DNA from: Paludibacteraceae bacterium
Lineage (GTDB): Bacteria > Bacteroidota > Bacteroidia > Bacteroidales > Paludibacteraceae
DNA length: 64,000 nt
Assembly (NCBI GenBank): GCA_017464475.1
Contig: JAFTZQ010000016.1
Span: 43,530 to 107,529 of the forward strand
Direction of reading: 5' to 3'
In this document: piece after piece, positions 1 to 64,000 of the stretch
How the letters are laid out: every line of letters starts with the position of its first letter
How positions within the stretch are numbered: the first letter of the stretch is position 1
Notes under the pieces: model-generated
Told to the model about the DNA's origin: nothing
Seen by the model: only the letters and a program-made list of their open reading frames with translations
Database searches by the model: none
Position numbers and translations under genes: made by a program

Positions 1-1
1 C

Positions 2-997
2 GGTAGCGGTTTCAGCCAGACTTTTGTATGGCTGGCAGGCATCGTCTGCTCGTCGCTGCTGATGCTCGGCACGGCGTGCAGCACCACCAACAACCCCGAC
101 CAGCCCAAACAGCAGACGGAACTCAAGCCCCGCACGCTTATTGTGCAGCAGTCAGCGGTCAGCCATCAGCTATCAGCCGTCAGACGTCTCCCGCAGGCTA
201 CTATCACGGAGAACAACGAGGGTGATTTAGATGCCCTGTGGGAGATAAACGATGAGGTCTTCTACCGTAATCTGAGTTATAGCTATGACTACTACGTCAA
301 TGACGATGACAGTAAACCTCTCTTCGGCACACTCCGTGCGGACAAAGAGGCATCTATAGCTTCGTTCTCCGGAGACAGGGTTTGGTGCGATGAAACCAAC
401 CAGTTAGCGCTTATCTATCCTGCGCTTGATCCGGCGGACTTCACATTCCACGAAAGCCCTCTGTCTTCGGAATATACCATCTCCGTAGCAGGACAGGACG
501 GTTCGTTGGCAACCTTGGCGGAGAAATACCACCATATCTACGGTATCGCGAGCGTGGTGTCCGTCACAGGAACCACCGCCAATGCGGAGCTGGCTGAGAT
601 GAAGAGCCTGCTTACGGTTTGTAAGTTCTCTTTCGTGGATGAAAATGACAAGCCGCTCCAGATCAGCACGCTTGAAATCGGTTATTACACCATGAGTGAC
701 GGTCCCAATGAAGGAAAGTATCCCCAAAAGGGCACGGTGTCCATCGCGCAGAACACACCGGTAGAGAATGTCCACGTAGAACCCAGCGATGTACCACTAA
801 GCGCCCCGCTCACAATTACCACCCCTACAGGCACTACCCCGACGGAGGTCTATGTAGCGTTGTTCCCGCAAACTGAGCAGTCCTACAAGTTCACCGTCAC
901 TAACTCCAACGGCACCTACACCGGCACGGCTCGCGCTACCCTCAACGAAGGCGAGTTCGTGGTAGCAACAGGGCTAAGGCTTACGAAGAATAACTAA
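2..997 (+). CDS. Fimbrillin-like surface lipoprotein, 5' end outside window
   Basis: The frame is already open at base 2, so the start codon lies upstream of the window. The visible N-terminus is the hydrophobic half of a type II signal peptide ending in lipobox LGTAC (Cys codon 77-79), followed by a Thr/Asn/Pro linker, so a lipid-anchored envelope protein is expected. The body is beta-rich with a central CKFSF strand and ends in an alternating hydrophobic stretch (GEFVVATGLRL), a style I associate with Bacteroidales fimbrillin-like lipoproteins; that family call is inference. Shortly after the lipidated Cys the protein reads QQSAVSHQLSAVRR, the in-frame translation of a TCAGCNN heptamer array. 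An ATG at 62 exists but would remove most of the signal peptide. Confidence 0.55.
   Translation, partial: GSGFSQTFVWLAGIVCSSLLMLGTACSTTNNPDQPKQQTELKPRTLIVQQSAVSHQLSAVRRLPQATITENNEGDLDALWEINDEVFYRNLSYSYDYYVNDDDSKPLFGTLRADKEASIASFSGDRVWCDETNQLALIYPALDPADFTFHESPLSSEYTISVAGQDGSLATLAEKYHHIYGIASVVSVTGTTANAELAEMKSLLTVCKFSFVDENDKPLQISTLEIGYYTMSDGPNEGKYPQKGTVSIAQNTPVENVHVEPSDVPLSAPLTITTPTGTTPTEVYVALFPQTEQSYKFTVTNSNGTYTGTARATLNEGEFVVATGLRLTKNN
146..184 (+). repeat. TCAGCNN heptamer array inside a lipoprotein gene
   Basis: About five degenerate 7-base units (TCAGCGG, TCAGCCA, TCAGCTA, TCAGCCG) run head to tail. Three units equal 21 bases, so they read as a seven-residue peptide repeat without breaking the frame. 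The same family recurs at eight other places in the window. Confidence 0.8.
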
Positions 998-1012
998 AGC
1001 CATAAAATCTCA

Positions 1013-1037
1013 AAGCTGACAGCTGAATGCTGACAGC
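1013..1037 (-). repeat. TCAGCNN heptamer array, intergenic
   Basis: The + strand reads AGCTGACAGCTGAATGCTGA, the reverse complement of the TCAGCNN family, directly after the first lipoprotein gene. Confidence 0.65.
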
Positions 1038-1044
1038 CCGCTCT

Positions 1045-1084
1045 ACCAAATGGTACATCGTAAATGACCAAATGGTAAATGAAT
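1045..1084 (+). repeat. 15-mer ACCAAATGGTAAATG family, copy 1
   Basis: The spacer contains CTACCAAATGGTACATCG followed by TAAATGACCAAATGGTAAAT. The first part recurs exactly at 2791. The 15-base unit is also found in frame inside the giant surface-protein gene, where it is translated as DQMVN. Confidence 0.75.
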
Positions 1085-1096
1085 TGATCTTTGACA

Positions 1097-1109
1097 TATT
1101 GGATTACCG
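1097..1109 (+). repeat. Inverted repeat L1 (TATTGGATTACCG) bounding ATPase cassette 1
   Basis: This 13-mer, preceded by TTTGACA, is identical to copies at 2881 and 60195. Its inverse lies at 2689-2701 on the other side of the minus-strand ATPase gene, whose stop codon falls inside this repeat. Confidence 0.8.
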
Positions 1110-2288
1110 AAACAGGAGACGCAAGTCCGTTTGCAGGAAATCTGCCAGAGGCATTCCCTCGTTTCCTACGACAAAGGCTTGCAGCGGCTTGTATTTGCTG
1201 CTGAAGAGATGCAGTCCGGCGTTGGTGCGGGCGTTGTTGCTTTTCACCTCTATCGCCACCACGGACAGACCGCGCTGGAGGATAAAATCCACCTCGGCGT
1301 TATTCTCCCGCCAGTAGTAAACCTGCATGCGGCGTTTCTCCGCCTGGGATAGCAGATAACTGCCTACCGCCGATTCCACTTGCCGTCCCCACAGGGCGGC
1401 ATCGGTCCGGACGGTAGCAAAAGTGGTCTGGTTATAGACATTCATCAGCGCGTTGTCAAACACCTGCAGTTTCGGTGTGCTGCTGTACTTGCGTGCTTTG
1501 TCGCGTGCGTATTTCTGCAACCCCGATACCAGATTGGCTTCCGCGAGCAGTTGCAGATAGTTGGCGAGCGTGGTGGCATTGCCTGCTTCCTGCAGGTTGC
1601 CTAACATCTTCCTGAATGACAACTCTTCACCGGAGTAGGCGCAGCACATCGTGAACAACTGGCGCAGCAAAGCGGGTTTGTAGATATTGCTGGTTTGCAG
1701 AACGTCTTTGTTGATAGAGGCCTCTAAAATGGCATTCTCGACATACGCCCGCCATCTCTCTTCGTCAGCAATCATCTCTGCCGCACCGGGGTAGCCGCCA
1801 TAATAGATATAGGTGTCGAGATCCCAACCGAACGCCTCGTGCATCTCGGAGTAGGTCCAGTGCGTCATGCGGATGAGTTCAAACCGTCCGGCTAAGGACT
1901 CTGTCAGTCCGTTCATGATCATCAGACGGGACGAACCCAGAAGCACCAGTTTGATGGGCATACGGTTGAATGTATCCAGATCCCATTCCTTCTTGACGCG
2001 TTCAGACCAGTTGGGGATTTTCTGTACTTCGTCAATGACCAGAATCAGTTGCTCCGGTTGGCGGGATTGTACCATCAACCGCGCAGACTGCCACTTCTCC
2101 GCCAGCCATTCGTCAGAGGCGTAGATATTATCCGCCGAAAAGAACAGATGAGGAATGTCCAGCTGCTCTATAGCTTGGGTCACCATCGTTGTTTTGCCTA
2201 CCTGACGGGGACCAACGATCACTTGAATGAACTTTCTCGGCTCTTTCAACCTTGCTGTAAGTTCCTTAATTTCAGACCTTTGTATCAT
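1104..2288 (-). CDS. AAA ATPase with DUF4143-type C-terminal domain (cassette 1)
   Basis: A 394-residue P-loop ATPase of the AAA_14/DUF4143 class that is multicopy in many Bacteroidales; its cellular role is not established. Walker A is GPRQVGKTT (residues 26-34) and Walker B is LILVIDEVQ (D86, E87). A GSSRLMI sensor-like segment follows. The C-terminal third carries AEVDFIL and, about 12 residues later, AIEVKS, matching the D...ExK pattern of the PD-(D/E)XK-like fold reported for DUF4143. It is transcribed alone on the minus strand from the promoter at 2355-2388, and its TAA stop lies inside inverted repeat L1. Related ATPases are at 3028, 16308 and 60506, but the four differ widely in sequence. 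I am sure of the ATPase and fairly sure of the family; toxin-like or mobile behaviour is inference. Confidence 0.88.
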   Translation of the reverse strand: MIQRSEIKELTARLKEPRKFIQVIVGPRQVGKTTMVTQAIEQLDIPHLFFSADNIYASDEWLAEKWQSARLMVQSRQPEQLILVIDEVQKIPNWSERVKKEWDLDTFNRMPIKLVLLGSSRLMIMNGLTESLAGRFELIRMTHWTYSEMHEAFGWDLDTYIYYGGYPGAAEMIADEERWRAYVENAILEASINKDVLQTSNIYKPALLRQLFTMCCAYSGEELSFRKMLGNLQEAGNATTLANYLQLLAEANLVSGLQKYARDKARKYSSTPKLQVFDNALMNVYNQTTFATVRTDAALWGRQVESAVGSYLLSQAEKRRMQVYYWRENNAEVDFILQRGLSVVAIEVKSNNARTNAGLHLFSSKYKPLQAFVVGNEGMPLADFLQTDLRLLFR

Positions 2289-2354
2289 ATTGAATAAAAA
2301 TGTTCAAAAGTAAAGTAAAAAATGTTCAGTTGTTGCAACATTTTGCATTTCCGG

Positions 2355-2388
2355 CTGCAAAGGTACAACAAAAATTGCACATATGCAA
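2355..2388 (-). promoter_or_regulatory. Promoter of ATPase cassette 1
   Basis: Reading the minus strand: TTGCATATGTGCAA, then TTTTTGTTGTACCTTTGCAG. This matches the Bacteroidetes -33/-7 layout, with TACCTTTG as the -7 box and an almost palindromic TTGCATATGTGCAA upstream element. Confidence 0.8.
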
Positions 2389-2688
2389 GTGTTCAGGTAT
2401 TTTTTGCCGAATAAAATGAAATTTTATCTGTTGTATGGGGCTATGAGACGTCTATGCTCGCATAAGAACGGCTTATAGACCTATGCAACAGGGAAAGCCG
2501 TCAGGCTTGGCAAAAAATGCCCGCGGTGGTATATGTCCGGCAGGACGCGACTGTACTTTCGAAGGGGTCCCCATGTATGGGGGAGGAGGTCGAAGGTACT
2601 AAAAATAAATGATATATGCAAGTCATTCTGCAAGAAATGCATCTTTTTAGTGCAGATTTTATATAAATATGCACGTTTTAACGCAGAC

Positions 2689-2701
2689 AGGTAATCCAAT
2701 A
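2689..2701 (-). repeat. Inverted repeat R1 bounding ATPase cassette 1
   Basis: The + strand reads AGGTAATCCAATA, the inverse of L1 with one mismatch at the outermost base. It is followed directly by AAAGCGG, the start of a hairpin. Confidence 0.75.
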
Positions 2702-2720
2702 AAGCGGACTACCGCTTTTT
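2701..2720. terminator. Hairpin with T-run next to repeat R1
   Basis: AAAGCGG, loop ACTA, CCGCTTT followed by more T. Related hairpins sit next to repeats R2 and R3, so this structure is part of the cassette boundary. Confidence 0.6.
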
Positions 2721-2790
2721 TATGCTCGCATGGTGTATCCGGGATAGCGTAAGCGGTCTATAAAAAAAGCGGGCGCGACGGCCTGCTCTA

Positions 2791-2875
2791 CCAAATGGTA
2801 CATCGTAAATGACCCATACGGCAAAGCAGATCGTATGAACGAAGTGAATAAAGAAATGGTAAATGAATTGTTCTT
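2791..2875 (+). repeat. 15-mer ACCAAATGGTAAATG family, copy 2, interrupted
   Basis: Contains CTACCAAATGGTACATCG as at 1045, then an unrelated stretch of about 45 bases, then AAATGGTAAATGAATTG leading straight into inverted repeat L2. Confidence 0.65.
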
Positions 2876-2880
2876 TGACA

Positions 2881-2893
2881 TATTGGATTACCG
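2881..2893 (+). repeat. Inverted repeat L2 (TATTGGATTACCG) bounding ATPase cassette 2
   Basis: Exact 13-mer, with the same TTTGACA on its left as L1 and L3. Its inverse partner is at 4290-4302. Confidence 0.8.
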
Positions 2894-2919
2894 TAAAAAG
2901 AAAAAAATGTGCAGAATTA

Positions 2920-2953
2920 TTTGCACATGTCAGAATTTTGTTGTACCTTTGCA
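2920..2953 (+). promoter_or_regulatory. Promoter of ATPase cassette 2
   Basis: TTTGCACATGTCAG upstream element, then TTGTACCTTTGCAGCGG. The start codon at 3028 lies about 75 bases downstream. Confidence 0.8.
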
Positions 2954-3027
2954 GCGGATTTAATGAAAAAAAATGCGTGTACCCGCAAAAACTTTCAACA
3001 ACATAGAGGCAATTCCTTTATAATAAG

Positions 3028-4263
3028 ATGATAACCAGACAGAAATATCTCGACGCACTGATTGCCGCTATGGGCAATGATATGATCAAAGTAGTCACGG
3101 GATTACGCCGTGTCGGCAAATCGTATCTGCTGTTTCATATCTTTTATGACTATCTTAAAAGTACCGGCGTAGATGATCAGCACATTATCCGGATTGATCT
3201 GGAGCCCCGACGCAACAAGTGGCTGCGGGATCCGGATGCACTACTCAGTCATATTGACTCAAAACTGCTGGATGATGCTCAATACTATGTCCTCATTGAC
3301 GAAATCCAGCATGTGCCGGAGTTTGAGGATGTACTAAACAGCTATCTGGACATGCCTAACGTCGATGTCTATGTAACGGGTAGTAACGCGAAATTTCTGT
3401 CCAGAGACGTGCTGACTATCTTCCGCGGACGAGGTGAGGAAATCCGAGTGCAGCCCCTCTCTTTCGCCGAATACTGCCAAGTATGCGGAATAGAGCCCAA
3501 TGAAGCATTGTTGCGCGACTATCTCATCTACGGAGGACTGCCGCGTACTGCGCTTTATGAGACTGGAATGCAAAAGAAGAAATATCTCCGCGATTTGTTT
3601 AATAACACCTATCTCGTTGATATCAAGGAGCGTAATCATTTGAGTGATGATTCCGACATGAAGGAGTTAGTGGATGTGGTAGCGTCGAATATAGGTTGTC
3701 TGACTAATTCCGTCAAACTACAAAACACCTTCAAGACCACCAAGAAAAGCAGTATCTCGTATAATACGATAGACAGCTATCTGGATATGCTGGAGGACGC
3801 TTTTCTGATAGAGCATGCATTGCGGTACGATATAAAGGGCAAAAAATACATCAATACCCCAAAGAAATACTATTTCATGGATCTCGGACTGCGCAATGCA
3901 CGGCTGGGTTTCCGCCAGAACGAATGGACGCATCTGATGGAAAACCTGATTTATCTGGAGTTGGTGCATAGAGGTTATTCGGTGGATGTAGGAAATGTCG
4001 AATATAATACCACCATTGACGGCAAGAATGTACGGTTGCAATTAGAAGTGGATTTTGTATGTAACCGCAATGAAGAGCGTCTGTATATTCAATCTGCCTA
4101 TGCGCTGCCGGACGAAGGGAAGGTAGAGCAAGAACTCCGCCCTTTGCGTCTCGTCAAAGATAATTTCCGGAAGATTGTCATTGTTGGCGGACTGATACCT
4201 ACTCATCAAACAGAAGATGGGATATTGATGTACAATATCTTTGATTTTCTCTTGGAGAAATAA
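3028..4263 (+). CDS. AAA ATPase with DUF4143-type C-terminal domain (cassette 2)
   Basis: A 411-residue P-loop ATPase. Walker A is GLRRVGKSY (25-33); Walker B is YYVLIDEIQ (D91, E92); VYVTGSNAKFL follows as a sensor I segment. GRGEEIRVQPLSFAEY and YGGLPRTAL are hallmark segments of this AAA_14/DUF4143 class. The C-terminal domain contains LEVDFVCNR followed by a less complete nuclease-like strand (LYIQSAYAL) with no clear ExK, so nuclease activity is doubtful. It is a single-gene unit with its own promoter and a hairpin after its stop, enclosed by inverted repeats L2 and R2. It is only a distant paralog of its neighbour at 1104-2288, which argues against simple tandem duplication. Confidence 0.88.
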   Translation: MITRQKYLDALIAAMGNDMIKVVTGLRRVGKSYLLFHIFYDYLKSTGVDDQHIIRIDLEPRRNKWLRDPDALLSHIDSKLLDDAQYYVLIDEIQHVPEFEDVLNSYLDMPNVDVYVTGSNAKFLSRDVLTIFRGRGEEIRVQPLSFAEYCQVCGIEPNEALLRDYLIYGGLPRTALYETGMQKKKYLRDLFNNTYLVDIKERNHLSDDSDMKELVDVVASNIGCLTNSVKLQNTFKTTKKSSISYNTIDSYLDMLEDAFLIEHALRYDIKGKKYINTPKKYYFMDLGLRNARLGFRQNEWTHLMENLIYLELVHRGYSVDVGNVEYNTTIDGKNVRLQLEVDFVCNRNEERLYIQSAYALPDEGKVEQELRPLRLVKDNFRKIVIVGGLIPTHQTEDGILMYNIFDFLLEK

Positions 4264-4285
4264 GCATTCTCCCCTTCCTTTTTTT

Positions 4286-4320
4286 AAAGCGGTAATCCAA
4301 TAAAGCGACAACCGCTTTTT
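4286..4320 (+). terminator. Terminator of cassette 2, containing inverted repeat R2
   Basis: AAAGCGGT and ACCGCTTTTT form the stem; the loop contains the inverted repeat CGGTAATCCAATA (4290-4302). Confidence 0.7.
4290..4302 (-). repeat. Inverted repeat R2 bounding ATPase cassette 2
   Basis: CGGTAATCCAATA, the exact reverse complement of L2, lies 27 bases after the ATPase stop codon. Confidence 0.8.
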
Positions 4321-4632
4321 GTATATTCGGGGAAATGTACTATTATTAAGATTGCCGCCTCGCGGACGGACACGACCCTCGACCGAGAGACAAACGGGAC
4401 ACAACCGAGACACAAGCGGCACAAGAAAAAGACAGAAAAATGTACTATTTTTAAGATAACAAAAAGAAAAATTCGTTTAATTAGCTTAATTAGCCGTTTA
4501 TGATCTGTCCCATCCTGTATGATAAGTAAACAAGTAAACAAATAAATATAAACAAATAAAAAACAATAACATTTATGAAAACAAAATCGACAGTCGGAAG
4601 ACTGCTTACTCACTTACCGGAGTGGCGCGAGA

Positions 4633-7600
4633 GTGGCGGCTATGCTGCTCTTACTCTGCACCTCCGCTCTACCCGCATGGGCAGACAACTATGCTAAGAC
4701 ATGGAACGATATGATCACGGATGATGGCGGAGGAGAAGTGCGTTTCAGGGGACATAATTATGACGTTCTCGGTTCCAGTTGGAGTTATTCGTATTACGGT
4801 TTCAAAACAAATAAGACCTTCAATCCCGCTAACGACCAATTCTATTGGGAATTCAATATGTTTGTGGATTATGGCTATTACATAGGCGGTGGATTTGAAT
4901 ACTGGTATACAACAGCCTATAAGGGGGAAATCTATGTGATGACTCCTGACAGTCAGGCACATACGATAGCCCATTGGGAGAGAGCAAAAGGTCACCCATG
5001 TTGTCCCATAGAAGCTTATACTACATCCTACAACATCACCGACAGCACATGGGGGTACATCTATGTTTCCAATATCTCCGATCATAATATAACCATACAA
5101 TATATGCCTACTTCGAAAGCCCTTGAAGATGGCGTGATATGTATTATGATGAAAGAGAGCGTAATAAATTATAGTGAAGAAATCGGCTGGGTGCAGTATG
5201 AGAAGAGCATCGACTGCTCGGCTCTCAAAGAAGATTCTCCGATGCCGAAGCTCTCTTCCGTGGCATGGGACACGGACGGCTCTTTGCGGGGCGTGGTAAA
5301 AGATGTGCCGGACAAACGCTCCGACAGCAAGTTCAAGCAGTACTACCAAGTGTATGAGTATTACTACGATAGCGAAGGGGAAAGCACTTACGAGTACTAC
5401 ACCACCTCCGGCAGCAATGTGAGCATCACCGAAAAGAGCGGGGGCAAGATGGACTGGGAGTGGAAATCCTGGCTCCGCGGCTCCGACGCAGGGCATGCCG
5501 AGTACGCCTACACCACGCCTGTCTATCTGAAATACCGAGGCGGTATGCATGTGAACTTGGGCGGGACCTTTGCGCATGACAACGACCTCTACCAGCCGTA
5601 TGTCACGGGCACCTATATCCAGCCCTACACACGCCCTGTATCGGTAAGCACCGACTACAACAAATGGACCAAGGAGGTGACCGTCAGTTGGGAAAGAAGC
5701 AAGATCGAGACCGCCTACGACGGCTCCTCGACCAAGGACGTCGAGTGCCGCACAGACGGCAAATGGTATGTGATCCGCTACGAGCCGGGCAAGCCCAATG
5801 ACTACACCCTTGTCAATACGCTGAACGGCAATGCCTCCTCCCAGAAAATGACCGACAGCAACATTGAGTACGACAAGAAATATATGTATCGCGTGATCTT
5901 CCTGCCGGATATATTGGAGAGCACGTACAAGGACAAGCTGACGCAGCTGCCGGGCTACCAGCGCACCCGCAACGACTACGACCTTTGGATGGAAACAGGC
6001 GAGGTGGAGACGAAGATGGAGGTGAAGATCGAACTCTGGCAGGACATGAAATACACCGCAGCGGTGCGTCTGAAATGGAGCTATGGCATCGAGTTGGATG
6101 ACCTGACGTGGCATATTGACTACCGCGATGCGGGCAGCAACAAGGCATGGCAGACGCGGAGCGAAGCACCTATGGTGGACAAGAATCAGTCCGAAGCGAT
6201 GCTGGACATTACCGGCAGCTCGGTATGCGACCCGAAGGAGTACCGCGTGCGCGTCTCTATCAACGGACGGGTGCTCTATTCCAATATCGCTTCCACCTCC
6301 GTGCCCGACAGCACGTATATCAGCGAGGTGGTTGCCTCGACGGGCACAGAGGAGAGTTCCGTGACCGTCAAATGGAAAGTGGTGAGCCCTGACAGGCAGT
6401 ATGACATCTGGTACCGCGTGCTCCGCCGCGTGATCGGCGACAGCGAATGGACGCTGCTCACGGACGACAAGCACGGCACCGCCTCCGAATATACGTTTAC
6501 CGATACGCGCGCCGTGGCAGGCTCGTACTACGAATACTCGGTAGAGGCGTACGGAGCGCAGTGCGAGGCGCAGCTCACGAAGAAGAACGAAGTAATCGCT
6601 CCGGGCTTCAGTCAGGCGCGCGGCACGATCACGGGCCACGTCTCCTACGGCACGGGTACGGCGGTGCAGGGCGTGAAGATGCAGCTCTACAACGTGCCTA
6701 CGGAGGAGAACGAGGTCGTACCGCAGTATTTCTCGCGCCAAATCAGCGGCGCGGGCAAGGGTCTGCAATGGAGAGGCGACTCGACGCGGTACGCCTCGGT
6801 GCTGAACGGCGGCAAGGGCGTGACGCTCCAGTTATGGGCACGCCCGAGCAGCTTCGGCGCAGACCAGCAGCAACTGCTGCAACTCACGAACGCGCTCGAA
6901 TTGGGAATCCGGCGCAGCGAGGGTGTCTTCCACCTCTACGCCATCGACCGCTCGAACGGAGGCACCGACCTCACCGAGTTCCCCGCGCTGACGTTCTCCG
7001 CAACCGACTTCACCCATATCACCGCTGTCTATAGCGGCGGCAAGTGGCTTTTCTACACGGGTACGGACAGCCTGCGCACCGACAGTATGCAGGTGGCTAA
7101 CAGCGGATGGCAAGCCATCCAGACCGCCGGAACGCTGACCTTCAGCATTGGCGGCGACAACCGCGCAGCGGGAAGCGCCTACACCGGCAGCGTGGACGAT
7201 GTGCGCCTGTGGAGCCGCGCCCTCCCGCGCAAGGAGATAGAGAACAACTACTGCCGTATCCTCGGCGGCACGGAGAAAGGTCTGTTCCTCTACTGGCCGC
7301 TCGACGAAGGACTGCGCGTAGTGAAATATGCCTTCGATGTAGCCTGCCAGGACGGTCTTTACCAGCTTAACCACCCCGAGGTAGGTGCGAACGTAACCCC
7401 CACTACCGATGTGCCGAAGCGCCTCGGTCTGTACGGACTGACCGACAGCGAGGGCGACTACATCATCCGCGGCATACCCTTCCAGCAAGGCGGTACGAAC
7501 TACAAGATCGCGCCTGAGTTGGGCATCCACCGGTTCAATCCCGAGAAACGCTCCATGTTCGTCAGCCCCTCGTCCCTCACGGCGAACAATATTGACTTTG

Positions 7601-10600
7601 AGGACGTCAGCTCCTTCCCCATGCGGGGACATGTCTATTACGCCGGCACGAACATCCCTGCCGAGGGTATCCGTTTCTATATTGACGGCGAGCTGGTGAC
7701 CGCCAACGGCAAGGTGAAAGAGACCGACGCGGAGGGCTACTACGCCATCAGCGTGCCTATCGGCGAGCACTATGTGGAGGCAAGTCTGGAAGGACACACC
7801 ATGGTAGCCGGCGGCAGATACCCTCTTACCGGCACCTATAACTTCACCGACGAAGTGCAGTACGACTTCTTCGACTCGACGCTTGTCAATTTCGTAGGTC
7901 GTATAGGCGGCGGTACGGTCAATGACACCCTGCCTGTCGGCTTCGGGCTGTCGAAGAACAATATCGGTGTGGCGACCATCACCCTCGGTCTCAATAGTGC
8001 CAACCTCTCCTTCAACCGCCAACAGCCCAAGGTGACCGAATATGCTACTACGGACCGCTTCTTCGCTTCCGACACCGCGTCTATCCGGAGCCATGCTTCT
8101 ACCGGTGTTGGGGAATTGTCCCGCTATATCGTCATCACCACGGACTCGGCGACAGGCGAGTTCTCCGCCCTGCTTCCGCCGCTCAAATATATCACCAAGA
8201 GTATTAAGATAGACAAGAACAGCAAAGAAATAGCGTTCACCTCGCTTCCGGAGATCGACCTGACCAACCCGAGAGCAGAGCGGACGGATTCTCTCCGGAC
8301 GACCAACGCCCAAGGCGACTCCGTCACGCTGAACTACAAGTACAACACCAAGATGGTGCAGACCTATTTCGCCCGTCCGCAAGTGGATGTGGTGCAGGTA
8401 GGAAATCCTGCCGGTGCGTTCGGAATGGACTCCATCATCGTGAAGCTGGACGATGTAGTAAGCGACACCCTCCGCCAACTCTATACCGTAAATGGCGACA
8501 CGGTGGCTTACCGCTTCGGCTATCCGGTCTATCAGATGCTGGATGCTGTAGAGTACGCGATACACGCCTACGAGGCATATACCAACTACGACGGTGCTGC
8601 GCCCGTGACGGATACCTTGAACCTCAACGGTCAGGAACTGGTCATCGGCAATGAGATGAGTGCCACCCAGTCCGTCATCTACGATGCACCGGAGGACTCC
8701 ACGCAATACACCCCCGGCAAGGTCTATCAGATGCAGCACGACCCGATTACGCTCGACAAGAACGGCCGTGCCCGCGTGCAGTGGACAGTAGGTTTCCCGA
8801 ACATCGTCTCGCCCTTCACGCGTCAGTTCTATATCAACCTCACGCGCGACGACCGCACCTACACGCCTTTCCGCATGGACGCGGTGGTATTGGGCTCGCT
8901 CACCACGGGTAACAACTTCGTCACCCAGGGACCGGACAATGTGCAGTTCATCCTGCGTGACCCGTACGGCGCGAACTCCAAGACCACCCTCAAGACAGGT
9001 AAAGTATTTACCAAAACGAAATACTATACCTATCAGAGATCGGGAGAGCATTCGCTGATGGTGGATTGGCTCGCCGGAGCGACAGTCATTACCGCAAAAG
9101 GATTAGGTGTAGCCCTTATCAGTTCAAGTGAAGTACATACCGATGTTAATACCGGAGTGAAGTCTAACTGGAAATATACGCACAAAAAAGACTCCATGTT
9201 CATCGAGACTACGGTGGAATCCATATCCACCAGCGACAAATATCCGTACGTAGGTGCCATGGGCGATGTGTATGTAGGTACGTCCAATAATATCCTCGTC
9301 GGCACCTGCCGGAAGGTACATATCAAGAAGAATGTGCAGAGCGGCAAGTACGAAATCGTATTGGAGGACGCATTGGCATTGGGCACACAGATCAAGACTA
9401 TGTTCGCCTATTCGCAATACGAATTGGAGAAAGTAATGATTCCCAAATGGAAAAGCCAGCGCAAGCAGTTCCTCACGCAAGTAGCGTCGAAGGAGGCAGC
9501 CGAGAGCTACGTCAATCACGGCAAGTCCGCCAAATGGTTGACATGGCTTGATCCTTCCGCCTCCAACTACGGCGAAAAGGGCACTTATCTCTTCGTGGGT
9601 CCGGAGCATCCCGAGAAGGACGAGCGGGACAGCGTAGAGTGGTGCAACGAGCAGATAGAGGCGTGGGAAAACTGCATCCGGCGAAACGAGGAGGCAAAGA
9701 TCAAAGTGATGGACAGCCAGACGCCGAAGAACTACTCCATCGACGGCGGTAGCAGCCGCACCTTCACCTACCGCAACGACACCACCGGCCTTGACCAGAT
9801 TCAGACAGACTATACAATCCAAGCCGTAATAGGCTGGAAAAACAACTGGAACATCAGCGACTTTATAGATGTAGGTGTCATAACAAACCTGCAGAACACA
9901 GTAGGCGGCGGTACTATCTCCGGAACGGGTAAAGATTCGACAAACTATACCGAGTGGGATTACGTTCTTGCTGACGGCAACCGCGATGCGGACCTCTCCA
10001 TCAATATGTACGATGCGGAATCCGGCAACAACAGTAAGATCTTCACCCTCTTCGGCGGTCAGACCTACAACCCCTACGAGCCGGCTGATTCCACCCATTA
10101 CTACAAGCCCAACGGGCAGTCTCTGCCTTTAGGCAACGGCTCCGTGCGGATGGAGGAGCCGCGTATCAGCATCGGCGACGGCACCGGCAATCCCGCTAAG
10201 AGCCTTACCCTGACCGACATTCCCGCCGGGCAGAGCGTGAACGCCGTCCTCTACTGCTCCAACATGAGCAACTCCAACCAAGGCAGGAACTTCTGCTACG
10301 ACTTCGGTATCTCGGAGGACACGAACCAGAAAGGCTTGCAGATTCTTATGGACGGCACGCCCGTTAACGGACGCTCCATCCTCCTCAACCAGAACGAGAC
10401 CGCGCAGAAAGTGATTTCCATCCGTCAGACCGATGAGTCGATCCTCGACTACGACAGCATCGAGATATGGTTCATGTCGCAGTACCAGCCGAATGTTATC
10501 TACGACAAGGTACTGCTGAGCGTACACTTCCAGCCCTCGTCCTCTCCTGTGACCCTGACGGCGGAGAACCCGGTGCTCAACACCGACGTGACGACGGGCA

Positions 10601-13600
10601 ACGGCAAGCTGCAGCTCCGTCTGTCGGGCTTCAACCGCCATTTCCGCAATCTGAAGGAGATAGGCGTGCAGTACCGCTTCGCGGGCAACACCCAGTGGAG
10701 TGACCTCTACGCCTGGGCAACGAGTGTGACGGACACGGCGGGCTCCAACCGCACGCTCCTGCCCACGGAGGGCGACCTGTGGATGACGCTCGACATGCTC
10801 CAGGACATCTATTACCCCGAGGGCAAGTATGAGTTCCGCGCGTACACCACCACGCCTTACGGCAAGGACCCGATACGCGCCTACAGCGACGTGGTGACCG
10901 TCATCAAAGATATGAAACGTCCGCGTCCGCTCTACACGCCCGCGCCCGCTAACGGTATATTAGGAATAGGCGAGCAGCTCTCGGTAGAGTTCAACGAGGA
11001 CATCATCCCCGGCTATGTAGGCAGCTCCAATATCGTGATTACCGCCCAACTGAACGGCAAGCCGATTGACCATGAGGTGTCGATGCGGCTCAGACCTTAC
11101 GGCGAAGAGGTGAGGACGGACAACCCGCTCTTCCTCAGCGGTAACTTCGCTATGGAGTTCTGGCTCAACCCCCACGAAAGCGGCACTATCCTGCACCAAG
11201 GGAAAGGGGACGGCAACTTCGGGCTCTCGATAGACCCGAACGGCTATGTGGTAGTCAATATCGCCGGCGCCAAATACACTTCCGAGAAAGCCGTTCCGAT
11301 GGACGAATGGATCTTCTTTGCCATGAACTACAAGGCGGAGACCATGCTCTTCAATATGGTAGCGCAGTACGACACGACGACCCTTGACCTCTTCGCAGGG
11401 CAGACCGTCTCGGAGGTAGAGATAGACAAAGCGGACTACCGCGACGACAACTACCTCTACCTCGGTCCTATTGACGCGAACATCCACGACCTCGCGATCT
11501 ACAATATCTTCCGCGACCTGAAGGAAGCGAAAACCGACAAGTATGTGTCCAAAGACACCTACACCTACGGTCTGACCAACTACTGGCACATGAACGAGGG
11601 TCACGGCTTCGTGGCGGCAGACACACGCCGCACGCATAACTTCACCGGCAAAGACGCATGGGACATCCTCAGCACCAACTACTCCGCCCGTATGGACAGC
11701 ACCAACGGCATGCAGGCGGACATCTCGCAAATCACTACCGGCTACAACGACAGCTACGCCATCGAGCTATGGTATTATCCGACGATCGAGACAGACACCG
11801 TGTTCGAGACCGCCGTGCCTTCCGTGGCAGGCGACCTGCAGGCGAAGGCGGAGAAACTGTGCCTGCGCTACGACACGGCGCAGAACCTCGTGTTGGACTA
11901 CGGCTTGAAGTCACGGATCGTAGCCTCCCATACTGATTTCCCGGAGATCGTCTATGACTGGCATCATTTCGCCCTCAATGTGGTACGGGGCCAGGCGGCT
12001 TCGTTCTACCTCGACGGGTCACGCACAGCCGTCATCGCCGAGGCGGATGTACCGAACCTCAGCGGCTCGGCACTCGTCTTCGCCAAGAACGCGGAGTATG
12101 CCTACATCGATGAGGTGCGTATTTGGAAAGCCACGCTCTCCGAAGACAGGCTTCTGAGCAATATGTACAACACCATCGACACCGCCAAGGTCTATTCGCA
12201 GGGCTTAGTGGGGTACTATCCGTTCGAGAAAGACAGCACCATCAACGGCGTGGCGACCAAGGGCTTCACGCTGCAGAACATGGCACCCGTCTCCATCTAC
12301 GGCAATACGGGCGACATGCAGTCCACTCGTCATACGTATGTAGCCAACACCCCGCCGCTCAAGCGCGCACAGTCGGAGACAATCCTCACGGCAATGCCGG
12401 TAGCGTCCGAGCGCAAGGTGGTCATCAATCTCGCTGAAACGGAAGTCACCGCGCGTGACTTGGAGGGCACCACGCTCAACATCACCCTGACGGATGTGCA
12501 CGACCTCAACGGCAACACTTCCAACCCCATCAAGTGGACCGCCTACGTGCAGCAGAACACACTTGTATGGACGAAGGACTCCGTCAATATCACCAAGCAG
12601 TACGGCGAGGACTACACCTTCGATGTGAATATCGAGAACAAGTCCGGCCAGACTGAGTACTACACGGTGGAGAACATGCCGTCGTGGCTGAGTCTTGTTG
12701 AGAATGACCAAATGGTAAATGCCCAAATGGTAAATGTCTTTGATGTCCAGCCGTTAAAGACGAAGACCTTGCGCTTCGCGGTCAATCCGCTCGTGCCCGT
12801 AGGCAACTACGAAGCGACGATAGGCGTGCAGGGCAACAAGGGCATCCTCGAACCGCTCCGTATCGTCATGAAAGTGCGCGGCGAGACGCCTAACTGGACC
12901 GTTGACCCGACTAAGTACGACCACTCCATGACCATCATCGGACAGGTTTACCTCAGCGGTATCCTGATGGAGAACCCCGAGAGCATGGTGGCTGCCTTCA
13001 TCGGCGGCGAGTGCCGCGGCGTGGCTGCACCGAAGAAGATACGCGGCGCGGCGTACGAGACCCTGATCATCTACGGCTCCGACACACCCGACGCCGACCA
13101 GAACCAACCCATCTCCTTCCGTATCTGGGATGCCTCCAAAGGCATCGCCTATACGGATGCGAATATACAGCTGCCAAATAACCAAATGGTAAATGACCAA
13201 ATAAATGACCAAATTGTAAATGACCAAATGGTAAATGAGTTGGTCTTCCGTCAGGACACGATGATCGGTAATTTCAACACACCGGCTATCTGGACCAAGT
13301 CCGACCGCGTAGAGCAGCTCATTCCGGTACACGAGAACTGGAACTGGATCGCCTTCGGCGTAGAGCCGCCGTCGGTGTACTGCGACCTCGTCTTCACGCC
13401 GCAGTACAAGGGCTGGAACGTGCTTGTCAAGGATCAGGAGACCTTCAGCCAGAGCTCCGGCTCTATCTTCAACGGTCCGCTCAAGCTCGCGGTGAACCAA
13501 ATGTACAAACTGCGTATCCTGCGTACGACCAAGACGGCTTCCGCCACCCTTGACCCGCAGCTCTCCGTTAGCGGCAAGCGGCTGCCTTCCGACTCGATGG

Positions 13601-14331
13601 GCGTTATGATAGAGCACGGCTGGAACTGGCTGCCTTATACGCCGCTGTCAACCATGGTGGTGGACGAAGCCCTTGCGGGCGTGCAGCCCAAGTGGGGCGA
13701 CATCATCAAGTCGCAGACAGGCGTTTCCGTCTATGACATCTACGGCTGGGAAGGCACGCTCACCGCGCTCGAACCCGGACACGGCTACCTCTATTACAGC
13801 ACCGACAGCACGGCTAAGTCCTTCGTCTATCCGACCCTCTCCGCCTCCGTCAGTCACATGCAACGGAAGTTGATGCACAAAGGGACAATGTACAAAGTAC
13901 AAAGGGCGTACAGTGCTTATCCGAGCAACATGACGATGACGATCCGTCTGATGGACGGCGAGGCGGTAGTAGATACCTGCGAGATAGCGGCATATATCGG
14001 CGGTGAGTGCCGCGGTGCCGTCCGTGCGCATACCGACAGCCTCTATTACCTCGTTATCGCGGGCGACGGTGCAGGCCAGCCGATGGAGCTCCGTACCGTC
14101 ATCAACGGTAAAGAGAGAGTTATAGACAAGACCCTCACCTTCGTCTCCGACAACCATATCGGTACGCCGTGGGAACCGTATGTGATACAACTCAATCCCG
14201 CGCAAGGCGTGGAGGGAGTAAGCATTCAGCCATCAGCAGTCAGCTCTCAGAAGATCCTGCATAACAGCACGCTCTATATCATCCGTCCGGATGGCAAGGT
14301 ATTCAACATCTTAGGCGCTGAAGTGCGTTAA
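4633..14331 (+). CDS. Giant secreted LamG-domain surface protein
   Basis: A 3232-residue secreted protein starting at GTG 4633 or ATG 4642. The N-terminus AAMLLLLCTSALPAWA is the hydrophobic part of a signal peptide but lacks the usual basic residues. These occur in a different frame at ATG 4575 (MKTKSTVGRLLTHLPEW), suggesting a one-base indel near 4630. Recognisable modules by approximate residue: FN3-like strands from 330; a carboxypeptidase-regulatory-like fold near 663 and 997; LamG/ConA-like domains at about 720-890, 2165-2300 and 2365-2510; an SbsA-like Ig segment near 2103; two IGGECRG modules near 2790 and 3122. The C-terminus (KVFNILGAEVR) is the tail shared with the proteins at 58918 and 62084, inferred to act in export or anchoring. 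DQMVN 15-mers and a TCAGCNN array are inserted in frame. Likely an adhesin or glycan-binding protein; the ligand is unknown. Confidence 0.85.
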   Translation: MAAMLLLLCTSALPAWADNYAKTWNDMITDDGGGEVRFRGHNYDVLGSSWSYSYYGFKTNKTFNPANDQFYWEFNMFVDYGYYIGGGFEYWYTTAYKGEIYVMTPDSQAHTIAHWERAKGHPCCPIEAYTTSYNITDSTWGYIYVSNISDHNITIQYMPTSKALEDGVICIMMKESVINYSEEIGWVQYEKSIDCSALKEDSPMPKLSSVAWDTDGSLRGVVKDVPDKRSDSKFKQYYQVYEYYYDSEGESTYEYYTTSGSNVSITEKSGGKMDWEWKSWLRGSDAGHAEYAYTTPVYLKYRGGMHVNLGGTFAHDNDLYQPYVTGTYIQPYTRPVSVSTDYNKWTKEVTVSWERSKIETAYDGSSTKDVECRTDGKWYVIRYEPGKPNDYTLVNTLNGNASSQKMTDSNIEYDKKYMYRVIFLPDILESTYKDKLTQLPGYQRTRNDYDLWMETGEVETKMEVKIELWQDMKYTAAVRLKWSYGIELDDLTWHIDYRDAGSNKAWQTRSEAPMVDKNQSEAMLDITGSSVCDPKEYRVRVSINGRVLYSNIASTSVPDSTYISEVVASTGTEESSVTVKWKVVSPDRQYDIWYRVLRRVIGDSEWTLLTDDKHGTASEYTFTDTRAVAGSYYEYSVEAYGAQCEAQLTKKNEVIAPGFSQARGTITGHVSYGTGTAVQGVKMQLYNVPTEENEVVPQYFSRQISGAGKGLQWRGDSTRYASVLNGGKGVTLQLWARPSSFGADQQQLLQLTNALELGIRRSEGVFHLYAIDRSNGGTDLTEFPALTFSATDFTHITAVYSGGKWLFYTGTDSLRTDSMQVANSGWQAIQTAGTLTFSIGGDNRAAGSAYTGSVDDVRLWSRALPRKEIENNYCRILGGTEKGLFLYWPLDEGLRVVKYAFDVACQDGLYQLNHPEVGANVTPTTDVPKRLGLYGLTDSEGDYIIRGIPFQQGGTNYKIAPELGIHRFNPEKRSMFVSPSSLTANNIDFEDVSSFPMRGHVYYAGTNIPAEGIRFYIDGELVTANGKVKETDAEGYYAISVPIGEHYVEASLEGHTMVAGGRYPLTGTYNFTDEVQYDFFDSTLVNFVGRIGGGTVNDTLPVGFGLSKNNIGVATITLGLNSANLSFNRQQPKVTEYATTDRFFASDTASIRSHASTGVGELSRYIVITTDSATGEFSALLPPLKYITKSIKIDKNSKEIAFTSLPEIDLTNPRAERTDSLRTTNAQGDSVTLNYKYNTKMVQTYFARPQVDVVQVGNPAGAFGMDSIIVKLDDVVSDTLRQLYTVNGDTVAYRFGYPVYQMLDAVEYAIHAYEAYTNYDGAAPVTDTLNLNGQELVIGNEMSATQSVIYDAPEDSTQYTPGKVYQMQHDPITLDKNGRARVQWTVGFPNIVSPFTRQFYINLTRDDRTYTPFRMDAVVLGSLTTGNNFVTQGPDNVQFILRDPYGANSKTTLKTGKVFTKTKYYTYQRSGEHSLMVDWLAGATVITAKGLGVALISSSEVHTDVNTGVKSNWKYTHKKDSMFIETTVESISTSDKYPYVGAMGDVYVGTSNNILVGTCRKVHIKKNVQSGKYEIVLEDALALGTQIKTMFAYSQYELEKVMIPKWKSQRKQFLTQVASKEAAESYVNHGKSAKWLTWLDPSASNYGEKGTYLFVGPEHPEKDERDSVEWCNEQIEAWENCIRRNEEAKIKVMDSQTPKNYSIDGGSSRTFTYRNDTTGLDQIQTDYTIQAVIGWKNNWNISDFIDVGVITNLQNTVGGGTISGTGKDSTNYTEWDYVLADGNRDADLSINMYDAESGNNSKIFTLFGGQTYNPYEPADSTHYYKPNGQSLPLGNGSVRMEEPRISIGDGTGNPAKSLTLTDIPAGQSVNAVLYCSNMSNSNQGRNFCYDFGISEDTNQKGLQILMDGTPVNGRSILLNQNETAQKVISIRQTDESILDYDSIEIWFMSQYQPNVIYDKVLLSVHFQPSSSPVTLTAENPVLNTDVTTGNGKLQLRLSGFNRHFRNLKEIGVQYRFAGNTQWSDLYAWATSVTDTAGSNRTLLPTEGDLWMTLDMLQDIYYPEGKYEFRAYTTTPYGKDPIRAYSDVVTVIKDMKRPRPLYTPAPANGILGIGEQLSVEFNEDIIPGYVGSSNIVITAQLNGKPIDHEVSMRLRPYGEEVRTDNPLFLSGNFAMEFWLNPHESGTILHQGKGDGNFGLSIDPNGYVVVNIAGAKYTSEKAVPMDEWIFFAMNYKAETMLFNMVAQYDTTTLDLFAGQTVSEVEIDKADYRDDNYLYLGPIDANIHDLAIYNIFRDLKEAKTDKYVSKDTYTYGLTNYWHMNEGHGFVAADTRRTHNFTGKDAWDILSTNYSARMDSTNGMQADISQITTGYNDSYAIELWYYPTIETDTVFETAVPSVAGDLQAKAEKLCLRYDTAQNLVLDYGLKSRIVASHTDFPEIVYDWHHFALNVVRGQAASFYLDGSRTAVIAEADVPNLSGSALVFAKNAEYAYIDEVRIWKATLSEDRLLSNMYNTIDTAKVYSQGLVGYYPFEKDSTINGVATKGFTLQNMAPVSIYGNTGDMQSTRHTYVANTPPLKRAQSETILTAMPVASERKVVINLAETEVTARDLEGTTLNITLTDVHDLNGNTSNPIKWTAYVQQNTLVWTKDSVNITKQYGEDYTFDVNIENKSGQTEYYTVENMPSWLSLVENDQMVNAQMVNVFDVQPLKTKTLRFAVNPLVPVGNYEATIGVQGNKGILEPLRIVMKVRGETPNWTVDPTKYDHSMTIIGQVYLSGILMENPESMVAAFIGGECRGVAAPKKIRGAAYETLIIYGSDTPDADQNQPISFRIWDASKGIAYTDANIQLPNNQMVNDQINDQIVNDQMVNELVFRQDTMIGNFNTPAIWTKSDRVEQLIPVHENWNWIAFGVEPPSVYCDLVFTPQYKGWNVLVKDQETFSQSSGSIFNGPLKLAVNQMYKLRILRTTKTASATLDPQLSVSGKRLPSDSMGVMIEHGWNWLPYTPLSTMVVDEALAGVQPKWGDIIKSQTGVSVYDIYGWEGTLTALEPGHGYLYYSTDSTAKSFVYPTLSASVSHMQRKLMHKGTMYKVQRAYSAYPSNMTMTIRLMDGEAVVDTCEIAAYIGGECRGAVRAHTDSLYYLVIAGDGAGQPMELRTVINGKERVIDKTLTFVSDNHIGTPWEPYVIQLNPAQGVEGVSIQPSAVSSQKILHNSTLYIIRPDGKVFNILGAEVR
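12701..12742 (+). repeat. 15-mer ACCAAATGGTAAATG family inside the giant gene, site 1
   Basis: Two units read in frame as NDQMVNAQMVN between a conserved PSWLSL segment and the next domain. The same DNA word occurs in non-coding sequence next to inverted repeats L1 and L2. Confidence 0.8.
13171..13231 (+). repeat. 15-mer ACCAAATGGTAAATG family inside the giant gene, site 2
   Basis: Four units, one shortened by six bases, read in frame as NQMVNDQINDQIVNDQMVN. Unit lengths of 15 and 9 keep the frame open. Confidence 0.8.
14223..14250 (+). repeat. TCAGCNN heptamer array just before the C-terminal tail of the giant protein
   Basis: Read in frame as IQPSAVSSQ immediately before the conserved tail. 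Other tail-bearing proteins have a palindromic element at the same point. Confidence 0.75.
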
Positions 14332-14364
14332 ACCGTTAAAGTGTTAAGCTGTTAAAGCGTTAGT

Positions 14365-14399
14365 AAACAGGCTCGCGAATGATTTCGCGGGTCTGTTTT
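14365..14399 (+). terminator. Terminator of the giant surface-protein gene
   Basis: AAACAG...CGCGAA, loop TGAT, TTCGCG...CTGTTTT form a long, slightly imperfect stem 33 bases after the stop. Confidence 0.75.
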
Positions 14400-14595
14400 A
14401 TCCAACTAAAAGCAGTAATTTTGTCGCGTCTTTCGAGAAAAAGCATACGGCGCAGCAGATCGTTGAGGCTTAGCCGAAAAAGAAAGGGAATAAAAGAAAA
14501 GAAGCAAAAGAAAATTAAAAAAGAAAAAGGTGGTGGTGGTACTAAGTAATAGCGTAGTATAGACATAGTACCAGCACCAGCAATTAAAAATTATT

Positions 14596-14661
14596 ATGGA
14601 AGAATTTGAACAAGTATGGGTAAGCCGCCGTTCTCCTATTATGGGGGTATTGTCGTCCTAA
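14596..14661 (+). CDS. Possible 21-residue small protein
   Basis: ATG 14596 follows an A/T-rich leader and opens MEEFEQVWVSRRSP and seven further residues before TAA. A promoter-like TAATTTTG lies 180 bases upstream. No family is recognised. It may be a fortuitous frame; the next 45 bases are a GTGATGGTCGC repeat. Confidence 0.2.
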   Translation: MEEFEQVWVSRRSPIMGVLSS

Positions 14662-14708
14662 GGTGGTCGCGTGATGGTCGCGAGATGATCGCGTGATGGT
14701 CGCGTTGG
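14662..14708 (+). repeat. GTGATGGTCGC-type short tandem repeat
   Basis: Four degenerate units of about 11 bases (GTGGTCGC, GTGATGGTCGC, GAGATGATCGC, GTGATGGTCGC). Confidence 0.7.
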
Positions 14709-14742
14709 CAACACGAGGGAGAGGGAAAGGGGAGAGGATTGG

Positions 14743-14770
14743 AAAAAGCGTCCCTCGGGGCGCTTTTTCT
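14743..14770 (+). terminator. Terminator upstream of the msrC promoter
   Basis: AAAAAGCG, a ten-base inner region with CCC/GGG, CGCTTTTT and a following T-rich run. It would insulate the msrC promoter from upstream transcription. Confidence 0.7.
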
Positions 14771-14780
14771 GTTTTTTTAC

Positions 14781-14812
14781 TTGCATATATGCCAAAAAAG
14801 TACTACCTTTGC
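14781..14812 (+). promoter_or_regulatory. Promoter of msrC
   Basis: TTGCATATAT, 13 bases, TACCTTTG. Because it overlaps the ATG at 14739 reading frame, the start at 14835 is preferred. Confidence 0.85.
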
Positions 14813-14834
14813 GGCGCAATTAAGGAAGACTATT

Positions 14835-15302
14835 ATGACGAAAGAAGAGAAATACCAAGAATTGCTGGCACAAGCGGCTGCCGTGGTTGCCGGAGAGACG
14901 GATATGATCGCCAACATGGCGAACGTGGCGGCACTCATCCATGAGACGTTCGGGTTCTGGTGGACGGGGTTTTACAGAGTGGCCCCCTCCGACTCCCCCA
15001 TTAAGGGGGAGAGAAAAGAGCTGGTCTTGGGTCCGTTTCAAGGACCGCCGGCGTGTATGCGTATCCCTTATGGAAAGGGTGTCTGCGGCACAGCGTGGGA
15101 GAAAAACGAGACCGTGATCGTGCCCAATGTGCATGAGTTTGCCGGACACATCGCCTGCTCCAGCGAGTCCAACAGCGAGATCGTTGTGCCTGTCCGCCGC
15201 AACGGCGAGGTGATTGCCGTGCTGGATATAGACAGCAAAGAATTCAATACTTTCGATGAAATCGACAAAAAATACTTGGAACAAATCGTTAAATTGCTAT
15301 GA
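14835..15302 (+). CDS. msrC: Free methionine-(R)-sulfoxide reductase (GAF domain)
   Basis: Reduces free Met-R-sulfoxide in the cytoplasm using a GAF-fold active site. The three Cys positions of the family are present: PPACMRIP, GVCGTAW and HIACSSES, with PVRRNGEVIAVLDIDS closing the GAF fold. The start at 14835 (MTKEEKYQ) lies 23 bases after the promoter -7 box; the longer frame from 14739 runs through the promoter. Between the FWWTGFYRV strand and LVLGPFQGP the protein carries APSDSPIKGER, encoded by a palindromic repeat (14983-15014), which makes it slightly longer than usual. It overlaps the next gene by four bases (ATGA), so the two are translationally coupled. Confidence 0.93.
   Translation: MTKEEKYQELLAQAAAVVAGETDMIANMANVAALIHETFGFWWTGFYRVAPSDSPIKGERKELVLGPFQGPPACMRIPYGKGVCGTAWEKNETVIVPNVHEFAGHIACSSESNSEIVVPVRRNGEVIAVLDIDSKEFNTFDEIDKKYLEQIVKLL
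14983..15014 (+). repeat. Palindromic element in frame inside msrC
   Basis: CCCCCTCCGACTCCCCCATT followed by AAGGGGGAGAG forms a C/G-rich inverted repeat. Translated as APSDSPIKGER in a loop between two GAF strands. Confidence 0.85.
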
Positions 15303-16069
15303 AACACATTCTTTACTTGGCGGCAATCGTGCTATTAGCCGTCAGCTGTCAGAATTCAGAAGTCAGTAGTCAGAAGTCAGCCGGAACGGTTGTGCGCGAC
15401 ACGATCCACGGCACGCCCTGCTGCGTATATCTGCCTAATGAAGTACCAAGTACCAAATATCCGGTTCTCTATCTGCAGCACGGCATGTACGGCAACGAGA
15501 ACGACTGGACGAGGCAAGGGCGGTTGGTGGAGATCATGGACTCGTTGCGCCAAGCCGGAGAGGTCAAAGAGATGGTGGTTATCATGCCGGATAACTGTCC
15601 TTCTCGTCTCACTTCGGAAGAGGAGCGCGCGAACGCCATGAACGGCGAATGGATCCGCCAATTCCCGGACTTCATGGCGGAAGCCGAAGCCAAATATCCA
15701 ATCAGCAATGAACCTTCCAAGCGCGCCATTGCAGGTCTATCCATGGGCGGTTTTCACACCCTGCACGTGAGCCACTATCTGCATGGACAATTTGCATACG
15801 TGGGGCTCTTCTCCGCGGCAATCCGTCCTGTTGAACCGGTTGCGATCTACGACCATTGGGAAGAGGAAATCCGCGAACAGATGAAGACTACCACGCTCTA
15901 TTGGATCGGCATCGGAAGGGAGGATTTTCTGTATGATTTCAATACCGATTACCGCCGTTGGTTAGAAGCCAATCACCTCGAATACACCTATTACGAGAGT
16001 GCCGGAGGACACACTTGGGATAACTGGCAGGACTACCTCTGCCGATTCCTAAAAAAGTTATATAAATAA
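15299..16069 (+). CDS. Lipoprotein esterase of the esterase D / feruloyl-esterase-like family
   Basis: An alpha/beta hydrolase with a type II signal peptide (lipobox LAVSC), so probably anchored in the envelope. The nucleophile elbow is GLSMGG; downstream GREDFLYD and GGHTWDNW supply plausible Asp and His. The oxyanion region YLQHGMYGNENDW is typical of PF00756. The substrate cannot be told from sequence; xylan-linked acyl groups or small esters are possible. Directly after the lipobox Cys the protein reads NSEVSSQKSAG, encoded by a TCAGNNN-type array, so the linker is repeat-derived. It starts within the last codons of msrC (ATGA overlap). A weak terminator-like hairpin follows at 16105. Confidence 0.85.
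   Translation: MKHILYLAAIVLLAVSCQNSEVSSQKSAGTVVRDTIHGTPCCVYLPNEVPSTKYPVLYLQHGMYGNENDWTRQGRLVEIMDSLRQAGEVKEMVVIMPDNCPSRLTSEEERANAMNGEWIRQFPDFMAEAEAKYPISNEPSKRAIAGLSMGGFHTLHVSHYLHGQFAYVGLFSAAIRPVEPVAIYDHWEEEIREQMKTTTLYWIGIGREDFLYDFNTDYRRWLEANHLEYTYYESAGGHTWDNWQDYLCRFLKKLYK
15338..15382 (+). repeat. TCAGNNN heptamer array inside the esterase gene
   Basis: Units such as TCAGCTG, TCAGAAT, TCAGAAG, TCAGTAG, TCAGAAG and TCAGCCG are in frame immediately after the lipidation Cys codon region. Confidence 0.7.
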
Positions 16070-16104
16070 AAGACAAAAAGGCATAAGAACTTAGAAAGAA
16101 AATG

Positions 16105-16135
16105 ACCTGCATATGCCTCCGAGATTGGCAGGTTT
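16105..16135 (+). terminator. Possible terminator after the esterase gene
   Basis: ACCTGC and GCAGGT pair across 17 bases that contain a further GCC/GGC; followed only by TTTAAT, so termination is uncertain. Confidence 0.4.
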
Positions 16136-16151
16136 AATACTGACAAAAAAA

Positions 16152-16250
16152 TGCGATTTTGTGCAGTTTAGACTACATAAAACTTGCGATTTTGTGCAGT
16201 TTAGACTACCTAAAACTTGCGATTTTGTGCATTTTAGAATAATTTTTCTT
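16152..16250 (+). repeat. 33-bp direct repeats (about three copies) upstream of the third ATPase
   Basis: Copies start at 16152, 16185 and 16218, each opening TGCGATTTTGTGCA. The first two are nearly identical, with core GTTTAGACTAC; the third decays after 20 bases. The spacing of 33 bases is close to three helical turns, and the array abuts the promoter at 16249. No spacers are present, so it is not CRISPR. Confidence 0.85.
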
Positions 16251-16281
16251 GCATATATGAATAAATTTTACTACCTTTGCA
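16249..16281 (+). promoter_or_regulatory. Promoter of the third ATPase gene
   Basis: TTGCATATATG, then TACTACCTTTGCAGCGG; same layout as the promoters of the other ATPase genes. Confidence 0.85.
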
Positions 16282-16307
16282 GCGGATTTTAGAAAGACAT
16301 TATTCTC

Positions 16308-17591
16308 ATGAAGAACTTAAAACGTATTTTAGAGTCCCAAAGAGAGGAATTGGAGCATGTGGACACCGGCTTGCTGTGCACGCGCAAGGAGGAGCAAGAA
16401 GTGGATCTGAACAGCCATTTGGCACAGGTAGTTATCGGCGTACGACGCAGCGGTAAGTCAACGCTTTGTCAGAAAGTGTTGATTGAGAAGAACGTGCCTT
16501 TCGCTTATGTCAATTTCGATGACGAGCGTCTAAGAAATGCCAAAACGGACGACTTGGATGACGTACTACAGATGCTTTATGAGATTTATGGTGATTTCAC
16601 ACACCTGTTTTTAGACGAGGTTCAGAACGTCAAGGATTGGCCTCTATTCGTTAACCGCCTCTTACGCCAGCAAATTCGATTAATAATAACAGGAAGCAAT
16701 GCCAATTTGTTAAGCGGAGAATTAGCAACGCATCTCACCGGCCGTTACCATAAGATAGAATTGTTCCCATTCTCTTTTGCAGAAGTATGCAAAATGAACC
16801 ATATAGATACTGTATCCGGTAGCGTTCGCGCAATCGGACTGAGACAGCACGCATTATCGCAGTATATTATGGAAGGAGGCTTCCCGGAATTGATTGCTGT
16901 TCCCGAGACGAACAGACACGATTATTTACAATCACTTCTTAAAGCAATCATTGAGAAAGACATTTGCAAGCGATACAAAGTTCGGTACAAAAAAACGCTA
17001 TCCGATTTGGCAAACAAGATGCTAGATTGGTTCTGTCAAGAAAAATCCTACAACGATATAACAGAGGAATTAGGAATCCAATCGGTACACACCACGAAGA
17101 ATTATATGGAGTATCTGCAAAATGCGTATCTGCTATATGTGCTACCTAAGTTTTCCTTAAAGAGCAAAGAAAAGACGATGGCGCGTAAAGCCTATGCTAT
17201 TGATCCGGCATTTATTGACGAGCATGACAACGCCTTACTGACCGAGAGTTACGGTTTGCGACTGGAGAATGTAGTCGCATTGGAGATAGCACGCCGCATT
17301 CATAGTGACTATCAGCAACTATATTATTTACGCAAAGAACGTGAATATGAAGTGGACTTTGTGGTGGTAGAAAGGAATCATGTGCAAGAACTGGTACAAG
17401 TTACTTATGACTTTAGCAATCCTTCTGAGAAATTATATAAGCGTGAGATTGAAGGATTAACACGAGGATCAGTAGCAACTCATTGTGACAACCTGACGCT
17501 GATTGTTATGTATGGTGACACGGGTACCATTGAACATAACGGCAAAAAGATCCGTGTAGTGAATGCTGCCGATTGGCTCTTAGAACATTAA
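16308..17591 (+). CDS. AAA ATPase with DUF4143-type C-terminal domain (no flanking inverted repeats)
   Basis: A 427-residue P-loop ATPase. Walker A is GVRRSGKST (44-52); Walker B is HLFLDEVQN (D103, E104); RLIITGSNANLL is the sensor I segment and HLTGRYHKIELFPFSF a class hallmark. Near the C-terminus EYEVDFVVV is followed about ten residues later by ELVQVTYD, a nuclease-like fold without a clear ExK. Unlike the other three ATPases it lacks TATTGGATTACCG inverted repeats; instead it has 33-bp direct repeats before its promoter. The EEP gene starts two bases after its stop, so the two are probably co-transcribed, possibly by chance of insertion. Role unknown. Confidence 0.88.
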   Translation: MKNLKRILESQREELEHVDTGLLCTRKEEQEVDLNSHLAQVVIGVRRSGKSTLCQKVLIEKNVPFAYVNFDDERLRNAKTDDLDDVLQMLYEIYGDFTHLFLDEVQNVKDWPLFVNRLLRQQIRLIITGSNANLLSGELATHLTGRYHKIELFPFSFAEVCKMNHIDTVSGSVRAIGLRQHALSQYIMEGGFPELIAVPETNRHDYLQSLLKAIIEKDICKRYKVRYKKTLSDLANKMLDWFCQEKSYNDITEELGIQSVHTTKNYMEYLQNAYLLYVLPKFSLKSKEKTMARKAYAIDPAFIDEHDNALLTESYGLRLENVVALEIARRIHSDYQQLYYLRKEREYEVDFVVVERNHVQELVQVTYDFSNPSEKLYKREIEGLTRGSVATHCDNLTLIVMYGDTGTIEHNGKKIRVVNAADWLLEH

Positions 17592-17592
17592 A

Positions 17593-18585
17593 ATGCAGCA
17601 TAAGTGTTGTAATATTCTCCTTACTCTTGTAATGGTTTTCGCGGGTATAAACGCCATGTCTGCTGAGCCGCTGCGGGTGGTGAGTTATAATGTAGAGAAT
17701 CTTTTCCATCCGAAGCACAACAGCGTCATGACCGACAGCCTGTGGGTGGAGAAAGACGATTGGGAATGGACGCCGGAGGGTGAGCGGCGGTGGAGCTATT
17801 CGCGCTATGAACGGAAGGTCGAATCCATTGCCCGCGTGCTGACCCATATCGGCGAATGGGATGGGGTAGATATAGCGGGTCTGCAGGAGGTGGAGAATGC
17901 CAAATGCCTGCGCAAACTATGCTACACGCTACGGCGGGGCGAGTACGATTTTGTGCATTACGAGAGCCCCGACAGGCGGGGAATAGACGTTGCGCTGATC
18001 TATAAAAAGAGCAGGGTGGATACCATTCGGACGAGAAACCTCACCCCGACCCTCTCCCAAGGAGAGGGAGAATTAATCACCCGCGACATCCTCTATGTCT
18101 GCGCACAGGTGGACAAGAAGGACACTTTGCACCTGTTTGTATGCCATCTGCCTTCCCAGCGCGGCGGAGCGGCAGAGAGCGAATGGAAAAGGACCGCAGT
18201 AAAAGCCGTGCTGCAAACCGCCATCGACAGCGTTTATGCCCTGCATCCGAAAGCGAAAATCATCGTCATGGGCGATATGAATAGTGACGCCCCTTCTGTC
18301 CCCCTGAATGGAGAGGAACTACGGGGTGTGAGGTATCGGGAACCGGTTAATGGAAAAGAGACCGGCACGCATAAATGGCAAGGACGGTGGAGTTGTCTGG
18401 ATCAGTTTTACACTTCGCCGGCTCTGGACAGCCTCAGCACGGTCAATATCTATGATGCAGAATGGATCCAAGAACCGGATGAGAAATATCTCGGTCTCAG
18501 ACCCAAACGCACCTTCAATGGTTTTCGATACCAGAAAGACGGCTTCTCCGACCACCTGCCGATTGTGCTTACAGTTTCGCTTTGA
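17593..18585 (+). CDS. Secreted endonuclease/exonuclease/phosphatase (EEP) family protein
   Basis: A metal-dependent phosphoesterase of the EEP (DNase I-like) fold with an N-terminal signal peptide, so likely periplasmic or secreted. Motifs in order: VVSYNVENLF (Asn metal site), GLQEVEN (catalytic Glu), RRGIDVALIYKK, FVCHLPSQRGG, VMGDMNSD (Asp/Asn pair) and FSDHLPIVL (general base His). It may cleave nucleic acids, phosphodiesters or phosphoinositide-like substrates; the sequence does not decide. Two palindromic elements are inserted in frame: NLTPTLSQGEGEL (18039-18073) and APSVPLNGEELRG (18289-18332). It follows the ATPase by one base, and its 3' end overlaps the convergent TonB receptor gene by 17 bases. 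Confidence 0.88.
   Translation: MQHKCCNILLTLVMVFAGINAMSAEPLRVVSYNVENLFHPKHNSVMTDSLWVEKDDWEWTPEGERRWSYSRYERKVESIARVLTHIGEWDGVDIAGLQEVENAKCLRKLCYTLRRGEYDFVHYESPDRRGIDVALIYKKSRVDTIRTRNLTPTLSQGEGELITRDILYVCAQVDKKDTLHLFVCHLPSQRGGAAESEWKRTAVKAVLQTAIDSVYALHPKAKIIVMGDMNSDAPSVPLNGEELRGVRYREPVNGKETGTHKWQGRWSCLDQFYTSPALDSLSTVNIYDAEWIQEPDEKYLGLRPKRTFNGFRYQKDGFSDHLPIVLTVSL
18039..18073 (+). repeat. Palindromic element in frame inside the EEP gene, site 1
   Basis: ACCCTCTCCC AAG GAGAGGG arms; translated TPTLSQGEGE between a beta strand and the next conserved segment. Confidence 0.85.
18289..18332 (+). repeat. Palindromic element in frame inside the EEP gene, site 2 (degenerate)
   Basis: GCCCCTTCTGTCCCCCTGAA, then TGGAGAGGAACTACGGGGTG. 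It lies directly after the MGDMNSD catalytic motif, translated APSVPLNGEELRGV. Confidence 0.65.
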
Positions 18586-20761
18586 TACTCACTTTCGCCC
18601 AGGCGCCGGGTTGGAGGATACCGCCGTAGTCGTAATAGCGGGTGTTGGTCATGTTGGTACAATCGGCAGAGACGCGCAGGTACTTGTTTTGCCAGAAGAT
18701 TGAACCGTCCAAGAGCCATACCGGCTGATAATCCGCCACAGCTCTTTCGGCGTTATTATACTGCCCTTCACGTTTCTGAAAACGGACGGTCCACGACGCT
18801 CCGAGACCTTTGTAGATCCCATGCTCCAGATGGATCGAAAGCTTATGGCTGAGGTAGTCCAAGTACCGCGAACCGGACTCCTTCAGATTCAAATCCAGAT
18901 ACGTATAAGCATAGTCCACCGAGATACAAGGCCCCTCTCGCTCCCCCCATGAAGGGGGGAAGAAAGATGGAAAACGATAAGCCACAGACAGTTCCACACC
19001 CGTGGCATTCACCTGTTGCTGGTTCTCGGCATGGTAGGGACGCTTGGTGTCGGTCGGCACATACACCCAGTCGATGATATTCTTTCCCCAGCGGTAGTAC
19101 CAGTCGGCGGACAGAGACAGCTTGCCTGCTTTGCCAAAGTCCGGCGTGTATTTATACCCCACGGATAGCAGCCATGCTTCTTCGGGTTTGAGATTTCTAT
19201 TGCCAAGTTGGTTTCCGGCATTATAATAGAGGTCCGTGAAGGTCGGCATGCGTAGCGAACGATTCGCATTGGCATAGAGCGTACCGGCTTTCTCAAAGGT
19301 ATAACCGATGTTCGCACCTCCGCCTAAATGGTGTCCGAACTGCGTGTTATAGGTTCCGTTGATACCGATAGACGCAGCCAGTCCGGCGTAATAGAACGTC
19401 TGCTCGGCATAGTAATTGGCATGAAACCGGTTACCGCCTTTGACCAGATCCAGCACACGCACGTCCGCCAGCGGAAAATCCGCCACATTAGGCACTTGAC
19501 CATTCGGATTGATGGTGTCGCCCAAGTTAGTGGAATGCATGTTCTCGTTCCTTACTCCGACGCCGAAAGAGGTCGTACCAATCCGCGAAGCATAGTGTGC
19601 TTCGACAGCAGCAGAAGCAGTCTGGGCGAAATGGAAATTACCGTACAGCCGCTGGCCTCTATGCCACTCATAGCGGTCGTAGTTAGCGCGATATGCCGCT
19701 TGTACGTCCAGCCGCCATGCACCCCAACGATGGCCGTACTTGGCAGAAGCAAAAGCCGTACGCGTGGCGTCAAACTGATCCTGGCTGCCAAAACCATAAC
19801 CCATTCCGAGTCCTGCATCTTTCCATTGCGCACCGGCTTGCACATCCAGTCCTCTCCAGCGGGTCTGGAAATAGAGGTTGGCTAACTTGAAATCGCTGTT
19901 CTTGCACGCCGTGGCTTCTTTCTCTGTGGGCGAAGGCGCATAGTACCCATCCGCACGACTGTACTCGGCGGAGAGGTTAATAGTGAGCGGTTTAACCCCT
20001 CCCAACCTCCCCTCAAGGGAGGAGGATTTATCAGGAATGGCGAAAGTAGCCGCCACCTCGGGATTGACCAGACCGTTCATACCTGCCGTCAGTTTGAGGC
20101 TGACTTCTGACGGCTGACGGCTGACAGCTTGCTTCGTGACGATATTGATCGCACCGGAGAAAGCGCCGTGCAGGTTCGCCGACGTACCTTGCAGCACTTC
20201 CACGCGCTCGATCAGTTCCGCCGAAACAGGTATGTTGAGCGCATAGTGCCCGGTATGGAAATCCGAGAGCGGCACACCGTTCAGGAGCACCAGCACTTGG
20301 TCGAACGTACCGCCGCGCATGCTGATATCCGCTTGGGCACCGTTCGCGCCGCGCGTTCGCACATCCACCCCGGGCAGATACTGCAAAATATCCGCTACGG
20401 TCTGGATCGGCAAGGCTTCGATCTCGGCATGCGAGACCTGCGTGATCAGACGATAGGCTTCCGAATGAACTTCAGCTTTGTGAGAAACGACCAGCACCTC
20501 CTGAAGACTAAGTTGCTGGGCGGTTAATGGGACGGAATCCTTGGGAACGCCTTCATCGGCTTCCGCGGAAGCTACTCCGGCAAAGAGCAGTAACGCCGAA
20601 ACGGCAATACTCTTTCCGCTCTTGAGCATCTCAAGATCCGTCATGTACGCTGCCACGCGCCCGATCGTCACCTCGCGGTGAACAGAACAGAAAGCGGCAT
20701 ACGCCTTGTGGCTGAACCGACGGAAACGGATTCCTTGTTGTTTTAGAAGATTTTTGAACAT
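18569..20761 (-). CDS. TonB-dependent outer membrane receptor with extended N-terminus (BtuB-like style)
   Basis: A receptor of about 730 residues: signal region, plug (LSLQEVLVVSHKA, PGVDVRTRGANGAQADISMR, GTSANLHGAFSGAINIVTK) and a 22-strand-type barrel ending in KVSIKAKL. It lacks the SusC carboxypeptidase-like domain. The long N-terminal region (FRRFSHKAYAAFCSVHREV) before the hydrophobic signal is a form I associate with Bacteroidales cobalamin-type receptors; the ligand is inference. I prefer the start MFKN at 20761, because the alternative at 20776 arises inside a heptamer repeat. The gene carries two palindromic elements (18931-18962, 19992-20028) and one heptamer array (20101-20129) in frame. 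It is expressed from the minus promoter at 20810-20842. No cobalamin riboswitch fits in the leader of about 45 bases. Confidence 0.88.
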   Translation of the reverse strand: MFKNLLKQQGIRFRRFSHKAYAAFCSVHREVTIGRVAAYMTDLEMLKSGKSIAVSALLLFAGVASAEADEGVPKDSVPLTAQQLSLQEVLVVSHKAEVHSEAYRLITQVSHAEIEALPIQTVADILQYLPGVDVRTRGANGAQADISMRGGTFDQVLVLLNGVPLSDFHTGHYALNIPVSAELIERVEVLQGTSANLHGAFSGAINIVTKQAVSRQPSEVSLKLTAGMNGLVNPEVAATFAIPDKSSSLEGRLGGVKPLTINLSAEYSRADGYYAPSPTEKEATACKNSDFKLANLYFQTRWRGLDVQAGAQWKDAGLGMGYGFGSQDQFDATRTAFASAKYGHRWGAWRLDVQAAYRANYDRYEWHRGQRLYGNFHFAQTASAAVEAHYASRIGTTSFGVGVRNENMHSTNLGDTINPNGQVPNVADFPLADVRVLDLVKGGNRFHANYYAEQTFYYAGLAASIGINGTYNTQFGHHLGGGANIGYTFEKAGTLYANANRSLRMPTFTDLYYNAGNQLGNRNLKPEEAWLLSVGYKYTPDFGKAGKLSLSADWYYRWGKNIIDWVYVPTDTKRPYHAENQQQVNATGVELSVAYRFPSFFPPSWGEREGPCISVDYAYTYLDLNLKESGSRYLDYLSHKLSIHLEHGIYKGLGASWTVRFQKREGQYNNAERAVADYQPVWLLDGSIFWQNKYLRVSADCTNMTNTRYYDYGGILQPGAWAKVSIKAKL
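18931..18962 (-). repeat. Palindromic element in frame inside the TonB receptor, site 1
   Basis: The + strand reads CCCCTCTCGCTCCCCCCATG then AAGGGGGGAAG; the protein reads FPPSWGEREGP, expected in an extracellular or periplasmic turn. Confidence 0.8.
19992..20028 (-). repeat. Palindromic element in frame inside the TonB receptor, site 2
   Basis: AACCTCCCCT CAAGGGAGGAGG on the + strand with a flanking AACCCCTCCC; translated SSSLEGRLGGVKP. Confidence 0.8.
20101..20129 (-). repeat. TCAGCNN heptamer array inside the TonB receptor
   Basis: The + strand reads GACGGCTGACGGCTGACAG, inverse TCAGCCG units; translated AVSRQPSEVS directly after the plug-domain segment INIVTKQ. Confidence 0.75.
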
Positions 20762-20772
20762 AAAATTGATAA

Positions 20773-20802
20773 GCATTCAGCTGTCAGCTATCCGCCTTCA
20801 GC
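20773..20802 (+). repeat. TCAGCNN heptamer array at the receptor start
   Basis: GCATTCAGCTGTCAGCTATC and following CGCCTTCAGC; it creates an extra in-frame ATG for the minus-strand receptor gene. Confidence 0.7.
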
Positions 20803-20809
20803 AAAAAAG

Positions 20810-20842
20810 CGTGCAAAATTACTGCTTTTTTTGCATATTTGC
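20810..20842 (-). promoter_or_regulatory. Promoter of the TonB receptor, minus strand
   Basis: On the minus strand: TTGCAAATATGCAA, then AAAAAGCAGTAATTTTGCAC. It overlaps the plus-strand promoter at 20831-20863. Confidence 0.75.
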
Positions 20843-20863
20843 AAATATTTTCGTACCTTTGCA
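20831..20863 (+). promoter_or_regulatory. Divergent promoter with no evident gene
   Basis: TTGCATATTTGCAA, then TTTTCGTACCTTTGCAGCG. The palindromic TTGCATATTTGCAA is shared with the opposing promoter, so both cannot easily be occupied together. Confidence 0.75.
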
Positions 20864-20933
20864 GCGAATTTACAAAAATCGGTTTCAATCCGAATCATTC
20901 TTCCCTTATTCTCCCGATGACGTCGGCTTAACG

Positions 20934-20973
20934 ACCCACTAATCACCCACTAACCACCCACTAATCACCCACT
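20934..20973 (+). repeat. 11-mer CCCACTAATCA tandem repeat
   Basis: About 3.5 units (ACCCACTAATC, ACCCACTAACC, ACCCACTAATC, ACCCACTCG). The inverse family is at 54007-54047. Confidence 0.8.
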
Positions 20974-21098
20974 CGTACATGCATTTAAGATCGTAAATTC
21001 CTTTATGCGGAGTGGATGTGTATGGTGCGAAAACATGCGCGAGAATAGAAAAGAATGCAAAGCCGAAAAGATTTTTTATACGGAAAATAGGGAAAAAC

Positions 21099-21130
21099 TT
21101 GCATATATCAGAAAAAAGTTGTAACTTTGC
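21099..21130 (+). promoter_or_regulatory. Promoter of the restriction-modification operon
   Basis: TTGCATATATC, then AAAAAAGTTGTAACTTTGCG (-7 box TAACTTTG), 71 bases before the mod start. Confidence 0.8.
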
Positions 21131-21134
21131 GCAC

Positions 21135-21178
21135 TTTTGTGTGCAAAGGTAAAAAACATTTTGTGTGCAAAGGTAAAA
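21135..21178 (+). repeat. Two 20-bp direct repeats in the mod leader
   Basis: TTTTGTGTGCAAAGGTAAAA at 21135-21154 and again at 21159-21178. Each contains GCAAAGGTA, the inverse of the -7 box TACCTTTGC, so either an operator or opposing promoter elements are possible. Confidence 0.8.
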
Positions 21179-21200
21179 GAGAATAGCAAATAAAGACACA

Positions 21201-23123
21201 ATGAACACGATAGAAAACAACGAAATGGAATACTCGCTTACCCCTCAGCAAGAGCGTTTGGACGTACTCAAACGGCTCATGCCAGAGATATTTGACGAAG
21301 GGAAGATTGATTTTGAGAAGCTGAAGGCGACTTTGGGCGAAAACATCACTTTCTCCAATGAACGCTATGTGCTCAACTGGGCAGGCAAGTCCGATGCCTT
21401 CCGTATCATGCAACGCCCGTCCTCGGCTACGTTGGTGCCATGCAAAGAGGAATCCGTTGATTTTGACAGTACGCAGAATATCTTTATTGAGGGGGAGAAC
21501 ATGGAGGTACTCAAAGTGCTCCAGAAGAGTTATTTTGGCAAAGTCAAAATGATTTACATTGACCCGCCGTACAACACGGGCAATGATTCGTTTATCTATC
21601 CGGACAAGTTCTCTGAGTCGAAAGAAGAATACTTAAAGCGCGTAGGCGACAAGGACGAAGAGGGGTATATAACCCGCGAAGGTATGTTCCGCAAGAACAG
21701 CAAAGAGAACGGCCAATATCACAGCAACTGGCTGAATATGATGATGCCACGTTTGTATCTCGCCAAGAACTTGTTGCGGGAAGATGGCGTCATATTCATC
21801 AGTATTGACGATAACGAAGTCCACAATCTCCGTTTGCTCATGAATGAGATATTCGGAGAGGAGAATTTCTTGTCATCTATTGTTTGGGAAAAGCGATATA
21901 CTAGGAGCAATAATTCTAAAACTTTTACGACACTTACAGAAAGCATTCTAGTTTATCGTAAATCAGAAATTGTTTATAACATCAAAGAACCACGTAACGA
22001 AAAAGCTGATTCTATATATTCAAATCCAGATAATGACCCTCGCGGAGTATGGACTAGCGTTTCTTATGTTAACCCTGCTACAAAAGAGCAAAGACCTAAT
22101 TTATCCTATCCTTTATGGAATCCTATCCTTGAAAAAGAAGTAATACATCCTACAAATGCTTGGAAATACGAAAAGGCAAATTATGAACGGCATGTAGCGG
22201 AAAATAGATTGTATTGGGGTAAGAATGGCGAAAATATATATCCACGTCTTAAAAAATTCTTGTCAGAAATGGATGGTGGTATGGTTCCCGTTGATTTATG
22301 GAAACATGAAGACGCTGGTACAACCGACCAAGCCAGTAAAGATTTAGAAGACTTAATGGAAGGTAAATTCTTTGATTTCCCCAAGCCAGTATCATTGATA
22401 AAACGTGCTCTATCATTAATTGTCAATGATGAGGATAGAGATGGTATATACCTTGATTTCTTCGCTGGTAGCGGCACAACAGCTCACGCTGTTATGCAAT
22501 TGAATAAAGAAGATGGAGGGAACCGGCGTTTCATATGTGTCCAATTGCCGGAATTATGTGATCCTAAAAGTGAAGCTTACAAAGCCGGCTACTCCACTAT
22601 TGCTGAAATCAGCAAAGAGCGTATCCGTCGTGCCGGTAACAAATTACGTGCAGAAGTAGAAGCAGAAAAAGCGGAGAAAGCCGGGGAACTGTCTTTTGAT
22701 GATGCAGAGGACAGCTCTATGCCTGATTTTGGATTTAAAGTATTTAAACTTTCAGACAGCAATTTCAAGCAATGGCGCGAGATTCACGGTTCCGACCAAA
22801 CCCAATGGAAACAACAGACCCTTGATTTCCTCAACCCGGTTGCCGCCAATGCCTCTATCGAGAATATGGTGTATGAACTAATGCTGAAGAACGGCAAGAA
22901 TCTGAACAGCACTATTGAGCACAGCCACAATTGCTACAATATCCATTCCGGCGAACTGCTGTTGCTTCTGGAGTCAGTAGATCAAGATACGATAGACTAT
23001 GTTTTGTCCCTGCACCCGCAAAAAGTGATTGCCTTGGATAACCTTTTTTCCGGCAATGACCAACTGAAAACCAACACCGCCCTGCAACTCCGCGACGCAG
23101 GCATCCATTTCAAAACGATATAA
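21201..23123 (+). CDS. mod: Type III restriction-modification DNA methyltransferase (Mod)
   Basis: A 640-residue beta-class N6-adenine methyltransferase. The catalytic motif DPPYNTG is near residue 120 and the SAM-binding motif FFAGSGTT near 419, the order expected for type III Mod; about 300 residues between them form the target-recognition region. SNWLNMMMPRLYLAKNLL and VIFISIDDNEVHNL are further Mod hallmarks. The recognition region (about 21880-22480) is visibly richer in A/T than the flanks, as if exchanged. Mod gives both specificity and protection and is required by Res at 26858. Here, however, two unrelated genes separate mod from res. The operon promoter and two 20-bp repeats precede the ATG at 21201. 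Confidence 0.93.
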   Translation: MNTIENNEMEYSLTPQQERLDVLKRLMPEIFDEGKIDFEKLKATLGENITFSNERYVLNWAGKSDAFRIMQRPSSATLVPCKEESVDFDSTQNIFIEGENMEVLKVLQKSYFGKVKMIYIDPPYNTGNDSFIYPDKFSESKEEYLKRVGDKDEEGYITREGMFRKNSKENGQYHSNWLNMMMPRLYLAKNLLREDGVIFISIDDNEVHNLRLLMNEIFGEENFLSSIVWEKRYTRSNNSKTFTTLTESILVYRKSEIVYNIKEPRNEKADSIYSNPDNDPRGVWTSVSYVNPATKEQRPNLSYPLWNPILEKEVIHPTNAWKYEKANYERHVAENRLYWGKNGENIYPRLKKFLSEMDGGMVPVDLWKHEDAGTTDQASKDLEDLMEGKFFDFPKPVSLIKRALSLIVNDEDRDGIYLDFFAGSGTTAHAVMQLNKEDGGNRRFICVQLPELCDPKSEAYKAGYSTIAEISKERIRRAGNKLRAEVEAEKAEKAGELSFDDAEDSSMPDFGFKVFKLSDSNFKQWREIHGSDQTQWKQQTLDFLNPVAANASIENMVYELMLKNGKNLNSTIEHSHNCYNIHSGELLLLLESVDQDTIDYVLSLHPQKVIALDNLFSGNDQLKTNTALQLRDAGIHFKTI

Positions 23124-23138
23124 AATTAGGAACAGCAT

Positions 23139-26100
23139 ATGAAGACTTATGATTTCAAAGAAGCCTTAGGGCTAAATCGATGCGTTTCGTGTTCTGATGT
23201 GTCCTCATTGCCTGATGACCAAAGAATTGTATGCGAACAAGTGAAAGATTTCGGCATAGATGAAATATACTTTTCTACTGACGAAAACAAATCATATCCA
23301 GCTATCTTTTTAAAAAAAGTATCTCAATTCGACATAGATACACTAAAAGATATTGCTCGAATTCATAAATACATTTGGAATTACCAAAAGGTATTATTCT
23401 TGTATGCCTATAGTGATGTTGAAATAAGAATCTATAATTGCACAGCCAAACCATTCATAGCAAGCAAGGATACTGATTACTGCAAGGAGTTACAGAAAAT
23501 AGAACTGCAAGATGCAACGAGTCAAGATCAAAAGGCGTTATCAAAACTTATAGCAATATTTTCGTCTATAGCCATTGACACTGGTATTGTTTGGACCTTA
23601 CCAGAAGCAATAGAAATACGAAAAAAGATAAATCTACAAAAGAGAGTAGATCGATATTTAGTAGATAGTCTAACGAAAGCGACAAAAGATTTGCAGCAAT
23701 TAGGTCTGACGGATATAACAATCATTCATAAAATAATTTTACGTTCATTGTTCTTGTTATATCTTGAAGACAGAGGAGCGACTGGAAAAGATTTTTATGA
23801 GACAATCAAACCGAATGCTAAGACTTATTTTGATATTCTTGAAGATGTAGAAGCGACATATCGGTTATTTGCTAAATTAGAGGAACAATTTAATGGCAAT
23901 GTATTTTCAGTAGTAGAAGGAGAACAAAAGAATATTGAGCAAAAACATTTAGAGATAATAAGAAAATGCTTTATTAACGGCTACGAAGGAGACGGACAGG
24001 CGGAATTATTTTCTGAATGGCGATTGTTTGATTTTAATATTATCCAAATTGAATTAATAAGTGAGATATACGAGCGGTTTTTAGCGGAAACAGATGAGAA
24101 AAAGAAAAAGAACGCAGGGGCATTTTATACTCCTCCTTCTTTAGTTTCGCTAATTTTGGATGAAGTTCTGCCAATTGGTAAAAAATACACAAATTATAAT
24201 GTCAAAATTTTGGATCCTGCTTGCGGATCTGGTATTTTCCTTGTTGAAAGTTACAAACGTCTGTTAAAGCGTTATGAGAATGCTCATAATGAAAAACTTA
24301 CTGATTTTGAAAAATTGAATAAGATTCTAACGGATAATATTTATGGTATTGAACAAAATGATCAAGCTATTGTTGTAGCTGCATTTAGTTTATATCTGGC
24401 ATTGGTGGATAATTTGGATCCCAAAACTCTATGGTTATCAACTAAACTACCATGTCTGATTAATGATCCAGATCATGTTCCGGAGAAGAAAAAAGGTAAT
24501 AATTTATTTTGCAGAGACACTATTGCCCCAAATGACGAAATTGAGTCGATTCAATTTGATTTGGTCGTAGGTAATCCTCCATTTGGAACAGAGAATAAAT
24601 CAAAAGGAGTTACTCTATCTGCAAATATTAGAAATTATTGCAACAAATATGGCTTTGCAAAAGAAATGGTTCTCCCATTTCTCCATAAGGCGATACAATT
24701 TGCTCCCAAAGGGAAAATTGCTCTTATTTTTAATGCAAAGATATTAACCAATATCAATAGGACATACCAACAATTCCGCAAATGGCTATTCAATGAATGC
24801 TATGTATCAAAAATTTATAATTTCTCTATTTTGAGAAATGCTCCTGTTGATTTTGGAGGTCAATTGTTTGGTTCTGCTATAGGACCAATATGTATTGGTT
24901 TCTATCAGAAAGAACGCCCATCAGATTTCCAAGATAAAATTATATATTATGCACCTAAAACATATATTAAATCAAATATATTAGAAGGGGTTGTAATTGA
25001 TAGTGCTGATGTAAAATATCTGCCAAGAGAGGAATGCAGAAAGACAGATACTAAAATATGGAAAATTGCGATGTGGGGGGGCTATAAAGATGCTGATTTA
25101 ATAGCTCGTTTATCAAAAATGCCTATACTTGCAAATTATCTGACAGTTAATAATATCCATTCAGGTCTTGGCTTACAGTTTATAGATTCTTCAACAAGAA
25201 ATGTGATTATAAACGACGAAGTCCCCAGCGTATATATTAAGCCAGAACATATTAATAGGTATTTATCATACCACTTCAGCAATATAAAAGACGGAATGTC
25301 GTTAAAATCCAAGGTGATATACGACCAACATCCTAATTGGGGAAAAAGGCTGACAATTCATGGGTTTAGACGACTAGGTAATACCTGTACATATAAGGCT
25401 CCGCATATTTTAATAAAGGAAGGACTTCAGAATAATGATATCTGCGCATCATTTATACACGAGGATTGCTCTTTTAACAGTAAAGTTATCGGGCTACAAA
25501 TTAATAATGAACAAATACTAAAAGGGTTAACTTGCTTTTTAAATTCATCATTAGTTCAATACTACATATTTTTATGTTCTCCCTCAATTGGAATTGAACG
25601 AGAAGAAATCAAAATCAATGAGATAAAATCGTTACCGTTCACGCTACAGACAGATGATCTGTATGCCCTTTCAAGCATGTATGATAGTGCCCTTGCAGGA
25701 AAGACAGAATTTGGCGATATAGATATTAAATCTCTTGAAGATGAAGTAAATAAATATATATATGTAAAATACGAAATATCTGATGAAGAAAAGATTTTAA
25801 TCGATGACTTTTGTTCAACAACAAAACAATTGATGATGAAATCTTATAAAGATGCGATGTGGCCTGTAAATAAACAAGACATATTAACATATACCAATAG
25901 ATTATGTGATGAGATAAACCAATTTATGTGCGATAACAACATGAAGGTGTCTGGTATCTATTATACCCCGCAATCTAAATCGCCACTAGCAATTATCAAA
26001 TTGCTCTTTAATGAAAGTACCTCATCTGTTAAACGTTCTATTCAAGATTTTAATTCAGAGTTAAATGTACTTGATAAGTTACTATGGGAAGCAAAAGAAG

Positions 26101-26252
26101 GTAGTATTTATTTTAGAAAGAAAATCACTTACTACCATGAGAACAATATATACATAATACTTCCTAACCAAAAACGTTTTTGGACAGAATCCATGGCCAT
26201 GGAAGAAGCTTCAAAAATCATTATGGAAATCTTAAATATGGAGGAGGATTGA
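23139..26252 (+). CDS. Large N6-adenine DNA methyltransferase with TaqI-like specificity region
   Basis: A 1037-residue class I SAM methyltransferase of the type IIG/Eco57I style. GAFYTPPSLVSLILDEVLP leads into motif I DPACGSGIFLVE (from about residue 360), then LVVGNPPFG (motif IV, near 479). The C-terminal half has a TaqI-like recognition segment (LTCFLNSSLVQYYIF, INEIKSLPF). The N-terminal 160 residues form an alpha/beta domain (VLFLYAYSDVEIRIYNC) without a nuclease motif I can confirm, so cleavage may be supplied in trans. It sits 15 bases after mod and 3 bases before the small nuclease-like gene, and its DNA is clearly more A/T-rich than the surrounding genome, suggesting separate acquisition. 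PglX of BREX is a more distant alternative, but no other BREX gene is present. Confidence 0.85.
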   Translation: MKTYDFKEALGLNRCVSCSDVSSLPDDQRIVCEQVKDFGIDEIYFSTDENKSYPAIFLKKVSQFDIDTLKDIARIHKYIWNYQKVLFLYAYSDVEIRIYNCTAKPFIASKDTDYCKELQKIELQDATSQDQKALSKLIAIFSSIAIDTGIVWTLPEAIEIRKKINLQKRVDRYLVDSLTKATKDLQQLGLTDITIIHKIILRSLFLLYLEDRGATGKDFYETIKPNAKTYFDILEDVEATYRLFAKLEEQFNGNVFSVVEGEQKNIEQKHLEIIRKCFINGYEGDGQAELFSEWRLFDFNIIQIELISEIYERFLAETDEKKKKNAGAFYTPPSLVSLILDEVLPIGKKYTNYNVKILDPACGSGIFLVESYKRLLKRYENAHNEKLTDFEKLNKILTDNIYGIEQNDQAIVVAAFSLYLALVDNLDPKTLWLSTKLPCLINDPDHVPEKKKGNNLFCRDTIAPNDEIESIQFDLVVGNPPFGTENKSKGVTLSANIRNYCNKYGFAKEMVLPFLHKAIQFAPKGKIALIFNAKILTNINRTYQQFRKWLFNECYVSKIYNFSILRNAPVDFGGQLFGSAIGPICIGFYQKERPSDFQDKIIYYAPKTYIKSNILEGVVIDSADVKYLPREECRKTDTKIWKIAMWGGYKDADLIARLSKMPILANYLTVNNIHSGLGLQFIDSSTRNVIINDEVPSVYIKPEHINRYLSYHFSNIKDGMSLKSKVIYDQHPNWGKRLTIHGFRRLGNTCTYKAPHILIKEGLQNNDICASFIHEDCSFNSKVIGLQINNEQILKGLTCFLNSSLVQYYIFLCSPSIGIEREEIKINEIKSLPFTLQTDDLYALSSMYDSALAGKTEFGDIDIKSLEDEVNKYIYVKYEISDEEKILIDDFCSTTKQLMMKSYKDAMWPVNKQDILTYTNRLCDEINQFMCDNNMKVSGIYYTPQSKSPLAIIKLLFNESTSSVKRSIQDFNSELNVLDKLLWEAKEGSIYFRKKITYYHENNIYIILPNQKRFWTESMAMEEASKIIMEILNMEED
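26240..26247 (+). promoter_or_regulatory. Strong Shine-Dalgarno site for the small nuclease-like gene
   Basis: GGAGGAGG lies 8 bases before ATG 26256 and encodes the last residues of the upstream methylase. Strong purine-rich sites like this are rare in the rest of the window, which fits a foreign origin. Confidence 0.6.
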
Positions 26253-26255
26253 TAT

Positions 26256-26861
26256 ATGGGATTGTATAGTTATATTATCGCCTCCGTCAAAAAATCATTT
26301 GAGAATCATTGTATAATATTGCTTATAGAAGCATATAATTCCTCTATAAGTGAAAAAAAATATTCAATAGATTGGGCAGAAAATGATTTTACAGAAACAC
26401 TTGATCAGTATATAACGAATAATAAGAAACGATTAAAATGGAAAATTAGTAATAATACTGAAAATCACCTCCATGATGAAAGTCGGAAAGAAAAAGGGTT
26501 CGCAGACAAAGAGAAACGTATAGATATGAGAATGTCTCATATAAGATTTCAAAAGGATTACCATTTCTATATTGAAGCTAAACGTTTAAAAGAACATGAT
26601 TATGCACTGAAAAAAAGATATATTGATACAGGTATTGATAATTATATACACTCTATTTATCCCAAAGGGATCCTCATTAGTTATTTGCAGGAAGGCAATG
26701 TTGACAATACTATTCAAGGGATAAACAAAATCCTTAAGCAATCTAAAAGAGAGTCAGAATCTCTTTTTAGAAAAGAGCATCCTATACATAACGAGTATTT
26801 TGAATCTGACCATATCAATTATGGCATCATACAACATTTTGTCTTGGATTACACGGTATGA
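26256..26861 (+). CDS. Putative PD-(D/E)XK nuclease subunit of the nested restriction-modification operon
   Basis: A 201-residue protein with no close family that I recognise. The central region reads KEKRIDMRMS, then 16 residues after the Asp YIEAKRLK, giving D90-x16-E107-x-K109, the spacing of the PD-(D/E)XK nuclease core. An upstream helix contains a plausible Glu (FTETLDQY). The fold inference rests on this motif and on position: it is flanked by a methylase with no visible nuclease and by type III Res, with a strong RBS and an ATGA overlap with res. The simplest reading is a separate endonuclease subunit partnering the 1037-residue methylase. Alternatives are a Res accessory factor or an inhibitor. 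Codon use is A/T-rich like the preceding gene. Confidence 0.6.
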   Translation: MGLYSYIIASVKKSFENHCIILLIEAYNSSISEKKYSIDWAENDFTETLDQYITNNKKRLKWKISNNTENHLHDESRKEKGFADKEKRIDMRMSHIRFQKDYHFYIEAKRLKEHDYALKKRYIDTGIDNYIHSIYPKGILISYLQEGNVDNTIQGINKILKQSKRESESLFRKEHPIHNEYFESDHINYGIIQHFVLDYTV

Positions 26862-29509
26862 AACTATCTTTTGAATCGAATTTAGGGTATCAGCAAGAGG
26901 CAATACAATCCGTTGTAAATCTCTTTGAAGGACAAAATGCTGAAGATTCGGGCTTAACCTATAGCCTCAACGAGTCCGGTGCGCTTAATCTGATTGACGG
27001 AATAGCGAACCGGTTAATGCTGTCCGAAACACAGATATTAAGCAACTTGCAGAAAATACAAGCGCATAATGAGTTGCCCATTTCCGATGCGTTGGATGGC
27101 ATGCACTTTTCTGTTGAAATGGAAACAGGTACCGGCAAGACCTACGTGTATCTGAGAACCATATATGAACTAAATTGCAAGTACGGTTTCAAGAAATTCG
27201 TTATTGTTGTTCCATCTGTCGCTATTCGTGAAGGTGTATTAAAGAACCTGCAAATAACACACGAGCATTTTCAATCGCTATACGACAACACGCCTGTCCG
27301 CTATTATGTGTATGACAGTAGCCATATTTCTGCTTTACGCGGATTTGCAACCGGAGACAATATAGAAATATTAGTCATCAATATAGATGCTTTTGCCAAA
27401 GACGAGAACATCATCAACCGTCCGAACGACAAGCTTAACGGACAAGAGCCTATACGGTTCATTCAATCCGTCAATCCGATTGTTATTGTAGATGAGCCGC
27501 AAAATATGGAATCGGAGAAGCGAGCGGCTGCCGTTCAAAATTTGAATCCTTTATGCACACTCCGCTACTCCGCTACGCATAGAAACAAATACAATCTCGT
27601 GTATAGCCTCAATCCGGTTAAAGCTTATGATCTCGGATTAGTAAAACAAATAGAGGTAGATTCCGTATTGGAAGAAAACTCCTTAAACGGAGCTTTTGTA
27701 GCTTTGGAAAGCATCATCCCTGCCAAAACGAAAGTGACTGCTAAACTTACGATAGATCAAAATACAAAAGAAGGAGTAAAGCAAAAAACAATTTCTGTCC
27801 GGACCGGAGATGATTTATACCAATTATCTAACGAAAAAGAGATATATCGGAATGGCTATATCATTGAGGAAATCGATGCTTCCAACGGCTGCGTTGTATT
27901 TACAAATGGCGAAACATTATTCATCGGAGAACGGCATGATGAATTAAAAGATGATGTGATGCGTTTTCAGATGCGCCGTACGATAGAAGAGCATTTGAGA
28001 AAAGAGTTGAAACTGAATAAACTGGGGATAAAAGTACTTTCTCTATTCTTTATTGACCGTGTTGCTAACTATCGTTCATACGACGGACAAGGAAATATAA
28101 TACAGGGGAAATTTGCAAAGTGGTTTGAGGAAATCTATACTGAACTGATTGCACAACCTCAATTTCAGTCATTGGATATTTTTCCCATTGAACAAATACA
28201 CAATGGCTATTTCTCGCAAGACAGAAAAGGACACGTAAAAGATACCGACGGTCTCTCAAAAGCAGATGATGACACCTATAACCTCATCATGCGTGATAAA
28301 GAAGATTTATTGGACTTAGAGAAACCTTTACGATTTATTTTCTCGCATACGGCACTTCGAGAGGGATGGGATAATCCTAATGTTTTCCAAATATGCACGC
28401 TGAACGAGACAAAGTCCGAAATGAAGAAGCGACAAGAAATCGGTCGCGGTTTGCGTCTTGCGGTTAACCAAGAAGGAATGCGTGTCCGGGATAAGAATAT
28501 CAATCGGCTCACCGTGATTGCCAACGAATCTTATGATGATTTTGCAAAAGCATTACAGACCGAACTACATGATGATTGCGGTGTTGATTTTACAGGACGT
28601 ATCAAGCCTAAACGTAAACGTGTGACTGTCAAATACCGTAAAGGATTTGAAGCAGATCCCCTATTCTTGGAGATTTGGGACAAACTAAAAGCCAAAACAA
28701 CTTATCGCGTTAACTATAGTACCGATGATATAATTCAAAAAGCAGCCAAAGCCATTAAGGAAATGCCCCGCATAGTTGCTCCTACTATTCGATCCGTTAA
28801 AACAGAGGTCGTAATTAGTTCAGAAGGAGTCACTACCAACTATAAAGGAGATAAAGTAGCAAAAGGAGAGACTGATTATATCATTCCTGATTTTCTGGGA
28901 TATATTCAAAATCGTACAGAGCTGACGCGTTCCACTATTTGGTCCATTCTCAATCAATCTGGTAGGCTTGATGATGTATCAGTAAATCCTCAGTTATTCA
29001 TGGACATAGCAGTATCTGCAATCCGCCGTATATTATATGACATGATGATTGACGGTATTGAATATCATCGCGTTGGCTCATCTGAATACGAAATGCGTCT
29101 ATTTACTGATAGCCAATTGGAAATTTATTTGAATGAGTTTACCTACAAAGTCAATCAACCGGAAAAAACTATTTATGATCAATACGTACCGCTGGATTCC
29201 TCCGTCGAAAATCATTTCGCACAAGATTGCGAACAAAGTGAACAAGTTAAATTCTATTTTAAGTTGCCTGAGTGGTTTAAGATACCAACACCTATAGGAA
29301 ATTACAACCCCGATTGGGCTGTTATATTTGAGGATGACAAACGTATTTATTTTGTAGCCGAAACAAAGGACACCGGAACAGCATCTGTTGATTTGAACAA
29401 GTTACACCCAAGCGAAAAGCAAAAAATATTATGTGGTATTGCTCATTATAAAGAATTACAAGATGTAGAATACCGTGTGGTCAGCCGTGTAAGTCAGTTA
29501 GTTGAATAA
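26858..29509 (+). CDS. res: Type III restriction endonuclease, helicase-nuclease subunit (Res)
   Basis: An 883-residue SF2 helicase with C-terminal nuclease. Walker A METGTGKT is near residue 90; the DEAD-box equivalent VDEPQ near 212 is typical of type III Res; LRYSATHRN is motif III; FSHTALREGWDNPNVFQ and EIGRGLRLAVN (near 526) are motifs V and VI. The end contains NPDWAVIFED and, 15 residues on, FVAETKDTG: the PD...ExK endonuclease motif. With Mod it should cut two inverted unmethylated sites after ATP-driven diffusion. Its ATG overlaps the TGA of the small nuclease-like gene. All motifs look intact, so the enzyme is probably functional. Its base composition is closer to the mod flanks than to the two inserted genes. 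Confidence 0.93.
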   Translation: MKLSFESNLGYQQEAIQSVVNLFEGQNAEDSGLTYSLNESGALNLIDGIANRLMLSETQILSNLQKIQAHNELPISDALDGMHFSVEMETGTGKTYVYLRTIYELNCKYGFKKFVIVVPSVAIREGVLKNLQITHEHFQSLYDNTPVRYYVYDSSHISALRGFATGDNIEILVINIDAFAKDENIINRPNDKLNGQEPIRFIQSVNPIVIVDEPQNMESEKRAAAVQNLNPLCTLRYSATHRNKYNLVYSLNPVKAYDLGLVKQIEVDSVLEENSLNGAFVALESIIPAKTKVTAKLTIDQNTKEGVKQKTISVRTGDDLYQLSNEKEIYRNGYIIEEIDASNGCVVFTNGETLFIGERHDELKDDVMRFQMRRTIEEHLRKELKLNKLGIKVLSLFFIDRVANYRSYDGQGNIIQGKFAKWFEEIYTELIAQPQFQSLDIFPIEQIHNGYFSQDRKGHVKDTDGLSKADDDTYNLIMRDKEDLLDLEKPLRFIFSHTALREGWDNPNVFQICTLNETKSEMKKRQEIGRGLRLAVNQEGMRVRDKNINRLTVIANESYDDFAKALQTELHDDCGVDFTGRIKPKRKRVTVKYRKGFEADPLFLEIWDKLKAKTTYRVNYSTDDIIQKAAKAIKEMPRIVAPTIRSVKTEVVISSEGVTTNYKGDKVAKGETDYIIPDFLGYIQNRTELTRSTIWSILNQSGRLDDVSVNPQLFMDIAVSAIRRILYDMMIDGIEYHRVGSSEYEMRLFTDSQLEIYLNEFTYKVNQPEKTIYDQYVPLDSSVENHFAQDCEQSEQVKFYFKLPEWFKIPTPIGNYNPDWAVIFEDDKRIYFVAETKDTGTASVDLNKLHPSEKQKILCGIAHYKELQDVEYRVVSRVSQLVE

Positions 29510-29517
29510 TTTTATCT

Positions 29518-30750
29518 ATGCCGGAGATCATACTGCATTACATATGGGAGCATTGCCTGTGGGCTGGAATGGCGCAACAGACGACGGACGGACGGTCTGT
29601 GGAAATACTGTCTGTTGGCGAACATAACCGGGACGCGGGTCCGGACTACAGCCATGCGCGGATCCGTATTGACGGCAAAGAGTGGGTCGGAAACATCGAG
29701 ATACATGTCTCTTCCAGCGACTGGGTCAAACATCGCCACCATCTGGACAAGGCGTATGACTCGGTTATCCTGCATGTCGTCCGGACGGCGGACAAGCCGG
29801 TGTATAACTCGCGCGGCGAACTAATCCCGCAATGCGAATTGAACTATCCGAGCGACCAAGACTACCTCTCTGACCTCTTCGTCTCTGCCCAACAGATGGA
29901 CAGCGCCATCAGCCGCATCGGCTGCGCCGAACAGCTGATCCACGACCCGGAACTGATCACAGCAGGCTGGCGCAAGACCCTGCTGAACAAACGGCTGGAG
30001 TGCAAAAAAGCGTCTATAGACCGGCTGTTGGAGATCACCAAAGGCAGTTGGGAACACGCGCTCTATATCTCGCTTGCACGCAATTTCGGATTCCACACCA
30101 ACAGTCTGCCGTTTGAGCAACTGGCTATCAACACACCCCTCTCGTACCTGCAGAAACACCGCAACAGCCTCTTCCAACTAACCGCCCTGCTGATGGGTCA
30201 GGCGGGGCTTATCAAAGAAGAGGAAACGGACCTTAAGAAAGAGTACGAATTTCTGCGCACCAAATTCAACCTGACGCCCATGGATCCAAGTATCTGGAAA
30301 CATGCCCGAATGCGACCGCAGAACAGCCCGGAGTTGCGAATCAGGCAATTTGCACAACTGATTTATCAGTCCGAGTCGCTACTCAGTAAGATCCTCGACA
30401 CCAACGACTTAAAAGACCTCATTTCGCTCTTTGAGTTCCGGGAAACGAATGTGCCGCCGCTGGGCAGAAGCAGTATAGACATCTTGCTGATTAACACCGT
30501 CATTCCTTACAAATACGCATTTGCCGCACGCCATAACAGCCACTGGGACGCGTTCGCTATGATGGAACAGATTCCGGCGGAGAACAATAGTATCATTCGC
30601 CAGTGGCGGGTGTTGGGACAAGAGGTGAAGAACGCCGCAGACACTCAGGCATTGTTGCATCTATACCAAAACTACTGCCAACACCACGAGTGCATCAACT
30701 GCGAAGTGGGATACCAGATTTTCCAAGACAAACAACTCAAACTCTTTTGA
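29518..30750 (+). CDS. DUF2851 family protein
   Basis: A 410-residue cytoplasmic protein matching the Bacteroidota family DUF2851, whose function is unknown. The N-terminal block has EHNRDAGPDYSHARIRIDG, WVGNIEIHVSSSDW and YDSVILHVV, which look like an alpha/beta core with D...ExH in a nuclease-like arrangement (my reading). The Cys-rich C-terminus (YQNYCQHHECINCEVGYQ) could bind a metal. It begins 8 bases after res and ends one base before the winged-helix gene, so it heads a compact three-gene group; co-transcription with the restriction operon is possible, but the family is usually not linked to restriction. Confidence 0.88.
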   Translation: MPEIILHYIWEHCLWAGMAQQTTDGRSVEILSVGEHNRDAGPDYSHARIRIDGKEWVGNIEIHVSSSDWVKHRHHLDKAYDSVILHVVRTADKPVYNSRGELIPQCELNYPSDQDYLSDLFVSAQQMDSAISRIGCAEQLIHDPELITAGWRKTLLNKRLECKKASIDRLLEITKGSWEHALYISLARNFGFHTNSLPFEQLAINTPLSYLQKHRNSLFQLTALLMGQAGLIKEEETDLKKEYEFLRTKFNLTPMDPSIWKHARMRPQNSPELRIRQFAQLIYQSESLLSKILDTNDLKDLISLFEFRETNVPPLGRSSIDILLINTVIPYKYAFAARHNSHWDAFAMMEQIPAENNSIIRQWRVLGQEVKNAADTQALLHLYQNYCQHHECINCEVGYQIFQDKQLKLF

Positions 30751-30751
30751 T

Positions 30752-31348
30752 ATGTTCGTTTCCATCACAGACCATATATCTTTGGACCGCGAGCGGCGGA
30801 TCGTTCGGGTAGGAGAGAGAGAAGTGTCCCTCACGGGCTTGGAGTTCGGGCTGCTGGAGTACCTCGCTACGCACCCCAATAAGATCTGCAGCAAAGAGGA
30901 ACTGATCGACCATGTCTGGGGCAACCGCTTCCAGTACGATATGGGCACGATTGATGTGCACCTGAATGCCATTCGCCGCAAGACAGGGTGGAGCAAGAAC
31001 CGCCCTATCGAGACCTTGCGCAGCTTGGGATTGGTCTTTCGTACGGAAGAGAAACCCGTCGTCTATACCATTGACTTACAGTCTTTTGCTGCGCAGTGGG
31101 TGCAACGCCATGCCGTGGAGTTAGCCGGAAAAAGTATCATTCCTTCCGTCCACCTCACGCCGTTTGTGAACGATCTGAGTATCGCGCCGGAAGCATTAAG
31201 CGGCTTGCTGGACGCCGTGCTCGCAGCACTACTGCCCAATGCCCAACCCGGTGTACTCAAACTCACCAGCAAGCTGACGATCCAGCATTTTGTGCTCTCT
31301 ATCGACCTGAACGGCACGATTAATGAACTGAAAATACCTATTGCATAG
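30752..31348 (+). CDS. OmpR-type winged-helix DNA-binding protein without receiver domain
   Basis: A 198-residue protein. Residues 1-100 form a Trans_reg_C winged helix (VSLTGLEFGLLEYLATHPN, EELIDHVWG, DVHLNAIRRKTG, IETLRSLGLVF), normally the output domain of response regulators, but here no phosphoacceptor domain precedes it. The C-terminal 95 residues are alpha/beta (GLLDAVLAALLPNAQPGVLK, VLSIDLNGTINELKIPIA) and vaguely recall the edge of a histidine-kinase ATPase fold; this is speculative. The gene is packed between DUF2851 and a metallopeptidase with 1-2 base gaps, so it could regulate that operon. Confidence 0.8.
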   Translation: MFVSITDHISLDRERRIVRVGEREVSLTGLEFGLLEYLATHPNKICSKEELIDHVWGNRFQYDMGTIDVHLNAIRRKTGWSKNRPIETLRSLGLVFRTEEKPVVYTIDLQSFAAQWVQRHAVELAGKSIIPSVHLTPFVNDLSIAPEALSGLLDAVLAALLPNAQPGVLKLTSKLTIQHFVLSIDLNGTINELKIPIA

Positions 31349-31350
31349 AT

Positions 31351-33318
31351 ATGAAACAATCTTTTTTCAAAGCCCTTGCGGCAGTTATTATGATGGTTAA
31401 TTGGATTGGATGTACCACCTCTTCGGACAAGCAACAAACGCTGTACGAAGGGATCGTTTTTTCGGACGCCCGCATGGAGCGCGGCGTGAAGCAGGCTGCT
31501 GCCCTCTGGACTGAACAAGACGGGTCGGCTGCCGATTTCCGCGAGTTTGTAGAGCACAATTATGCGCGAACGGAAGAGGAGCGGAACACGCTTTTTGAGA
31601 GCCTCAGCCGGATGATGGAGAAAATGAACGAGAGTGCCGATATGCTGAAGGTCGAACTCCTCAAACCGACCCAGCTCATGAATGCCGGCGAACCGACGGA
31701 TATAGACTGGATCATGTCCGGTTATGATCCGAGCGCACACATGTTGGACGACCTCTTTGCCAACAAAGTGGCGTTTATCACGATCCTCAATTTCCCTTTT
31801 TATACCTTGGAGGAAAAGAATACGCTTGGCGAGCATTGGACGCGCCGCGAATGGGCGGAAGCACGTTTGGGAGATGTCTTCACCAGCCGCATTCCCGCTA
31901 AAGTCAAAACAGCCGAGTCGGAAGCACTCGCAGCAGCAGAGAACTATATTGCCGATTATAACATCTGCATGGACCGTCTGCGCACGGAGGACGGACGGCA
32001 GATCTTCCCGGATGGTATGAAGCTGTTGAGCCACTGGAACTTACGGGACGAACTGAAGGTCGATTATTCCAACCAGGAGAAGCAGGAGATGATCTACCAA
32101 GTTATGCAACGTATTGTGCGTCAAGAGATTCCACTCTCCGTCATCAATAATGCCGGACCGGAATGGTATCCGTATAGCAATCGCGTCGTGAACGGAGAAA
32201 GCACCCGCGAACCCGACACACGCTACCAAAAAATACTGGATATTTTTCATACCATGCAGCAGGTGGACGCCTATTGCCCCAATATGCCCACAGCGATCAT
32301 TCGTAATTTCGAAGGAGACATCGAGATCCCTGCCGCCGAAGTGGACAGCCTTTTCTGCCAACTCTTATCCTCCGAACAGGTTAAGACCGTAGCAGCCGAG
32401 ATACAAACCCGCTTGGGACGCGAGTTGAGACCATACGACATCTGGTACGACGGTTTTAAGGCACGCAGCAACATGGACGAAGAAGCACTCTCTGCCGAGA
32501 CACGCAAGCGTTTCCCCGATCCCATCACATACGAAAAGAAAATAGCATCCATGCTCACCATGCTCGGTTTTCAGAAGGAGAACGCGGAAGATATAGCCCG
32601 TCATATAGTGGTCGAACCCGCGCGCGGATCGGGTCATGCTTGGCCGTGCGTCGGCAGAAACGAACCGGCACGTCTGCGGACACGTATCGCGCCCGAAGGA
32701 ATGGATTACAAAGGCTATAACATCGCCGTCCACGAGATGGGACATAATGTAGAGGAAGTGATCAGCCTTTACCGGATGGACGAGTACATGCTTCATGGTA
32801 TTCCGAACACCGGTTTCACGGAGACAAGCGCCTTCCTCTTTCAGTCGCGCGACCTGCAGTTATTAGGCTACGGCAAGCAGACCATGAACCGGGAAGCCGT
32901 CATGGACCAGTTCTGGGGAATGTATGAGATCATGGGCGTCAGCCTGGTGGACATGCGGATGTGGCAGTGGCTGTATGCTCATCCGAAAGCGAATGCCGCC
33001 GAACTGAGAGAAGCCGTTCTGGCGATCGCCGCTGAGGTTTGGAACACCTATTACAAACCCGTTCTCGGCGAAAAAGACTGCGTCTTGCTGGCGATCTACT
33101 CCCACATGGTCAACAGCCCGATGTACCTGCCTAATTACCCGATCGGACATATTGTCCAGTTCCAGCTGGAGCAAGCGCTGGCGGATAAAGAAGGGCGCGA
33201 ATGGGCGGAGTCCTACGAGCGTTGGTATCGTTTAGGGCGACTCACACCCCAACAATGGATGAAACAAGCCGTGAACGGAGAACTCTCCGTACAGCCTATA
33301 TTGCAAAAAATACAGTAA
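31351..33318 (+). CDS. Zinc metallopeptidase lipoprotein (HExxH, gluzincin-like)
   Basis: A 655-residue protein with a hydrophobic N-terminus ending in WIGC, a likely lipoprotein signal although Trp at -3 is atypical. The active site is AVHEMGHNVEE; about 27 residues on, TGFTETSAFLFQ offers the third zinc-ligand Glu, as in M2/M3-type peptidases. A helix-rich architecture fits a peptidyl-dipeptidase-like fold. It probably degrades peptides at the envelope. It begins two bases after the winged-helix gene. The family is recognised by motif only; the full M3 signature is not clear. Confidence 0.78.
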   Translation: MKQSFFKALAAVIMMVNWIGCTTSSDKQQTLYEGIVFSDARMERGVKQAAALWTEQDGSAADFREFVEHNYARTEEERNTLFESLSRMMEKMNESADMLKVELLKPTQLMNAGEPTDIDWIMSGYDPSAHMLDDLFANKVAFITILNFPFYTLEEKNTLGEHWTRREWAEARLGDVFTSRIPAKVKTAESEALAAAENYIADYNICMDRLRTEDGRQIFPDGMKLLSHWNLRDELKVDYSNQEKQEMIYQVMQRIVRQEIPLSVINNAGPEWYPYSNRVVNGESTREPDTRYQKILDIFHTMQQVDAYCPNMPTAIIRNFEGDIEIPAAEVDSLFCQLLSSEQVKTVAAEIQTRLGRELRPYDIWYDGFKARSNMDEEALSAETRKRFPDPITYEKKIASMLTMLGFQKENAEDIARHIVVEPARGSGHAWPCVGRNEPARLRTRIAPEGMDYKGYNIAVHEMGHNVEEVISLYRMDEYMLHGIPNTGFTETSAFLFQSRDLQLLGYGKQTMNREAVMDQFWGMYEIMGVSLVDMRMWQWLYAHPKANAAELREAVLAIAAEVWNTYYKPVLGEKDCVLLAIYSHMVNSPMYLPNYPIGHIVQFQLEQALADKEGREWAESYERWYRLGRLTPQQWMKQAVNGELSVQPILQKIQ

Positions 33319-33364
33319 TACATATCCCTATTTATGGTGATTTAAGCCTGTCTTAAGCGTTTCT

Positions 33365-33398
33365 TAAGAAATATATCATTTATTTGTTGTACTTTTGT
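33365..33398 (+). promoter_or_regulatory. Promoter of the membrane protein / TonB receptor operon
   Basis: The -7 box TACTTTTG (33390-33397) is clear; the upstream element is weak, and CTTAAGCGTTTCTTAAG makes a short palindrome before it. Confidence 0.55.
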
Positions 33399-33422
33399 GG
33401 CGAATTTCAAAGCAAAGGTACA

Positions 33423-33818
33423 ATGAAGAAGCGTTTTTTATATCTGATAGCCGCCATTATTTGGGGCATTCCGGGCTTTATTATTGCTCTCAAAGGCATT
33501 CGTGCCTATACCGTCATGCCGGCTGACGAACTATGGTGGCTCTTGCTCATCACAGCCGCCGTGTTAGCCGGATTTATCCTCATGTTCCGCCGTATTGTGA
33601 ACCGTTATTGCGCCCTCATTGACGCCGAACCGGACAAAACAACGATCCTGCACACCTTTCCGCTCCGCGGATGGATCCTTATCGTATTTATGATGTGCTT
33701 GGGTATGGCTCTCAAATTCATGCCGTTTATCCCTGCCGAGTTCACCGCATCCTTCTATTCCGGACTTGGACCTGCGCTCATCATTGCCGCTTGTTGGTTC
33801 ATCCGAAAATTCTTCTGA
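33423..33818 (+). CDS. Small four-helix inner membrane protein
   Basis: A 131-residue protein with four hydrophobic segments (FLYLIAAIIWGIPGFIIALK, LWWLLLITAAVLAGFILMF, WILIVFMMCLGMALKFM, ALIIAACWFI). The start at ATG 33423 lies 26 bases after the -7 box; an in-frame start at 33384 would precede the promoter. No family is named with confidence. It is followed after one base (TGATATG) by the TonB receptor gene, so it may assist the uptake system, for example as a permease fragment or regulator; this is inference from position. Confidence 0.8.
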   Translation: MKKRFLYLIAAIIWGIPGFIIALKGIRAYTVMPADELWWLLLITAAVLAGFILMFRRIVNRYCALIDAEPDKTTILHTFPLRGWILIVFMMCLGMALKFMPFIPAEFTASFYSGLGPALIIAACWFIRKFF

Positions 33819-33819
33819 T

Positions 33820-36123
33820 ATGCGAAAAAAGGTATTCCTATGTCTGTTGGTTGCTTCGGTCTATTGCGCCGGAGCACCTGTTGCCACGGAGCAGAATTGG
33901 AGCGATTCTGTTTCGCTGCCGGATATAGAAGTGTCGGTCAGTCGCCAGCAGTCGGCTATCAGCCATCAGCCGTCTGCCGTCAGCGTCATTGACAGTCGCT
34001 TGATCGAAGAGACACAAGCCCTTTCGCCGAAGGACATCAGTATTCTTGCGCCAAACGTATATATGCCGGATTACGGTTCGGCAATGACCAGCAGCGTCTA
34101 TATCCGCGGTCTGGGAAGCCGCATCAACGAACCCGTCTTAGGAATGGTCTTGGACGGGATACCTTTGCTGGACAAGAATATGTACGACCACACCATGCAG
34201 GATGTCAAACGGATCGAGTTACTCACCGGTCCGCAGGGTTCGCTCTATGGTCGTAACTCGCCCGGCGGAGTGATGGAGATTCGTACAATCCAACCCTTGG
34301 ACTTGACTACCCAACTCATCCGCGGCGAAGTGGGATACGCCTCTGCTAATCAGATCCTCGCGCAAGCCTCGTATTATAACCGGCTACATAGTATTTCCTC
34401 CCTCCCTGCGGGGGAGGGTCGGGGTGAGGCTTTCGGATGGGGTATCGCGGCGCATTACCGGCGCACGGACGGCTTCTATACCAACGCTTTTAACAACAAA
34501 AAAATAGACGGCGGACAGCAGGCTGGCGGACGGATTATCTTGGACGGCAAACCCAACGATACGTGGCGCGTAACAGGTACTATATATGCCGATTGGCTCA
34601 AACAAGGTGCTTTTCCTTATGCCGCAGCGCAGACCGGGATCATTGCGTACAATGCCCCGGCAGGCTATGAGCGGCTGGTAGTGTTACCTTCTTTGCGCGC
34701 GCTGTACGAACAGAACGGATACAAACTATCGCTTGCTGCCAGCTACCAGATGCTGCGCGATAATATGCTGATGGACCAGGACTACACCACGGATGATATC
34801 TTCACCCTCAACCAGTCCCAGAAGCAACATAATGCCACCTTCGACGCGCTCCTCACTAACTCACTCAACACTCATTCACTCAACTACGAATGGCAAGTGG
34901 GACTCAGCGCGTTTGGCAAAACCAACCAAATGTCCGCTCCGGTCACTTTCATGAGGCAGGGTATAGAGGAACTGATCTTGGGAAACGCCAACCGCGGCAT
35001 TCAGACCGTCTTTCCCGATGACTCGATCGAGATCAGCAACCGGACCCTCCCTATAAATAGTGATTTCGGGCTGCATAATGCCGGCGTTGCGATCTACCAC
35101 CAAAGCCATTTGCAGATCAATAAATGGCATATTCGCGCAGGGCTGAGGCTGGATTATGAATACACCCGGATGGACTACCTCAGTACGGCGGATCTAAACT
35201 ATCGTTTTACGATGATTATGAGTGAGTTAGCGCCTGTTAACACACGTATTCAGGGTACAAAAAATGCCCATTATATCCAGGTCCTTCCGCGGCTTGCTGT
35301 CAGCTATGAACACGACTGGGTGACCGCCTATGCCTATGCTGCCAAAGGGTACAAAGCCGGAGGATATAACCCGCAGATCTTCAGTACGATTACCCAGAAC
35401 CAGGTCATGACGGACATGGCGGCAGACATGGGAATGCACTTGGACATGGCGGACCCGCATTTCTCCGACGTGGCGATCACGCAATACAAACCGGAGAAAG
35501 ACTGGACTTTCGAAATAGGTGCGCATTTCATGCCGATGGAGGGGCTGAAAATAGACATCAACGCCTTCCATATACAATGTTTTGACCAGCAAGTGACCGT
35601 TTTTCCGAATGGCAAGACCACAGGCCGTATGATGGCAAATGCAGCGCGGTCGCGTATATGGGGCGTCGAGACTGCCCTTCATTACCGCTGGAACAAAGGC
35701 AACTGGCGGGGCATAGCGGACGCTTCGTACGGCTTTACCGACGCGCGGTTTATTGACTTCAACGACGGAATGGGCAATTATGCCAACCATTATATCCCTT
35801 ATGCTCCGCAGCACACCTTGCACGCACTTGTCATGGCGCAATATAGGGTGAATAAAAAATGGCTCGAAGCCGTTTCGCTCTCTGCACGCGTTAACATGGT
35901 CGGACCCGTTTATTGGAACGAACAGAACGACTGCAAACAAGACCTGTATGCCCTTCTCGGAGCGAATGTGTCGTTCTATTGGAAATATGTCCAACTCCAA
36001 CTTTGGGCAAGAAACCTGACCGGCACGCAGTATAATGTGTTCTATTTCCGCTCCATGGGAAATGATTTCCTGCAGAAAGGCAAACCCCGCGAATTAGGAG
36101 CTACCATAAAATTTGAAATTTAA
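33820..36123 (+). CDS. TonB-dependent outer membrane receptor
   Basis: A 767-residue receptor: signal peptide to about residue 20, TonB-box-like region VSLPDIEVSVS, plug with VYIRGLGSRINEPVLGMVLD and LTGPQGSLYGRNSPGGVMEI, then a beta barrel ending ELGATIKFEI. There is no SusC-type N-terminal domain; the style is that of siderophore or small-ligand receptors. A heptamer array (33934-33985) is translated RQQSAISHQPSAVS between TonB box and plug, and a palindromic element (34396-34430) as SSLPAGEGRGEA in an extracellular loop. It is the second gene of a four-gene unit followed by a calycin-like lipoprotein, suggesting uptake of a hydrophobic or haem-like ligand; the substrate is unproven. Confidence 0.9.
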   Translation: MRKKVFLCLLVASVYCAGAPVATEQNWSDSVSLPDIEVSVSRQQSAISHQPSAVSVIDSRLIEETQALSPKDISILAPNVYMPDYGSAMTSSVYIRGLGSRINEPVLGMVLDGIPLLDKNMYDHTMQDVKRIELLTGPQGSLYGRNSPGGVMEIRTIQPLDLTTQLIRGEVGYASANQILAQASYYNRLHSISSLPAGEGRGEAFGWGIAAHYRRTDGFYTNAFNNKKIDGGQQAGGRIILDGKPNDTWRVTGTIYADWLKQGAFPYAAAQTGIIAYNAPAGYERLVVLPSLRALYEQNGYKLSLAASYQMLRDNMLMDQDYTTDDIFTLNQSQKQHNATFDALLTNSLNTHSLNYEWQVGLSAFGKTNQMSAPVTFMRQGIEELILGNANRGIQTVFPDDSIEISNRTLPINSDFGLHNAGVAIYHQSHLQINKWHIRAGLRLDYEYTRMDYLSTADLNYRFTMIMSELAPVNTRIQGTKNAHYIQVLPRLAVSYEHDWVTAYAYAAKGYKAGGYNPQIFSTITQNQVMTDMAADMGMHLDMADPHFSDVAITQYKPEKDWTFEIGAHFMPMEGLKIDINAFHIQCFDQQVTVFPNGKTTGRMMANAARSRIWGVETALHYRWNKGNWRGIADASYGFTDARFIDFNDGMGNYANHYIPYAPQHTLHALVMAQYRVNKKWLEAVSLSARVNMVGPVYWNEQNDCKQDLYALLGANVSFYWKYVQLQLWARNLTGTQYNVFYFRSMGNDFLQKGKPRELGATIKFEI
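33934..33985 (+). repeat. TCAGCNN heptamer array inside the TonB receptor
   Basis: Units GTCGGCTATCAGCCATCAG and CCGTCTGCCGTCAGC are read in frame, lengthening the linker between TonB box and plug. Confidence 0.75.
34396..34430 (+). repeat. Palindromic element in frame inside the TonB receptor
   Basis: CCTCCCTCCCTGCGGGGGAG then GGTCGGGGTGAGG; translated SSLPAGEGRGEA in the opposite orientation to the copies read as TPTLSQGEGE. Confidence 0.85.
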
Positions 36124-36135
36124 ATTATTAATTGT

Positions 36136-36585
36136 ATGAAAAAATATTCTTTATTCTTTGTCGCAGCCTTGCTGCTCTCTTCCTGCCATATTGTTACGCC
36201 GGAAGAGCCGATCGAGGAAAAACAAAAAGCTTATGAAGCCTATGGTCTGTTAACTATCACCAGCTCAGGTTTTACCAAAGACAATTTGCGTGTCAAACTG
36301 GTCGAAAAAGACGATGCCACGATGGATCTGTACATGTTTGATGTCAAGTTCGCAGCCGCGATGCCGGTGACGATCGACATGTTGATCAGCGGAGTCGGAT
36401 ATGCCATCAGCGGTGATGAAATCCATTTCTACGGCGACAGTATAGTGCCCACGGCAGGCGGCAAACCGTACGAAAAATATATTATCCGCGATCTGGAAGG
36501 AAAGATCACGCCGGATTCTATCATTTTAAGCAATAACTACGGCGCTACGCCCAGCGTTTATCGCGGCTTGCGCTCCTCTAAATAA
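36136..36585 (+). CDS. Calycin-like lipoprotein
   Basis: A 149-residue lipoprotein (lipobox LSSC) with acidic residues shortly after Cys, often linked to surface export in Bacteroidota. The domain resembles the calycin-like family PF13944: strands FAAAMPVTIDMLISGVGY, GDEIHFYGDSIVP, YIIRDLEGKITPDSIILS. These proteins commonly neighbour TonB receptors and are thought to bind small hydrophobic ligands or haem. The start lies 12 bases after the receptor stop, so the two probably form an uptake pair. Confidence 0.83.
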   Translation: MKKYSLFFVAALLLSSCHIVTPEEPIEEKQKAYEAYGLLTITSSGFTKDNLRVKLVEKDDATMDLYMFDVKFAAAMPVTIDMLISGVGYAISGDEIHFYGDSIVPTAGGKPYEKYIIRDLEGKITPDSIILSNNYGATPSVYRGLRSSK

Positions 36586-36614
36586 TTGTAAATTATTATA
36601 TTGTAAATCCCTTT

Positions 36615-36986
36615 ATGAACTGGACAGGAATTATCATCGGAGCAGCTGTCTTTCTGAGTATTGGCATCTGCCATCCTATTACGATCAAACTGGAGTATTA
36701 TTTCGGGCGCAAAGGCTGGTGGGGATTCTTTATCCCCGGAGTGATCTGTACGGTCATTTCGCTGCTGGTCGATAACTATATCGCCTCTACGATCATAGCC
36801 GCTTTTGCTTTCTCGTGCTTCTGGGGCATTCACGAAGTGATGCAGCAGGAAATGCGCGTCTTGCGCGGCTGGTTCCCGGAGAACCCCAAACGCCACGACT
36901 ATTACGAGCGCAGAAGAAAAGAGCTGGGAGACATCCTAAAGGAAGGTCCCAGCCACAAACATCTGAAAGAAAAAATGGGTAAATAA
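36615..36986 (+). CDS. DUF4491 family membrane protein
   Basis: A 123-residue protein with three hydrophobic stretches (IIIGAAVFLSIGICHPI, GFFIPGVICTVISLLV, STIIAAFAFSCFWGI) and a basic cytoplasmic tail with WFPENPKRHDYYERRRKE. This matches the small Bacteroidota membrane family DUF4491, of unknown function. It lies 29 bases after the calycin-like gene, last in the + strand run, and converges on nadA with a palindromic element (36988-37020) between them. Confidence 0.85.
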   Translation: MNWTGIIIGAAVFLSIGICHPITIKLEYYFGRKGWWGFFIPGVICTVISLLVDNYIASTIIAAFAFSCFWGIHEVMQQEMRVLRGWFPENPKRHDYYERRRKELGDILKEGPSHKHLKEKMGK

Positions 36987-36987
36987 T

Positions 36988-37020
36988 CCCCTCCCTTCGG
37001 CGGAGGGCCAGGGTGGGGCT
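36988..37020. repeat. Palindromic element between convergent genes
   Basis: CCCCTCCCTTCGGCGGAGGG followed by CCAGGGTGGGG. The only clearly intergenic copy of the family; here it may serve as a bidirectional terminator. Confidence 0.8.
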
Positions 37021-37953
37021 TTAACTCATTTCGAGCATCCGTTGGATAGAAGAGATAGCTTTTTCGGCTGTCTCTTTTTTTACCTCCATCTCCGGCTGCT
37101 CGTCTCTGAGACACGCGTACACTTTCTCCAAGGTATTCATCCGCATGTACTCGCACTCGTTGCAGCTGCAGCCAACCCCTTCTGTCACCTCCGGCGGAAC
37201 GGGAATAAACTCCTTTTCCGGACATGCACGCTGCATCTCAAACAGAATGCCGCTTTCTGTGGCGATTATAAAGCGTTTGGCGCTCGATCGGATAGTGTGC
37301 TCCAGCAATGCCTTGGTCGAACCTATTACGTCGCTCTGGGCCAAAATAGGTGCCTTGCACTCCGGATGAGCCAATACTTCCACACCCGGGTTCTCTTTCT
37401 TCAACTGCAGCAACGCCTCCAGCGAAAAACGGCTATGAACATGGCACGCTCCGTTCCACAGCAGCATATTCCGTCCGGTAACCGAATTGATATAACTTCC
37501 TAAGTTATGATCCGGACCGAAGATGATCTTGGCGTCATGCGGCAACTGATCTATGATCTTCTTCGCGTTCGAACTCGTCACCACCACATCCGTCAGCGCT
37601 TTCACATCCGCGCTTGTGTTCACATAACTCACCACCAAATGATCCGGATGTTGCGCTTTGAATACCGCCAGATCCTCCGCTTTGCAACTGTCCGCCAGCG
37701 AACAACCCGCATTCATATCCGGGATCAGCACTTTCTTCTCCGGACAAAGGATCTTCATCGTCTCGCCCATAAAATGCACGCCGCACATTACTAATATATC
37801 CGCGTCCACGCGCGTAGCCTGTTGCGCGAGCGCGAGAGAATCTCCGATGAAATCGGCGATTTCTTGTATCTCCGGACGTGTGTAATAGTGCGCGAAAATG
37901 ACTGCATTCTTCGCCTTCGCCAACTCCCTTATTTTACCCTTCAGCTCCTCCAT
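37021..37953 (-). CDS. nadA: Quinolinate synthase
   Basis: Condenses iminoaspartate with dihydroxyacetone phosphate to quinolinate in NAD synthesis, using a 4Fe-4S cluster. The 310-residue protein has the family blocks AVIFAHYYTRPEIQEIAD, VMCGVHFMGETMKIL, IPDMNAGCSLADSC, LWNGACHVH, AHPECKAP and the C-terminal GVGCSCNECEYM, whose Cys residues with those earlier bind the cluster. Length is normal for the family and there is no insertion. It is probably transcribed alone; 205 bases separate it from corA upstream, and no nadB/nadC is in the window. Confidence 0.96.
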   Translation of the reverse strand: MEELKGKIRELAKAKNAVIFAHYYTRPEIQEIADFIGDSLALAQQATRVDADILVMCGVHFMGETMKILCPEKKVLIPDMNAGCSLADSCKAEDLAVFKAQHPDHLVVSYVNTSADVKALTDVVVTSSNAKKIIDQLPHDAKIIFGPDHNLGSYINSVTGRNMLLWNGACHVHSRFSLEALLQLKKENPGVEVLAHPECKAPILAQSDVIGSTKALLEHTIRSSAKRFIIATESGILFEMQRACPEKEFIPVPPEVTEGVGCSCNECEYMRMNTLEKVYACLRDEQPEMEVKKETAEKAISSIQRMLEMS

Positions 37954-38158
37954 CTACCTTCTTATTTTATAAATATTTCTTAATTTTAAAAATCCAATGA
38001 ATATTATATTCTGTTAATTTTGTTAATAACTGCTCTAACCCGTTGATCCACTATTTATTATTTTTAATTTTCACCTTTCCGCAAATGTTATAATTTTTGA
38101 TAATTGCAACGTGGAACAGGTTTTGAATTGTGGAACGAAGCACTTGTTAACAATATGT

Positions 38159-39109
38159 TTATAACCATTTTTTCAGTCTGAAAATCAACAAGATAAGTAC
38201 TACCGAAAGTACCATCAGACCGAGCGCAAAAGCATATCCCAAACGCCAATGCAACTCCGGCATAAAGTCAAAGTTCATGCCGTACAAACTACCGATCAAA
38301 GTCGGCGGCAGGAAGATAATATTGATGACCGTAAAGATCTTAATGATTCGGTTCTGCTCGATGTTTACCAAACCGAGGAATGTATCCTGCAGGTAGTCCA
38401 GACGGTCAAAACCGAACCGCGTGTAGTCGAAAAGCGAATTTATATCTTTGATGATCATCGTCAACCTCGGATACAGCTCTTCCGGGAAGAAATCGCACTT
38501 CAGGAAGTTGGAAATAACGCGCTGTTTATCCATGATATTCTGACGGATAATAGTCACTTTTTCTTGCAAGTCCTTTATCTGAACCAGCAAATCTTCGTCC
38601 ACGTGATCGCTCTCCGCGTTGATCTGTTGCGATAGTGCGGTAATCATATCCGTCGTGTCCTCGATCATATCCGCATCCTTTTCTACTCGGGTCTCGAAGA
38701 GCGCCACCAACACGTGGTATCCGGTCGGAAAATTACGCGTGTTCACAAATAGTTTCTTGAATGTCTCATTGAACGTGTCCAACTCATGATCGCGGATCGA
38801 TACCAAGATGGAATTCTTCAAAATGAAGTTCACCGCCTCGGTCTCAAAATCCGACTTCAAGAAGTTCGAGTTCGCTACGATCGAATCGTCCGTCTGGATA
38901 TAACGGCTGGAGAACTCGATCTCCTCCATTTCCTCGTCTTCCTGAATATCAATCTTCAGGAATCCCTCCAATGTGTCCTCGGTCTTGTCGCTCACATCGA
39001 GCAGATCGATCCAGATAATATCTTTCTTATCGAGCTCGCGAAGCGCGGAGATAGAACGCGCTACCTTGATCTTCTCCTTATCTTTATAGAATATCTTGAT
39101 TTCTGACAT
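38159..39109 (-). CDS. corA: CorA-type magnesium/cobalt transporter
   Basis: A 316-residue protein with a long acidic and helical cytoplasmic domain and two C-terminal transmembrane helices joined by the signature loop [13 protein letters not shown]. The first helix is [16 protein letters not shown] and the second [17 protein letters not shown], followed by a basic tail RLKKWL. It forms a pentameric inner membrane channel for Mg2+ and Co2+ in characterised members. The start codon lies inside the 3' end of rsmA (26-base overlap), so corA is co-transcribed with it. Confidence 0.95.
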
Positions 39110-40001
39110 GGCTTTTCTCTATTAAATTAGTTAATTCAATAAATTCTTCAACACTCAGCTGCTCCGGTCTGCGGGTTAGAAAATACTCTAATCGTTCATT
39201 CTCTTCTCCCTCCCTTGAGGGGTGAAGAGCTCTGCTCGATCGAGCGTCCTGTGGACGGTCGTAGAACTCCTCCTGGGTGGGGTTTACTAATCCCTTCAGA
39301 GAATTCCGCATCTGTTTGCGCCTTTGGTTGAAAGCGGTCTTCACGACGGTCTTGAACAGTTCTTCGTCGCATTCCAACCGTCGTCGTTTGTTCCGCGTCA
39401 TGCGGATCACAGCCGACTTCACCTTGGGCGGAGGGTTGAACACATATTCATCTACCGTAAATAGATATTCTATATCATAATACGCTTGTAGTAACACACT
39501 CAAAATTCCGTACGCTTTCTTGCCCGGCTTCGACGCAATCCGTTCTGCCACTTCTTTTTGGATCATACCCGAGCACACGGGAATACGGTCCTTGTATTCC
39601 AATACCTTAAAGAAAATCTGGCTGGATATATTGTACGGATAATTGCCGATGACGTTAAATTCGCCTTCGGGATAAAGAATATTCAGGTCCAGTTTCAGAA
39701 AATCTCCTTCTATCAGATGCAGCTCCGGGTACCATTCTTTGAGGTACGCCACGCTCTCGCGGTCGATCTCAATCGCCGTGAGCTGTATATTCGGATCTTT
39801 CAGCAGAAACTGGGTCAAAACCCCCATCCCGGGACCGATCTCCAATACGCGTATAGGATCACTACCTCCCTCCCCCTGAGGGGAGGGTTGGGGTGGGGTT
39901 ATTGGGGTTATTGAGGTTATCGTCTCAGCAATCCTCTGGGCGACATTCAAGTCCTTCAAGAAGTGCTGACCAAGAAATTTTTTGGCATGTACTCGCTGCA
40001 T
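39084..40001 (-). CDS. rsmA: 16S rRNA dimethyladenosine transferase carrying two palindromic insertions
   Basis: Dimethylates two adjacent adenines near the 3' end of 16S rRNA. Motifs: [11 protein letters not shown] (N-terminal SAM site), [16 protein letters not shown] (motif I), [28 protein letters not shown] (motif IV NYPYN), and [15 protein letters not shown] at the C-terminus. At 305 residues it exceeds the usual 260-280 because of two repeat-derived insertions: [13 protein letters not shown] just before motif I and a longer TQEEF...LHPSREGEE segment after the NSLKGL motif. Both keep the frame and all catalytic motifs. It heads an operon with corA from the promoter at 40096-40130. Confidence 0.95.
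39206..39290 (-). repeat. Composite palindromic element in rsmA, C-terminal copy
   Basis: The outer parts CTCCCTCCCTTGAGGGG and CTCCTGGGTGGGG flank an inner block with small palindromes (GCTCGATCGAGC, GTCCTGTGGAC). About 84 bases, coding throughout, so roughly 28 residues are repeat-derived. Confidence 0.75.
39865..39900 (-). repeat. Palindromic element in rsmA, N-terminal copy
   Basis: CCTCCCTCCCCCTGAGGGGA then GGGTTGGGGTGGGG. This is the fullest copy of the family; the protein reads [12 protein letters not shown]. Confidence 0.85.
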
Positions 40002-40095
40002 TTTCAGGGTGATAGTCGTCCATATTGATTACTAATTTGATTAAACTGAATCCCTATTATGCATAACATAGGGAACCCTTTCGGGCTTTTGCGGC

Positions 40096-40130
40096 TGCAA
40101 AAGTACTACAAAAAATTTAATTACGCAAAT
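40096..40130 (-). promoter_or_regulatory. Promoter of rsmA-corA
   Basis: On the minus strand ATTTGCGTAATT, then TTGTAGTACTTTTGCAGCC with -7 box TACTTTTG. It is divergent from the promoter at 40167. Confidence 0.75.
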
Positions 40131-40166
40131 AAAATCGCACTTTTTTAAAAAAATTCCGTAAAATAT

Positions 40167-40199
40167 TTGCATAAATGCTACTTTTTTCATACCTTTGCA
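40167..40199 (+). promoter_or_regulatory. Promoter of the HepT-like / GtrA / ProXp unit
   Basis: TTGCATAAATGC, then TTTTTTCATACCTTTGCAC; the start codon at 40240 is 41 bases downstream. Confidence 0.8.
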
Positions 40200-40239
40200 C
40201 CGAAAAATAAAATATACTCACCTTTTAAACACATGAAGT

Positions 40240-40581
40240 ATGAAAACACCCGTTACTGACGTCGAGCATTTAGCGATGATTATTGTGCTCATGGACGATT
40301 ACATGGCAAGCTGGGCGAAATATGAAGTGGATGATGTCGATAAAAACCTTATTCTCCTATTCGGCTTTGTCAAAACCCTGGAACTGATCGGAGAAGAAAC
40401 TTTAGCCCTGACCGACGAATTTAAGGGAAAATATAGCGTCAATTGGACACAACTGGAGTCCTACAAAGATGCCTTCCATTGGCAAATAAACGCCGAAGAA
40501 TTACACGACATCAATTGGAATCCGTACTTCTCCATCACGTGGAATAAACTGCTAAATATATACGATGGGGTAAGTGAATAA
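40240..40581 (+). CDS. Small helical protein, possibly HepT/DUF86-like
   Basis: A 113-residue all-helical acidic protein. The order of segments (FVKTLELIGEETLALTDEF, KYSVNWTQLESYKDAFHWQ, then an acidic ending) resembles HepT-type RNases, whose active site is RxxxxH; here the corresponding segment YKDAFH keeps the His but has Lys or Tyr in place of Arg. No MntA-like nucleotidyltransferase partner lies next to it, so it would be an orphan or a diverged non-toxic relative. It has its own promoter and lies 12 bases before the GtrA-like gene. The family assignment is tentative. Confidence 0.5.
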   Translation: MKTPVTDVEHLAMIIVLMDDYMASWAKYEVDDVDKNLILLFGFVKTLELIGEETLALTDEFKGKYSVNWTQLESYKDAFHWQINAEELHDINWNPYFSITWNKLLNIYDGVSE

Positions 40582-40593
40582 ATAGACCTGCTG

Positions 40594-41094
40594 ATGAACC
40601 GTATTGCTCAGACTATAACCAAAATAATAGACTTTTTCTATCGTCCTTTCTCCAACTGGATGTCGGAGCAGCTCTTCCGTTATGCCGCCTGCGGAGGGGG
40701 AAACCTCGTCCTCGACTGGGTGCTCTATTTCTTCATCTATAACTTTGTTATAGGACACGATCTGGTTTACTTTCACCTTTCACCTTTCAACTTTCAATTT
40801 TGCCTTACTCCCCACATAGCCACCCTCTGTATAGTCTTTCCGATCACGCTCCTCACGGGCTTTTGGCTCCAGAAATACGTCACTTTCTCCCAATCCGAAC
40901 TCAATAGTTGGCGTCAACTCGGGCGCTATATATTGATCGTAGCCCTCAATCTGGCAATCAACTATTTCGGTCTCAAACTCTGCGTCGAAACGCTCGGCTG
41001 GTACCCCACGCCATCAAAGATGGCAATTACCCTCATTACCGTCGCCATCAGCTATATAGGACAAAAATATTTTACTTTCCGAGTCTCCAAATAA
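40594..41094 (+). CDS. GtrA-like membrane protein
   Basis: A 166-residue protein with four transmembrane segments and the GtrA-family pattern: QLFRYAACGGGNLVLDWVLY at the first helix, FWLQKYVTFS after the second or third, and GQKYFTFR near the C-terminus. GtrA-like proteins are thought to flip or help transfer lipid-linked sugars for cell-surface polysaccharides. Between helices one and two the protein reads YFHLSPFNFQF, encoded by CTTTCAC/CTTTCAA heptamers, so this loop is repeat-derived. The related array at 41094 lies immediately after the stop. Confidence 0.85.
   Translation: MNRIAQTITKIIDFFYRPFSNWMSEQLFRYAACGGGNLVLDWVLYFFIYNFVIGHDLVYFHLSPFNFQFCLTPHIATLCIVFPITLLTGFWLQKYVTFSQSELNSWRQLGRYILIVALNLAINYFGLKLCVETLGWYPTPSKMAITLITVAISYIGQKYFTFRVSK
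40770..40800 (+). repeat. CTTTCAC heptamer array inside the GtrA-like gene
   Basis: CTTTCACCTTTCACCTTTCA and further AACTTTCAATTTT; translated FHLSPFNFQF in frame. Same family as 41094-41138 and, inverted, 56084-56112. Confidence 0.8.
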
Positions 41095-41138
41095 TTTTCA
41101 CCTTTCACCTTTCACCTTTCAATTTTCACCTTTCACCA
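41094..41138 (+). repeat. CTTTCAC heptamer array between the GtrA-like and ProXp genes
   Basis: Six units of CTTTCAC or TTTTCAA type fill the whole intergenic gap and end at the ProXp start codon. Confidence 0.85.
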
Positions 41139-41684
41139 ATGTCCGAATACGAAATCATATCAGACCGTCAGGAAAAAGTACTCCGTTTTCTCGAAGAGAA
41201 CCATATTCCTTTCACCACCTATAACCATCCGGAAGGCAAAACGATTGAAGAAGCCAAACGATGGTGGCATGACGACGGCAGCGTCCATTGCAAAAATATC
41301 TTCATGCGGAATCACAAGGGCGACCAGCACTATCTGATCTGTTTTCCCTGCGATGACGACTTGGCGATCCATGATATAGAGCATTGGCTCAAAGACATCT
41401 TGGTCTCGCAGGGCAAAAAAGCACCCGGCAAACTCTCGTTCGCTTCGCCCGAACGGATGATGCGATATTTGGGACTCGAACCGGGCAGCGTCAGTCCTTT
41501 CGGACTCATCAACGACACGGACCACCATGTGATCCTTTTCTTGGATTCCCGCCTGAAGTCCGCTCCTTCTCTTAGTTTCCATCCCAACGACTGCCGCGGT
41601 ACAGTCGTCCTCTCCCAATCCGCTTTCCGTCAATACCTCTCCCTCCTCCCCAATCCCGTCGAATATATCCATACCTGCGACTAA
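41139..41684 (+). CDS. Prolyl-tRNA deacylase, YbaK/ProXp family
   Basis: A 181-residue trans-editing factor that hydrolyses mischarged Ala- or Cys-tRNA-Pro. Family blocks: IPFTTYNHPEGKTIEEAK, HCKNIFMRNHKGDQHYLIC with the key Lys in CKN, KLSFASPERMMRYLGLEPGS and GSVSPFGLIND. The start at ATG 41139 follows the heptamer array directly; frames upstream translate the repeat (FHLSPFNFHLSP) and are not credible as protein. It is the third gene of the unit beginning at 40240. Confidence 0.93.
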   Translation: MSEYEIISDRQEKVLRFLEENHIPFTTYNHPEGKTIEEAKRWWHDDGSVHCKNIFMRNHKGDQHYLICFPCDDDLAIHDIEHWLKDILVSQGKKAPGKLSFASPERMMRYLGLEPGSVSPFGLINDTDHHVILFLDSRLKSAPSLSFHPNDCRGTVVLSQSAFRQYLSLLPNPVEYIHTCD

Positions 41685-41730
41685 TCCCGTCACCCCTCCC
41701 CCACCTGCGACTAATCCCCTCTTTTCTTTT

Positions 41731-41820
41731 TTCTTTGTGCATTTCTCGCGCATATTTGCGCGAGCCCTTGATTGTTTCTCTGTGCATTTCTCGCGCATAT
41801 TTGCGCGAGCCCTTGATTGT
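41731..41820 (+). repeat. 45-bp tandem duplication with internal hairpin
   Basis: Two adjacent copies (41731-41775, 41776-41820) differing at one or two bases. Each contains CTCGCGCA, loop TATT, TGCGCGAG, an 8-bp stem. Confidence 0.88.
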
Positions 41821-42082
41821 CCCTTTCGGTGGCATTTTTGCCGCCGGATTCCTCTACGTCTATTGTGCCGGATTCTCCTTCTTCCTTTCATTTTTCTCCT
41901 CAAATAACCCCCGCATAATGGTACCTTCGTGGTAGTTCTAGACTTTGTACTACACACATACGGCACAAAAGGCTGAATATCAGCACATTAAGCGCCACTC
42001 CAAAGCACCCGAAAAATAGCCTGAAAACCACTTTCAAACACCCATTTTCCCAACTTTTATTTTAAAATTCTCGCACAAATGT

Positions 42083-42113
42083 TTGCATATCTCGCAAAAA
42101 AGCAGTACTTTTG
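42083..42113 (+). promoter_or_regulatory. Promoter of the STAND NTPase gene
   Basis: TTGCATATCTCGCAA, then AAAAGCAGTACTTTTG. The ATG at 42079 lies upstream of this element, so the start at 42139 is preferred. Confidence 0.8.
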
Positions 42114-42138
42114 TACGCCAATTAGTAACCATAGCATT

Positions 42139-45100
42139 ATGTCGCAGCAAGAATCAGAAGCAGGATATGTCGGATCGCGTAGGATACGGGTGTTTCTATC
42201 TTCGACCTTCCAGGACATGCAGGCAGAGCGCGATTATCTCGTCAAAAACACTTTTCCGGCAATCATGCAGATTGCCAGACGCCGAAACGTGGAGTTTTCG
42301 GTCGTGGATCTGCGTTGGGGCGTAACGGAGGAAGAGGCGCATGAAGGCAAAGTGATTGAGATCTGCCTTAACCAGATAGAAGACACGCGTCCTTTCTTTA
42401 TCGGTCTGATCGGAGATCGCTACGGCTGGTGTCCGATTGAAGCGGACATAGCCTCCAACCAACGTCTGCTGAACGCGTATCCTTGGGTGAAAGAGAGCAT
42501 CGCCTCGGGGCTGAGCATGACCGAGATCGAGATGCGGTTTGGTGTCTTCATGGCGGAGAAACAGATCTTCGCTAATTTCTATCTCAAGGACGGCAACGGC
42601 GCTTCCGACCAGCCGGAAGCTATTCAAAACAAACTGCGTTCACTCCGTGAAATGGTGGAGAAAAAAGGCGAAGAAGGTGTTTGCAATGTATCGCATTTCG
42701 GCTCTCCCAAACAGCTGGGGCAACATGTGTATAGGTCGCTGGTGGCGTTGATGGACGAATTATATCCTGAATCGCAAGCGGATCCGCTTCACGTGACGAT
42801 GGACAAGCAGGTTTATCTGGTGCGTCAAATGCAGCAGATTTATGCGAATAGGTCTGCCATACAGATGTTGGATAGTTGGCTCAAAGAGTGCAAAGAAACC
42901 AAATGGTGTTGGTTCATAGGAGGCGGAAGTGGAGAAGGCAAAACGGCGCTTGTCTGCAACTGGCGGAAGGACGATCCGCATATCATTCGGACTTTGCTGA
43001 ACGAGGAACTGCACACGTCTGCTGAGGCGATTGCTCATTTTGAGGCGGAGCGTGAGAAACGCGGTCTGCAACCCGGGGAGGTGATCTGGATCATAGACGG
43101 CTTGGATTATTTGGAGACGGATGAAGATCGGAGTCTGCAGTGGCTCAAAGATGAGAAATTGCAGGAAGTGAATCTGATTCTGACCTCCCGCAGCAACGAA
43201 TATGAGAAGATCGCACAAGGCATCGCGCAAATGAAGAACCGCGTTTTCCGTTCTGCTACACCTCCTATTCCTGCTGCAAATGAAATACGGGAGATCACAA
43301 TTGCTTATCTGCATCATTTTGCGAAAGGTCTCTCAGACGCACAATTGGATCGAATCGCGCGCTTCCCGCTGTTTAAGAATATATTGGTTTTGCAGTATTT
43401 CTTGCAGGAATTAGTTCAGTTCGGGGTTTACGAAGAGCTGGATAATTATATAGACACATATCTTCGCGTAAATAACACAGAGGAGTTGATCAGTTTGATC
43501 TTGGATCGTTTGGAGAAGGACTATGGCGAAAAGAATGTGCGAACCTATTTCGGTATGTTGTCACTCACGAGTTGTGGCATTCCTGAATTGGAAATGCAGG
43601 TTTTCACAGGGTTAAACACGATTGAATGGGCGGCTTTTTCGTCCGCTCTGTCCCTCTATACGAACCGAGCGAATCAAATGCTGACCATTCGTCCGGCATG
43701 GAAGGAAATAGCTCAGAAAAGGTATTGCGAAGATGAAGAGAGAGTGAACGATTGGCGGAAGAAATTTATTACGTTATACCAAAGATTGCTGGATAAAGCA
43801 AGGAAGGAAAAAGAGGATGATTGGTTCATCAGACTGATATATATATTGTTGAGAATAGCAAAATTTGATAAACTAGTCTCGGAGAACGAAAAAGAGGTCA
43901 ATATAAGAAATGAGTTGCTCTTGAATAAGATCCATGTAGATGGACTTGAAAGTGCATTTAAGGATGTTTCGTTATTAGAGATATTAACATCCATTAGAGA
44001 TGCTGATTTGTTCCTGTATTACCGAGAATACATAAACGGTTCTGCTCAGAAATTTTTGTCAGGAACGAACTATTTTGGCTGGATAGTAATTGCTTTATTT
44101 GACCTTTCTACCCTCTATGCTTACTTGGTAAAATCCATGCTTCCGTTGAACGAAGAGCGTCAGAAGGTGTATAACCATATTCGAAGAAGGCTTCTTCCCA
44201 AGTCTATAAAAAAGACATTACTGAATAGTCTGGATCAGTATATAACTACGAACACGGCTACGAACGTTCCATTTGAAGACAAGTGGGCAGATATCGATAT
44301 TAAGCATATCGATAGTGTTGAGGTTGTAACATTCTATACTACGGAACTCCCCTATATCCTTTCGGACACACGAATCCGGCATATTGAAGAAGAAACGGAC
44401 AAGATGATTGAGCGCATCGGAGAAGGAGGTGATAAAACGGATCTAAGTTTATTTCATATAGTGAAGGCCTATTGTCTTTATCGAAAGGGCGAGTATAAAA
44501 ACGCTTATGACACATTTACCATCGCCACTCAATATAACGACGTGGTGTTTAAAACAGTTCCGCTGCTCGCCTATTTTCTGATTTTGCTGAAAGTCAAGCG
44601 ATACAAAGAATGTCAAGATATTTTCAAGACGTTTGAAAATTTATCCATGCAAACAGATAAGGGCAGAGCGGTTCGGGATGCCCTGCAAATCTATTATATA
44701 GAAAAGCTCTTGTACCATTATACGTTGCAGGAATATGACCAAGCAGAAGCGATTATAAAACAGGTGGTAGAACTATATTCCAAGGAAGATCCCAATGAAG
44801 CTTATGATTATTTGCGGAACATGGGATATGTGGCTACAAATCATCAGTTCTATCATCTCGGAGCACAACTATATATTGAGGCGCGCAAAATAAAGAGCGA
44901 TCCTTCTCCTGAGGATGATTACTCTTTGCTGGATAATATCGTCTCTAATTATCTAAAGACCGATGCCTTGGAGGAGATGCGTCCGTTTATTCAAGAATTG
45001 ATAGAGGCAGAAAAAGCCCGAAATAATTTCAATAATGAGGTGTGGGCGGAAACAAGATATACGGAAACATTCCTGAAAGAGAAGAACCGATATATTCGCA

Positions 45101-45813
45101 GAAGCCAAATCAAACAATGTTTTGAGAACTATATTGAGGCGATGAAACCGCTGCTTCAATACGGACCCGAAAAGGTGAGCGAGAGGAGTTATTACGTCTG
45201 GCGAGTGAATTATTATAGCGAGTTAGCCCAAGGAGAACTGAATTACCATCTCTGGGGACCGGAATCGGCATTCATTCAGCAATTAGCGGACGACATGGAA
45301 ACCATTTATGAGAAGGCTAAAGAATATGGAGATGTGGAATGGATATACAATTTGTGTATGCTTGCTGCAGAGCGTGTGGATCGAATCCAAAACGACCATT
45401 TCACTACCACCAATTCATACCTGAATCATTATTTTGTTCTGCGTCATCGAAAGGATGAGGATTTCGAGAAAATGATGGAGTATATTGAGACGAGAGATAC
45501 CAACAACCTCTTCAGTCTTTGGGACAAAATAGAGCCGATTCATCCCTTTGAATGGCGCGCTCGGAATGCCGAAGCACGGATCAAATACATCTATGATGCA
45601 GTCTGGAACGACGCGATGGAAATATATCGCTTGCCGTTCCTGCGCAAGATGGCGGAAGAGAAGAATACCAACGCGATTGCGTCTATGATCCTGTATTCGT
45701 ATTTGACGGATAATAACGAGGAAATGCAGTATTATCTCCAAATGGCAGAACCTTTCGACACTCCACCTTTGAAGGCGCTCCGGCAATGTCTGAAATCACT
45801 AAATCGTAAATAA
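42139..45813 (+). CDS. DUF4062-STAND NTPase with helical-repeat C-terminus
   Basis: A 1224-residue protein. Residues 11-130 match DUF4062 (RIRVFLSSTFQDMQAERDYL, LRWGVTEEEA, PFFIGLIGDRYGW), a TIR-like alpha/beta fold seen at the N-terminus of STAND ATPases. The NTPase follows: Walker A GGGSGEGKTAL (from residue 261), Walker B VIWIIDGLDYLE (from 315) and sensor NLILTSRSNE. The remaining 800 residues are helical, with TPR-like pairs (for example EYKNAYDTFTIATQY). Related proteins include vertebrate NPHP3/TEP1-type NTPases, and bacterial STAND proteins of similar layout act as phage sensors. A defence role is inference: no other defence gene adjoins it. It has its own promoter. Confidence 0.87.
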   Translation: MSQQESEAGYVGSRRIRVFLSSTFQDMQAERDYLVKNTFPAIMQIARRRNVEFSVVDLRWGVTEEEAHEGKVIEICLNQIEDTRPFFIGLIGDRYGWCPIEADIASNQRLLNAYPWVKESIASGLSMTEIEMRFGVFMAEKQIFANFYLKDGNGASDQPEAIQNKLRSLREMVEKKGEEGVCNVSHFGSPKQLGQHVYRSLVALMDELYPESQADPLHVTMDKQVYLVRQMQQIYANRSAIQMLDSWLKECKETKWCWFIGGGSGEGKTALVCNWRKDDPHIIRTLLNEELHTSAEAIAHFEAEREKRGLQPGEVIWIIDGLDYLETDEDRSLQWLKDEKLQEVNLILTSRSNEYEKIAQGIAQMKNRVFRSATPPIPAANEIREITIAYLHHFAKGLSDAQLDRIARFPLFKNILVLQYFLQELVQFGVYEELDNYIDTYLRVNNTEELISLILDRLEKDYGEKNVRTYFGMLSLTSCGIPELEMQVFTGLNTIEWAAFSSALSLYTNRANQMLTIRPAWKEIAQKRYCEDEERVNDWRKKFITLYQRLLDKARKEKEDDWFIRLIYILLRIAKFDKLVSENEKEVNIRNELLLNKIHVDGLESAFKDVSLLEILTSIRDADLFLYYREYINGSAQKFLSGTNYFGWIVIALFDLSTLYAYLVKSMLPLNEERQKVYNHIRRRLLPKSIKKTLLNSLDQYITTNTATNVPFEDKWADIDIKHIDSVEVVTFYTTELPYILSDTRIRHIEEETDKMIERIGEGGDKTDLSLFHIVKAYCLYRKGEYKNAYDTFTIATQYNDVVFKTVPLLAYFLILLKVKRYKECQDIFKTFENLSMQTDKGRAVRDALQIYYIEKLLYHYTLQEYDQAEAIIKQVVELYSKEDPNEAYDYLRNMGYVATNHQFYHLGAQLYIEARKIKSDPSPEDDYSLLDNIVSNYLKTDALEEMRPFIQELIEAEKARNNFNNEVWAETRYTETFLKEKNRYIRRSQIKQCFENYIEAMKPLLQYGPEKVSERSYYVWRVNYYSELAQGELNYHLWGPESAFIQQLADDMETIYEKAKEYGDVEWIYNLCMLAAERVDRIQNDHFTTTNSYLNHYFVLRHRKDEDFEKMMEYIETRDTNNLFSLWDKIEPIHPFEWRARNAEARIKYIYDAVWNDAMEIYRLPFLRKMAEEKNTNAIASMILYSYLTDNNEEMQYYLQMAEPFDTPPLKALRQCLKSLNRK

Positions 45814-45840
45814 AATAAATCTTCAAATCCTCAAATAGTT

Positions 45841-46290
45841 ATGCGGGTAGTAGTACAACGATGCAGCCGCGCAGAAGTGCGGATTGACGGCGAGTGCGTC
45901 GGCAAAATAGGGAAGGGTTTTATGCTCTTGGTGGGCGTCACAGATGGAGACACCCAAGCCGAAGCGGATCTCCTTGCGAAAAAAATTGCCCAACTCCGCG
46001 TCTTCGAAGACGAGGCGGGAAAGATGAACCTTGCGCTCCATGACATCGGAGGCGAGATACTTAGTATCTCCCAGTTCACGCTCTATGCCGATTGCCGCAA
46101 AGGCAACCGGCCTTCTTTCGTTCGCGCAGCACGTCCCGAGACCGCCGAACCGCTCTACGAATACCTGAATAACACGCTACGCAATACGTACGCTCTCCAC
46201 GTCGAAACAGGGCGCTTCGGAGCCGATATGAAGGTCGATTTCATCAACGACGGACCCGTCACTATTCTCCTCGATACAGACGACTTATAG
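45841..46290 (+). CDS. dtd: D-aminoacyl-tRNA deacylase
   Basis: Removes D-amino acids from mischarged tRNA. The 149-residue protein is complete: MRVVVQRCSRAEVRIDG, GKGFMLLVGV, SQFTLYADCRKGNRPSF (catalytic SQFTL) and FGADMKVDFINDGPVT with the family GP motif. It follows the STAND gene by 27 bases, with a short TCAAATCCTCAAATA microrepeat between, and may be read through from it. It is the second tRNA trans-editing enzyme in this stretch, after ProXp. Confidence 0.96.
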   Translation: MRVVVQRCSRAEVRIDGECVGKIGKGFMLLVGVTDGDTQAEADLLAKKIAQLRVFEDEAGKMNLALHDIGGEILSISQFTLYADCRKGNRPSFVRAARPETAEPLYEYLNNTLRNTYALHVETGRFGADMKVDFINDGPVTILLDTDDL

Positions 46291-46309
46291 AAAAAAAATC
46301 GCCAAATAT

Positions 46310-46341
46310 TTGCATATATGCAAAAAAAAGTGTACCTTTGC
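46310..46341 (+). promoter_or_regulatory. Promoter of the FucI-like gene pair
   Basis: TTGCATATATGCAA, a perfect palindrome, then AAAAAGTGTACCTTTGCAC. The ATG at 46318 falls within it; the start at 46381 is preferred. Confidence 0.85.
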
Positions 46342-46380
46342 ACGCTGAAATATGACATAACCCCTAAAAATAATACAACC

Positions 46381-47469
46381 ATGCTACACAAATTATGCTC
46401 GAAACTCCACACGGAGGTATCAGACATGCCGTTCAAGGTGTCGGATTCTTTTGCAGAAGAAAACCAAGTAGTAGCCGTCCTCTCCGGAGGAACAGAGGCG
46501 ATGTTTATTGACCTGGTACGTGAGAAAAAGATCGACCTCAAGAGACCTGTTTACCTCATGGTAAGCGGTTTCAGCAACTCTCTTCCGGCTGCCCTGGAGA
46601 TCCTTAGTTTCATTCGCCAGAGAAACGGTATTGCGAAAATCATGCAACATGCCAAGGATACCGTCTTTGTGGACGACAGCGACACGGCTTCTTTGACCCG
46701 TGTGCCGCTGGAGAAAGTGCTGAAGAGCGACAAGAGACTGCGTCTCGGCGTGGTTGGTAAATCCCAAGATTGGTTGATCGCTTCCAATGTGGATTACAAG
46801 GCCGTGCTGGACACCATGAACTGCGAACTCATCGACATCCCATTCGAGGAAATATCTTCGCTCGGCGAAGTGGATCCGGGCATGAAGGGAGCAGAAGCTA
46901 TCTATGCACGCCTCAAAGAGATCATCGCCAAACATAAACTGGATGGTATCACCATTCGTTGCTTCGACCTCTTTACGACCATCAAGAATACCGGCTGTAT
47001 AGCGGTTTCCAAGCTGAACGACGAAGGTATTCCGGCGGGCTGCGAGAGCGATATTCCTGTACTGCTCACCATGATGGCTTGCAAGCGCCTTACCGGCGAA
47101 GTGGCATGGATGGGTTCGCCCGCACGTATCCAGCCGGACGGCAAAGTCCTCCTCGCTAAATGTACGATCGCCCTCTCGATGACCAAGAAGCACGAATATA
47201 CCACCCATTTCGAATCGGGTATAGGAGTAGCGATCCATGGCGAAGTGGAGCCGGGCGACTACACGCTCGTCAAACTGGGTAATGACATGAAGCGTCTCTT
47301 GGCGGTCAATGTACAAGTGACGGGATGTCAGTATGAGAAGAACATGTGTCGCACCCAGATTTGGGTTCAGACCACGCCGATCGTCAGCCAGTATCTGCTG
47401 ACTTCGCCGCTCTCCGACCACCATGTTTTGATCAAAGGACACCACGCTGCTAAATTCTGGAGAAAATAA
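46381..47469 (+). CDS. L-fucose/arabinose isomerase-like protein, copy 1
   Basis: A 362-residue protein resembling a shortened sugar isomerase of the FucI/AraA fold: VLSGGTEAMF and PVYLMVSGFSNSLPAALEIL at the N-terminus, LGEVDPGMKGAEAIYARL, then GITIRCFDLFTTIKNTGCIA with LNDEGIPAGCESDI (Glu and Asp suited to metal binding) and GHHAAKFW at the C-terminus. Usual FucI is near 590 residues, so either the family is distinct or the substrate site is reduced. Its stop overlaps the start of the second copy (TAATGA), so they are coupled. Proximity to aldolase suggests sugar metabolism, but the substrate is unknown. Confidence 0.75.
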   Translation: MLHKLCSKLHTEVSDMPFKVSDSFAEENQVVAVLSGGTEAMFIDLVREKKIDLKRPVYLMVSGFSNSLPAALEILSFIRQRNGIAKIMQHAKDTVFVDDSDTASLTRVPLEKVLKSDKRLRLGVVGKSQDWLIASNVDYKAVLDTMNCELIDIPFEEISSLGEVDPGMKGAEAIYARLKEIIAKHKLDGITIRCFDLFTTIKNTGCIAVSKLNDEGIPAGCESDIPVLLTMMACKRLTGEVAWMGSPARIQPDGKVLLAKCTIALSMTKKHEYTTHFESGIGVAIHGEVEPGDYTLVKLGNDMKRLLAVNVQVTGCQYEKNMCRTQIWVQTTPIVSQYLLTSPLSDHHVLIKGHHAAKFWRK

Positions 47470-48557
47470 TGATATTACATATCTTATCATCGGAGATGCA
47501 TCGTGAGCGGCTGGGGCTTCCGTTCGAGCTGAGTGAGGACTTCTTGCAGACCCACCAAGTGGTCGCGGTTCTCACGGGAGGAACGGAAGGTAAGTTTGTC
47601 CAGCTCGTCAAAGAAGGGCTTATTGACCTCCGAAAACCGGTTTATCTCATGGTCAGCGGACATAGCAATTCGCTTGCCGCTTCGCTCGAAATACTGAGTT
47701 ATATCCGCCAGCATAACGGAACCGGTAAAGTAATGATGAACGCCGACGATACCCTGTTATCGGATGAACCTTCATCACGACCTCTCGTCGAGACGCCGTC
47801 GACCTCTGTGCTGCATAGCGACCAGCCGCTGAGGCTCGGTGTCGTCGGTTTCCCTTCCGATTGGCTCATCTCCTCCCGCACGGACTACCAACAAGTGCTG
47901 GACACCATGAACTGCGAACTGATCGACATCCCCATCGAAGAGATGACTTCGCTCGGAGAAGTGGATCCCGGCATGAAGGGAGCAGAAGCCATCTACGCAC
48001 GCCTCAAAGAGATAGTCCTCAAATACGACCTGCAGGGCGTGACGCTCCGGTGCTTTGACCTCCTGACGACCGTCAAGAATACCGGATGTATAGCCCTCTC
48101 TAAACTGAACGACGAAGGTATTCCTGCTGCGTGCGAAGGAGACATTCCGACGCTTCTGACCATGATGGTCTGCAAGCGGCTCACAGGCGAACTCTGCTTC
48201 CAGGTCAATCCGGCGCGTATCAAACCGGACGGAGAAATGCTCTTCGCCCATTGTACCCTGCCGCTCGGCATGACCGAGAAGCACGAATATACCACCCATT
48301 TCGAATCGGGTATAGGCGTAGCCATCCATGGCGATCTGCCCATTGGAGACTACACCCTCGTCAAACTATCCGGAGACCTGAAACGGATGTTGGCGGTCGA
48401 CGTAGAGCTGGAGCGATGCCAATACGAGCAGAACCTCTGCCGCACACAGGTGTGGATCAAAGCAACGCCCGAAGTAGCGCACTATTTCCTGACCGACCCG
48501 ATCCACAATCACCATGTCCTCATCCGGGGTCACCACGCAAATGAATTTAGAAACTAG
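47469..48557 (+). CDS. L-fucose/arabinose isomerase-like protein, copy 2
   Basis: A paralog of the preceding gene, 362 residues and collinear throughout: VLTGGTEGKFVQLVKEG, LMVSGHSNSLAASLEIL, LGEVDPGMKGAEAIYARLKE, GVTLRCFDLLTTVKNTGCIA, LNDEGIPAACEGDI and IRGHHANEF. Several blocks are almost identical at the DNA level (for example around 46866 and 47957), pointing to duplication with possible gene conversion, while the 110-140 region has diverged. Overlapping start and stop codons suggest a heteromeric enzyme or specialised pair. A CTAGTCAGCTAGTCAACTAG microrepeat follows the stop. Confidence 0.75.
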   Translation: MILHILSSEMHRERLGLPFELSEDFLQTHQVVAVLTGGTEGKFVQLVKEGLIDLRKPVYLMVSGHSNSLAASLEILSYIRQHNGTGKVMMNADDTLLSDEPSSRPLVETPSTSVLHSDQPLRLGVVGFPSDWLISSRTDYQQVLDTMNCELIDIPIEEMTSLGEVDPGMKGAEAIYARLKEIVLKYDLQGVTLRCFDLLTTVKNTGCIALSKLNDEGIPAACEGDIPTLLTMMVCKRLTGELCFQVNPARIKPDGEMLFAHCTLPLGMTEKHEYTTHFESGIGVAIHGDLPIGDYTLVKLSGDLKRMLAVDVELERCQYEQNLCRTQVWIKATPEVAHYFLTDPIHNHHVLIRGHHANEFRN

Positions 48558-48622
48558 TCTGCTAATCCTCTAGTCAGCTAGTCAACTAGATATTTTTTTA
48601 ACAAAATAAATTATTAATAACT

Positions 48623-49624
48623 ATGGTAAGTTTCAAAGAATTAGGCTTGGTAAACACCCGTGAGATGTTTGCTAAAGCAATCAAGGGAGGCTATGCAATC
48701 CCTGCGTTCAATTTCAACAACATGGAGCAACTCCAGGCAATCATCAAAGCTGCGGCTGAGACCAAATCTCCGGTAATCCTCCAGGTATCCAAAGGTGCGC
48801 GTAACTATGCGAACCAAACTCTGCTGCGCTACATGGCTCAAGGAGCTGTTGAGTATGCTAAAGAGCTCGGTTGGGAGCACCCGCAGATCTGTCTCCACTT
48901 GGACCACGGAGATAGCTTCGAACTCTGCAAATCTTGCGTGGACTTCGGTTTCTCCAGCGTTATGATCGACGCTTCTTCCCTTCCGTACGAAGAGAACATC
49001 GCCCTCACCAAGAAAGTGGTTGACTACGCTCACCAGTTCGATGTAACGGTTGAGGCTGAGCTTGGCGTTCTTGCCGGTGTAGAGGACGAAGTAGCTTCTG
49101 AAGTTAGCCACTATACCAAACCGGAAGAGGTGGTTGATTTCGCTACCCGTACGGGATGCGACTCTCTCGCAATCTCAATCGGTACCAGCCACGGTGCATA
49201 CAAATTCACTCCGGAGCAATGTACCCGTGACCCGCAAACAGGTCGTCTCGTTCCTCCTCCATTGGCTTTCGACGTACTCGACGCTGTGATGGAGAAACTT
49301 CCGGGCTTCCCCATCGTGCTCCACGGTTCGTCTTCTGTTCCGCAGGAGTATGTGGACATGATCAACAAATACGGCGGCAAACTGCCTGACGCAGTAGGTA
49401 TTCCTGAGGAGCAACTCCGCAAGGCTGCTAAATCCGCTGTATGCAAGATCAACATCGACTCTGACTCGCGTCTCGCCTTCACCGCTGCTGTCCGCAAAGT
49501 GTTTGCAGAGAAACCGGCTGAGTTCGATCCGCGTAAGTACTGCGGTCCGGCTCGTGACTTGATGACCGAGCTGTACAAACATAAGATCATCAACGTCCTC
49601 GGTTCCGACGGCAAAGCAGAATAA
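48623..49624 (+). CDS. fbaA: Class II fructose-bisphosphate aldolase
   Basis: A glycolytic zinc enzyme cleaving fructose 1,6-bisphosphate. The 333-residue protein has AIPAFNFNNMEQLQAII, HLDHGDSFELCKSCVDFGFS (HxDH zinc ligand), VMIDASSLPYEENIALT, VEAELGVLAG, SIGTSHGAYKF and FPIVLHGSSSVPQEYV, then KINIDSDSRLAFTA at the C-terminus. All metal and phosphate sites appear intact. Codon use is strongly biased, as expected of a highly expressed gene. It follows the FucI-like pair by 65 bases that include a small repeat; a separate promoter is not obvious. Confidence 0.95.
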   Translation: MVSFKELGLVNTREMFAKAIKGGYAIPAFNFNNMEQLQAIIKAAAETKSPVILQVSKGARNYANQTLLRYMAQGAVEYAKELGWEHPQICLHLDHGDSFELCKSCVDFGFSSVMIDASSLPYEENIALTKKVVDYAHQFDVTVEAELGVLAGVEDEVASEVSHYTKPEEVVDFATRTGCDSLAISIGTSHGAYKFTPEQCTRDPQTGRLVPPPLAFDVLDAVMEKLPGFPIVLHGSSSVPQEYVDMINKYGGKLPDAVGIPEEQLRKAAKSAVCKINIDSDSRLAFTAAVRKVFAEKPAEFDPRKYCGPARDLMTELYKHKIINVLGSDGKAE

Positions 49625-49627
49625 TTA

Positions 49628-49690
49628 ATTAGTTTGAGCCTTACGGCTTGTTTGAAGGTTTAAATCCTTCGGATTTTGTTTGAAACTCTG
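49628..49690 (+). repeat. TTTGA-plus-hairpin array upstream of the four-helix-bundle gene
   Basis: Short hairpins (AGCCTTACGGCT, AAATCCTTCGGATTT) alternate with GTTTGA words. It is the inverse orientation of the CAAAC arrays at 50093 and 54076. Confidence 0.8.
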
Positions 49691-49701
49691 TTTGTTCTGT
49701 G

Positions 49702-50091
49702 ATGACAATTAAGCACTTTGAAGATATGCAGGTATGGCAGCAAGCCCGTTTGCTATCCAGCGCAATATATCAACTCACACGAACGCCTGAATTTGAAAAA
49801 GATATTCGCTTTTGTTCTCAAATCCGAGCCGCTGTAGGTTCTATTATGGATAATATAGCGGAGGGATTTGAGAGAGAAGGAAAGAAAGAATTTGTGCAAT
49901 TTCTGTATATTTCTAAAGGTTCATGTGGCGAAGTGCGTAGTCAGTTACATAGAGCATATGATGTAGGTTATATTACTGTTGATCAGTATAATTCTCTCAT
50001 GGAGCAAACAAAAGATTTAGGTAGTAAGATAGCCAATTTGATTCGTTATTTAAAGCGAACCAATATTGAAGGGCAAAAGTACAAGGATTAA
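49702..50091 (+). CDS. Four-helix-bundle protein (23S rRNA intervening-sequence protein family)
   Basis: A 129-residue helical protein of the family first seen in 23S rRNA intervening sequences and related in fold to the Avd protein of diversity-generating retroelements. Family blocks: FEDMQVWQQARLL, IRFCSQIRAAVGSIMDNIAE, EFVQFLYISKGSCGEVRSQL and YNSLMEQTKDLGSKIANLI. Function is unknown; the bundle is basic enough for nucleic acid contact. I place the start at ATG 49702; a GTG at 49699 is also in frame. No reverse transcriptase or rRNA gene is nearby. Instead the gene stands between two arrays of CAAAC words and short hairpins, which may be its target or vehicle. Confidence 0.9.
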   Translation: MTIKHFEDMQVWQQARLLSSAIYQLTRTPEFEKDIRFCSQIRAAVGSIMDNIAEGFEREGKKEFVQFLYISKGSCGEVRSQLHRAYDVGYITVDQYNSLMEQTKDLGSKIANLIRYLKRTNIEGQKYKD

Positions 50092-50092
50092 A

Positions 50093-50258
50093 CAAGCGAA
50101 GCGCAAGGGCTGAAGCCCTGTTTGGGAGTTTGGGGCAAAAGCCCAGTTTGAGAGTTTGAGGCTATCAAACCAGCGGCTCTGCCGCTCAAACAACCTCAAA
50201 CAAGCGAAGCTCAAACAACTTCAAACAAGCGAAGCTCAAACAACTTCAAACAAAAAAA
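50093..50258 (+). repeat. CAAAC-plus-hairpin array downstream of the four-helix-bundle gene
   Basis: Hairpins AGGGCTGAAGCCCT, GGGCAAAAGCCC and GCGGCTCTGCCGC are joined by TTTGA/TCAAAC words, ending in three near-identical units of CAAACAAGCGAAGCTCAAAC type. It reaches within two bases of the next start codon. Confidence 0.85.
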
Positions 50259-50260
50259 TT

Positions 50261-51754
50261 ATGCTTAATTTTTTAACAGCAGAAGAAGCTGCCGAATTGA
50301 TACAGAATGGTGACGTCTTAGGCATGGGTGGTTTTACCGCCACCGGAGTGCCTAAGGCGGTTCCTTTTGCTTTGGCGCAACGTGCAGAGCGTCTGCACGC
50401 CGAGGGTATTCCGTTCCGCGTGGGACTGGAGACAGGTGCGTCTATGGGTGACAGCTGCGACGGAGCTTTGGCGCGTGCGCACGCAGTAGAGTTCCGTACG
50501 CCGTACCAGTCCAATAAATCCATGCGCGAGGAGATCAACGCAGAAGGTACCCACTATTTCGATATGCACTTGAGCCACATGGCGCAAGATCTGCGTTACG
50601 GCTTCCTCCCGCGTCCTAAGTTCGCAATCATCGAGGCTTCCTATGTGGGCGAAGATGGTACGATCGTGCCCGCTGCCGGTGTGGGTATTATGCCTACCAT
50701 CTGCCGCATGGCGGATAAGATCATTGTGGAGCTGAACGAAATGTTCCCCGCTACCATGCGTGGTATGCACGACCTCTACGAGCCGCTCGACCCGCCCGCT
50801 CGTCGCGAGATCCCCATCTATAAACCATCCGACCGCTGCGGCTCGGATCATATCAAGGTCGATCCCGCTAAGATTGCGGCTGTTGTGAAGACCAACCGTC
50901 CGAACGAGATTGCTGCTTTCACCCCGGTAGATGCTACTACGGCGAAAATCGGTGAGAACGTAGCTATGTTCCTTGAGGCAGAGATGAAAGCCGGACGTAT
51001 TCCGTCCTCTTTCCTCCCGATCCAATCCGGTGTGGGAAATGTAGCCAACGCTGTACTCGGCGAACTCGGTAAGAACCCGCATATCCCGCCGTTCGAGATG
51101 TACTCGGAGGTAGTACAGGATTCCGTGGTGGACCTCATCAAAGCGGGCCACTGTAAGTTCGCTTCCGGCTGCTCCCTGCGTCTCGTGGAGAGCAAGATGG
51201 CGGAAGTGCTGGAGAATCTCGATTTCTACCACGACAAGATGTTGCTCCGTCCGCAAGAGACGTCCAATAACCCGGAGGTCATCCGCCGACTCGGTCTGAT
51301 TGCTATCAACACCGCCCTGGAGGTAGATATCTATGGAAACGTCAACTCGACGCACGTATGTGGTACCAAGATGATGAACGGTATCGGCGGTTCCGGCGAC
51401 TTCGCGCGCAACGCGTACCTTAGTATATTTACTACGGCTTCCACTGCGAAGAACGGCGCGATCTCGTCTATCGTTCCGATGGTAACCCACCTCGACCACT
51501 CCGAGCACTCCGTCAAAGTGATCGTAACGGAAATAGGTGTGGCGGATCTTCGTGGTAAGAGCCCGCGTCAGCGTGCAGAAGAGATCATCAACAACTGCGT
51601 AGCTCCGGAGTATCGCGAGATGCTGCGTGACTACCTCAAGATCGCTAAGCACGGCCAGACCCCGCATGAGCTCTCCTGCGCTTTTGCTATGCACGAGGAG
51701 TTCATGAAATCCGGCGATATGCGAAACACCAAGTGGGAGAACTACAAACGTTAA
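50261..51754 (+). CDS. Acetyl-CoA hydrolase/transferase (succinyl-CoA:acetate CoA-transferase type)
   Basis: A 497-residue class I CoA-transferase that likely exchanges CoA between succinyl-CoA and acetate in fermentation. Motifs: GMGGFTATGVPKAVP near the N-terminus, PKFAIIEASYVGEDGTIVPA, PIQSGVGNVANAVLGELG (conserved GxGN segment preceding the catalytic Glu), FASGCSLRLVE, and NSTHVCGTKMMNGIGGSGDF with GGSGDF near the CoA site. The start at ATG 50261 directly follows the CAAAC array; an upstream in-frame start at 50156 would translate the repeat. A strong hairpin terminator follows at 51818. Confidence 0.92.
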   Translation: MLNFLTAEEAAELIQNGDVLGMGGFTATGVPKAVPFALAQRAERLHAEGIPFRVGLETGASMGDSCDGALARAHAVEFRTPYQSNKSMREEINAEGTHYFDMHLSHMAQDLRYGFLPRPKFAIIEASYVGEDGTIVPAAGVGIMPTICRMADKIIVELNEMFPATMRGMHDLYEPLDPPARREIPIYKPSDRCGSDHIKVDPAKIAAVVKTNRPNEIAAFTPVDATTAKIGENVAMFLEAEMKAGRIPSSFLPIQSGVGNVANAVLGELGKNPHIPPFEMYSEVVQDSVVDLIKAGHCKFASGCSLRLVESKMAEVLENLDFYHDKMLLRPQETSNNPEVIRRLGLIAINTALEVDIYGNVNSTHVCGTKMMNGIGGSGDFARNAYLSIFTTASTAKNGAISSIVPMVTHLDHSEHSVKVIVTEIGVADLRGKSPRQRAEEIINNCVAPEYREMLRDYLKIAKHGQTPHELSCAFAMHEEFMKSGDMRNTKWENYKR

Positions 51755-51817
51755 ACTATTAAAGTGTATTATTTCTTGGTAAGAGGAAAGATTTAAGACA
51801 GTTTTTTGATAATTTTG

Positions 51818-51870
51818 AGGTGCAAAAACTCGCGGAAAAGGGAAAAAAAACCGAGTTTTTGCACCTTTTT
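51818..51870 (+). terminator. Strong hairpin after the CoA-transferase gene
   Basis: AGGTGCAAAAACTCG and CGAGTTTTTGCACCT form a perfect 15-bp stem around a 19-base loop, followed by TTTT. Confidence 0.85.
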
Positions 51871-51905
51871 GCATGTTATGATAAATTTTTTGCATTTTAT
51901 GATAA
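51866..51905 (+). promoter_or_regulatory. Direct repeats TTTTTGCAYKTTATGATAA upstream of the TPR-AraC regulator
   Basis: TTTTTGCATGTTATGATAA (51866-51884) and TTTTTGCATTTTATGATAA (51887-51905) are 21 bases apart, two helical turns, and abut the promoter. Similar copies lie at 53789 and 53829, downstream of the regulator gene. Confidence 0.7.
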
Positions 51906-51908
51906 CAA

Positions 51909-51937
51909 TTATATGCAAAAAAAGTTGTACCTTTGCA
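51909..51937 (+). promoter_or_regulatory. Promoter of the TPR-AraC regulator
   Basis: TTATATGCAA, then AAAAAGTTGTACCTTTGCAAC; -7 box TACCTTTG. Confidence 0.78.
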
Positions 51938-51982
51938 ACGGATTTTGAAAAACATATCGGCTTAATTTAAATCTTGTACTCT

Positions 51983-53704
51983 ATGAATCTTTATCGCAGT
52001 CTCAAATGGTGTCTTGGCGTGTTGTCTTTTTTGTGGATTGCTATGCCGCTGGGTGCCTCTGATTTCTCCGACCGGATGGACAATTATGCGCTTCGTTATT
52101 CCCGGACGAAGCAGCCGGAAGTGCGTTTGGCGAGAGCGAACGATTTTTTCGAGTACCTCTATTCCAAGAGATATATTGATTCCCGGGTGCGTTTCCCTGC
52201 CGATGCGCACATGGATTCCGTGGACGTCAATGTATGGTATTATCTCGCCGAGTATTACTATGGCGAGGGAGACTACCGCCGCGCTGTGCAGTATTGCGAA
52301 AACGCGGCGGCTTCATGTACGGAGCATGTGGACCCCGACTCGCAAGGGGATGTATATAGCCTCCTCGGTGCCGCTTATTTCCGCCTCAGCGAGTTCGACA
52401 AGGCTGCCGAGGCGCTCAACGAGTGCTATCTCATCGACTCCAAGAGTGGCAATTACGACCGCCTCAGCTCTACCCTCAATAATATAGCCGGTGTCTATAT
52501 CGCTGCGGGTAAACCTGCCGAGGCGGAGAAATACGTCAAGGAAGCCATCGCTGCCAATTCGCTTACTTCCAATCTGGCGCGCAGGGCGGTTATCTTCGGT
52601 ACCGCCTCCGAGATGTACAAAGCCATGGGGGACCCCAAGCAGTCACTCTCCTATGCGAAGAAAGCGCTTGCTATCGAGCGCCAGAGAAAGGACAGCGCCA
52701 GGATAGGAGTCCGCCTCTCCCAGGTCGCCAATGCCGAACTGGCGATGGGAAAGGTGGATGAAGCCAAACGCTCCCTCACGGAGGCGATGCCGCTGCTTGA
52801 GAAAGCCGGAAACACGCATTCGCTCGGTATCTGCCAGAACCAGATGGGGGATATCCTCTTGGCGCAGGGAGATGACAAGGAAGCGGCGGAATACTACCGC
52901 GAAGCGGCTGCGCTCTTCTTTATTCAGGGAGATTTATATAATGAATCGCACGCGCGTGAGGGACTCGGCAAGGCGCTCAAGACCTCGGCTCCGGACGAAG
53001 CGGTGCTCCATCTCGAACGCGTGAAGCAGCTTCAGGACTCTATCCATAGCCGCGAAACGGAGGAAGCTATCAGCCGCTATAACGCTATCTATCATAACGA
53101 TATCCTCCAGCAGGAGGCGCAGAGGGCGAGAGCCGAGAAACGGCGCGTACTCTGGATAGCCGTAGCGGCTGTACTCGCCCTCGTTCTGATCATGGCGGCG
53201 GCGGCTTGTTATACCTACAGGCGACATAAGCGAAACGAACAGGAGTACAACCGCAATATATCATCCATGGAGGACAAATATTCCGAGGCGGACAGACGCT
53301 ACCGGAATATCATGTCTGACCAGGTCTTCGCCAAAACGGAGATGACCGAGGACGACCGGCTCTTCCTCAACGACCTCGCAGAGGCGATCAGTATCCTCTC
53401 CGAGAAGGGGGAACTGGACCTCAAGACACTCGCCAAAACCATGCATGTCTCTGTCTCGGGGATGCGTACCAGACTCGACAAACTCGTCTCCGAGACACCG
53501 CAGTCTTATATACTCAAGGTGCGTATGAGCAAAGCCAAATATCTCCTCCATAATTTCCGCGACATGCCTATCTCCGTGGTTGCTGAGAAATGCGGATATA
53601 TGCAGCTCCCTAATTTCACCAGGGCGGTCACCAAATACTACGGTGTCACCCCTACCCAGATGAGGAATACGGCGCCTGTTGACAGACCTAAACTGAAAGA
53701 GTAA
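51983..53704 (+). CDS. Membrane-spanning TPR sensor with C-terminal AraC-type DNA-binding domain
   Basis: A 573-residue one-component regulator. A signal peptide or first membrane anchor (WCLGVLSFLWIAMPLGA) is followed by periplasmic TPR repeats to about residue 350, a transmembrane helix near 389-411 (VLWIAVAAVLALVLIMAAAA), a coiled linker, and a cytoplasmic helix-turn-helix of AraC type (LAKTMHVSVSGMRTRLDKLV, ISVVAEKCGYMQLPNFTRAV, YYGVTPTQMR). The layout is that of Bacteroidales TPR/AraC regulators controlling surface systems. ATG 51983 is preferred over TTG 51974. Similar direct repeats before this gene and before the next operon suggest autoregulation and control of the lipoprotein genes at 54137-57060; this is inferred from sites only. 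Confidence 0.88.
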   Translation: MNLYRSLKWCLGVLSFLWIAMPLGASDFSDRMDNYALRYSRTKQPEVRLARANDFFEYLYSKRYIDSRVRFPADAHMDSVDVNVWYYLAEYYYGEGDYRRAVQYCENAAASCTEHVDPDSQGDVYSLLGAAYFRLSEFDKAAEALNECYLIDSKSGNYDRLSSTLNNIAGVYIAAGKPAEAEKYVKEAIAANSLTSNLARRAVIFGTASEMYKAMGDPKQSLSYAKKALAIERQRKDSARIGVRLSQVANAELAMGKVDEAKRSLTEAMPLLEKAGNTHSLGICQNQMGDILLAQGDDKEAAEYYREAAALFFIQGDLYNESHAREGLGKALKTSAPDEAVLHLERVKQLQDSIHSRETEEAISRYNAIYHNDILQQEAQRARAEKRRVLWIAVAAVLALVLIMAAAACYTYRRHKRNEQEYNRNISSMEDKYSEADRRYRNIMSDQVFAKTEMTEDDRLFLNDLAEAISILSEKGELDLKTLAKTMHVSVSGMRTRLDKLVSETPQSYILKVRMSKAKYLLHNFRDMPISVVAEKCGYMQLPNFTRAVTKYYGVTPTQMRNTAPVDRPKLKE

Positions 53705-53773
53705 AGTTTTTTCATAAATTGGTGGAAAGCGGTGTACAAATGTTGTATATCGCTTTTATTATGTATTTTACCG

Positions 53774-53847
53774 TAATTTTATGATAAATTTTTGCACGTT
53801 ATGATAAGCGCGCATAAAATGATAAAACTTTTGCATTTTGTGCTAAC
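53774..53847 (+). promoter_or_regulatory. Operator-like repeats matching those before the regulator gene
   Basis: TAATTTTATGATAAA (53774), TTTTTGCACGTTATGATAA (53789-53807) and TTTTGCATTTTGTGCTAAC (53829-53847) resemble the 51866 and 51887 sites. Confidence 0.55.
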
Positions 53848-53877
53848 AATAGATTCAAAAAAAAGCAGTAATTTTGC
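53848..53877 (+). promoter_or_regulatory. Promoter-like element before the lipoprotein operon
   Basis: AAAAAGCAGTAATTTTGCCC with -7 box TAATTTTG at 53869-53876; no clear TTGCATAT element at the usual spacing. Confidence 0.5.
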
Positions 53878-53907
53878 CCGCAAAATCAATAATTTTTCTT
53901 TTTAACC

Positions 53908-54027
53908 ATGAATAAATGCGTTTGTATTATGGCACTTGCTACACTTTTAACGGGACGAGCAGCCGCAACCCTGACCTTCTCCTGCCACTACTCAATTACG
54001 GTGCACGAGTGGGTGATTAGTGGGTGA
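53908..54027 (+). CDS. Possible 39-residue leader or decayed secreted peptide
   Basis: ATG 53908 opens MNKCVCIMALATLLTGRAAA, which looks like the start of a signal peptide, then runs into the GTGGGTGATTA repeat, whose TGA ends it. It stands 31 bases after the promoter-like element. It could be the truncated start of a former gene cut by the repeat, a leader peptide, or chance. Confidence 0.3.
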   Translation: MNKCVCIMALATLLTGRAAATLTFSCHYSITVHEWVISG

Positions 54028-54047
54028 TTAGTGGGTGATTAGTGGGT
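54007..54047 (+). repeat. 11-mer GTGGGTGATTA tandem repeat
   Basis: Three full units plus a partial one; inverse of the CCCACTAATCA array at 20934. It supplies the stop codon of the 39-codon frame. Confidence 0.85.
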
Positions 54048-54075
54048 TGTTAATAGGACAAAAGCGGCACAAAAA

Positions 54076-54135
54076 CACCTCAAACAAGCGGCTCCGCCGC
54101 CAAACCATTATAACTAACTTCAAACAACATCAAAC
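54076..54135 (+). repeat. CAAAC-plus-hairpin array before the lipoprotein operon
   Basis: TCAAACAAGCGGCTCCGCCG, then AACTTCAAACAACATCAAAC up to the start codon. Same family as 49628 and 50093. Confidence 0.8.
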
Positions 54136-54136
54136 A

Positions 54137-55501
54137 ATGAAGAAAATTTATTTTAATCGTGCCCTTGTGGCTAAGAAAAAACTTTTGTTCTTTGCCCTTA
54201 TGGCAACATTAGGTTTGTTCTTCACCGCCTGCGAACCCAAGCAGCCCGAAGAACCCGCCATCACCTTGCAGGGCATCAAACTCAACCAAACTTCCGTCAC
54301 GCTCTACGAGAAAGAGGAGGTCAAACTCCGTGTCCGCTACACGCCGGAGGAAGCCGCAGCAACCGCTCCTGCTGTCGTCTGGTATAGCGATAAACAGCGT
54401 GTCGCTTCCGTTGACGACAACGGTCGCGTTAAAGCCGACCGCGTCGGTACTGCCGTCATTACCGCCCAATGCGGTCAGTTCGAAGCCAAATGCACGGTCG
54501 ATGTACTGAAAAACGACCTGCCCGAACCCGACCCGAAGGTTGTTTTCTCCGTTGAACCGAAGAAGATTGATGCACCGGCGGAAGGAGGCTCCTTCCTGAT
54601 CGAAGTGAAGAGCAACGTGGCTTGGACTGCTGAAATGGAGAACTCCGAATGGGCTGCACTCAGTGCTACTTCCGGGGATGGCGATGCCACCCTCACGCTC
54701 ACCGTGGCAGGTTCGGAAGATCCCGAAGTGGCTTCACAGGACATCACTTTCAAAGCCGGAAAAGGCTCATACTACGTCCGCGTGACAAGAGCAGGGTTCG
54801 TCAAAATTAACAAATTTTCGATAGATAAAACAAGCTCTGAAATAATCCCTGTCAGCGGAGGTTCGGCAACCGTCAATGTGGAGAGCGATCTGGAATGGAC
54901 GGTAACTTGCAACGACCCGCACGTCTCTATTGCCAAATCTGCCAACTCCGTTACATTCAACGTCCAAAAATTTAATATACCATTATCAAAATGTCAAGAG
55001 TATTTTGGTAATAATGCCGCCACAATAGAGGACTTGGGAATATTCTTTTATATAGCGGCAGGGGGCTCGTACCCTATTCCCGTAATCTTCTCCAACGGAG
55101 AGAAAGATATTAAATTTTCCCTGAGACAGGAACTTCCTTATATAAAAACAAAAGTAATCAGCGGGTCAGAACCTCATCCCAGCGGAGGATATTTTAATGT
55201 GTTACATACCAAGGATTATAACGCCCATAGTTTTACGGTGCAGGTGGAGAGCAATATCCCCTGGGAAATAAAAATCTACTATAACGGATCTGCTTCCTGC
55301 GGGGATACGAACTGGGCTTCCGCTTCGCCGTATTCCGGAACGGGTAATGGTACGGTCACGATTTCCTTTGAGGATAATTCCACTTCTGATTGCGAACACC
55401 GGGAGGGGGAACTCAAGTTCTACAGTGCAGGAGGTTATGTCGAATTCACAAAGACCTATGATACCTGGCAGGCAGGGCCGAGCTGGAAACCGTTATACTA
55501 A
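54137..55501 (+). CDS. Surface lipoprotein with BIG2 and BACON-like Ig domains
   Basis: A 454-residue lipoprotein (signal peptide ending FFTACEPKQPEE; the acidic residues after Cys fit surface export). Residues about 45-125 form a BIG2 domain (LNQTSVTLYEKEEVKLRVRY, VASVDDNGRVKADRVGTAVI). A BACON-like domain follows (APAEGGSFLIEVKSNVAWTA, ITFKAGKGSYYVRVTRAG), with further similar strands to the end (VQVESNIPWEIKIYYNG). Such Ig-like stalks present binding modules or enzymes on the cell surface; no catalytic domain is present. It is probably the first gene of a unit with the two genes that follow. ATG 54137 directly abuts the CAAAC array. Confidence 0.85.
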   Translation: MKKIYFNRALVAKKKLLFFALMATLGLFFTACEPKQPEEPAITLQGIKLNQTSVTLYEKEEVKLRVRYTPEEAAATAPAVVWYSDKQRVASVDDNGRVKADRVGTAVITAQCGQFEAKCTVDVLKNDLPEPDPKVVFSVEPKKIDAPAEGGSFLIEVKSNVAWTAEMENSEWAALSATSGDGDATLTLTVAGSEDPEVASQDITFKAGKGSYYVRVTRAGFVKINKFSIDKTSSEIIPVSGGSATVNVESDLEWTVTCNDPHVSIAKSANSVTFNVQKFNIPLSKCQEYFGNNAATIEDLGIFFYIAAGGSYPIPVIFSNGEKDIKFSLRQELPYIKTKVISGSEPHPSGGYFNVLHTKDYNAHSFTVQVESNIPWEIKIYYNGSASCGDTNWASASPYSGTGNGTVTISFEDNSTSDCEHREGELKFYSAGGYVEFTKTYDTWQAGPSWKPLY

Positions 55502-55559
55502 TAATTAGATGTTTGCAAATAACTGAAAATAACTTATAACAAACAAAATCCACACAACA

Positions 55560-56081
55560 ATGAAAAAAATCCTTTTTTTAGCAGTGGCAGTTATTGCCCT
55601 GATCACAACCGGCTGTGAGAACTTGCAGCCGACGCAGGTCTCTTCCAAAGACCTCAAGGACAAAGTGACGGTTAGCGGTTACGCCCGTTACACAGTCAAC
55701 AACGGCAAAGGCGAAGTCCAGAAACCCCAGCTGCTGACCGACCAGGAACTCGTCCTCTACTACGGTATGAAGGACGCCGAAGGCAAGATGGCTTACACCC
55801 ATTATGCCCTGAAGACCAACGAAGACGGCTACTTCGCTATCGACCTGCCTCTCCAACCCGGAAAGGTGATCATTGACGAAGTCAAAGTCGTATGTTCTTT
55901 CTCGCTCGATCTGGCTACTTATGCTTACAACAATGTCTCCAAGAAATGGGAGATGACCAATGCCGATTTCTTTGGCGAAGTGGCAAAGCAGAACCTCGCT
56001 GCAGGTAGTTCGTATTATTATGCTCTCGAGGTGGCAGCCGTGGCTTACACCTCCAGTCCCGATCTGGAGCAACCCAAATAA
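55560..56081 (+). CDS. Lipoprotein of unknown function
   Basis: A 173-residue protein with signal peptide and lipobox ITTGC. The body is a beta-sandwich-like sequence (VTVSGYARYTVNNGKGEVQK, YAIDLP-type strands, KVIIDEVKVVCSFSLDLATY) that may resemble a carboxypeptidase-regulatory or transthyretin-like fold (ALKTNEDGYFAIDLPL); I cannot name a family. Its position between an Ig-like lipoprotein (58 bases upstream) and an outer membrane barrel (31 bases downstream) suggests an envelope complex of the three. Confidence 0.75.
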   Translation: MKKILFLAVAVIALITTGCENLQPTQVSSKDLKDKVTVSGYARYTVNNGKGEVQKPQLLTDQELVLYYGMKDAEGKMAYTHYALKTNEDGYFAIDLPLQPGKVIIDEVKVVCSFSLDLATYAYNNVSKKWEMTNADFFGEVAKQNLAAGSSYYYALEVAAVAYTSSPDLEQPK

Positions 56082-56083
56082 AC

Positions 56084-56112
56084 TGAAAGTTGAAAATTGA
56101 AAATTGAAAGTT
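56084..56112 (+). repeat. GAAAATT/GAAAGTT heptamer array
   Basis: CTGAAAGTTGAAAATTGAAA and ATTGAAAGTT fill the gap up to ATG 56113; inverse of the CTTTCAC family. Confidence 0.8.
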
Positions 56113-57060
56113 ATGAAAAAGATTTTATCAACCCTTCTTGCAGCGCTCATAGCTTTTCCGATGCTCTATGCCAAGGACGAGAAAGCGCAACCGCAAGGGT
56201 GGAATGAGCCGGGCGTAGGCTCCTGGGCAATAGGTATCACCTTCAACCCCGTCAGCCTCGCTTCGCGACTGACCGTTCAACCGAAAGCCGGTACGGCGGT
56301 CAACGGTACTATATCCGGCAGTATGGCTATCGAGAAACAACTCTATGCCCTCTCTCAGGACCCGGTGCTCGCCATCCGTGCCAAATACCGTATCCGGCAG
56401 AACTGGAACCTGCGTATGGCGTTGGGCTTCAGCGGGTCGCATATCCATTATTCCGAGTACGTACAGGACGATGCGGCAGTGCTGCTGAATCCCGCTTCCG
56501 AGAACAAAGTGACGGACGCCGTCAAGTCCGACCTTACCTCTGGTAACCTCGTCCTCGGTGCAGAGTTTGTCAAAGGTAAGAAAGTGAAATTCACCATGGG
56601 CTTCAGCCTCCTCTACGCCATCGGCGGCGGCAAGTTGAATTTCGCGTACGGCAATGCCATAACTTATAGCAATCCCATCCCGTCCTCGATGCCGTATTCC
56701 GGTTGGATCAACGGTGCTTCGGCTGCCCTCAACCCCGACCACGGAGCTGCGGCTGCGCAGGGTATCGGCTGGGCGAGACCCCTCAAGACCAATAACTCCG
56801 GCGTACACCATGGTATAGGTGTCGCCATGGATATGGGTATCGAGTGGTTCTTCCAGGACCGTATCTCGCTTGGTGCGGCAGTCACTTTCTCACCGGTTAT
56901 GTTCACCTTCCGTCCCCAGACTTATACCGTCATGGAAGGTCTGAGCACCCTTTCCGGCAAGGTGGAGCAGTATAACCTGCTCGTCAGCCCCGGCAGCTGG
57001 TCCTGCCTCTATGGTACGGAGAACATCGGTTTCCAGTTATCGTTAAACTATTATCTATAA
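56113..57060 (+). CDS. Outer membrane beta-barrel protein
   Basis: A 315-residue protein with a signal peptide (LLAALIAFPMLYA) and alternating amphipathic strands ending in an aromatic C-terminus (FQLSLNYYL), as in outer membrane barrels. Strand-like segments include SWAIGITFNPVSLASRL, KFTMGFSLLYAIGGGKL and ISLGAAVTFSPVMFTF. No specific family is recognised. ATG 56113 is preferred to TTG 56104, which lies in the repeat. It ends the group starting at 54137 and could be the pore or anchor for the two lipoproteins. Confidence 0.8.
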   Translation: MKKILSTLLAALIAFPMLYAKDEKAQPQGWNEPGVGSWAIGITFNPVSLASRLTVQPKAGTAVNGTISGSMAIEKQLYALSQDPVLAIRAKYRIRQNWNLRMALGFSGSHIHYSEYVQDDAAVLLNPASENKVTDAVKSDLTSGNLVLGAEFVKGKKVKFTMGFSLLYAIGGGKLNFAYGNAITYSNPIPSSMPYSGWINGASAALNPDHGAAAAQGIGWARPLKTNNSGVHHGIGVAMDMGIEWFFQDRISLGAAVTFSPVMFTFRPQTYTVMEGLSTLSGKVEQYNLLVSPGSWSCLYGTENIGFQLSLNYYL

Positions 57061-57309
57061 GGTAACTTTTCCCCGTGATCTTTGAGGTATTTAATCGAAA
57101 ATTATTTTTATTATTTTTGTAAGCGAAGCGCATTTTTGTAAGGCGGTAGTACGGCATTTAGCCGGACGATGGATAAGCGGACAAAGGCGGGCGTTGGGCT
57201 TGCACAAACGAACGGCTTTGGGCGATTAGACAAAGGCACATCAAGTGCCGAACCGCCGCATTTTCGATTTACTAAAAATACCAACCGGGAAACAATTAAT
57301 TAAAACATT

Positions 57310-58839
57310 ATGAAAAAGATTTTTTATTTCATGTCCCTGGCAGCAGTAGTCTTTGCCATGGCGTCTTGTAAAGACAAAGAGGAACCTACTCCTCAAAGCG
57401 AGAAAGTGATCCCGCAGCAGATCAGGCTGGCGGACGCTTTCCAGGAGTATTTCATGAGCGAAGGAGAGACGGCTCTCATCCAATATACCGTCACCCCCTC
57501 CAACGTCAATGTCACCTACACGCTCGCGTGGGCCTCTTCCGACGAGAAAGTAGTCAAAGTGGACAGCAAAGGTAAGGTAACCGCTGTGGCTGAAGGTTCC
57601 GCTACGGTCACTGTCTCTATTAACGAGTATCCGGAGGTAAAGCCGGCGGTGGCTAACATCACTATCTTGCCACCCCCTCAAGTAGGAGATTATATCTACG
57701 ATGACGGTTCCTGGGGTGCAAATCCGAATCTGAATGGACATAAAGTGATTGCGGTGATCTACTGGCTCGGAAACGCTTCTCTCTTCGACCCGATCCTCGA
57801 GGTGGATTATCCGAACTGCACCCACGGTCTGGCTATGTCTGTCAAGCAAGGAAAGGCAGGCGAATGGATGAAGGATTTTGGTAATTATTTATATAATAAT
57901 GACGATCTGAGCGATCAAAAGAATCTGTTCATGAACATGGGCAACAGTCCTCTCTGCGACAATGCCGGTTCGCTGACTGAGTGGGGTATTGAGCATTCTT
58001 CTTATGCGGAGCTCATCCGTCCGTATTTTGAGAACAAAGATTTATGGGCTGGTGATGGCTTCTGCGGATTGGGTGGCTACACCTATACTTCCGTGCTGGA
58101 GCAATATACGCGCGAGTATGACCCTGAAGGTAGATACCCCTTCGAGTTCTATATCAACGCCATGAATCTCGTAAAAGACATTGAGGCGCCGCTGACTACT
58201 TCGCGCTGGTATGTGCCCTCTATCTTTGAGGCGGCACTGATGGTGAATACCGCGCTTACCAAGCCGGGCGATTTCAATAGCAACAAAGTGGATGACGATA
58301 TGAATCCGCTCATCAACCACAACAATGACAATTTGGCGGTAATGAACGCTGCCCTCAGTAAAGTTCAGGGTGCCGACTTGCTTCCTACCGGCAGCGAGTA
58401 TGCTATCGCTTCTGCTACAGATGCATATTGTCCGTTCAAAGAGATATGCAGTTCTATGAGCTGCGGCGATTTCTTCGAGTGCTGCTATGTATGCAATACA
58501 GGCGAAGGACGCCCGGCCGACGAAGCGGCGGAGATTGAAGCAAGATGGGATAGCTGGCTCAAAGACAATGCCGGCGACAAGTACCAGGAGTACAAGAACT
58601 ACGCTAAGACTATGGAGGAGCGCTATGAAGTATTCCTGGCTATTAGAGGGTATGATAATCTCACTCCCCAGCAGATAAACGGTGACCGTTTAGGTGTGGG
58701 TCTTGCCGTACTGGTTGCTTCGGTATATGCCAACGTAGGTGTTTCGGACGGATTAAGGCACGTTAATATGTCACCGTACTCCGGCTTTAAAGGCGAAGAT
58801 AACCAATTCGATGTAGTCCGCGCTATCATTGCATTCTAA
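57310..58839 (+). CDS. Lipoprotein with BIG2 domain and unrecognised C-terminal region
   Basis: A 509-residue lipoprotein (lipobox MASC, then KDKEE as a surface-export-like signal). Residues 40-120 form a BIG2 domain (YTVTPSNVNVTYTLAW, VVKVDSKGKVTAVAEGSATV). Residues about 130-400 (VGDYIYDDGSWGANPN, HKVIAVIYWLGN, SRWYVPSIFEAALMVNTA) resemble the display domains of secreted Bacteroidales paralogs; the SRWYVPS segment recalls Fibrobacter-type major paralogous domains. The last 100 residues are helical with a CYVCNTGEG loop. A hairpin terminator follows at 58851. The 249 bases before it hold no clear promoter. Confidence 0.78.
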   Translation: MKKIFYFMSLAAVVFAMASCKDKEEPTPQSEKVIPQQIRLADAFQEYFMSEGETALIQYTVTPSNVNVTYTLAWASSDEKVVKVDSKGKVTAVAEGSATVTVSINEYPEVKPAVANITILPPPQVGDYIYDDGSWGANPNLNGHKVIAVIYWLGNASLFDPILEVDYPNCTHGLAMSVKQGKAGEWMKDFGNYLYNNDDLSDQKNLFMNMGNSPLCDNAGSLTEWGIEHSSYAELIRPYFENKDLWAGDGFCGLGGYTYTSVLEQYTREYDPEGRYPFEFYINAMNLVKDIEAPLTTSRWYVPSIFEAALMVNTALTKPGDFNSNKVDDDMNPLINHNNDNLAVMNAALSKVQGADLLPTGSEYAIASATDAYCPFKEICSSMSCGDFFECCYVCNTGEGRPADEAAEIEARWDSWLKDNAGDKYQEYKNYAKTMEERYEVFLAIRGYDNLTPQQINGDRLGVGLAVLVASVYANVGVSDGLRHVNMSPYSGFKGEDNQFDVVRAIIAF

Positions 58840-58850
58840 TAAATGCCATT

Positions 58851-58895
58851 GTACCGGGATGCCGTACGAGCGACATTCCGGTACAGCCTATTTTT
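58851..58895 (+). terminator. Terminator after the BIG2 lipoprotein gene
   Basis: TGTACCGG and CCGGTACA form an 8-bp stem with further inner pairing, followed by CCTATTTTT. Confidence 0.7.
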
Positions 58896-58917
58896 AAATT
58901 ATAAAAAAAAGTTACGT

Positions 58918-59931
58918 ATGAAGAAATTTTTACTTTCAGCTTTGGTGCTTGCAGCAAGCACCTTTGCAGCCAATGCCATCGAAGGCGAACTCTCAGGCAA
59001 GTTCATCATCAACACTGACGGAGACAGCGTTCATTTCTCACAGGGACTCCTCCAGTATCATGAAATGACAAGTGAATGGTCGTTTGCGGCCTACCAGTTT
59101 AAAGCCGATAATGACGCACTCGCGTATTTCGGTTGGGGGACCAGCGGTTGGAACAGCGGTGCCAATGAGTACCAGCCTACTTCTACCTCTGCCGATCCGG
59201 CTGACTATTTTGTAGGCGGTAATGAGAACAACAACTTGACCGGCGACTATGCCTATGCCGACTGGGGAATCTACAACCCCATCAAAAACGGAGGGAACAG
59301 ATCCGGACTATGGCGCGTGCTCACCCATGAAGAATGGGTATATATCGTAGAGTCGCGTCCGAACGCGGGCAAACTGTTCGGTTTCGCTACGATTGATAAC
59401 CTGTACAAAGGTGTTATCTTGCTCCCGGACGAGTGGGTTCTCCCCTCTGGCGTAACCTTCAAGCCCGGCACGGATTGCTATATGGAGTATGAGACCGGCA
59501 ATGGATGGCGGAATCTGAATCTCGATATGCAGACCAACTATAATGACAACAAATATACCCTTGCCCAATGGGAGATAATGGAAGAAGCCGGTGCTGTCTT
59601 CTTCCCGGCTATGGGATATCTCACAGGTGGAGAGATCCGTTATCCGAATGACTACGGTTACTACGTTTCCTCCTCCGCGAGAAATGGATACACCGAGTAC
59701 GCAATGGAGTTTGACAATAAGAGTCTCCTTGCCAGCGACGGCGCTTCCAGAAGGGGAAATGGCGTCTCCGTACGTCTCGTCACCCGTCCCGATAGCGACT
59801 ATCAAGGCATTGATGAAATATCCTCTTCCCTTCAGGGAGGAGATAGAGGTAGGCTCATTCTTCGTGACGGACAAGTCCTCATCCTGATGGACGGCAAGAT
59901 AATTAACGTGCTGGGACAGCCAGTACGTTAA
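58918..59931 (+). CDS. Secreted paralogous-domain protein with conserved C-terminal tail
   Basis: A 337-residue secreted protein (signal peptide LLSALVLAASTFAANA). The body matches the style of a common Bacteroidales/Fibrobacter secreted paralog: FSQGLLQYHE, AYADWGIYNPI, WRVLTHEEWVYIVESRPNA, GVILLPDEWVLPSGVTF, AVFFPAMGYL and GNGVSVRLV. It ends with LILRDGQVLILMDGKIINVL and GQPVR, the tail shared with the giant protein and the 62084 protein. A degenerate palindromic element (59820-59849, SSSLQGGDRG) sits exactly between body and tail. Function unknown; probably a cell-surface binding protein. Confidence 0.83.
   Translation: MKKFLLSALVLAASTFAANAIEGELSGKFIINTDGDSVHFSQGLLQYHEMTSEWSFAAYQFKADNDALAYFGWGTSGWNSGANEYQPTSTSADPADYFVGGNENNNLTGDYAYADWGIYNPIKNGGNRSGLWRVLTHEEWVYIVESRPNAGKLFGFATIDNLYKGVILLPDEWVLPSGVTFKPGTDCYMEYETGNGWRNLNLDMQTNYNDNKYTLAQWEIMEEAGAVFFPAMGYLTGGEIRYPNDYGYYVSSSARNGYTEYAMEFDNKSLLASDGASRRGNGVSVRLVTRPDSDYQGIDEISSSLQGGDRGRLILRDGQVLILMDGKIINVLGQPVR
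59820..59849 (+). repeat. Palindromic element before a C-terminal tail
   Basis: TCCTCTTCCCTTCAGGGAGG then AGATAGAGG, in frame as SSSLQGGDRG. Confidence 0.7.
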
Positions 59932-60144
59932 TGGGGACCCCGCAAATTTTAATTTGTGGGGAGAGCGGAGCCGCTCCGAGTATTTACTACTAAAACGAAG
60001 TTTTGGTACATATACGAGGAGTGAGCCCGTGAGCGCCGAGGTGAAGTAAGCCAACTCCGACAGTGGATAAAGTCCTTCCTTTTAGGGAAGGATTTAGGAT
60101 AGGCTCCTAAGCCATGCAGGGCTGACTCCCCTGCATGGTTACAA

Positions 60145-60176
60145 AAGCTGAATGCTGACTACTGAAAGCTGAAGGC
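60145..60176 (-). repeat. TCAGCNN heptamer array, intergenic
   Basis: AAGCTGAATGCTGACTACTG then AAAGCTGAAGGC, inverse of the TCAGCNN units, adjoining inverted repeat L3 as at L1. Confidence 0.65.
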
Positions 60177-60194
60177 AAAATGTGACCTTTGACA

Positions 60195-60207
60195 TATTGG
60201 ATTACCG
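60195..60207 (+). repeat. Inverted repeat L3 (TATTGGATTACCG) bounding ATPase cassette 3
   Basis: Exact 13-mer with TTTGACA on its left, as in L1 and L2; inverse partner at 61974-61986. Confidence 0.8.
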
Positions 60208-60302
60208 TTTAAACGTACCGTGGTCGAACGTTACGTAGTGGTAACGAAGTGGTAAGGAAGGCGACAGGGAAATGAGTGCATTTTTGGCAGTGGAAGCCCA
60301 CT

Positions 60303-60352
60303 CCTTAGTAGGTCTATCCCTATTATATAGGGGATAGACTACTCTACTAAGG
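60303..60352. repeat. Long imperfect palindrome inside cassette 3
   Basis: CTTAGTAG...CTATCCC...GGGATAG...CTACTAAG arms pair over about 45 bases, a strong hairpin 110 bases after L3. Confidence 0.75.
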
Positions 60353-60449
60353 GGTACCGGGCTCCCCCGCCAACGATGATGATGCGGACGCTCCGCACGC
60401 TCGAATCCGTCTAAAATCGCCAAAATAATCAAGTTTTAGACGAAATAAC

Positions 60450-60481
60450 TTGCATATATCATTATTTTGTTGTACCTTTGC
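60450..60481 (+). promoter_or_regulatory. Promoter of ATPase cassette 3
   Basis: TTGCATATATC, then TTTTGTTGTACCTTTGCAGC; nearly the same as the promoter of cassette 2. Confidence 0.85.
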
Positions 60482-60505
60482 AGCGGATTTTAATAGCAGA
60501 AAGAT

Positions 60506-61942
60506 ATGGAAATCATTGGCAGAAGGATGGAAAAACAGCGCTTGGAGAGTTTGTATAACTCCCGTAGAGCGGAATTCTTAGTGGTCTATGGCAGACGCCG
60601 CGTCGGAAAAACCTATCTCGTCCGGCAGCATTTCGAGAACCGGTTTGCTTTCGTGACGACGGGTTTGTACAAAAAATCCCAGGATATGCAACTGACGCAG
60701 TTTGCGATGGCTTTGAATGAGTCTTTCGGGATAGACATGCCTGCATTCAGTACGTGGCTGGAAGCTTTTGCCATGCTCAAGAAATGCCTGCAGGGCTCCA
60801 AGCAGGACCGCAAGGTGGTCTTTATAGATGAAATATCATGGTTTGATACCACCGGCTCGGATTTCATTGGAGCTCTGGAATGGTTCTGGAACGGATGGGC
60901 TGCATCGCAAAGTGATATTTTTCTTATTGCTTGCGGCAGTGCCACTTCATGGATCACGGATAAACTGCTGTCTGACAAAGGCGGATTATTCAATCGCGCC
61001 ACCTGCCAGATGTTTCTTCTTCCTTTTACGCTGAACGAAACGGAGCAGTACCTTGTATCGCGCGGATTCGAATGGAACAGGTATGATATTACGGAGTGCT
61101 ACATGGTAATGGGAGGCATTCCGTACTACTTGAACCAATTGGATCCTCTGCTTACTTACACAGCGAATGTAGATGAACTGTTTTTCAAGAAGAACGGGCG
61201 GTTGAAAGATGAGTTTGACCACTTGTATAAAATGCTATTCGAGAACTCTCCCTACTATATCAAACTGGTGGAAGCCCTGTCGGAGAAGACCATGGGCTTG
61301 ACCCGGGACGAGATCAGCAAGACCGCCAAAGTAGGCAATAACGGGCAACTGACGAAAGCGCTGCGTGACTTGGTTAACTGCAATATCATCCGCGGCTACA
61401 ATTATTTTGGCAAAGCCAGGAATGGTATCGTGTACCAGTTGTCCGACTACTTCACGATGTTCTATTTCCGCTTCATCCGCCAGTACTACGGAAGGGATGA
61501 GCATTTCTGGACCTTTACCATCGACCAGCCGGCGCGACGCGCATGGGCGGGGTGCACTTTTGAACAAGTATGCAAAGACCATATTGACCAAATCAAACAT
61601 GCCATAGGTATTTGGGGTGTTATGAGTGAGCAATCGACATGGTATAGCAAGCCGCAGAAAGATTCCTCTGCACGCGGAGCACAGATAGATATGCTCATTG
61701 CCCGTCGCGATCATGTCATCAATATCTGCGAAATGAAATTCTCGCAGAGCGAATATACCATCGACAAAGACTATGAATTGCAACTTCGAAACAAAGTAGG
61801 TACTTTCCGCGATGCTACAGGCACACATGATGCGCTCCATGTAACGATGATAACCACTTATGGCGTCAAACCGAACAGCCATAGCGGCATTGTACAGTCG
61901 CAAGTGACGTTGGATGATTTATTCCTCCCGAATAGAGAATAA
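60506..61942 (+). CDS. Archaeal-type AAA ATPase with DUF234-like C-terminus (cassette 3)
   Basis: A 478-residue ATPase of the ATPase_2 (PF01637)-like class. Walker A is GRRRVGKTY (29-37); Walker B KVVFIDEIS has D108 and E109; FLIACGSATSWI is the sensor I segment. After a winged-helix-like region (LTRDEISKTAKVGNNGQLTK) the C-terminal domain contains GAQIDMLIAR and, 12 residues later, NICEMKFSQ, the D...ExK arrangement of a PD-(D/E)XK-like fold, here complete. This is a different subfamily from the cassette 1 and 2 ATPases, yet it lies between the same inverted repeats and uses nearly the same promoter. Role unknown. Confidence 0.88.
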   Translation: MEIIGRRMEKQRLESLYNSRRAEFLVVYGRRRVGKTYLVRQHFENRFAFVTTGLYKKSQDMQLTQFAMALNESFGIDMPAFSTWLEAFAMLKKCLQGSKQDRKVVFIDEISWFDTTGSDFIGALEWFWNGWAASQSDIFLIACGSATSWITDKLLSDKGGLFNRATCQMFLLPFTLNETEQYLVSRGFEWNRYDITECYMVMGGIPYYLNQLDPLLTYTANVDELFFKKNGRLKDEFDHLYKMLFENSPYYIKLVEALSEKTMGLTRDEISKTAKVGNNGQLTKALRDLVNCNIIRGYNYFGKARNGIVYQLSDYFTMFYFRFIRQYYGRDEHFWTFTIDQPARRAWAGCTFEQVCKDHIDQIKHAIGIWGVMSEQSTWYSKPQKDSSARGAQIDMLIARRDHVINICEMKFSQSEYTIDKDYELQLRNKVGTFRDATGTHDALHVTMITTYGVKPNSHSGIVQSQVTLDDLFLPNRE

Positions 61943-61969
61943 TACACATCTCTTTTCGGTCTTACTATT

Positions 61970-62006
61970 AAAGCGGTAATCCAATTAAGCGGTTTACCGC
62001 TTTTTG
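61970..62006 (+). terminator. Terminator of cassette 3, containing inverted repeat R3
   Basis: AAGCGG, loop TTTA, CCGCTTTTT, preceded by CGGTAATCCAATT (R3, 61974-61986, one mismatch from the inverse of L3). Confidence 0.75.
61974..61986 (-). repeat. Inverted repeat R3 bounding ATPase cassette 3
   Basis: CGGTAATCCAATT matches the inverse of L3 at 12 of 13 positions, 31 bases after the ATPase stop codon. Confidence 0.75.
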
Positions 62007-62083
62007 TGTGTCATCGAAGAATTAGAATAACTAGGTGAACTAGTTAGAATAGATAAACCAAACAATTAAAAACAACAAATAGT

Positions 62084-62920
62084 ATGAAAAAAATCTACTT
62101 GGTTGCTCTGATGAGCATTACAACTTTCGCTGCTGCTTTTGCAGCTGAATGGGAATCCGGAATCAAGGTGTTTGGTACCCAGATCACCTCGGACAATGTA
62201 TCCGACCTCATGTCGCTCTTCAAAGACAACGAGGCGGAAGGCACCGTCACGTATGACCACGCCACGCAAACGCTGACCCTGACCAATGTCCAGCTGACGT
62301 CTCATGACGTGTGGAACAGTTTCTTCCGCTTCACCAGCACCGCGGCAAACAAACAATTCAAGGTGGTGGTAAACGGAATTTGCGGCTTTTACAACAACGG
62401 CAACAAGCATTCCGTCTTTTTCGCAGAGAGCGGCATCACAATTACTTTCGAGGGAGGTTCCTCTGATCCGTACAAGGACGCTATCCAGATCATGGAAGGG
62501 AATGGCTTCTGTGCGGAAAACGGCACGATGATCTTCCGCGACGTAGCGCTTGATTTTACCGACGTTACCTTCCCCCTCAGCGGTAATTCCAAGTCCGACC
62601 TTCTGGCGCTGACCCTTGACCACTGCACCCTGATGGCGCACCCGACGAGTATCTTCGGCAACCTGAGCGAGTTCAATATGGTCAGCTGCTATTTCAAGCA
62701 ACCTGCGGACGCAGTCTATAACCCGGAGAAACACCGCGTTGAGATCAACGGAAATGAACTCGCAAATATGGACGTGCAGATATCCGCGAGCGACAAGCAG
62801 GGCGTAGACCAAACCCCCTCCGGCTCCCCCTCAAGGGGAGAGAAAGTGCTGCGCGACGGCATGCTCCTCATCGATCGCAACGGCAAGACCTATAACGCGC
62901 AAGGCGCGGAAGTACGGTAA
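62084..62920 (+). CDS. Secreted beta-rich protein with conserved C-terminal tail
   Basis: A 278-residue secreted protein (signal MSITTFAAAFA). The body is a Bacteroidales surface module: IKVFGTQITSDNVSDL, GTVTYDHATQTLTLTNVQL, FKVVVNGICGFYNNG and SGITITFEGG, a right-handed beta-type pattern often found in carbohydrate-binding or adhesive proteins. The end, EKVLRDGMLLIDRNGKTYN plus AQGAEVR, is the shared C-terminal tail. A palindromic element (62812-62846) translated PSGSPSRGE lies precisely before it. A terminator of the ATPase cassette and a TAGAATAACTAG-type microrepeat precede the gene. Confidence 0.82.
   Translation: MKKIYLVALMSITTFAAAFAAEWESGIKVFGTQITSDNVSDLMSLFKDNEAEGTVTYDHATQTLTLTNVQLTSHDVWNSFFRFTSTAANKQFKVVVNGICGFYNNGNKHSVFFAESGITITFEGGSSDPYKDAIQIMEGNGFCAENGTMIFRDVALDFTDVTFPLSGNSKSDLLALTLDHCTLMAHPTSIFGNLSEFNMVSCYFKQPADAVYNPEKHRVEINGNELANMDVQISASDKQGVDQTPSGSPSRGEKVLRDGMLLIDRNGKTYNAQGAEVR
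62812..62846 (+). repeat. Palindromic element before a C-terminal tail, intact frame
   Basis: CCCCCTCCGGCTCCCCCTCA then AGGGGAGAG; translated TPSGSPSRGE. The copy at 63640 differs by one extra base and breaks its gene. Confidence 0.88.
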
Positions 62921-62953
62921 TGCGCGGTCTTTGAATTATAAATCGAAAATAGT

Positions 62954-63747
62954 ATGATTAAACTGATAAACATATTGATTATGGCACTGACGATAGCTAC
63001 GGGTAGTGGAGGAGAACCCCAAGCCACCTACCGGATTGATTATGCCGGAAAGAAGTATTGGTTTTGCGCAATGACGAAAAGCGGCAAACAGATTGCTCCG
63101 CCGGAGCAGGCGAAAGCGGGGGAAGAGGTGGTCATCTACTATCCCACGATCGCCACTGACACCGATTACACCTTCCTGGTGGACGGCTGCTATTTCCGTC
63201 CGGAATACCAGAGGGACAAAGGGTTTATCTTCCGTTTCGTCATGCCGGACCACGACATCACCATCGAGTGTAACGAGCGCAACTTCATGCTCCCGGAAAT
63301 GGATCCGGACGGCGTGAGACCGCAGTAGCAACAGGTCGGACGGACAGGTAGCCTATATCAACACGGGGGCTTTCGCGAATGGTTACTCGCTGCGATCCGT
63401 GACTATCCCCCGCAGCGTGGAGATTGTCGGGGATTCCGTTTTTGGCGGGTGCAGGTCTCTAAAAACGGTCTATAACTATGCCGTCACCCCGCAGCGCATA
63501 AACGGTAGTGTTTTCGCGGAGGTAGATCAGTCCCGATGCACCCTCTATGTCCCGAAGGGATCCGTTCCCGCATACCGGGCGGCGGACGTATGGAAGGACT
63601 TTGTCATCGAGGAAATGCCCGCGCAGGAAGGCGTAGAAACTCCCTCCGGCTCTCCCCTCAAGGGGAGAGAAGGTGCTCCGCAACGGCATGCTCCTCATCG
63701 AGTGCAACGGCAAGACTTACAATGCCCAAGGCGCCGAGCTCCGCTGA
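62954..63747 (+). pseudogene. Decayed BspA-type LRR surface protein (two frameshifts)
   Basis: The first part (62954-63328, 124 codons) has a signal-like start (IKLINILIMALTIATG) and an InlB-like repeat (YTFLVDGCYFRPE, FRFVMPDHDITIECNE), then stops. From 63318 another frame continues with AYINTGAFANGYSLRSVTIP and CRSLKTVYNYAVTP, the typical end of an LRR_5/BspA protein. A second shift occurs in the palindromic element near 63640, where a C-run is one base longer than in the intact paralog, after which the conserved tail KVLRNGMLLIECNGKTYN resumes in a third frame and ends at TGA 63747. The likely original was a secreted LRR protein with the shared C-terminal tail. Sequencing error cannot be excluded. 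Confidence 0.75.
63640..63670 (+). repeat. Palindromic element causing a frameshift
   Basis: CTCCCTCCGGCTCTCCCCTC then AAGGGGAGAG; compared with 62812 it has one more base in the central C-run and shifts the tail out of frame. Confidence 0.8.
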
Positions 63748-63785
63748 CATCTGAAAGCTGATAGCTGAAGGCTGACATCTGATAG
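63745..63785 (-). repeat. TCAGCNN heptamer array after the LRR pseudogene
   Basis: CTGAAAGCTGATAGCTGAAG and GCTGACATCTGATAG, inverse of TCAGCNN, directly after the stop codon. Confidence 0.7.
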
Positions 63786-63808
63786 TCAAACCAAAAAATA
63801 ACAACATT

Positions 63809-64000
63809 ATGAAAAAAATCTTTTTATTTCTCCTGCCGGCGGTGATGCTGTTTGCGGCGGGATGCAAGGACAAGAACGAGCCTGAGCAAGGACAGAGCCA
63901 GGAACAGGGACAAGGTCAAGGTGAGGAACAAGGCGGTGAACAAGGCGGGACACAGACGGACACCCTGCGGGTTTATACCGTCTTTGATGCCGCTTCCGGC
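63809..64000 (+). CDS. Lipoprotein with Gln/Gly-rich linker, 3' end outside window
   Basis: ATG 63809 opens MKKIFLFLLPAVMLFAAGC, a type II signal peptide, with KDKNEPE after the Cys fitting surface export. A low-complexity Gln/Gly/Glu linker of about 25 residues follows (GQSQEQGQGQGEEQGGEQGG), encoded by hexamer-like CAAGGN repeats, and then the start of a globular part (TLRVYTVFDAASG). The gene runs off the end of the window in an open frame. It has the same signal style as the lipoprotein at 57310; function cannot be told. Confidence 0.75.
   Translation, partial: MKKIFLFLLPAVMLFAAGCKDKNEPEQGQSQEQGQGQGEEQGGEQGGTQTDTLRVYTVFDAASG

Follow-up and report, generated by a model that had tools for sequence, protein, structure and literature searches.

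A dispersed C-rich palindromic element found in frame within conserved genes of a Bacteroidales genome

The palindromes observed in a 64,000-nt stretch of DNA (64 kb, the window) are confirmed as real, and they belong to a dispersed element. The genome-wide search that the initial annotation had proposed found at least 149 short copies in the window's genome (matches to the covariance model R1 at E <= 0.1; 150 of the 571 candidates scored) and at least 18 copies of a longer form (40 of the 77 candidates scored). The host genus is probably one of rumen Paludibacteraceae within the Bacteroidales. We consider it likely that the element is a non-autonomous, dispersed mobile palindrome of the REP/RPE type, the intragenic copies of which persist only where reading frame and protein fold are kept. 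Rickettsia offers the best-known case of palindromes inserting often, and in frame, into conserved genes; no transposase is known for the palindromic elements (RPE) of that genus. The copies described here, many of them within seemingly intact genes, closely resemble those 'selfish' palindromes but belong to an unrelated lineage and have an apparently unrelated sequence.

The short element is usually a unit of 33 nt, ACCCCACCCCNNCCCTCCCCTCAAGGGAGGGAG (33 nt in 107 of 149 copies, range 30-35), in which a C-rich 5' box is separated by 2 nt from a GC-rich hairpin, CCCTCCC/GGGAGGG. R1 was built from 14 seed copies of this short form, 7 of them from the window. Across 123 distinct rows of the R1 alignment, 96.8% of the hairpin cells are paired, two-sided changes occur at all 7 pairs, and 81 cells are doubly changed against 16.5 in shuffles; because the alignment was fitted to R1, this covariation leans towards the model, and kinship of the copies inflates most of the measures. 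Further pair types showed no excess (12 versus 11.6 in shuffles). The fold energy of three short copies is -14 to -18 kcal/mol, with modest folding z-scores of -1.6 to -2.1. The long form, about 80 nt, has the same ends as the short element around a structured middle of about 50 nt, and its termini are the imperfect inverted ends CCCCACCC/GGGAGGG. Among 94 33-mers with full flanks, drawn from the first 105 copies, an A stands at position -1 in 98%, and no clear target-site duplication was detected (best z 3.4 among 180 combinations). The upstream flank is purine-rich alike in sense, antisense and non-genic copies. No Rfam family matched the window at the gathering threshold, and chance C/G-rich hairpins are ruled out by the at least 149 genome-wide matches together with the covariation.

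By itself the motif is a weak signal within the window: CCCTCCCC has 4 occurrences, where shuffling gives 1.25 on average and at least 4 in 2 of 100 shuffles. Across the genome the two-arm pattern was counted 7 times and its reversed control 0 times. Of close pairs of copies (<200 nt) there are 18, whereas simulation gave 2.7 on average and never more than 9 in 2000. Match collection A3 comprises 150 of 154 matches. In a scan of same-genus relatives, with up to 116 candidates scored per genome, 9 of 36 had no R1 match and the remainder had 1 to 89, compared with at least 116 in the window's genome; five of the relatives without any match are at least 95% complete. With 36 sister genomes carrying 0 to 89 matches against at least 149 here, the birth, tolerance and loss of inserts become directly countable. 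Related C-rich palindromes are thin across the Bacteroidota (36 of 197 other genomes, up to 36 candidates scored per genome), and the exact consensus is almost confined to Bacteroidales/Paludibacteraceae MAGs (98 of 102 stretches among the matches listed).

Nine full-length R1 matches (E <= 2.2e-4) and one long form were found in the window; nine of these ten supported copies lie in ORFs, and eight of the nine are in frame. Seven of the nine matches were R1 seeds, those at 62812 and 63638 being non-seeds. Of the approximately 12 copies originally listed these ten stand, one more (59820) is probably decayed and one (18289) is not supported, and the statement that all but one intragenic copy are in frame is true of the supported set, 63638 being the exception. 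The copy at 14981..15013 (+, R1 E 9.8e-7) encodes VAPSDSPIKGER in frame in a GAF-domain ORF (14739-15302; GAF by Pfam), and a diverged copy is also present in L305. At 18038..18070 (+, R1 E 3.4e-9), NLTPTLSQGEGE is encoded in frame in an endonuclease/exonuclease/phosphatase ORF (17593-18585), a copy that is missing from the syntenic L305. The candidate at 18289 is not supported (R1 E 7.5); at this place L305 carries a longer sequence unrelated to it. A TonB-dependent receptor ORF (18569-20776, -) contains two antisense copies in frame, 18930..18962 (+, FFPPSWGEREGP, R1 E 3.5e-6) and 19995..20025 (+, SSSLEGRLGGV, R1 E 3.7e-5), both common to the window and L305. Another antisense copy, 34398..34430 (-, SSLPAGEGRGEA, R1 E 5e-9), is in frame in a TonB-plug receptor ORF (33766-36123), and the L314 ortholog has a 12-residue gap at this place.

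The only intergenic copy of the window, 36987..37019 (-, R1 E 8.5e-8), lies exactly between the convergent ORFs 36615-36986 (+) and 37021-37953 (-), and such copies may act as terminator-like hairpins. The gene rsmA (16S rRNA dimethyladenosine transferase, 39084..40001, -, Pfam RrnaAD E 9.7e-51) is host to two elements in frame: a long form at 39203..39285 (-, 29-residue peptide, fold z -2.47) and a short one at 39866..39899 (-, 12-residue peptide, R1 E 8.7e-9), the latter coinciding with a gap of a solved RsmA homologue. The copy at 62812..62844 (+, R1 E 2.2e-4) lies in frame before the C-terminal tail KVLRDGMLLIDRNGKTY of ORF 62084-62920, and that at 63638..63671 (+, 34 nt, R1 E 9.7e-5) shifts the frame, with the tail KVLRNGMLLIECNGKTY in another frame. 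The stretch 59820..59855 (-), in frame in ORF 58843-59931 directly before a C-terminal ILRDGQVLI tail, has an R1 E of 0.43, which is not significant alone, and is probably a decayed copy because other copies adjoin the same kind of tail. One C-terminal tail junction, shared by proteins that are probably paralogs, accounts for eleven copies, which may therefore not be independent insertions.

Genes were called by a home-made codon score rather than by a gene finder. In the flank test on the window's genome, 50 of 149 copies have coding sequence on both sides and share an open frame with it, compared with 3 whose same-strand flanks are in another frame and 2 with a stop; 94 were undecided (69 with one coding flank, 22 with none, 2 with flanks on opposite strands, 1 at an edge). 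The 108 copies in scored ORFs are oriented 62 sense and 46 antisense, and all six phases are used. In five of the six element frames, 84-97% of copies lack a stop; stops in the antisense frame actually used (0 of 14, versus 82 of 135 others) are absent by construction, the ORFs having been chosen open, and are not evidence. Hosts include DnaE, LysRS, GlnRS, DXS, RsmA (two), HflX (three or more) and DapB (three). Pfam scans covered 24 distinct hand-chosen host ORFs, the window RsmA and GAF protein included, and seven window ORFs. L053, AsnRS by its Pfam name, proved to be LysRS when compared with a solved homologue. Mapping to surface loops, as suggested at the outset, was borne out in part: in the few families aligned, protein length varies at the insertion sites, but the hydropathy and turn propensity of the flanks equal those of random positions (p 0.93 and 0.90; 69 of the 108 ORF copies, with a score of at least 40 and internal positions).

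Same-genus orthologs, some having the peptide and others lacking it, and gaps in solved homologues point to insertion rather than ancestral sequence, as first proposed. The insert is present or absent species by species at the HflX and DapB sites (29 relative loci each, from 41 genomes searched) and at those of L101, which holds ten R1 matches and one long form (9 of the 11 places aligned, two with a single relative); it also varies between relatives in the endonuclease and two TonB receptors. Solved homologues are gapped at or beside the element in RsmA, LysRS, GlnRS and DnaE, and DapB gives a mixed picture. The two forms also exchange: DXS has the long form in the window's genome and the short one in G002, and HflX the reverse. 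Some inserts replace residues instead of being pure additions (L101 sites and window genes); a TonB receptor of the window reads SRQPSEVS at a site occupied by the palindrome peptide in L305. In other species the same loops hold unrelated repeats (for example AGTCAAAAGTCGAAAG-like, GATTTAAGATTGAAGATT-like and CAGTCCGAAGGACGGTC-like). The natural insertions offer a way to ask which protein positions tolerate about 11 to 29 extra residues, and in annotation such peptides should be recognized as repeat-derived.

Comparison with known systems begins with RPE, short palindromic repeats of intergenic DNA that also occur in frame in conserved genes, as described in PMC10969869 and PMC2229807; RPE-like elements of Wolbachia are named in a reference title of the latter. 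The likeness to RPE drawn in the initial annotation is retained for the way of working, a palindromic repeat in frame in conserved protein genes, but not for length (usually 33 nt, long form about 80 nt, versus 105-150 bp with terminal inverted repeats) or peptide, each RPE being described with a conserved peptide whereas both orientations and six phases are used here. The organism groups differ as well, and the separation is by RPE descriptions, not by direct comparison of sequences. Intragenic REP-type palindromes were already described outside Rickettsia: in PMC3733652, GTAG/CGTC REPs are 20-40 nt stem-loops of high copy number, forming dimers and lying in some cases within ORFs (Opitutus terrae, R. 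conorii and others), and CGTC REPs are reported in Bacteroidetes. The same paper places REPs mostly between genes, whereas at least one third of the present copies are intragenic by the strict flank test. The element further differs from GTAG/CGTC REPs in its C-rich 5' box before the stem and its lack of a conserved tag: within 6 nt of the stem, GTAG or GTGG occurs on either side in 0 of 107 33-mers and CGTC in 1 of 107, and in 9 of 107 a GT spacer could make CGTC with the first stem base. In CGTC REPs AT pairs come first in the stem, whereas here the first pair is CG in 111 of the 121 lettered rows. Compared with a REPtron, a repeat-flanked cognate Y1 transposase gene was not found in the window's genome; compared with MITEs, the long form has imperfect inverted ends but there is no clear target-site duplication. 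The BrickBuilt MITEs of Porphyromonas gingivalis, likewise repeats of Bacteroidales, are treated as intergenic and non-coding in PMC5771137 and are distinguished by description, not by sequence comparison. The open full-text literature, searched in part, gave no description of the element in Bacteroidales, which does not prove that there is none.

Several origins for these copies were weighed. They could be orphan REPs that a RAYT/TnpA-REP of Bacteroidota subclass 2.6 moved in the past or moves today, although we regard this as rather unlikely. Genes of that subclass in Bacteroidetes are reported to be flanked by atypical secondary structures (PMC6006769) that could be of the present kind, a likeness of phylum and dispersed structures. 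Inverted element pairs are present in G224 and G230; in G224 the R1 pair and a Y1 gene containing a stop are some 0.6 kb apart. Four copy-rich relatives (G018, G035, G022 and G007) have a single weak partial Y1 match apiece, with E from 1e-5 to 4e-4, and may encode a diverged Y1 enzyme. Against this, no Y1_Tnp was found in the window's genome (71% complete), in G002, or in G034, G021 and G036, three of the seven relatives with at least 20 R1 matches; the sole strong Y1 gene of the genus is in G027, which has 2 R1 matches, and the stem is without an adjoining GTAG or GTGG tag. The 37 Y1 sources, some of them weak matches, represent 36 distinct places (L340 and L379 being the same), and only one, L343, has an R1 match. 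RAYT control in the window's genome is thus unsupported. Retention for a function, for instance as an expression-tuning or translation-pausing mRNA hairpin or as a useful linker peptide, appears very improbable: the hairpin is stable with compensatory changes and one copy is placed precisely between convergent ORFs, but sites vary among species of one genus, the nearly complete relatives mentioned above lack any match, both orientations and all six phases occur in genes, and short-form folding is modest.

Somewhat more conceivable, but still on the unlikely side, is a spread of the copies without transposition, in which short repeats recombine or cause template switching when DNA is replicated or repaired. 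Loops tolerant of any insert would be refilled repeatedly from whichever repeat is available, and several repeat families, the C-rich palindrome among them, would take part. The unrelated repeats at the same loops, SRQPSEVS opposite the palindrome peptide of L305, the replaced loop residues, the lack of a clear target duplication and the long/short exchange in both directions speak for it; the defined ends, the orientation-linked flanks (A at -1, purine-rich upstream) and the compensatory hairpin changes speak rather for an element with its own recognition. For the mobile palindrome that we prefer, the element would spread to new sites within genomes of one Bacteroidales genus, a mobilising activity in trans would insert copies almost irrespective of where genes begin and end, and copies that break the frame or disturb the fold would be removed by purifying selection. 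Its tolerance would follow from a length of 33 nt, divisible by three, from five mostly stop-free frames out of six, and from the addition of a short Pro/Ser/Gly/Glu-rich peptide where ortholog lengths already vary. In favour of the mobile palindrome are its copy number and dispersal, the hairpin covariation, the in-frame copies, the sites filled in some species and empty in others, the patchiness among relatives, the close pairs and the long/short exchange. Counted against the mobile palindrome were the Y1 results for the window's genome and its relatives, the lack of clear target duplication and the residue replacement, and also the random-like flanks, the one null covariation measure and the tail-junction copies. 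A more speculative, doubtful proposal is a continuing turnover of loops, in which several unrelated repeat families are swapped in frame, independently of a transposase, into length-variable slots of core enzymes; if true, repeat DNA would keep supplying the genus with new protein sequence. Among these repeat families the palindrome would be the most structured, and different species would fill the same slots differently.

The short element, a C-rich palindrome of about 33 nt, has a C-rich 5' box that a 2-nt spacer separates from a 7-bp hairpin; its consensus is ACCCCACCCC-NN-CCCTCCCC-TCAA-GGGAGGGAG. The covariance model R1, seeded with seven copies from the window and seven from elsewhere in the source genome (G000), recovered nine full-length elements in the window, all with E <= 2.2e-4. 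A tenth supported place, at 39203-39285 (minus strand) in rsmA, is occupied by an ~80-nt long form, where about 50 nt of structured sequence replace the first hairpin arm and the outer ends are unchanged; its predicted fold pairs the 5' box with the 3' GGGAGGG arm. Ten of the 12 places listed in the initial annotation were recovered as these nine short copies and one long form, and 59820 probably holds a decayed copy; no support was obtained for 18289 as an element copy.

The window (G000:C1:43530-107529) belongs to a genome of 1.90 Mb in 36 contigs, 71% complete, and the genome-wide search that the initial annotation had proposed returned at least 149 short copies (R1, E <= 0.1) together with 18 places of the long form, query counted. 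Short copies are clustered, with 18 adjacent pairs less than 200 nt apart (random placement: mean 2.7, maximum 9 in 2000 trials). Among 123 distinct aligned copies, standard pairs fill 96.8% of the hairpin pair cells and two-sided changes occur at all 7 of 7 pairs, a result equalled by 5 of 500 shuffles, and 81 cells are doubly changed versus 16.5 in shuffles, counts that are inflated by related copies and come from an alignment itself fitted to the model. Shifting the partner by 1-3 columns raised no measure above that of the hairpin as modelled, and further pair types in the hairpin showed no excess (12 versus 11.6 in shuffles). The folding energy of the short form is modestly better than that of shuffled sequences (z -1.6 to -2.1).

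Reading frames were assessed with a codon model applied to 150 nt on either side of the 149 copies, the element being excluded. Coding flanks on one strand within a single open frame were found for 50 copies, coding flanks in differing frames for three, and a stop between coding flanks for two; the other 94 were undecided (69 with one coding flank, 22 with none, two with flanks on opposite strands and one at a contig edge). Since 50-54% of random positions were open in the same test, the elements show only a mild depletion within genes. A looser test places 108 of 149 copies, versus 543 of 672 random positions, inside a scored ORF; 62 of these 108 are in sense and 46 in antisense orientation, with all six phases represented. 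In the window, the initial observation that all intragenic copies but one keep the frame was borne out by eight of the nine supported ones, the copy at 63638 being the one that shifts it. Of 13 long forms examined, six have coding flanks and keep the frame, one has same-strand flanks in a different frame, and the remaining six were undecided. At window 62812-62844, 63638-63671 and 59820-59855, and at nine other genome copies, elements precede a short C-terminal tail (KVLRDGMLLI...GKTYNAQG), which we take to resemble a Bacteroidota sorting-type tail; 11 copies at this one junction type may descend from duplicated genes.

The hosts identified by Pfam and solved-structure searches include DNA polymerase III alpha, lysyl-tRNA synthetase, GlnRS, a class I tRNA synthetase, a poly(A)-polymerase-family enzyme, RelA/SpoT, RsmA, an HflX-type GTPase, DapB, RibD, DXS and a Mur ligase-alanine racemase fusion; a Pfam scan of 20 author-picked ORFs gave a match in 19. 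Alignment of RsmA, LysRS, GlnRS and DnaE with solved homologues places the element peptide within or next to a gap in the homologue. Of three elements in the 269-residue DapB ORF, one lies in a gap of the solved homologue, another between the two stretches that align, and the third aligns gap-free; HflX holds three in the genome search and a fourth, weaker one in a separate R1 search. Flank hydropathy and turn propensity at 69 sites equal those of random positions in the same proteins (p 0.93 and 0.90), so the suggested placement in surface loops rests on length variation at the sites of a few aligned families.

Comparison of orthologs with and without the element indicates that the element peptides are inserted and not ancestral, as first proposed. 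Against 29 same-genus loci each, HflX and DapB carry element peptides in some species and lack them in others. For nine element places in L101, a G000 stretch, relatives from 15 genomes served as comparison. At one site in DXS, G000 carries the long form and G002 a short one, and the other relatives have a different insert or none; in HflX the reverse holds, G000 being short and G002 long. The stretch L305 (DFKE01000014.1) of the relative UBA3653, syntenic with window 14834-20732, shares three elements with the window, lacks the one at 18038, and has two extra elements in its TonB receptor (one exact consensus, one recognized by eye), and in L314 (RGIG3224) a 12-residue gap stands at the place of the 34398 element. 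In several inserts, a few residues are replaced by the element.

R1 gave no match in nine of 36 same-genus relatives, five of these nine being at least 95% complete; the remaining 27 have 1 to 89 matches, and G000 has at least 116 in the same survey. In other families of the order, 5 of 24 genomes matched (maximum 24), and 36 of 197 other Bacteroidota genomes contain thinner relatives of the motif, in some of them as inverted pairs. An exact consensus scan of 84,980 named genomes gave at least 102 stretches; among the 102 matches listed, 98 are titled Bacteroidales or Paludibacteraceae, many with rumen, reticulum or omasum in the title, and the other four come from a single pig MAG (three) and an 'uncultured Bacteroidetes' Kiruna bin (one).

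The likeness to the Rickettsia palindromic element (RPE) drawn initially holds for the manner of working, but not for the conserved peptide frame and the length of 105-150 bp that descriptions of RPEs give (PMC10969869, PMC2229807), neither of which the present element shows. It also carries neither the GTAG nor the CGTC tag of REPs. Intragenic REPs have been published for other bacteria (PMC3733652), and the atypical secondary structures reported for RAYT genes of Bacteroidetes subclass 2.6 (PMC6006769) could be related to the present element. Among the papers listed by an open full-text literature search, none dealt with an element of this sort in Bacteroidales.

The explanation that we favour, and hold to be quite probable, is a palindrome that would be mobilised by an enzyme acting in trans, harmful copies then being purged by selection. 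No Y1 (RAYT-type) transposase was found in G000, which is weak evidence because the genome is incomplete. At least one Y1 match, almost always weak and partial, occurs in 15 of 36 same-genus relatives. Among the seven with at least 20 R1 matches, three lack a Y1 match and the other four show one weak match each; these weak matches give somewhat more room to a diverged RAYT. The sole strong Y1 gene of the genus is in G027, a genome with two R1 matches, and R1 copies lie near one of 36 distinct Y1 places, where the Y1 gene contains a stop. No target-site duplication stands out at the element flanks. The flanks are nevertheless non-random in composition. Position -1 is A in 98% of 94 copies and -2 is A/T-rich, and the upstream side is purine-rich on the element's own strand, whether the copy is sense, antisense or non-genic. 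Such a pattern suggests that the element has a target preference or that its end extends further, and not a coding effect. The main rival to trans mobilisation does without a transposase: copies would spread into tolerant loops through recombination or template switching. This reading is backed by short repeats of unrelated sequence (AGTCAAAAGTCGAAAG-like, GATTTAAGATTGAAGATT-like and CAGTCCGAAGGACGGTC-like, and 'ELKIKNYELKIED' peptides) found in the same loops of sister species (L101 sites, DapB orthologs).

Other repeats were observed. Simple repeats of the GTCAGAA/GGCTGAC type lie in ORFs at window 15341-15380 and 20098-20129, the latter encoding QAVSRQPSEVS in the TonB receptor, where L305 has a palindrome peptide. 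A 144-bp segment (L101:3256-3399) is 99% identical to G018:C35:34653-34796, with adjoining matches on that contig at 78-81%, and may reflect a recent exchange or another repeat. An 11-nt repeat (AATCACCCACT, cyclic form) makes small tandem arrays on opposite strands at 20929-20973 and 54008-54047. Nearly perfect tandem repeats of 33 nt (2.6 copies, in the gap preceding the ORF at 16308) and 45 nt (2 copies) occupy 16152-16238 and 41730-41820, respectively, and a GTG-started open frame of 3232 aa at 4633-14331 (plus strand) overlaps long minus-strand open frames, the largest of 739 aa.
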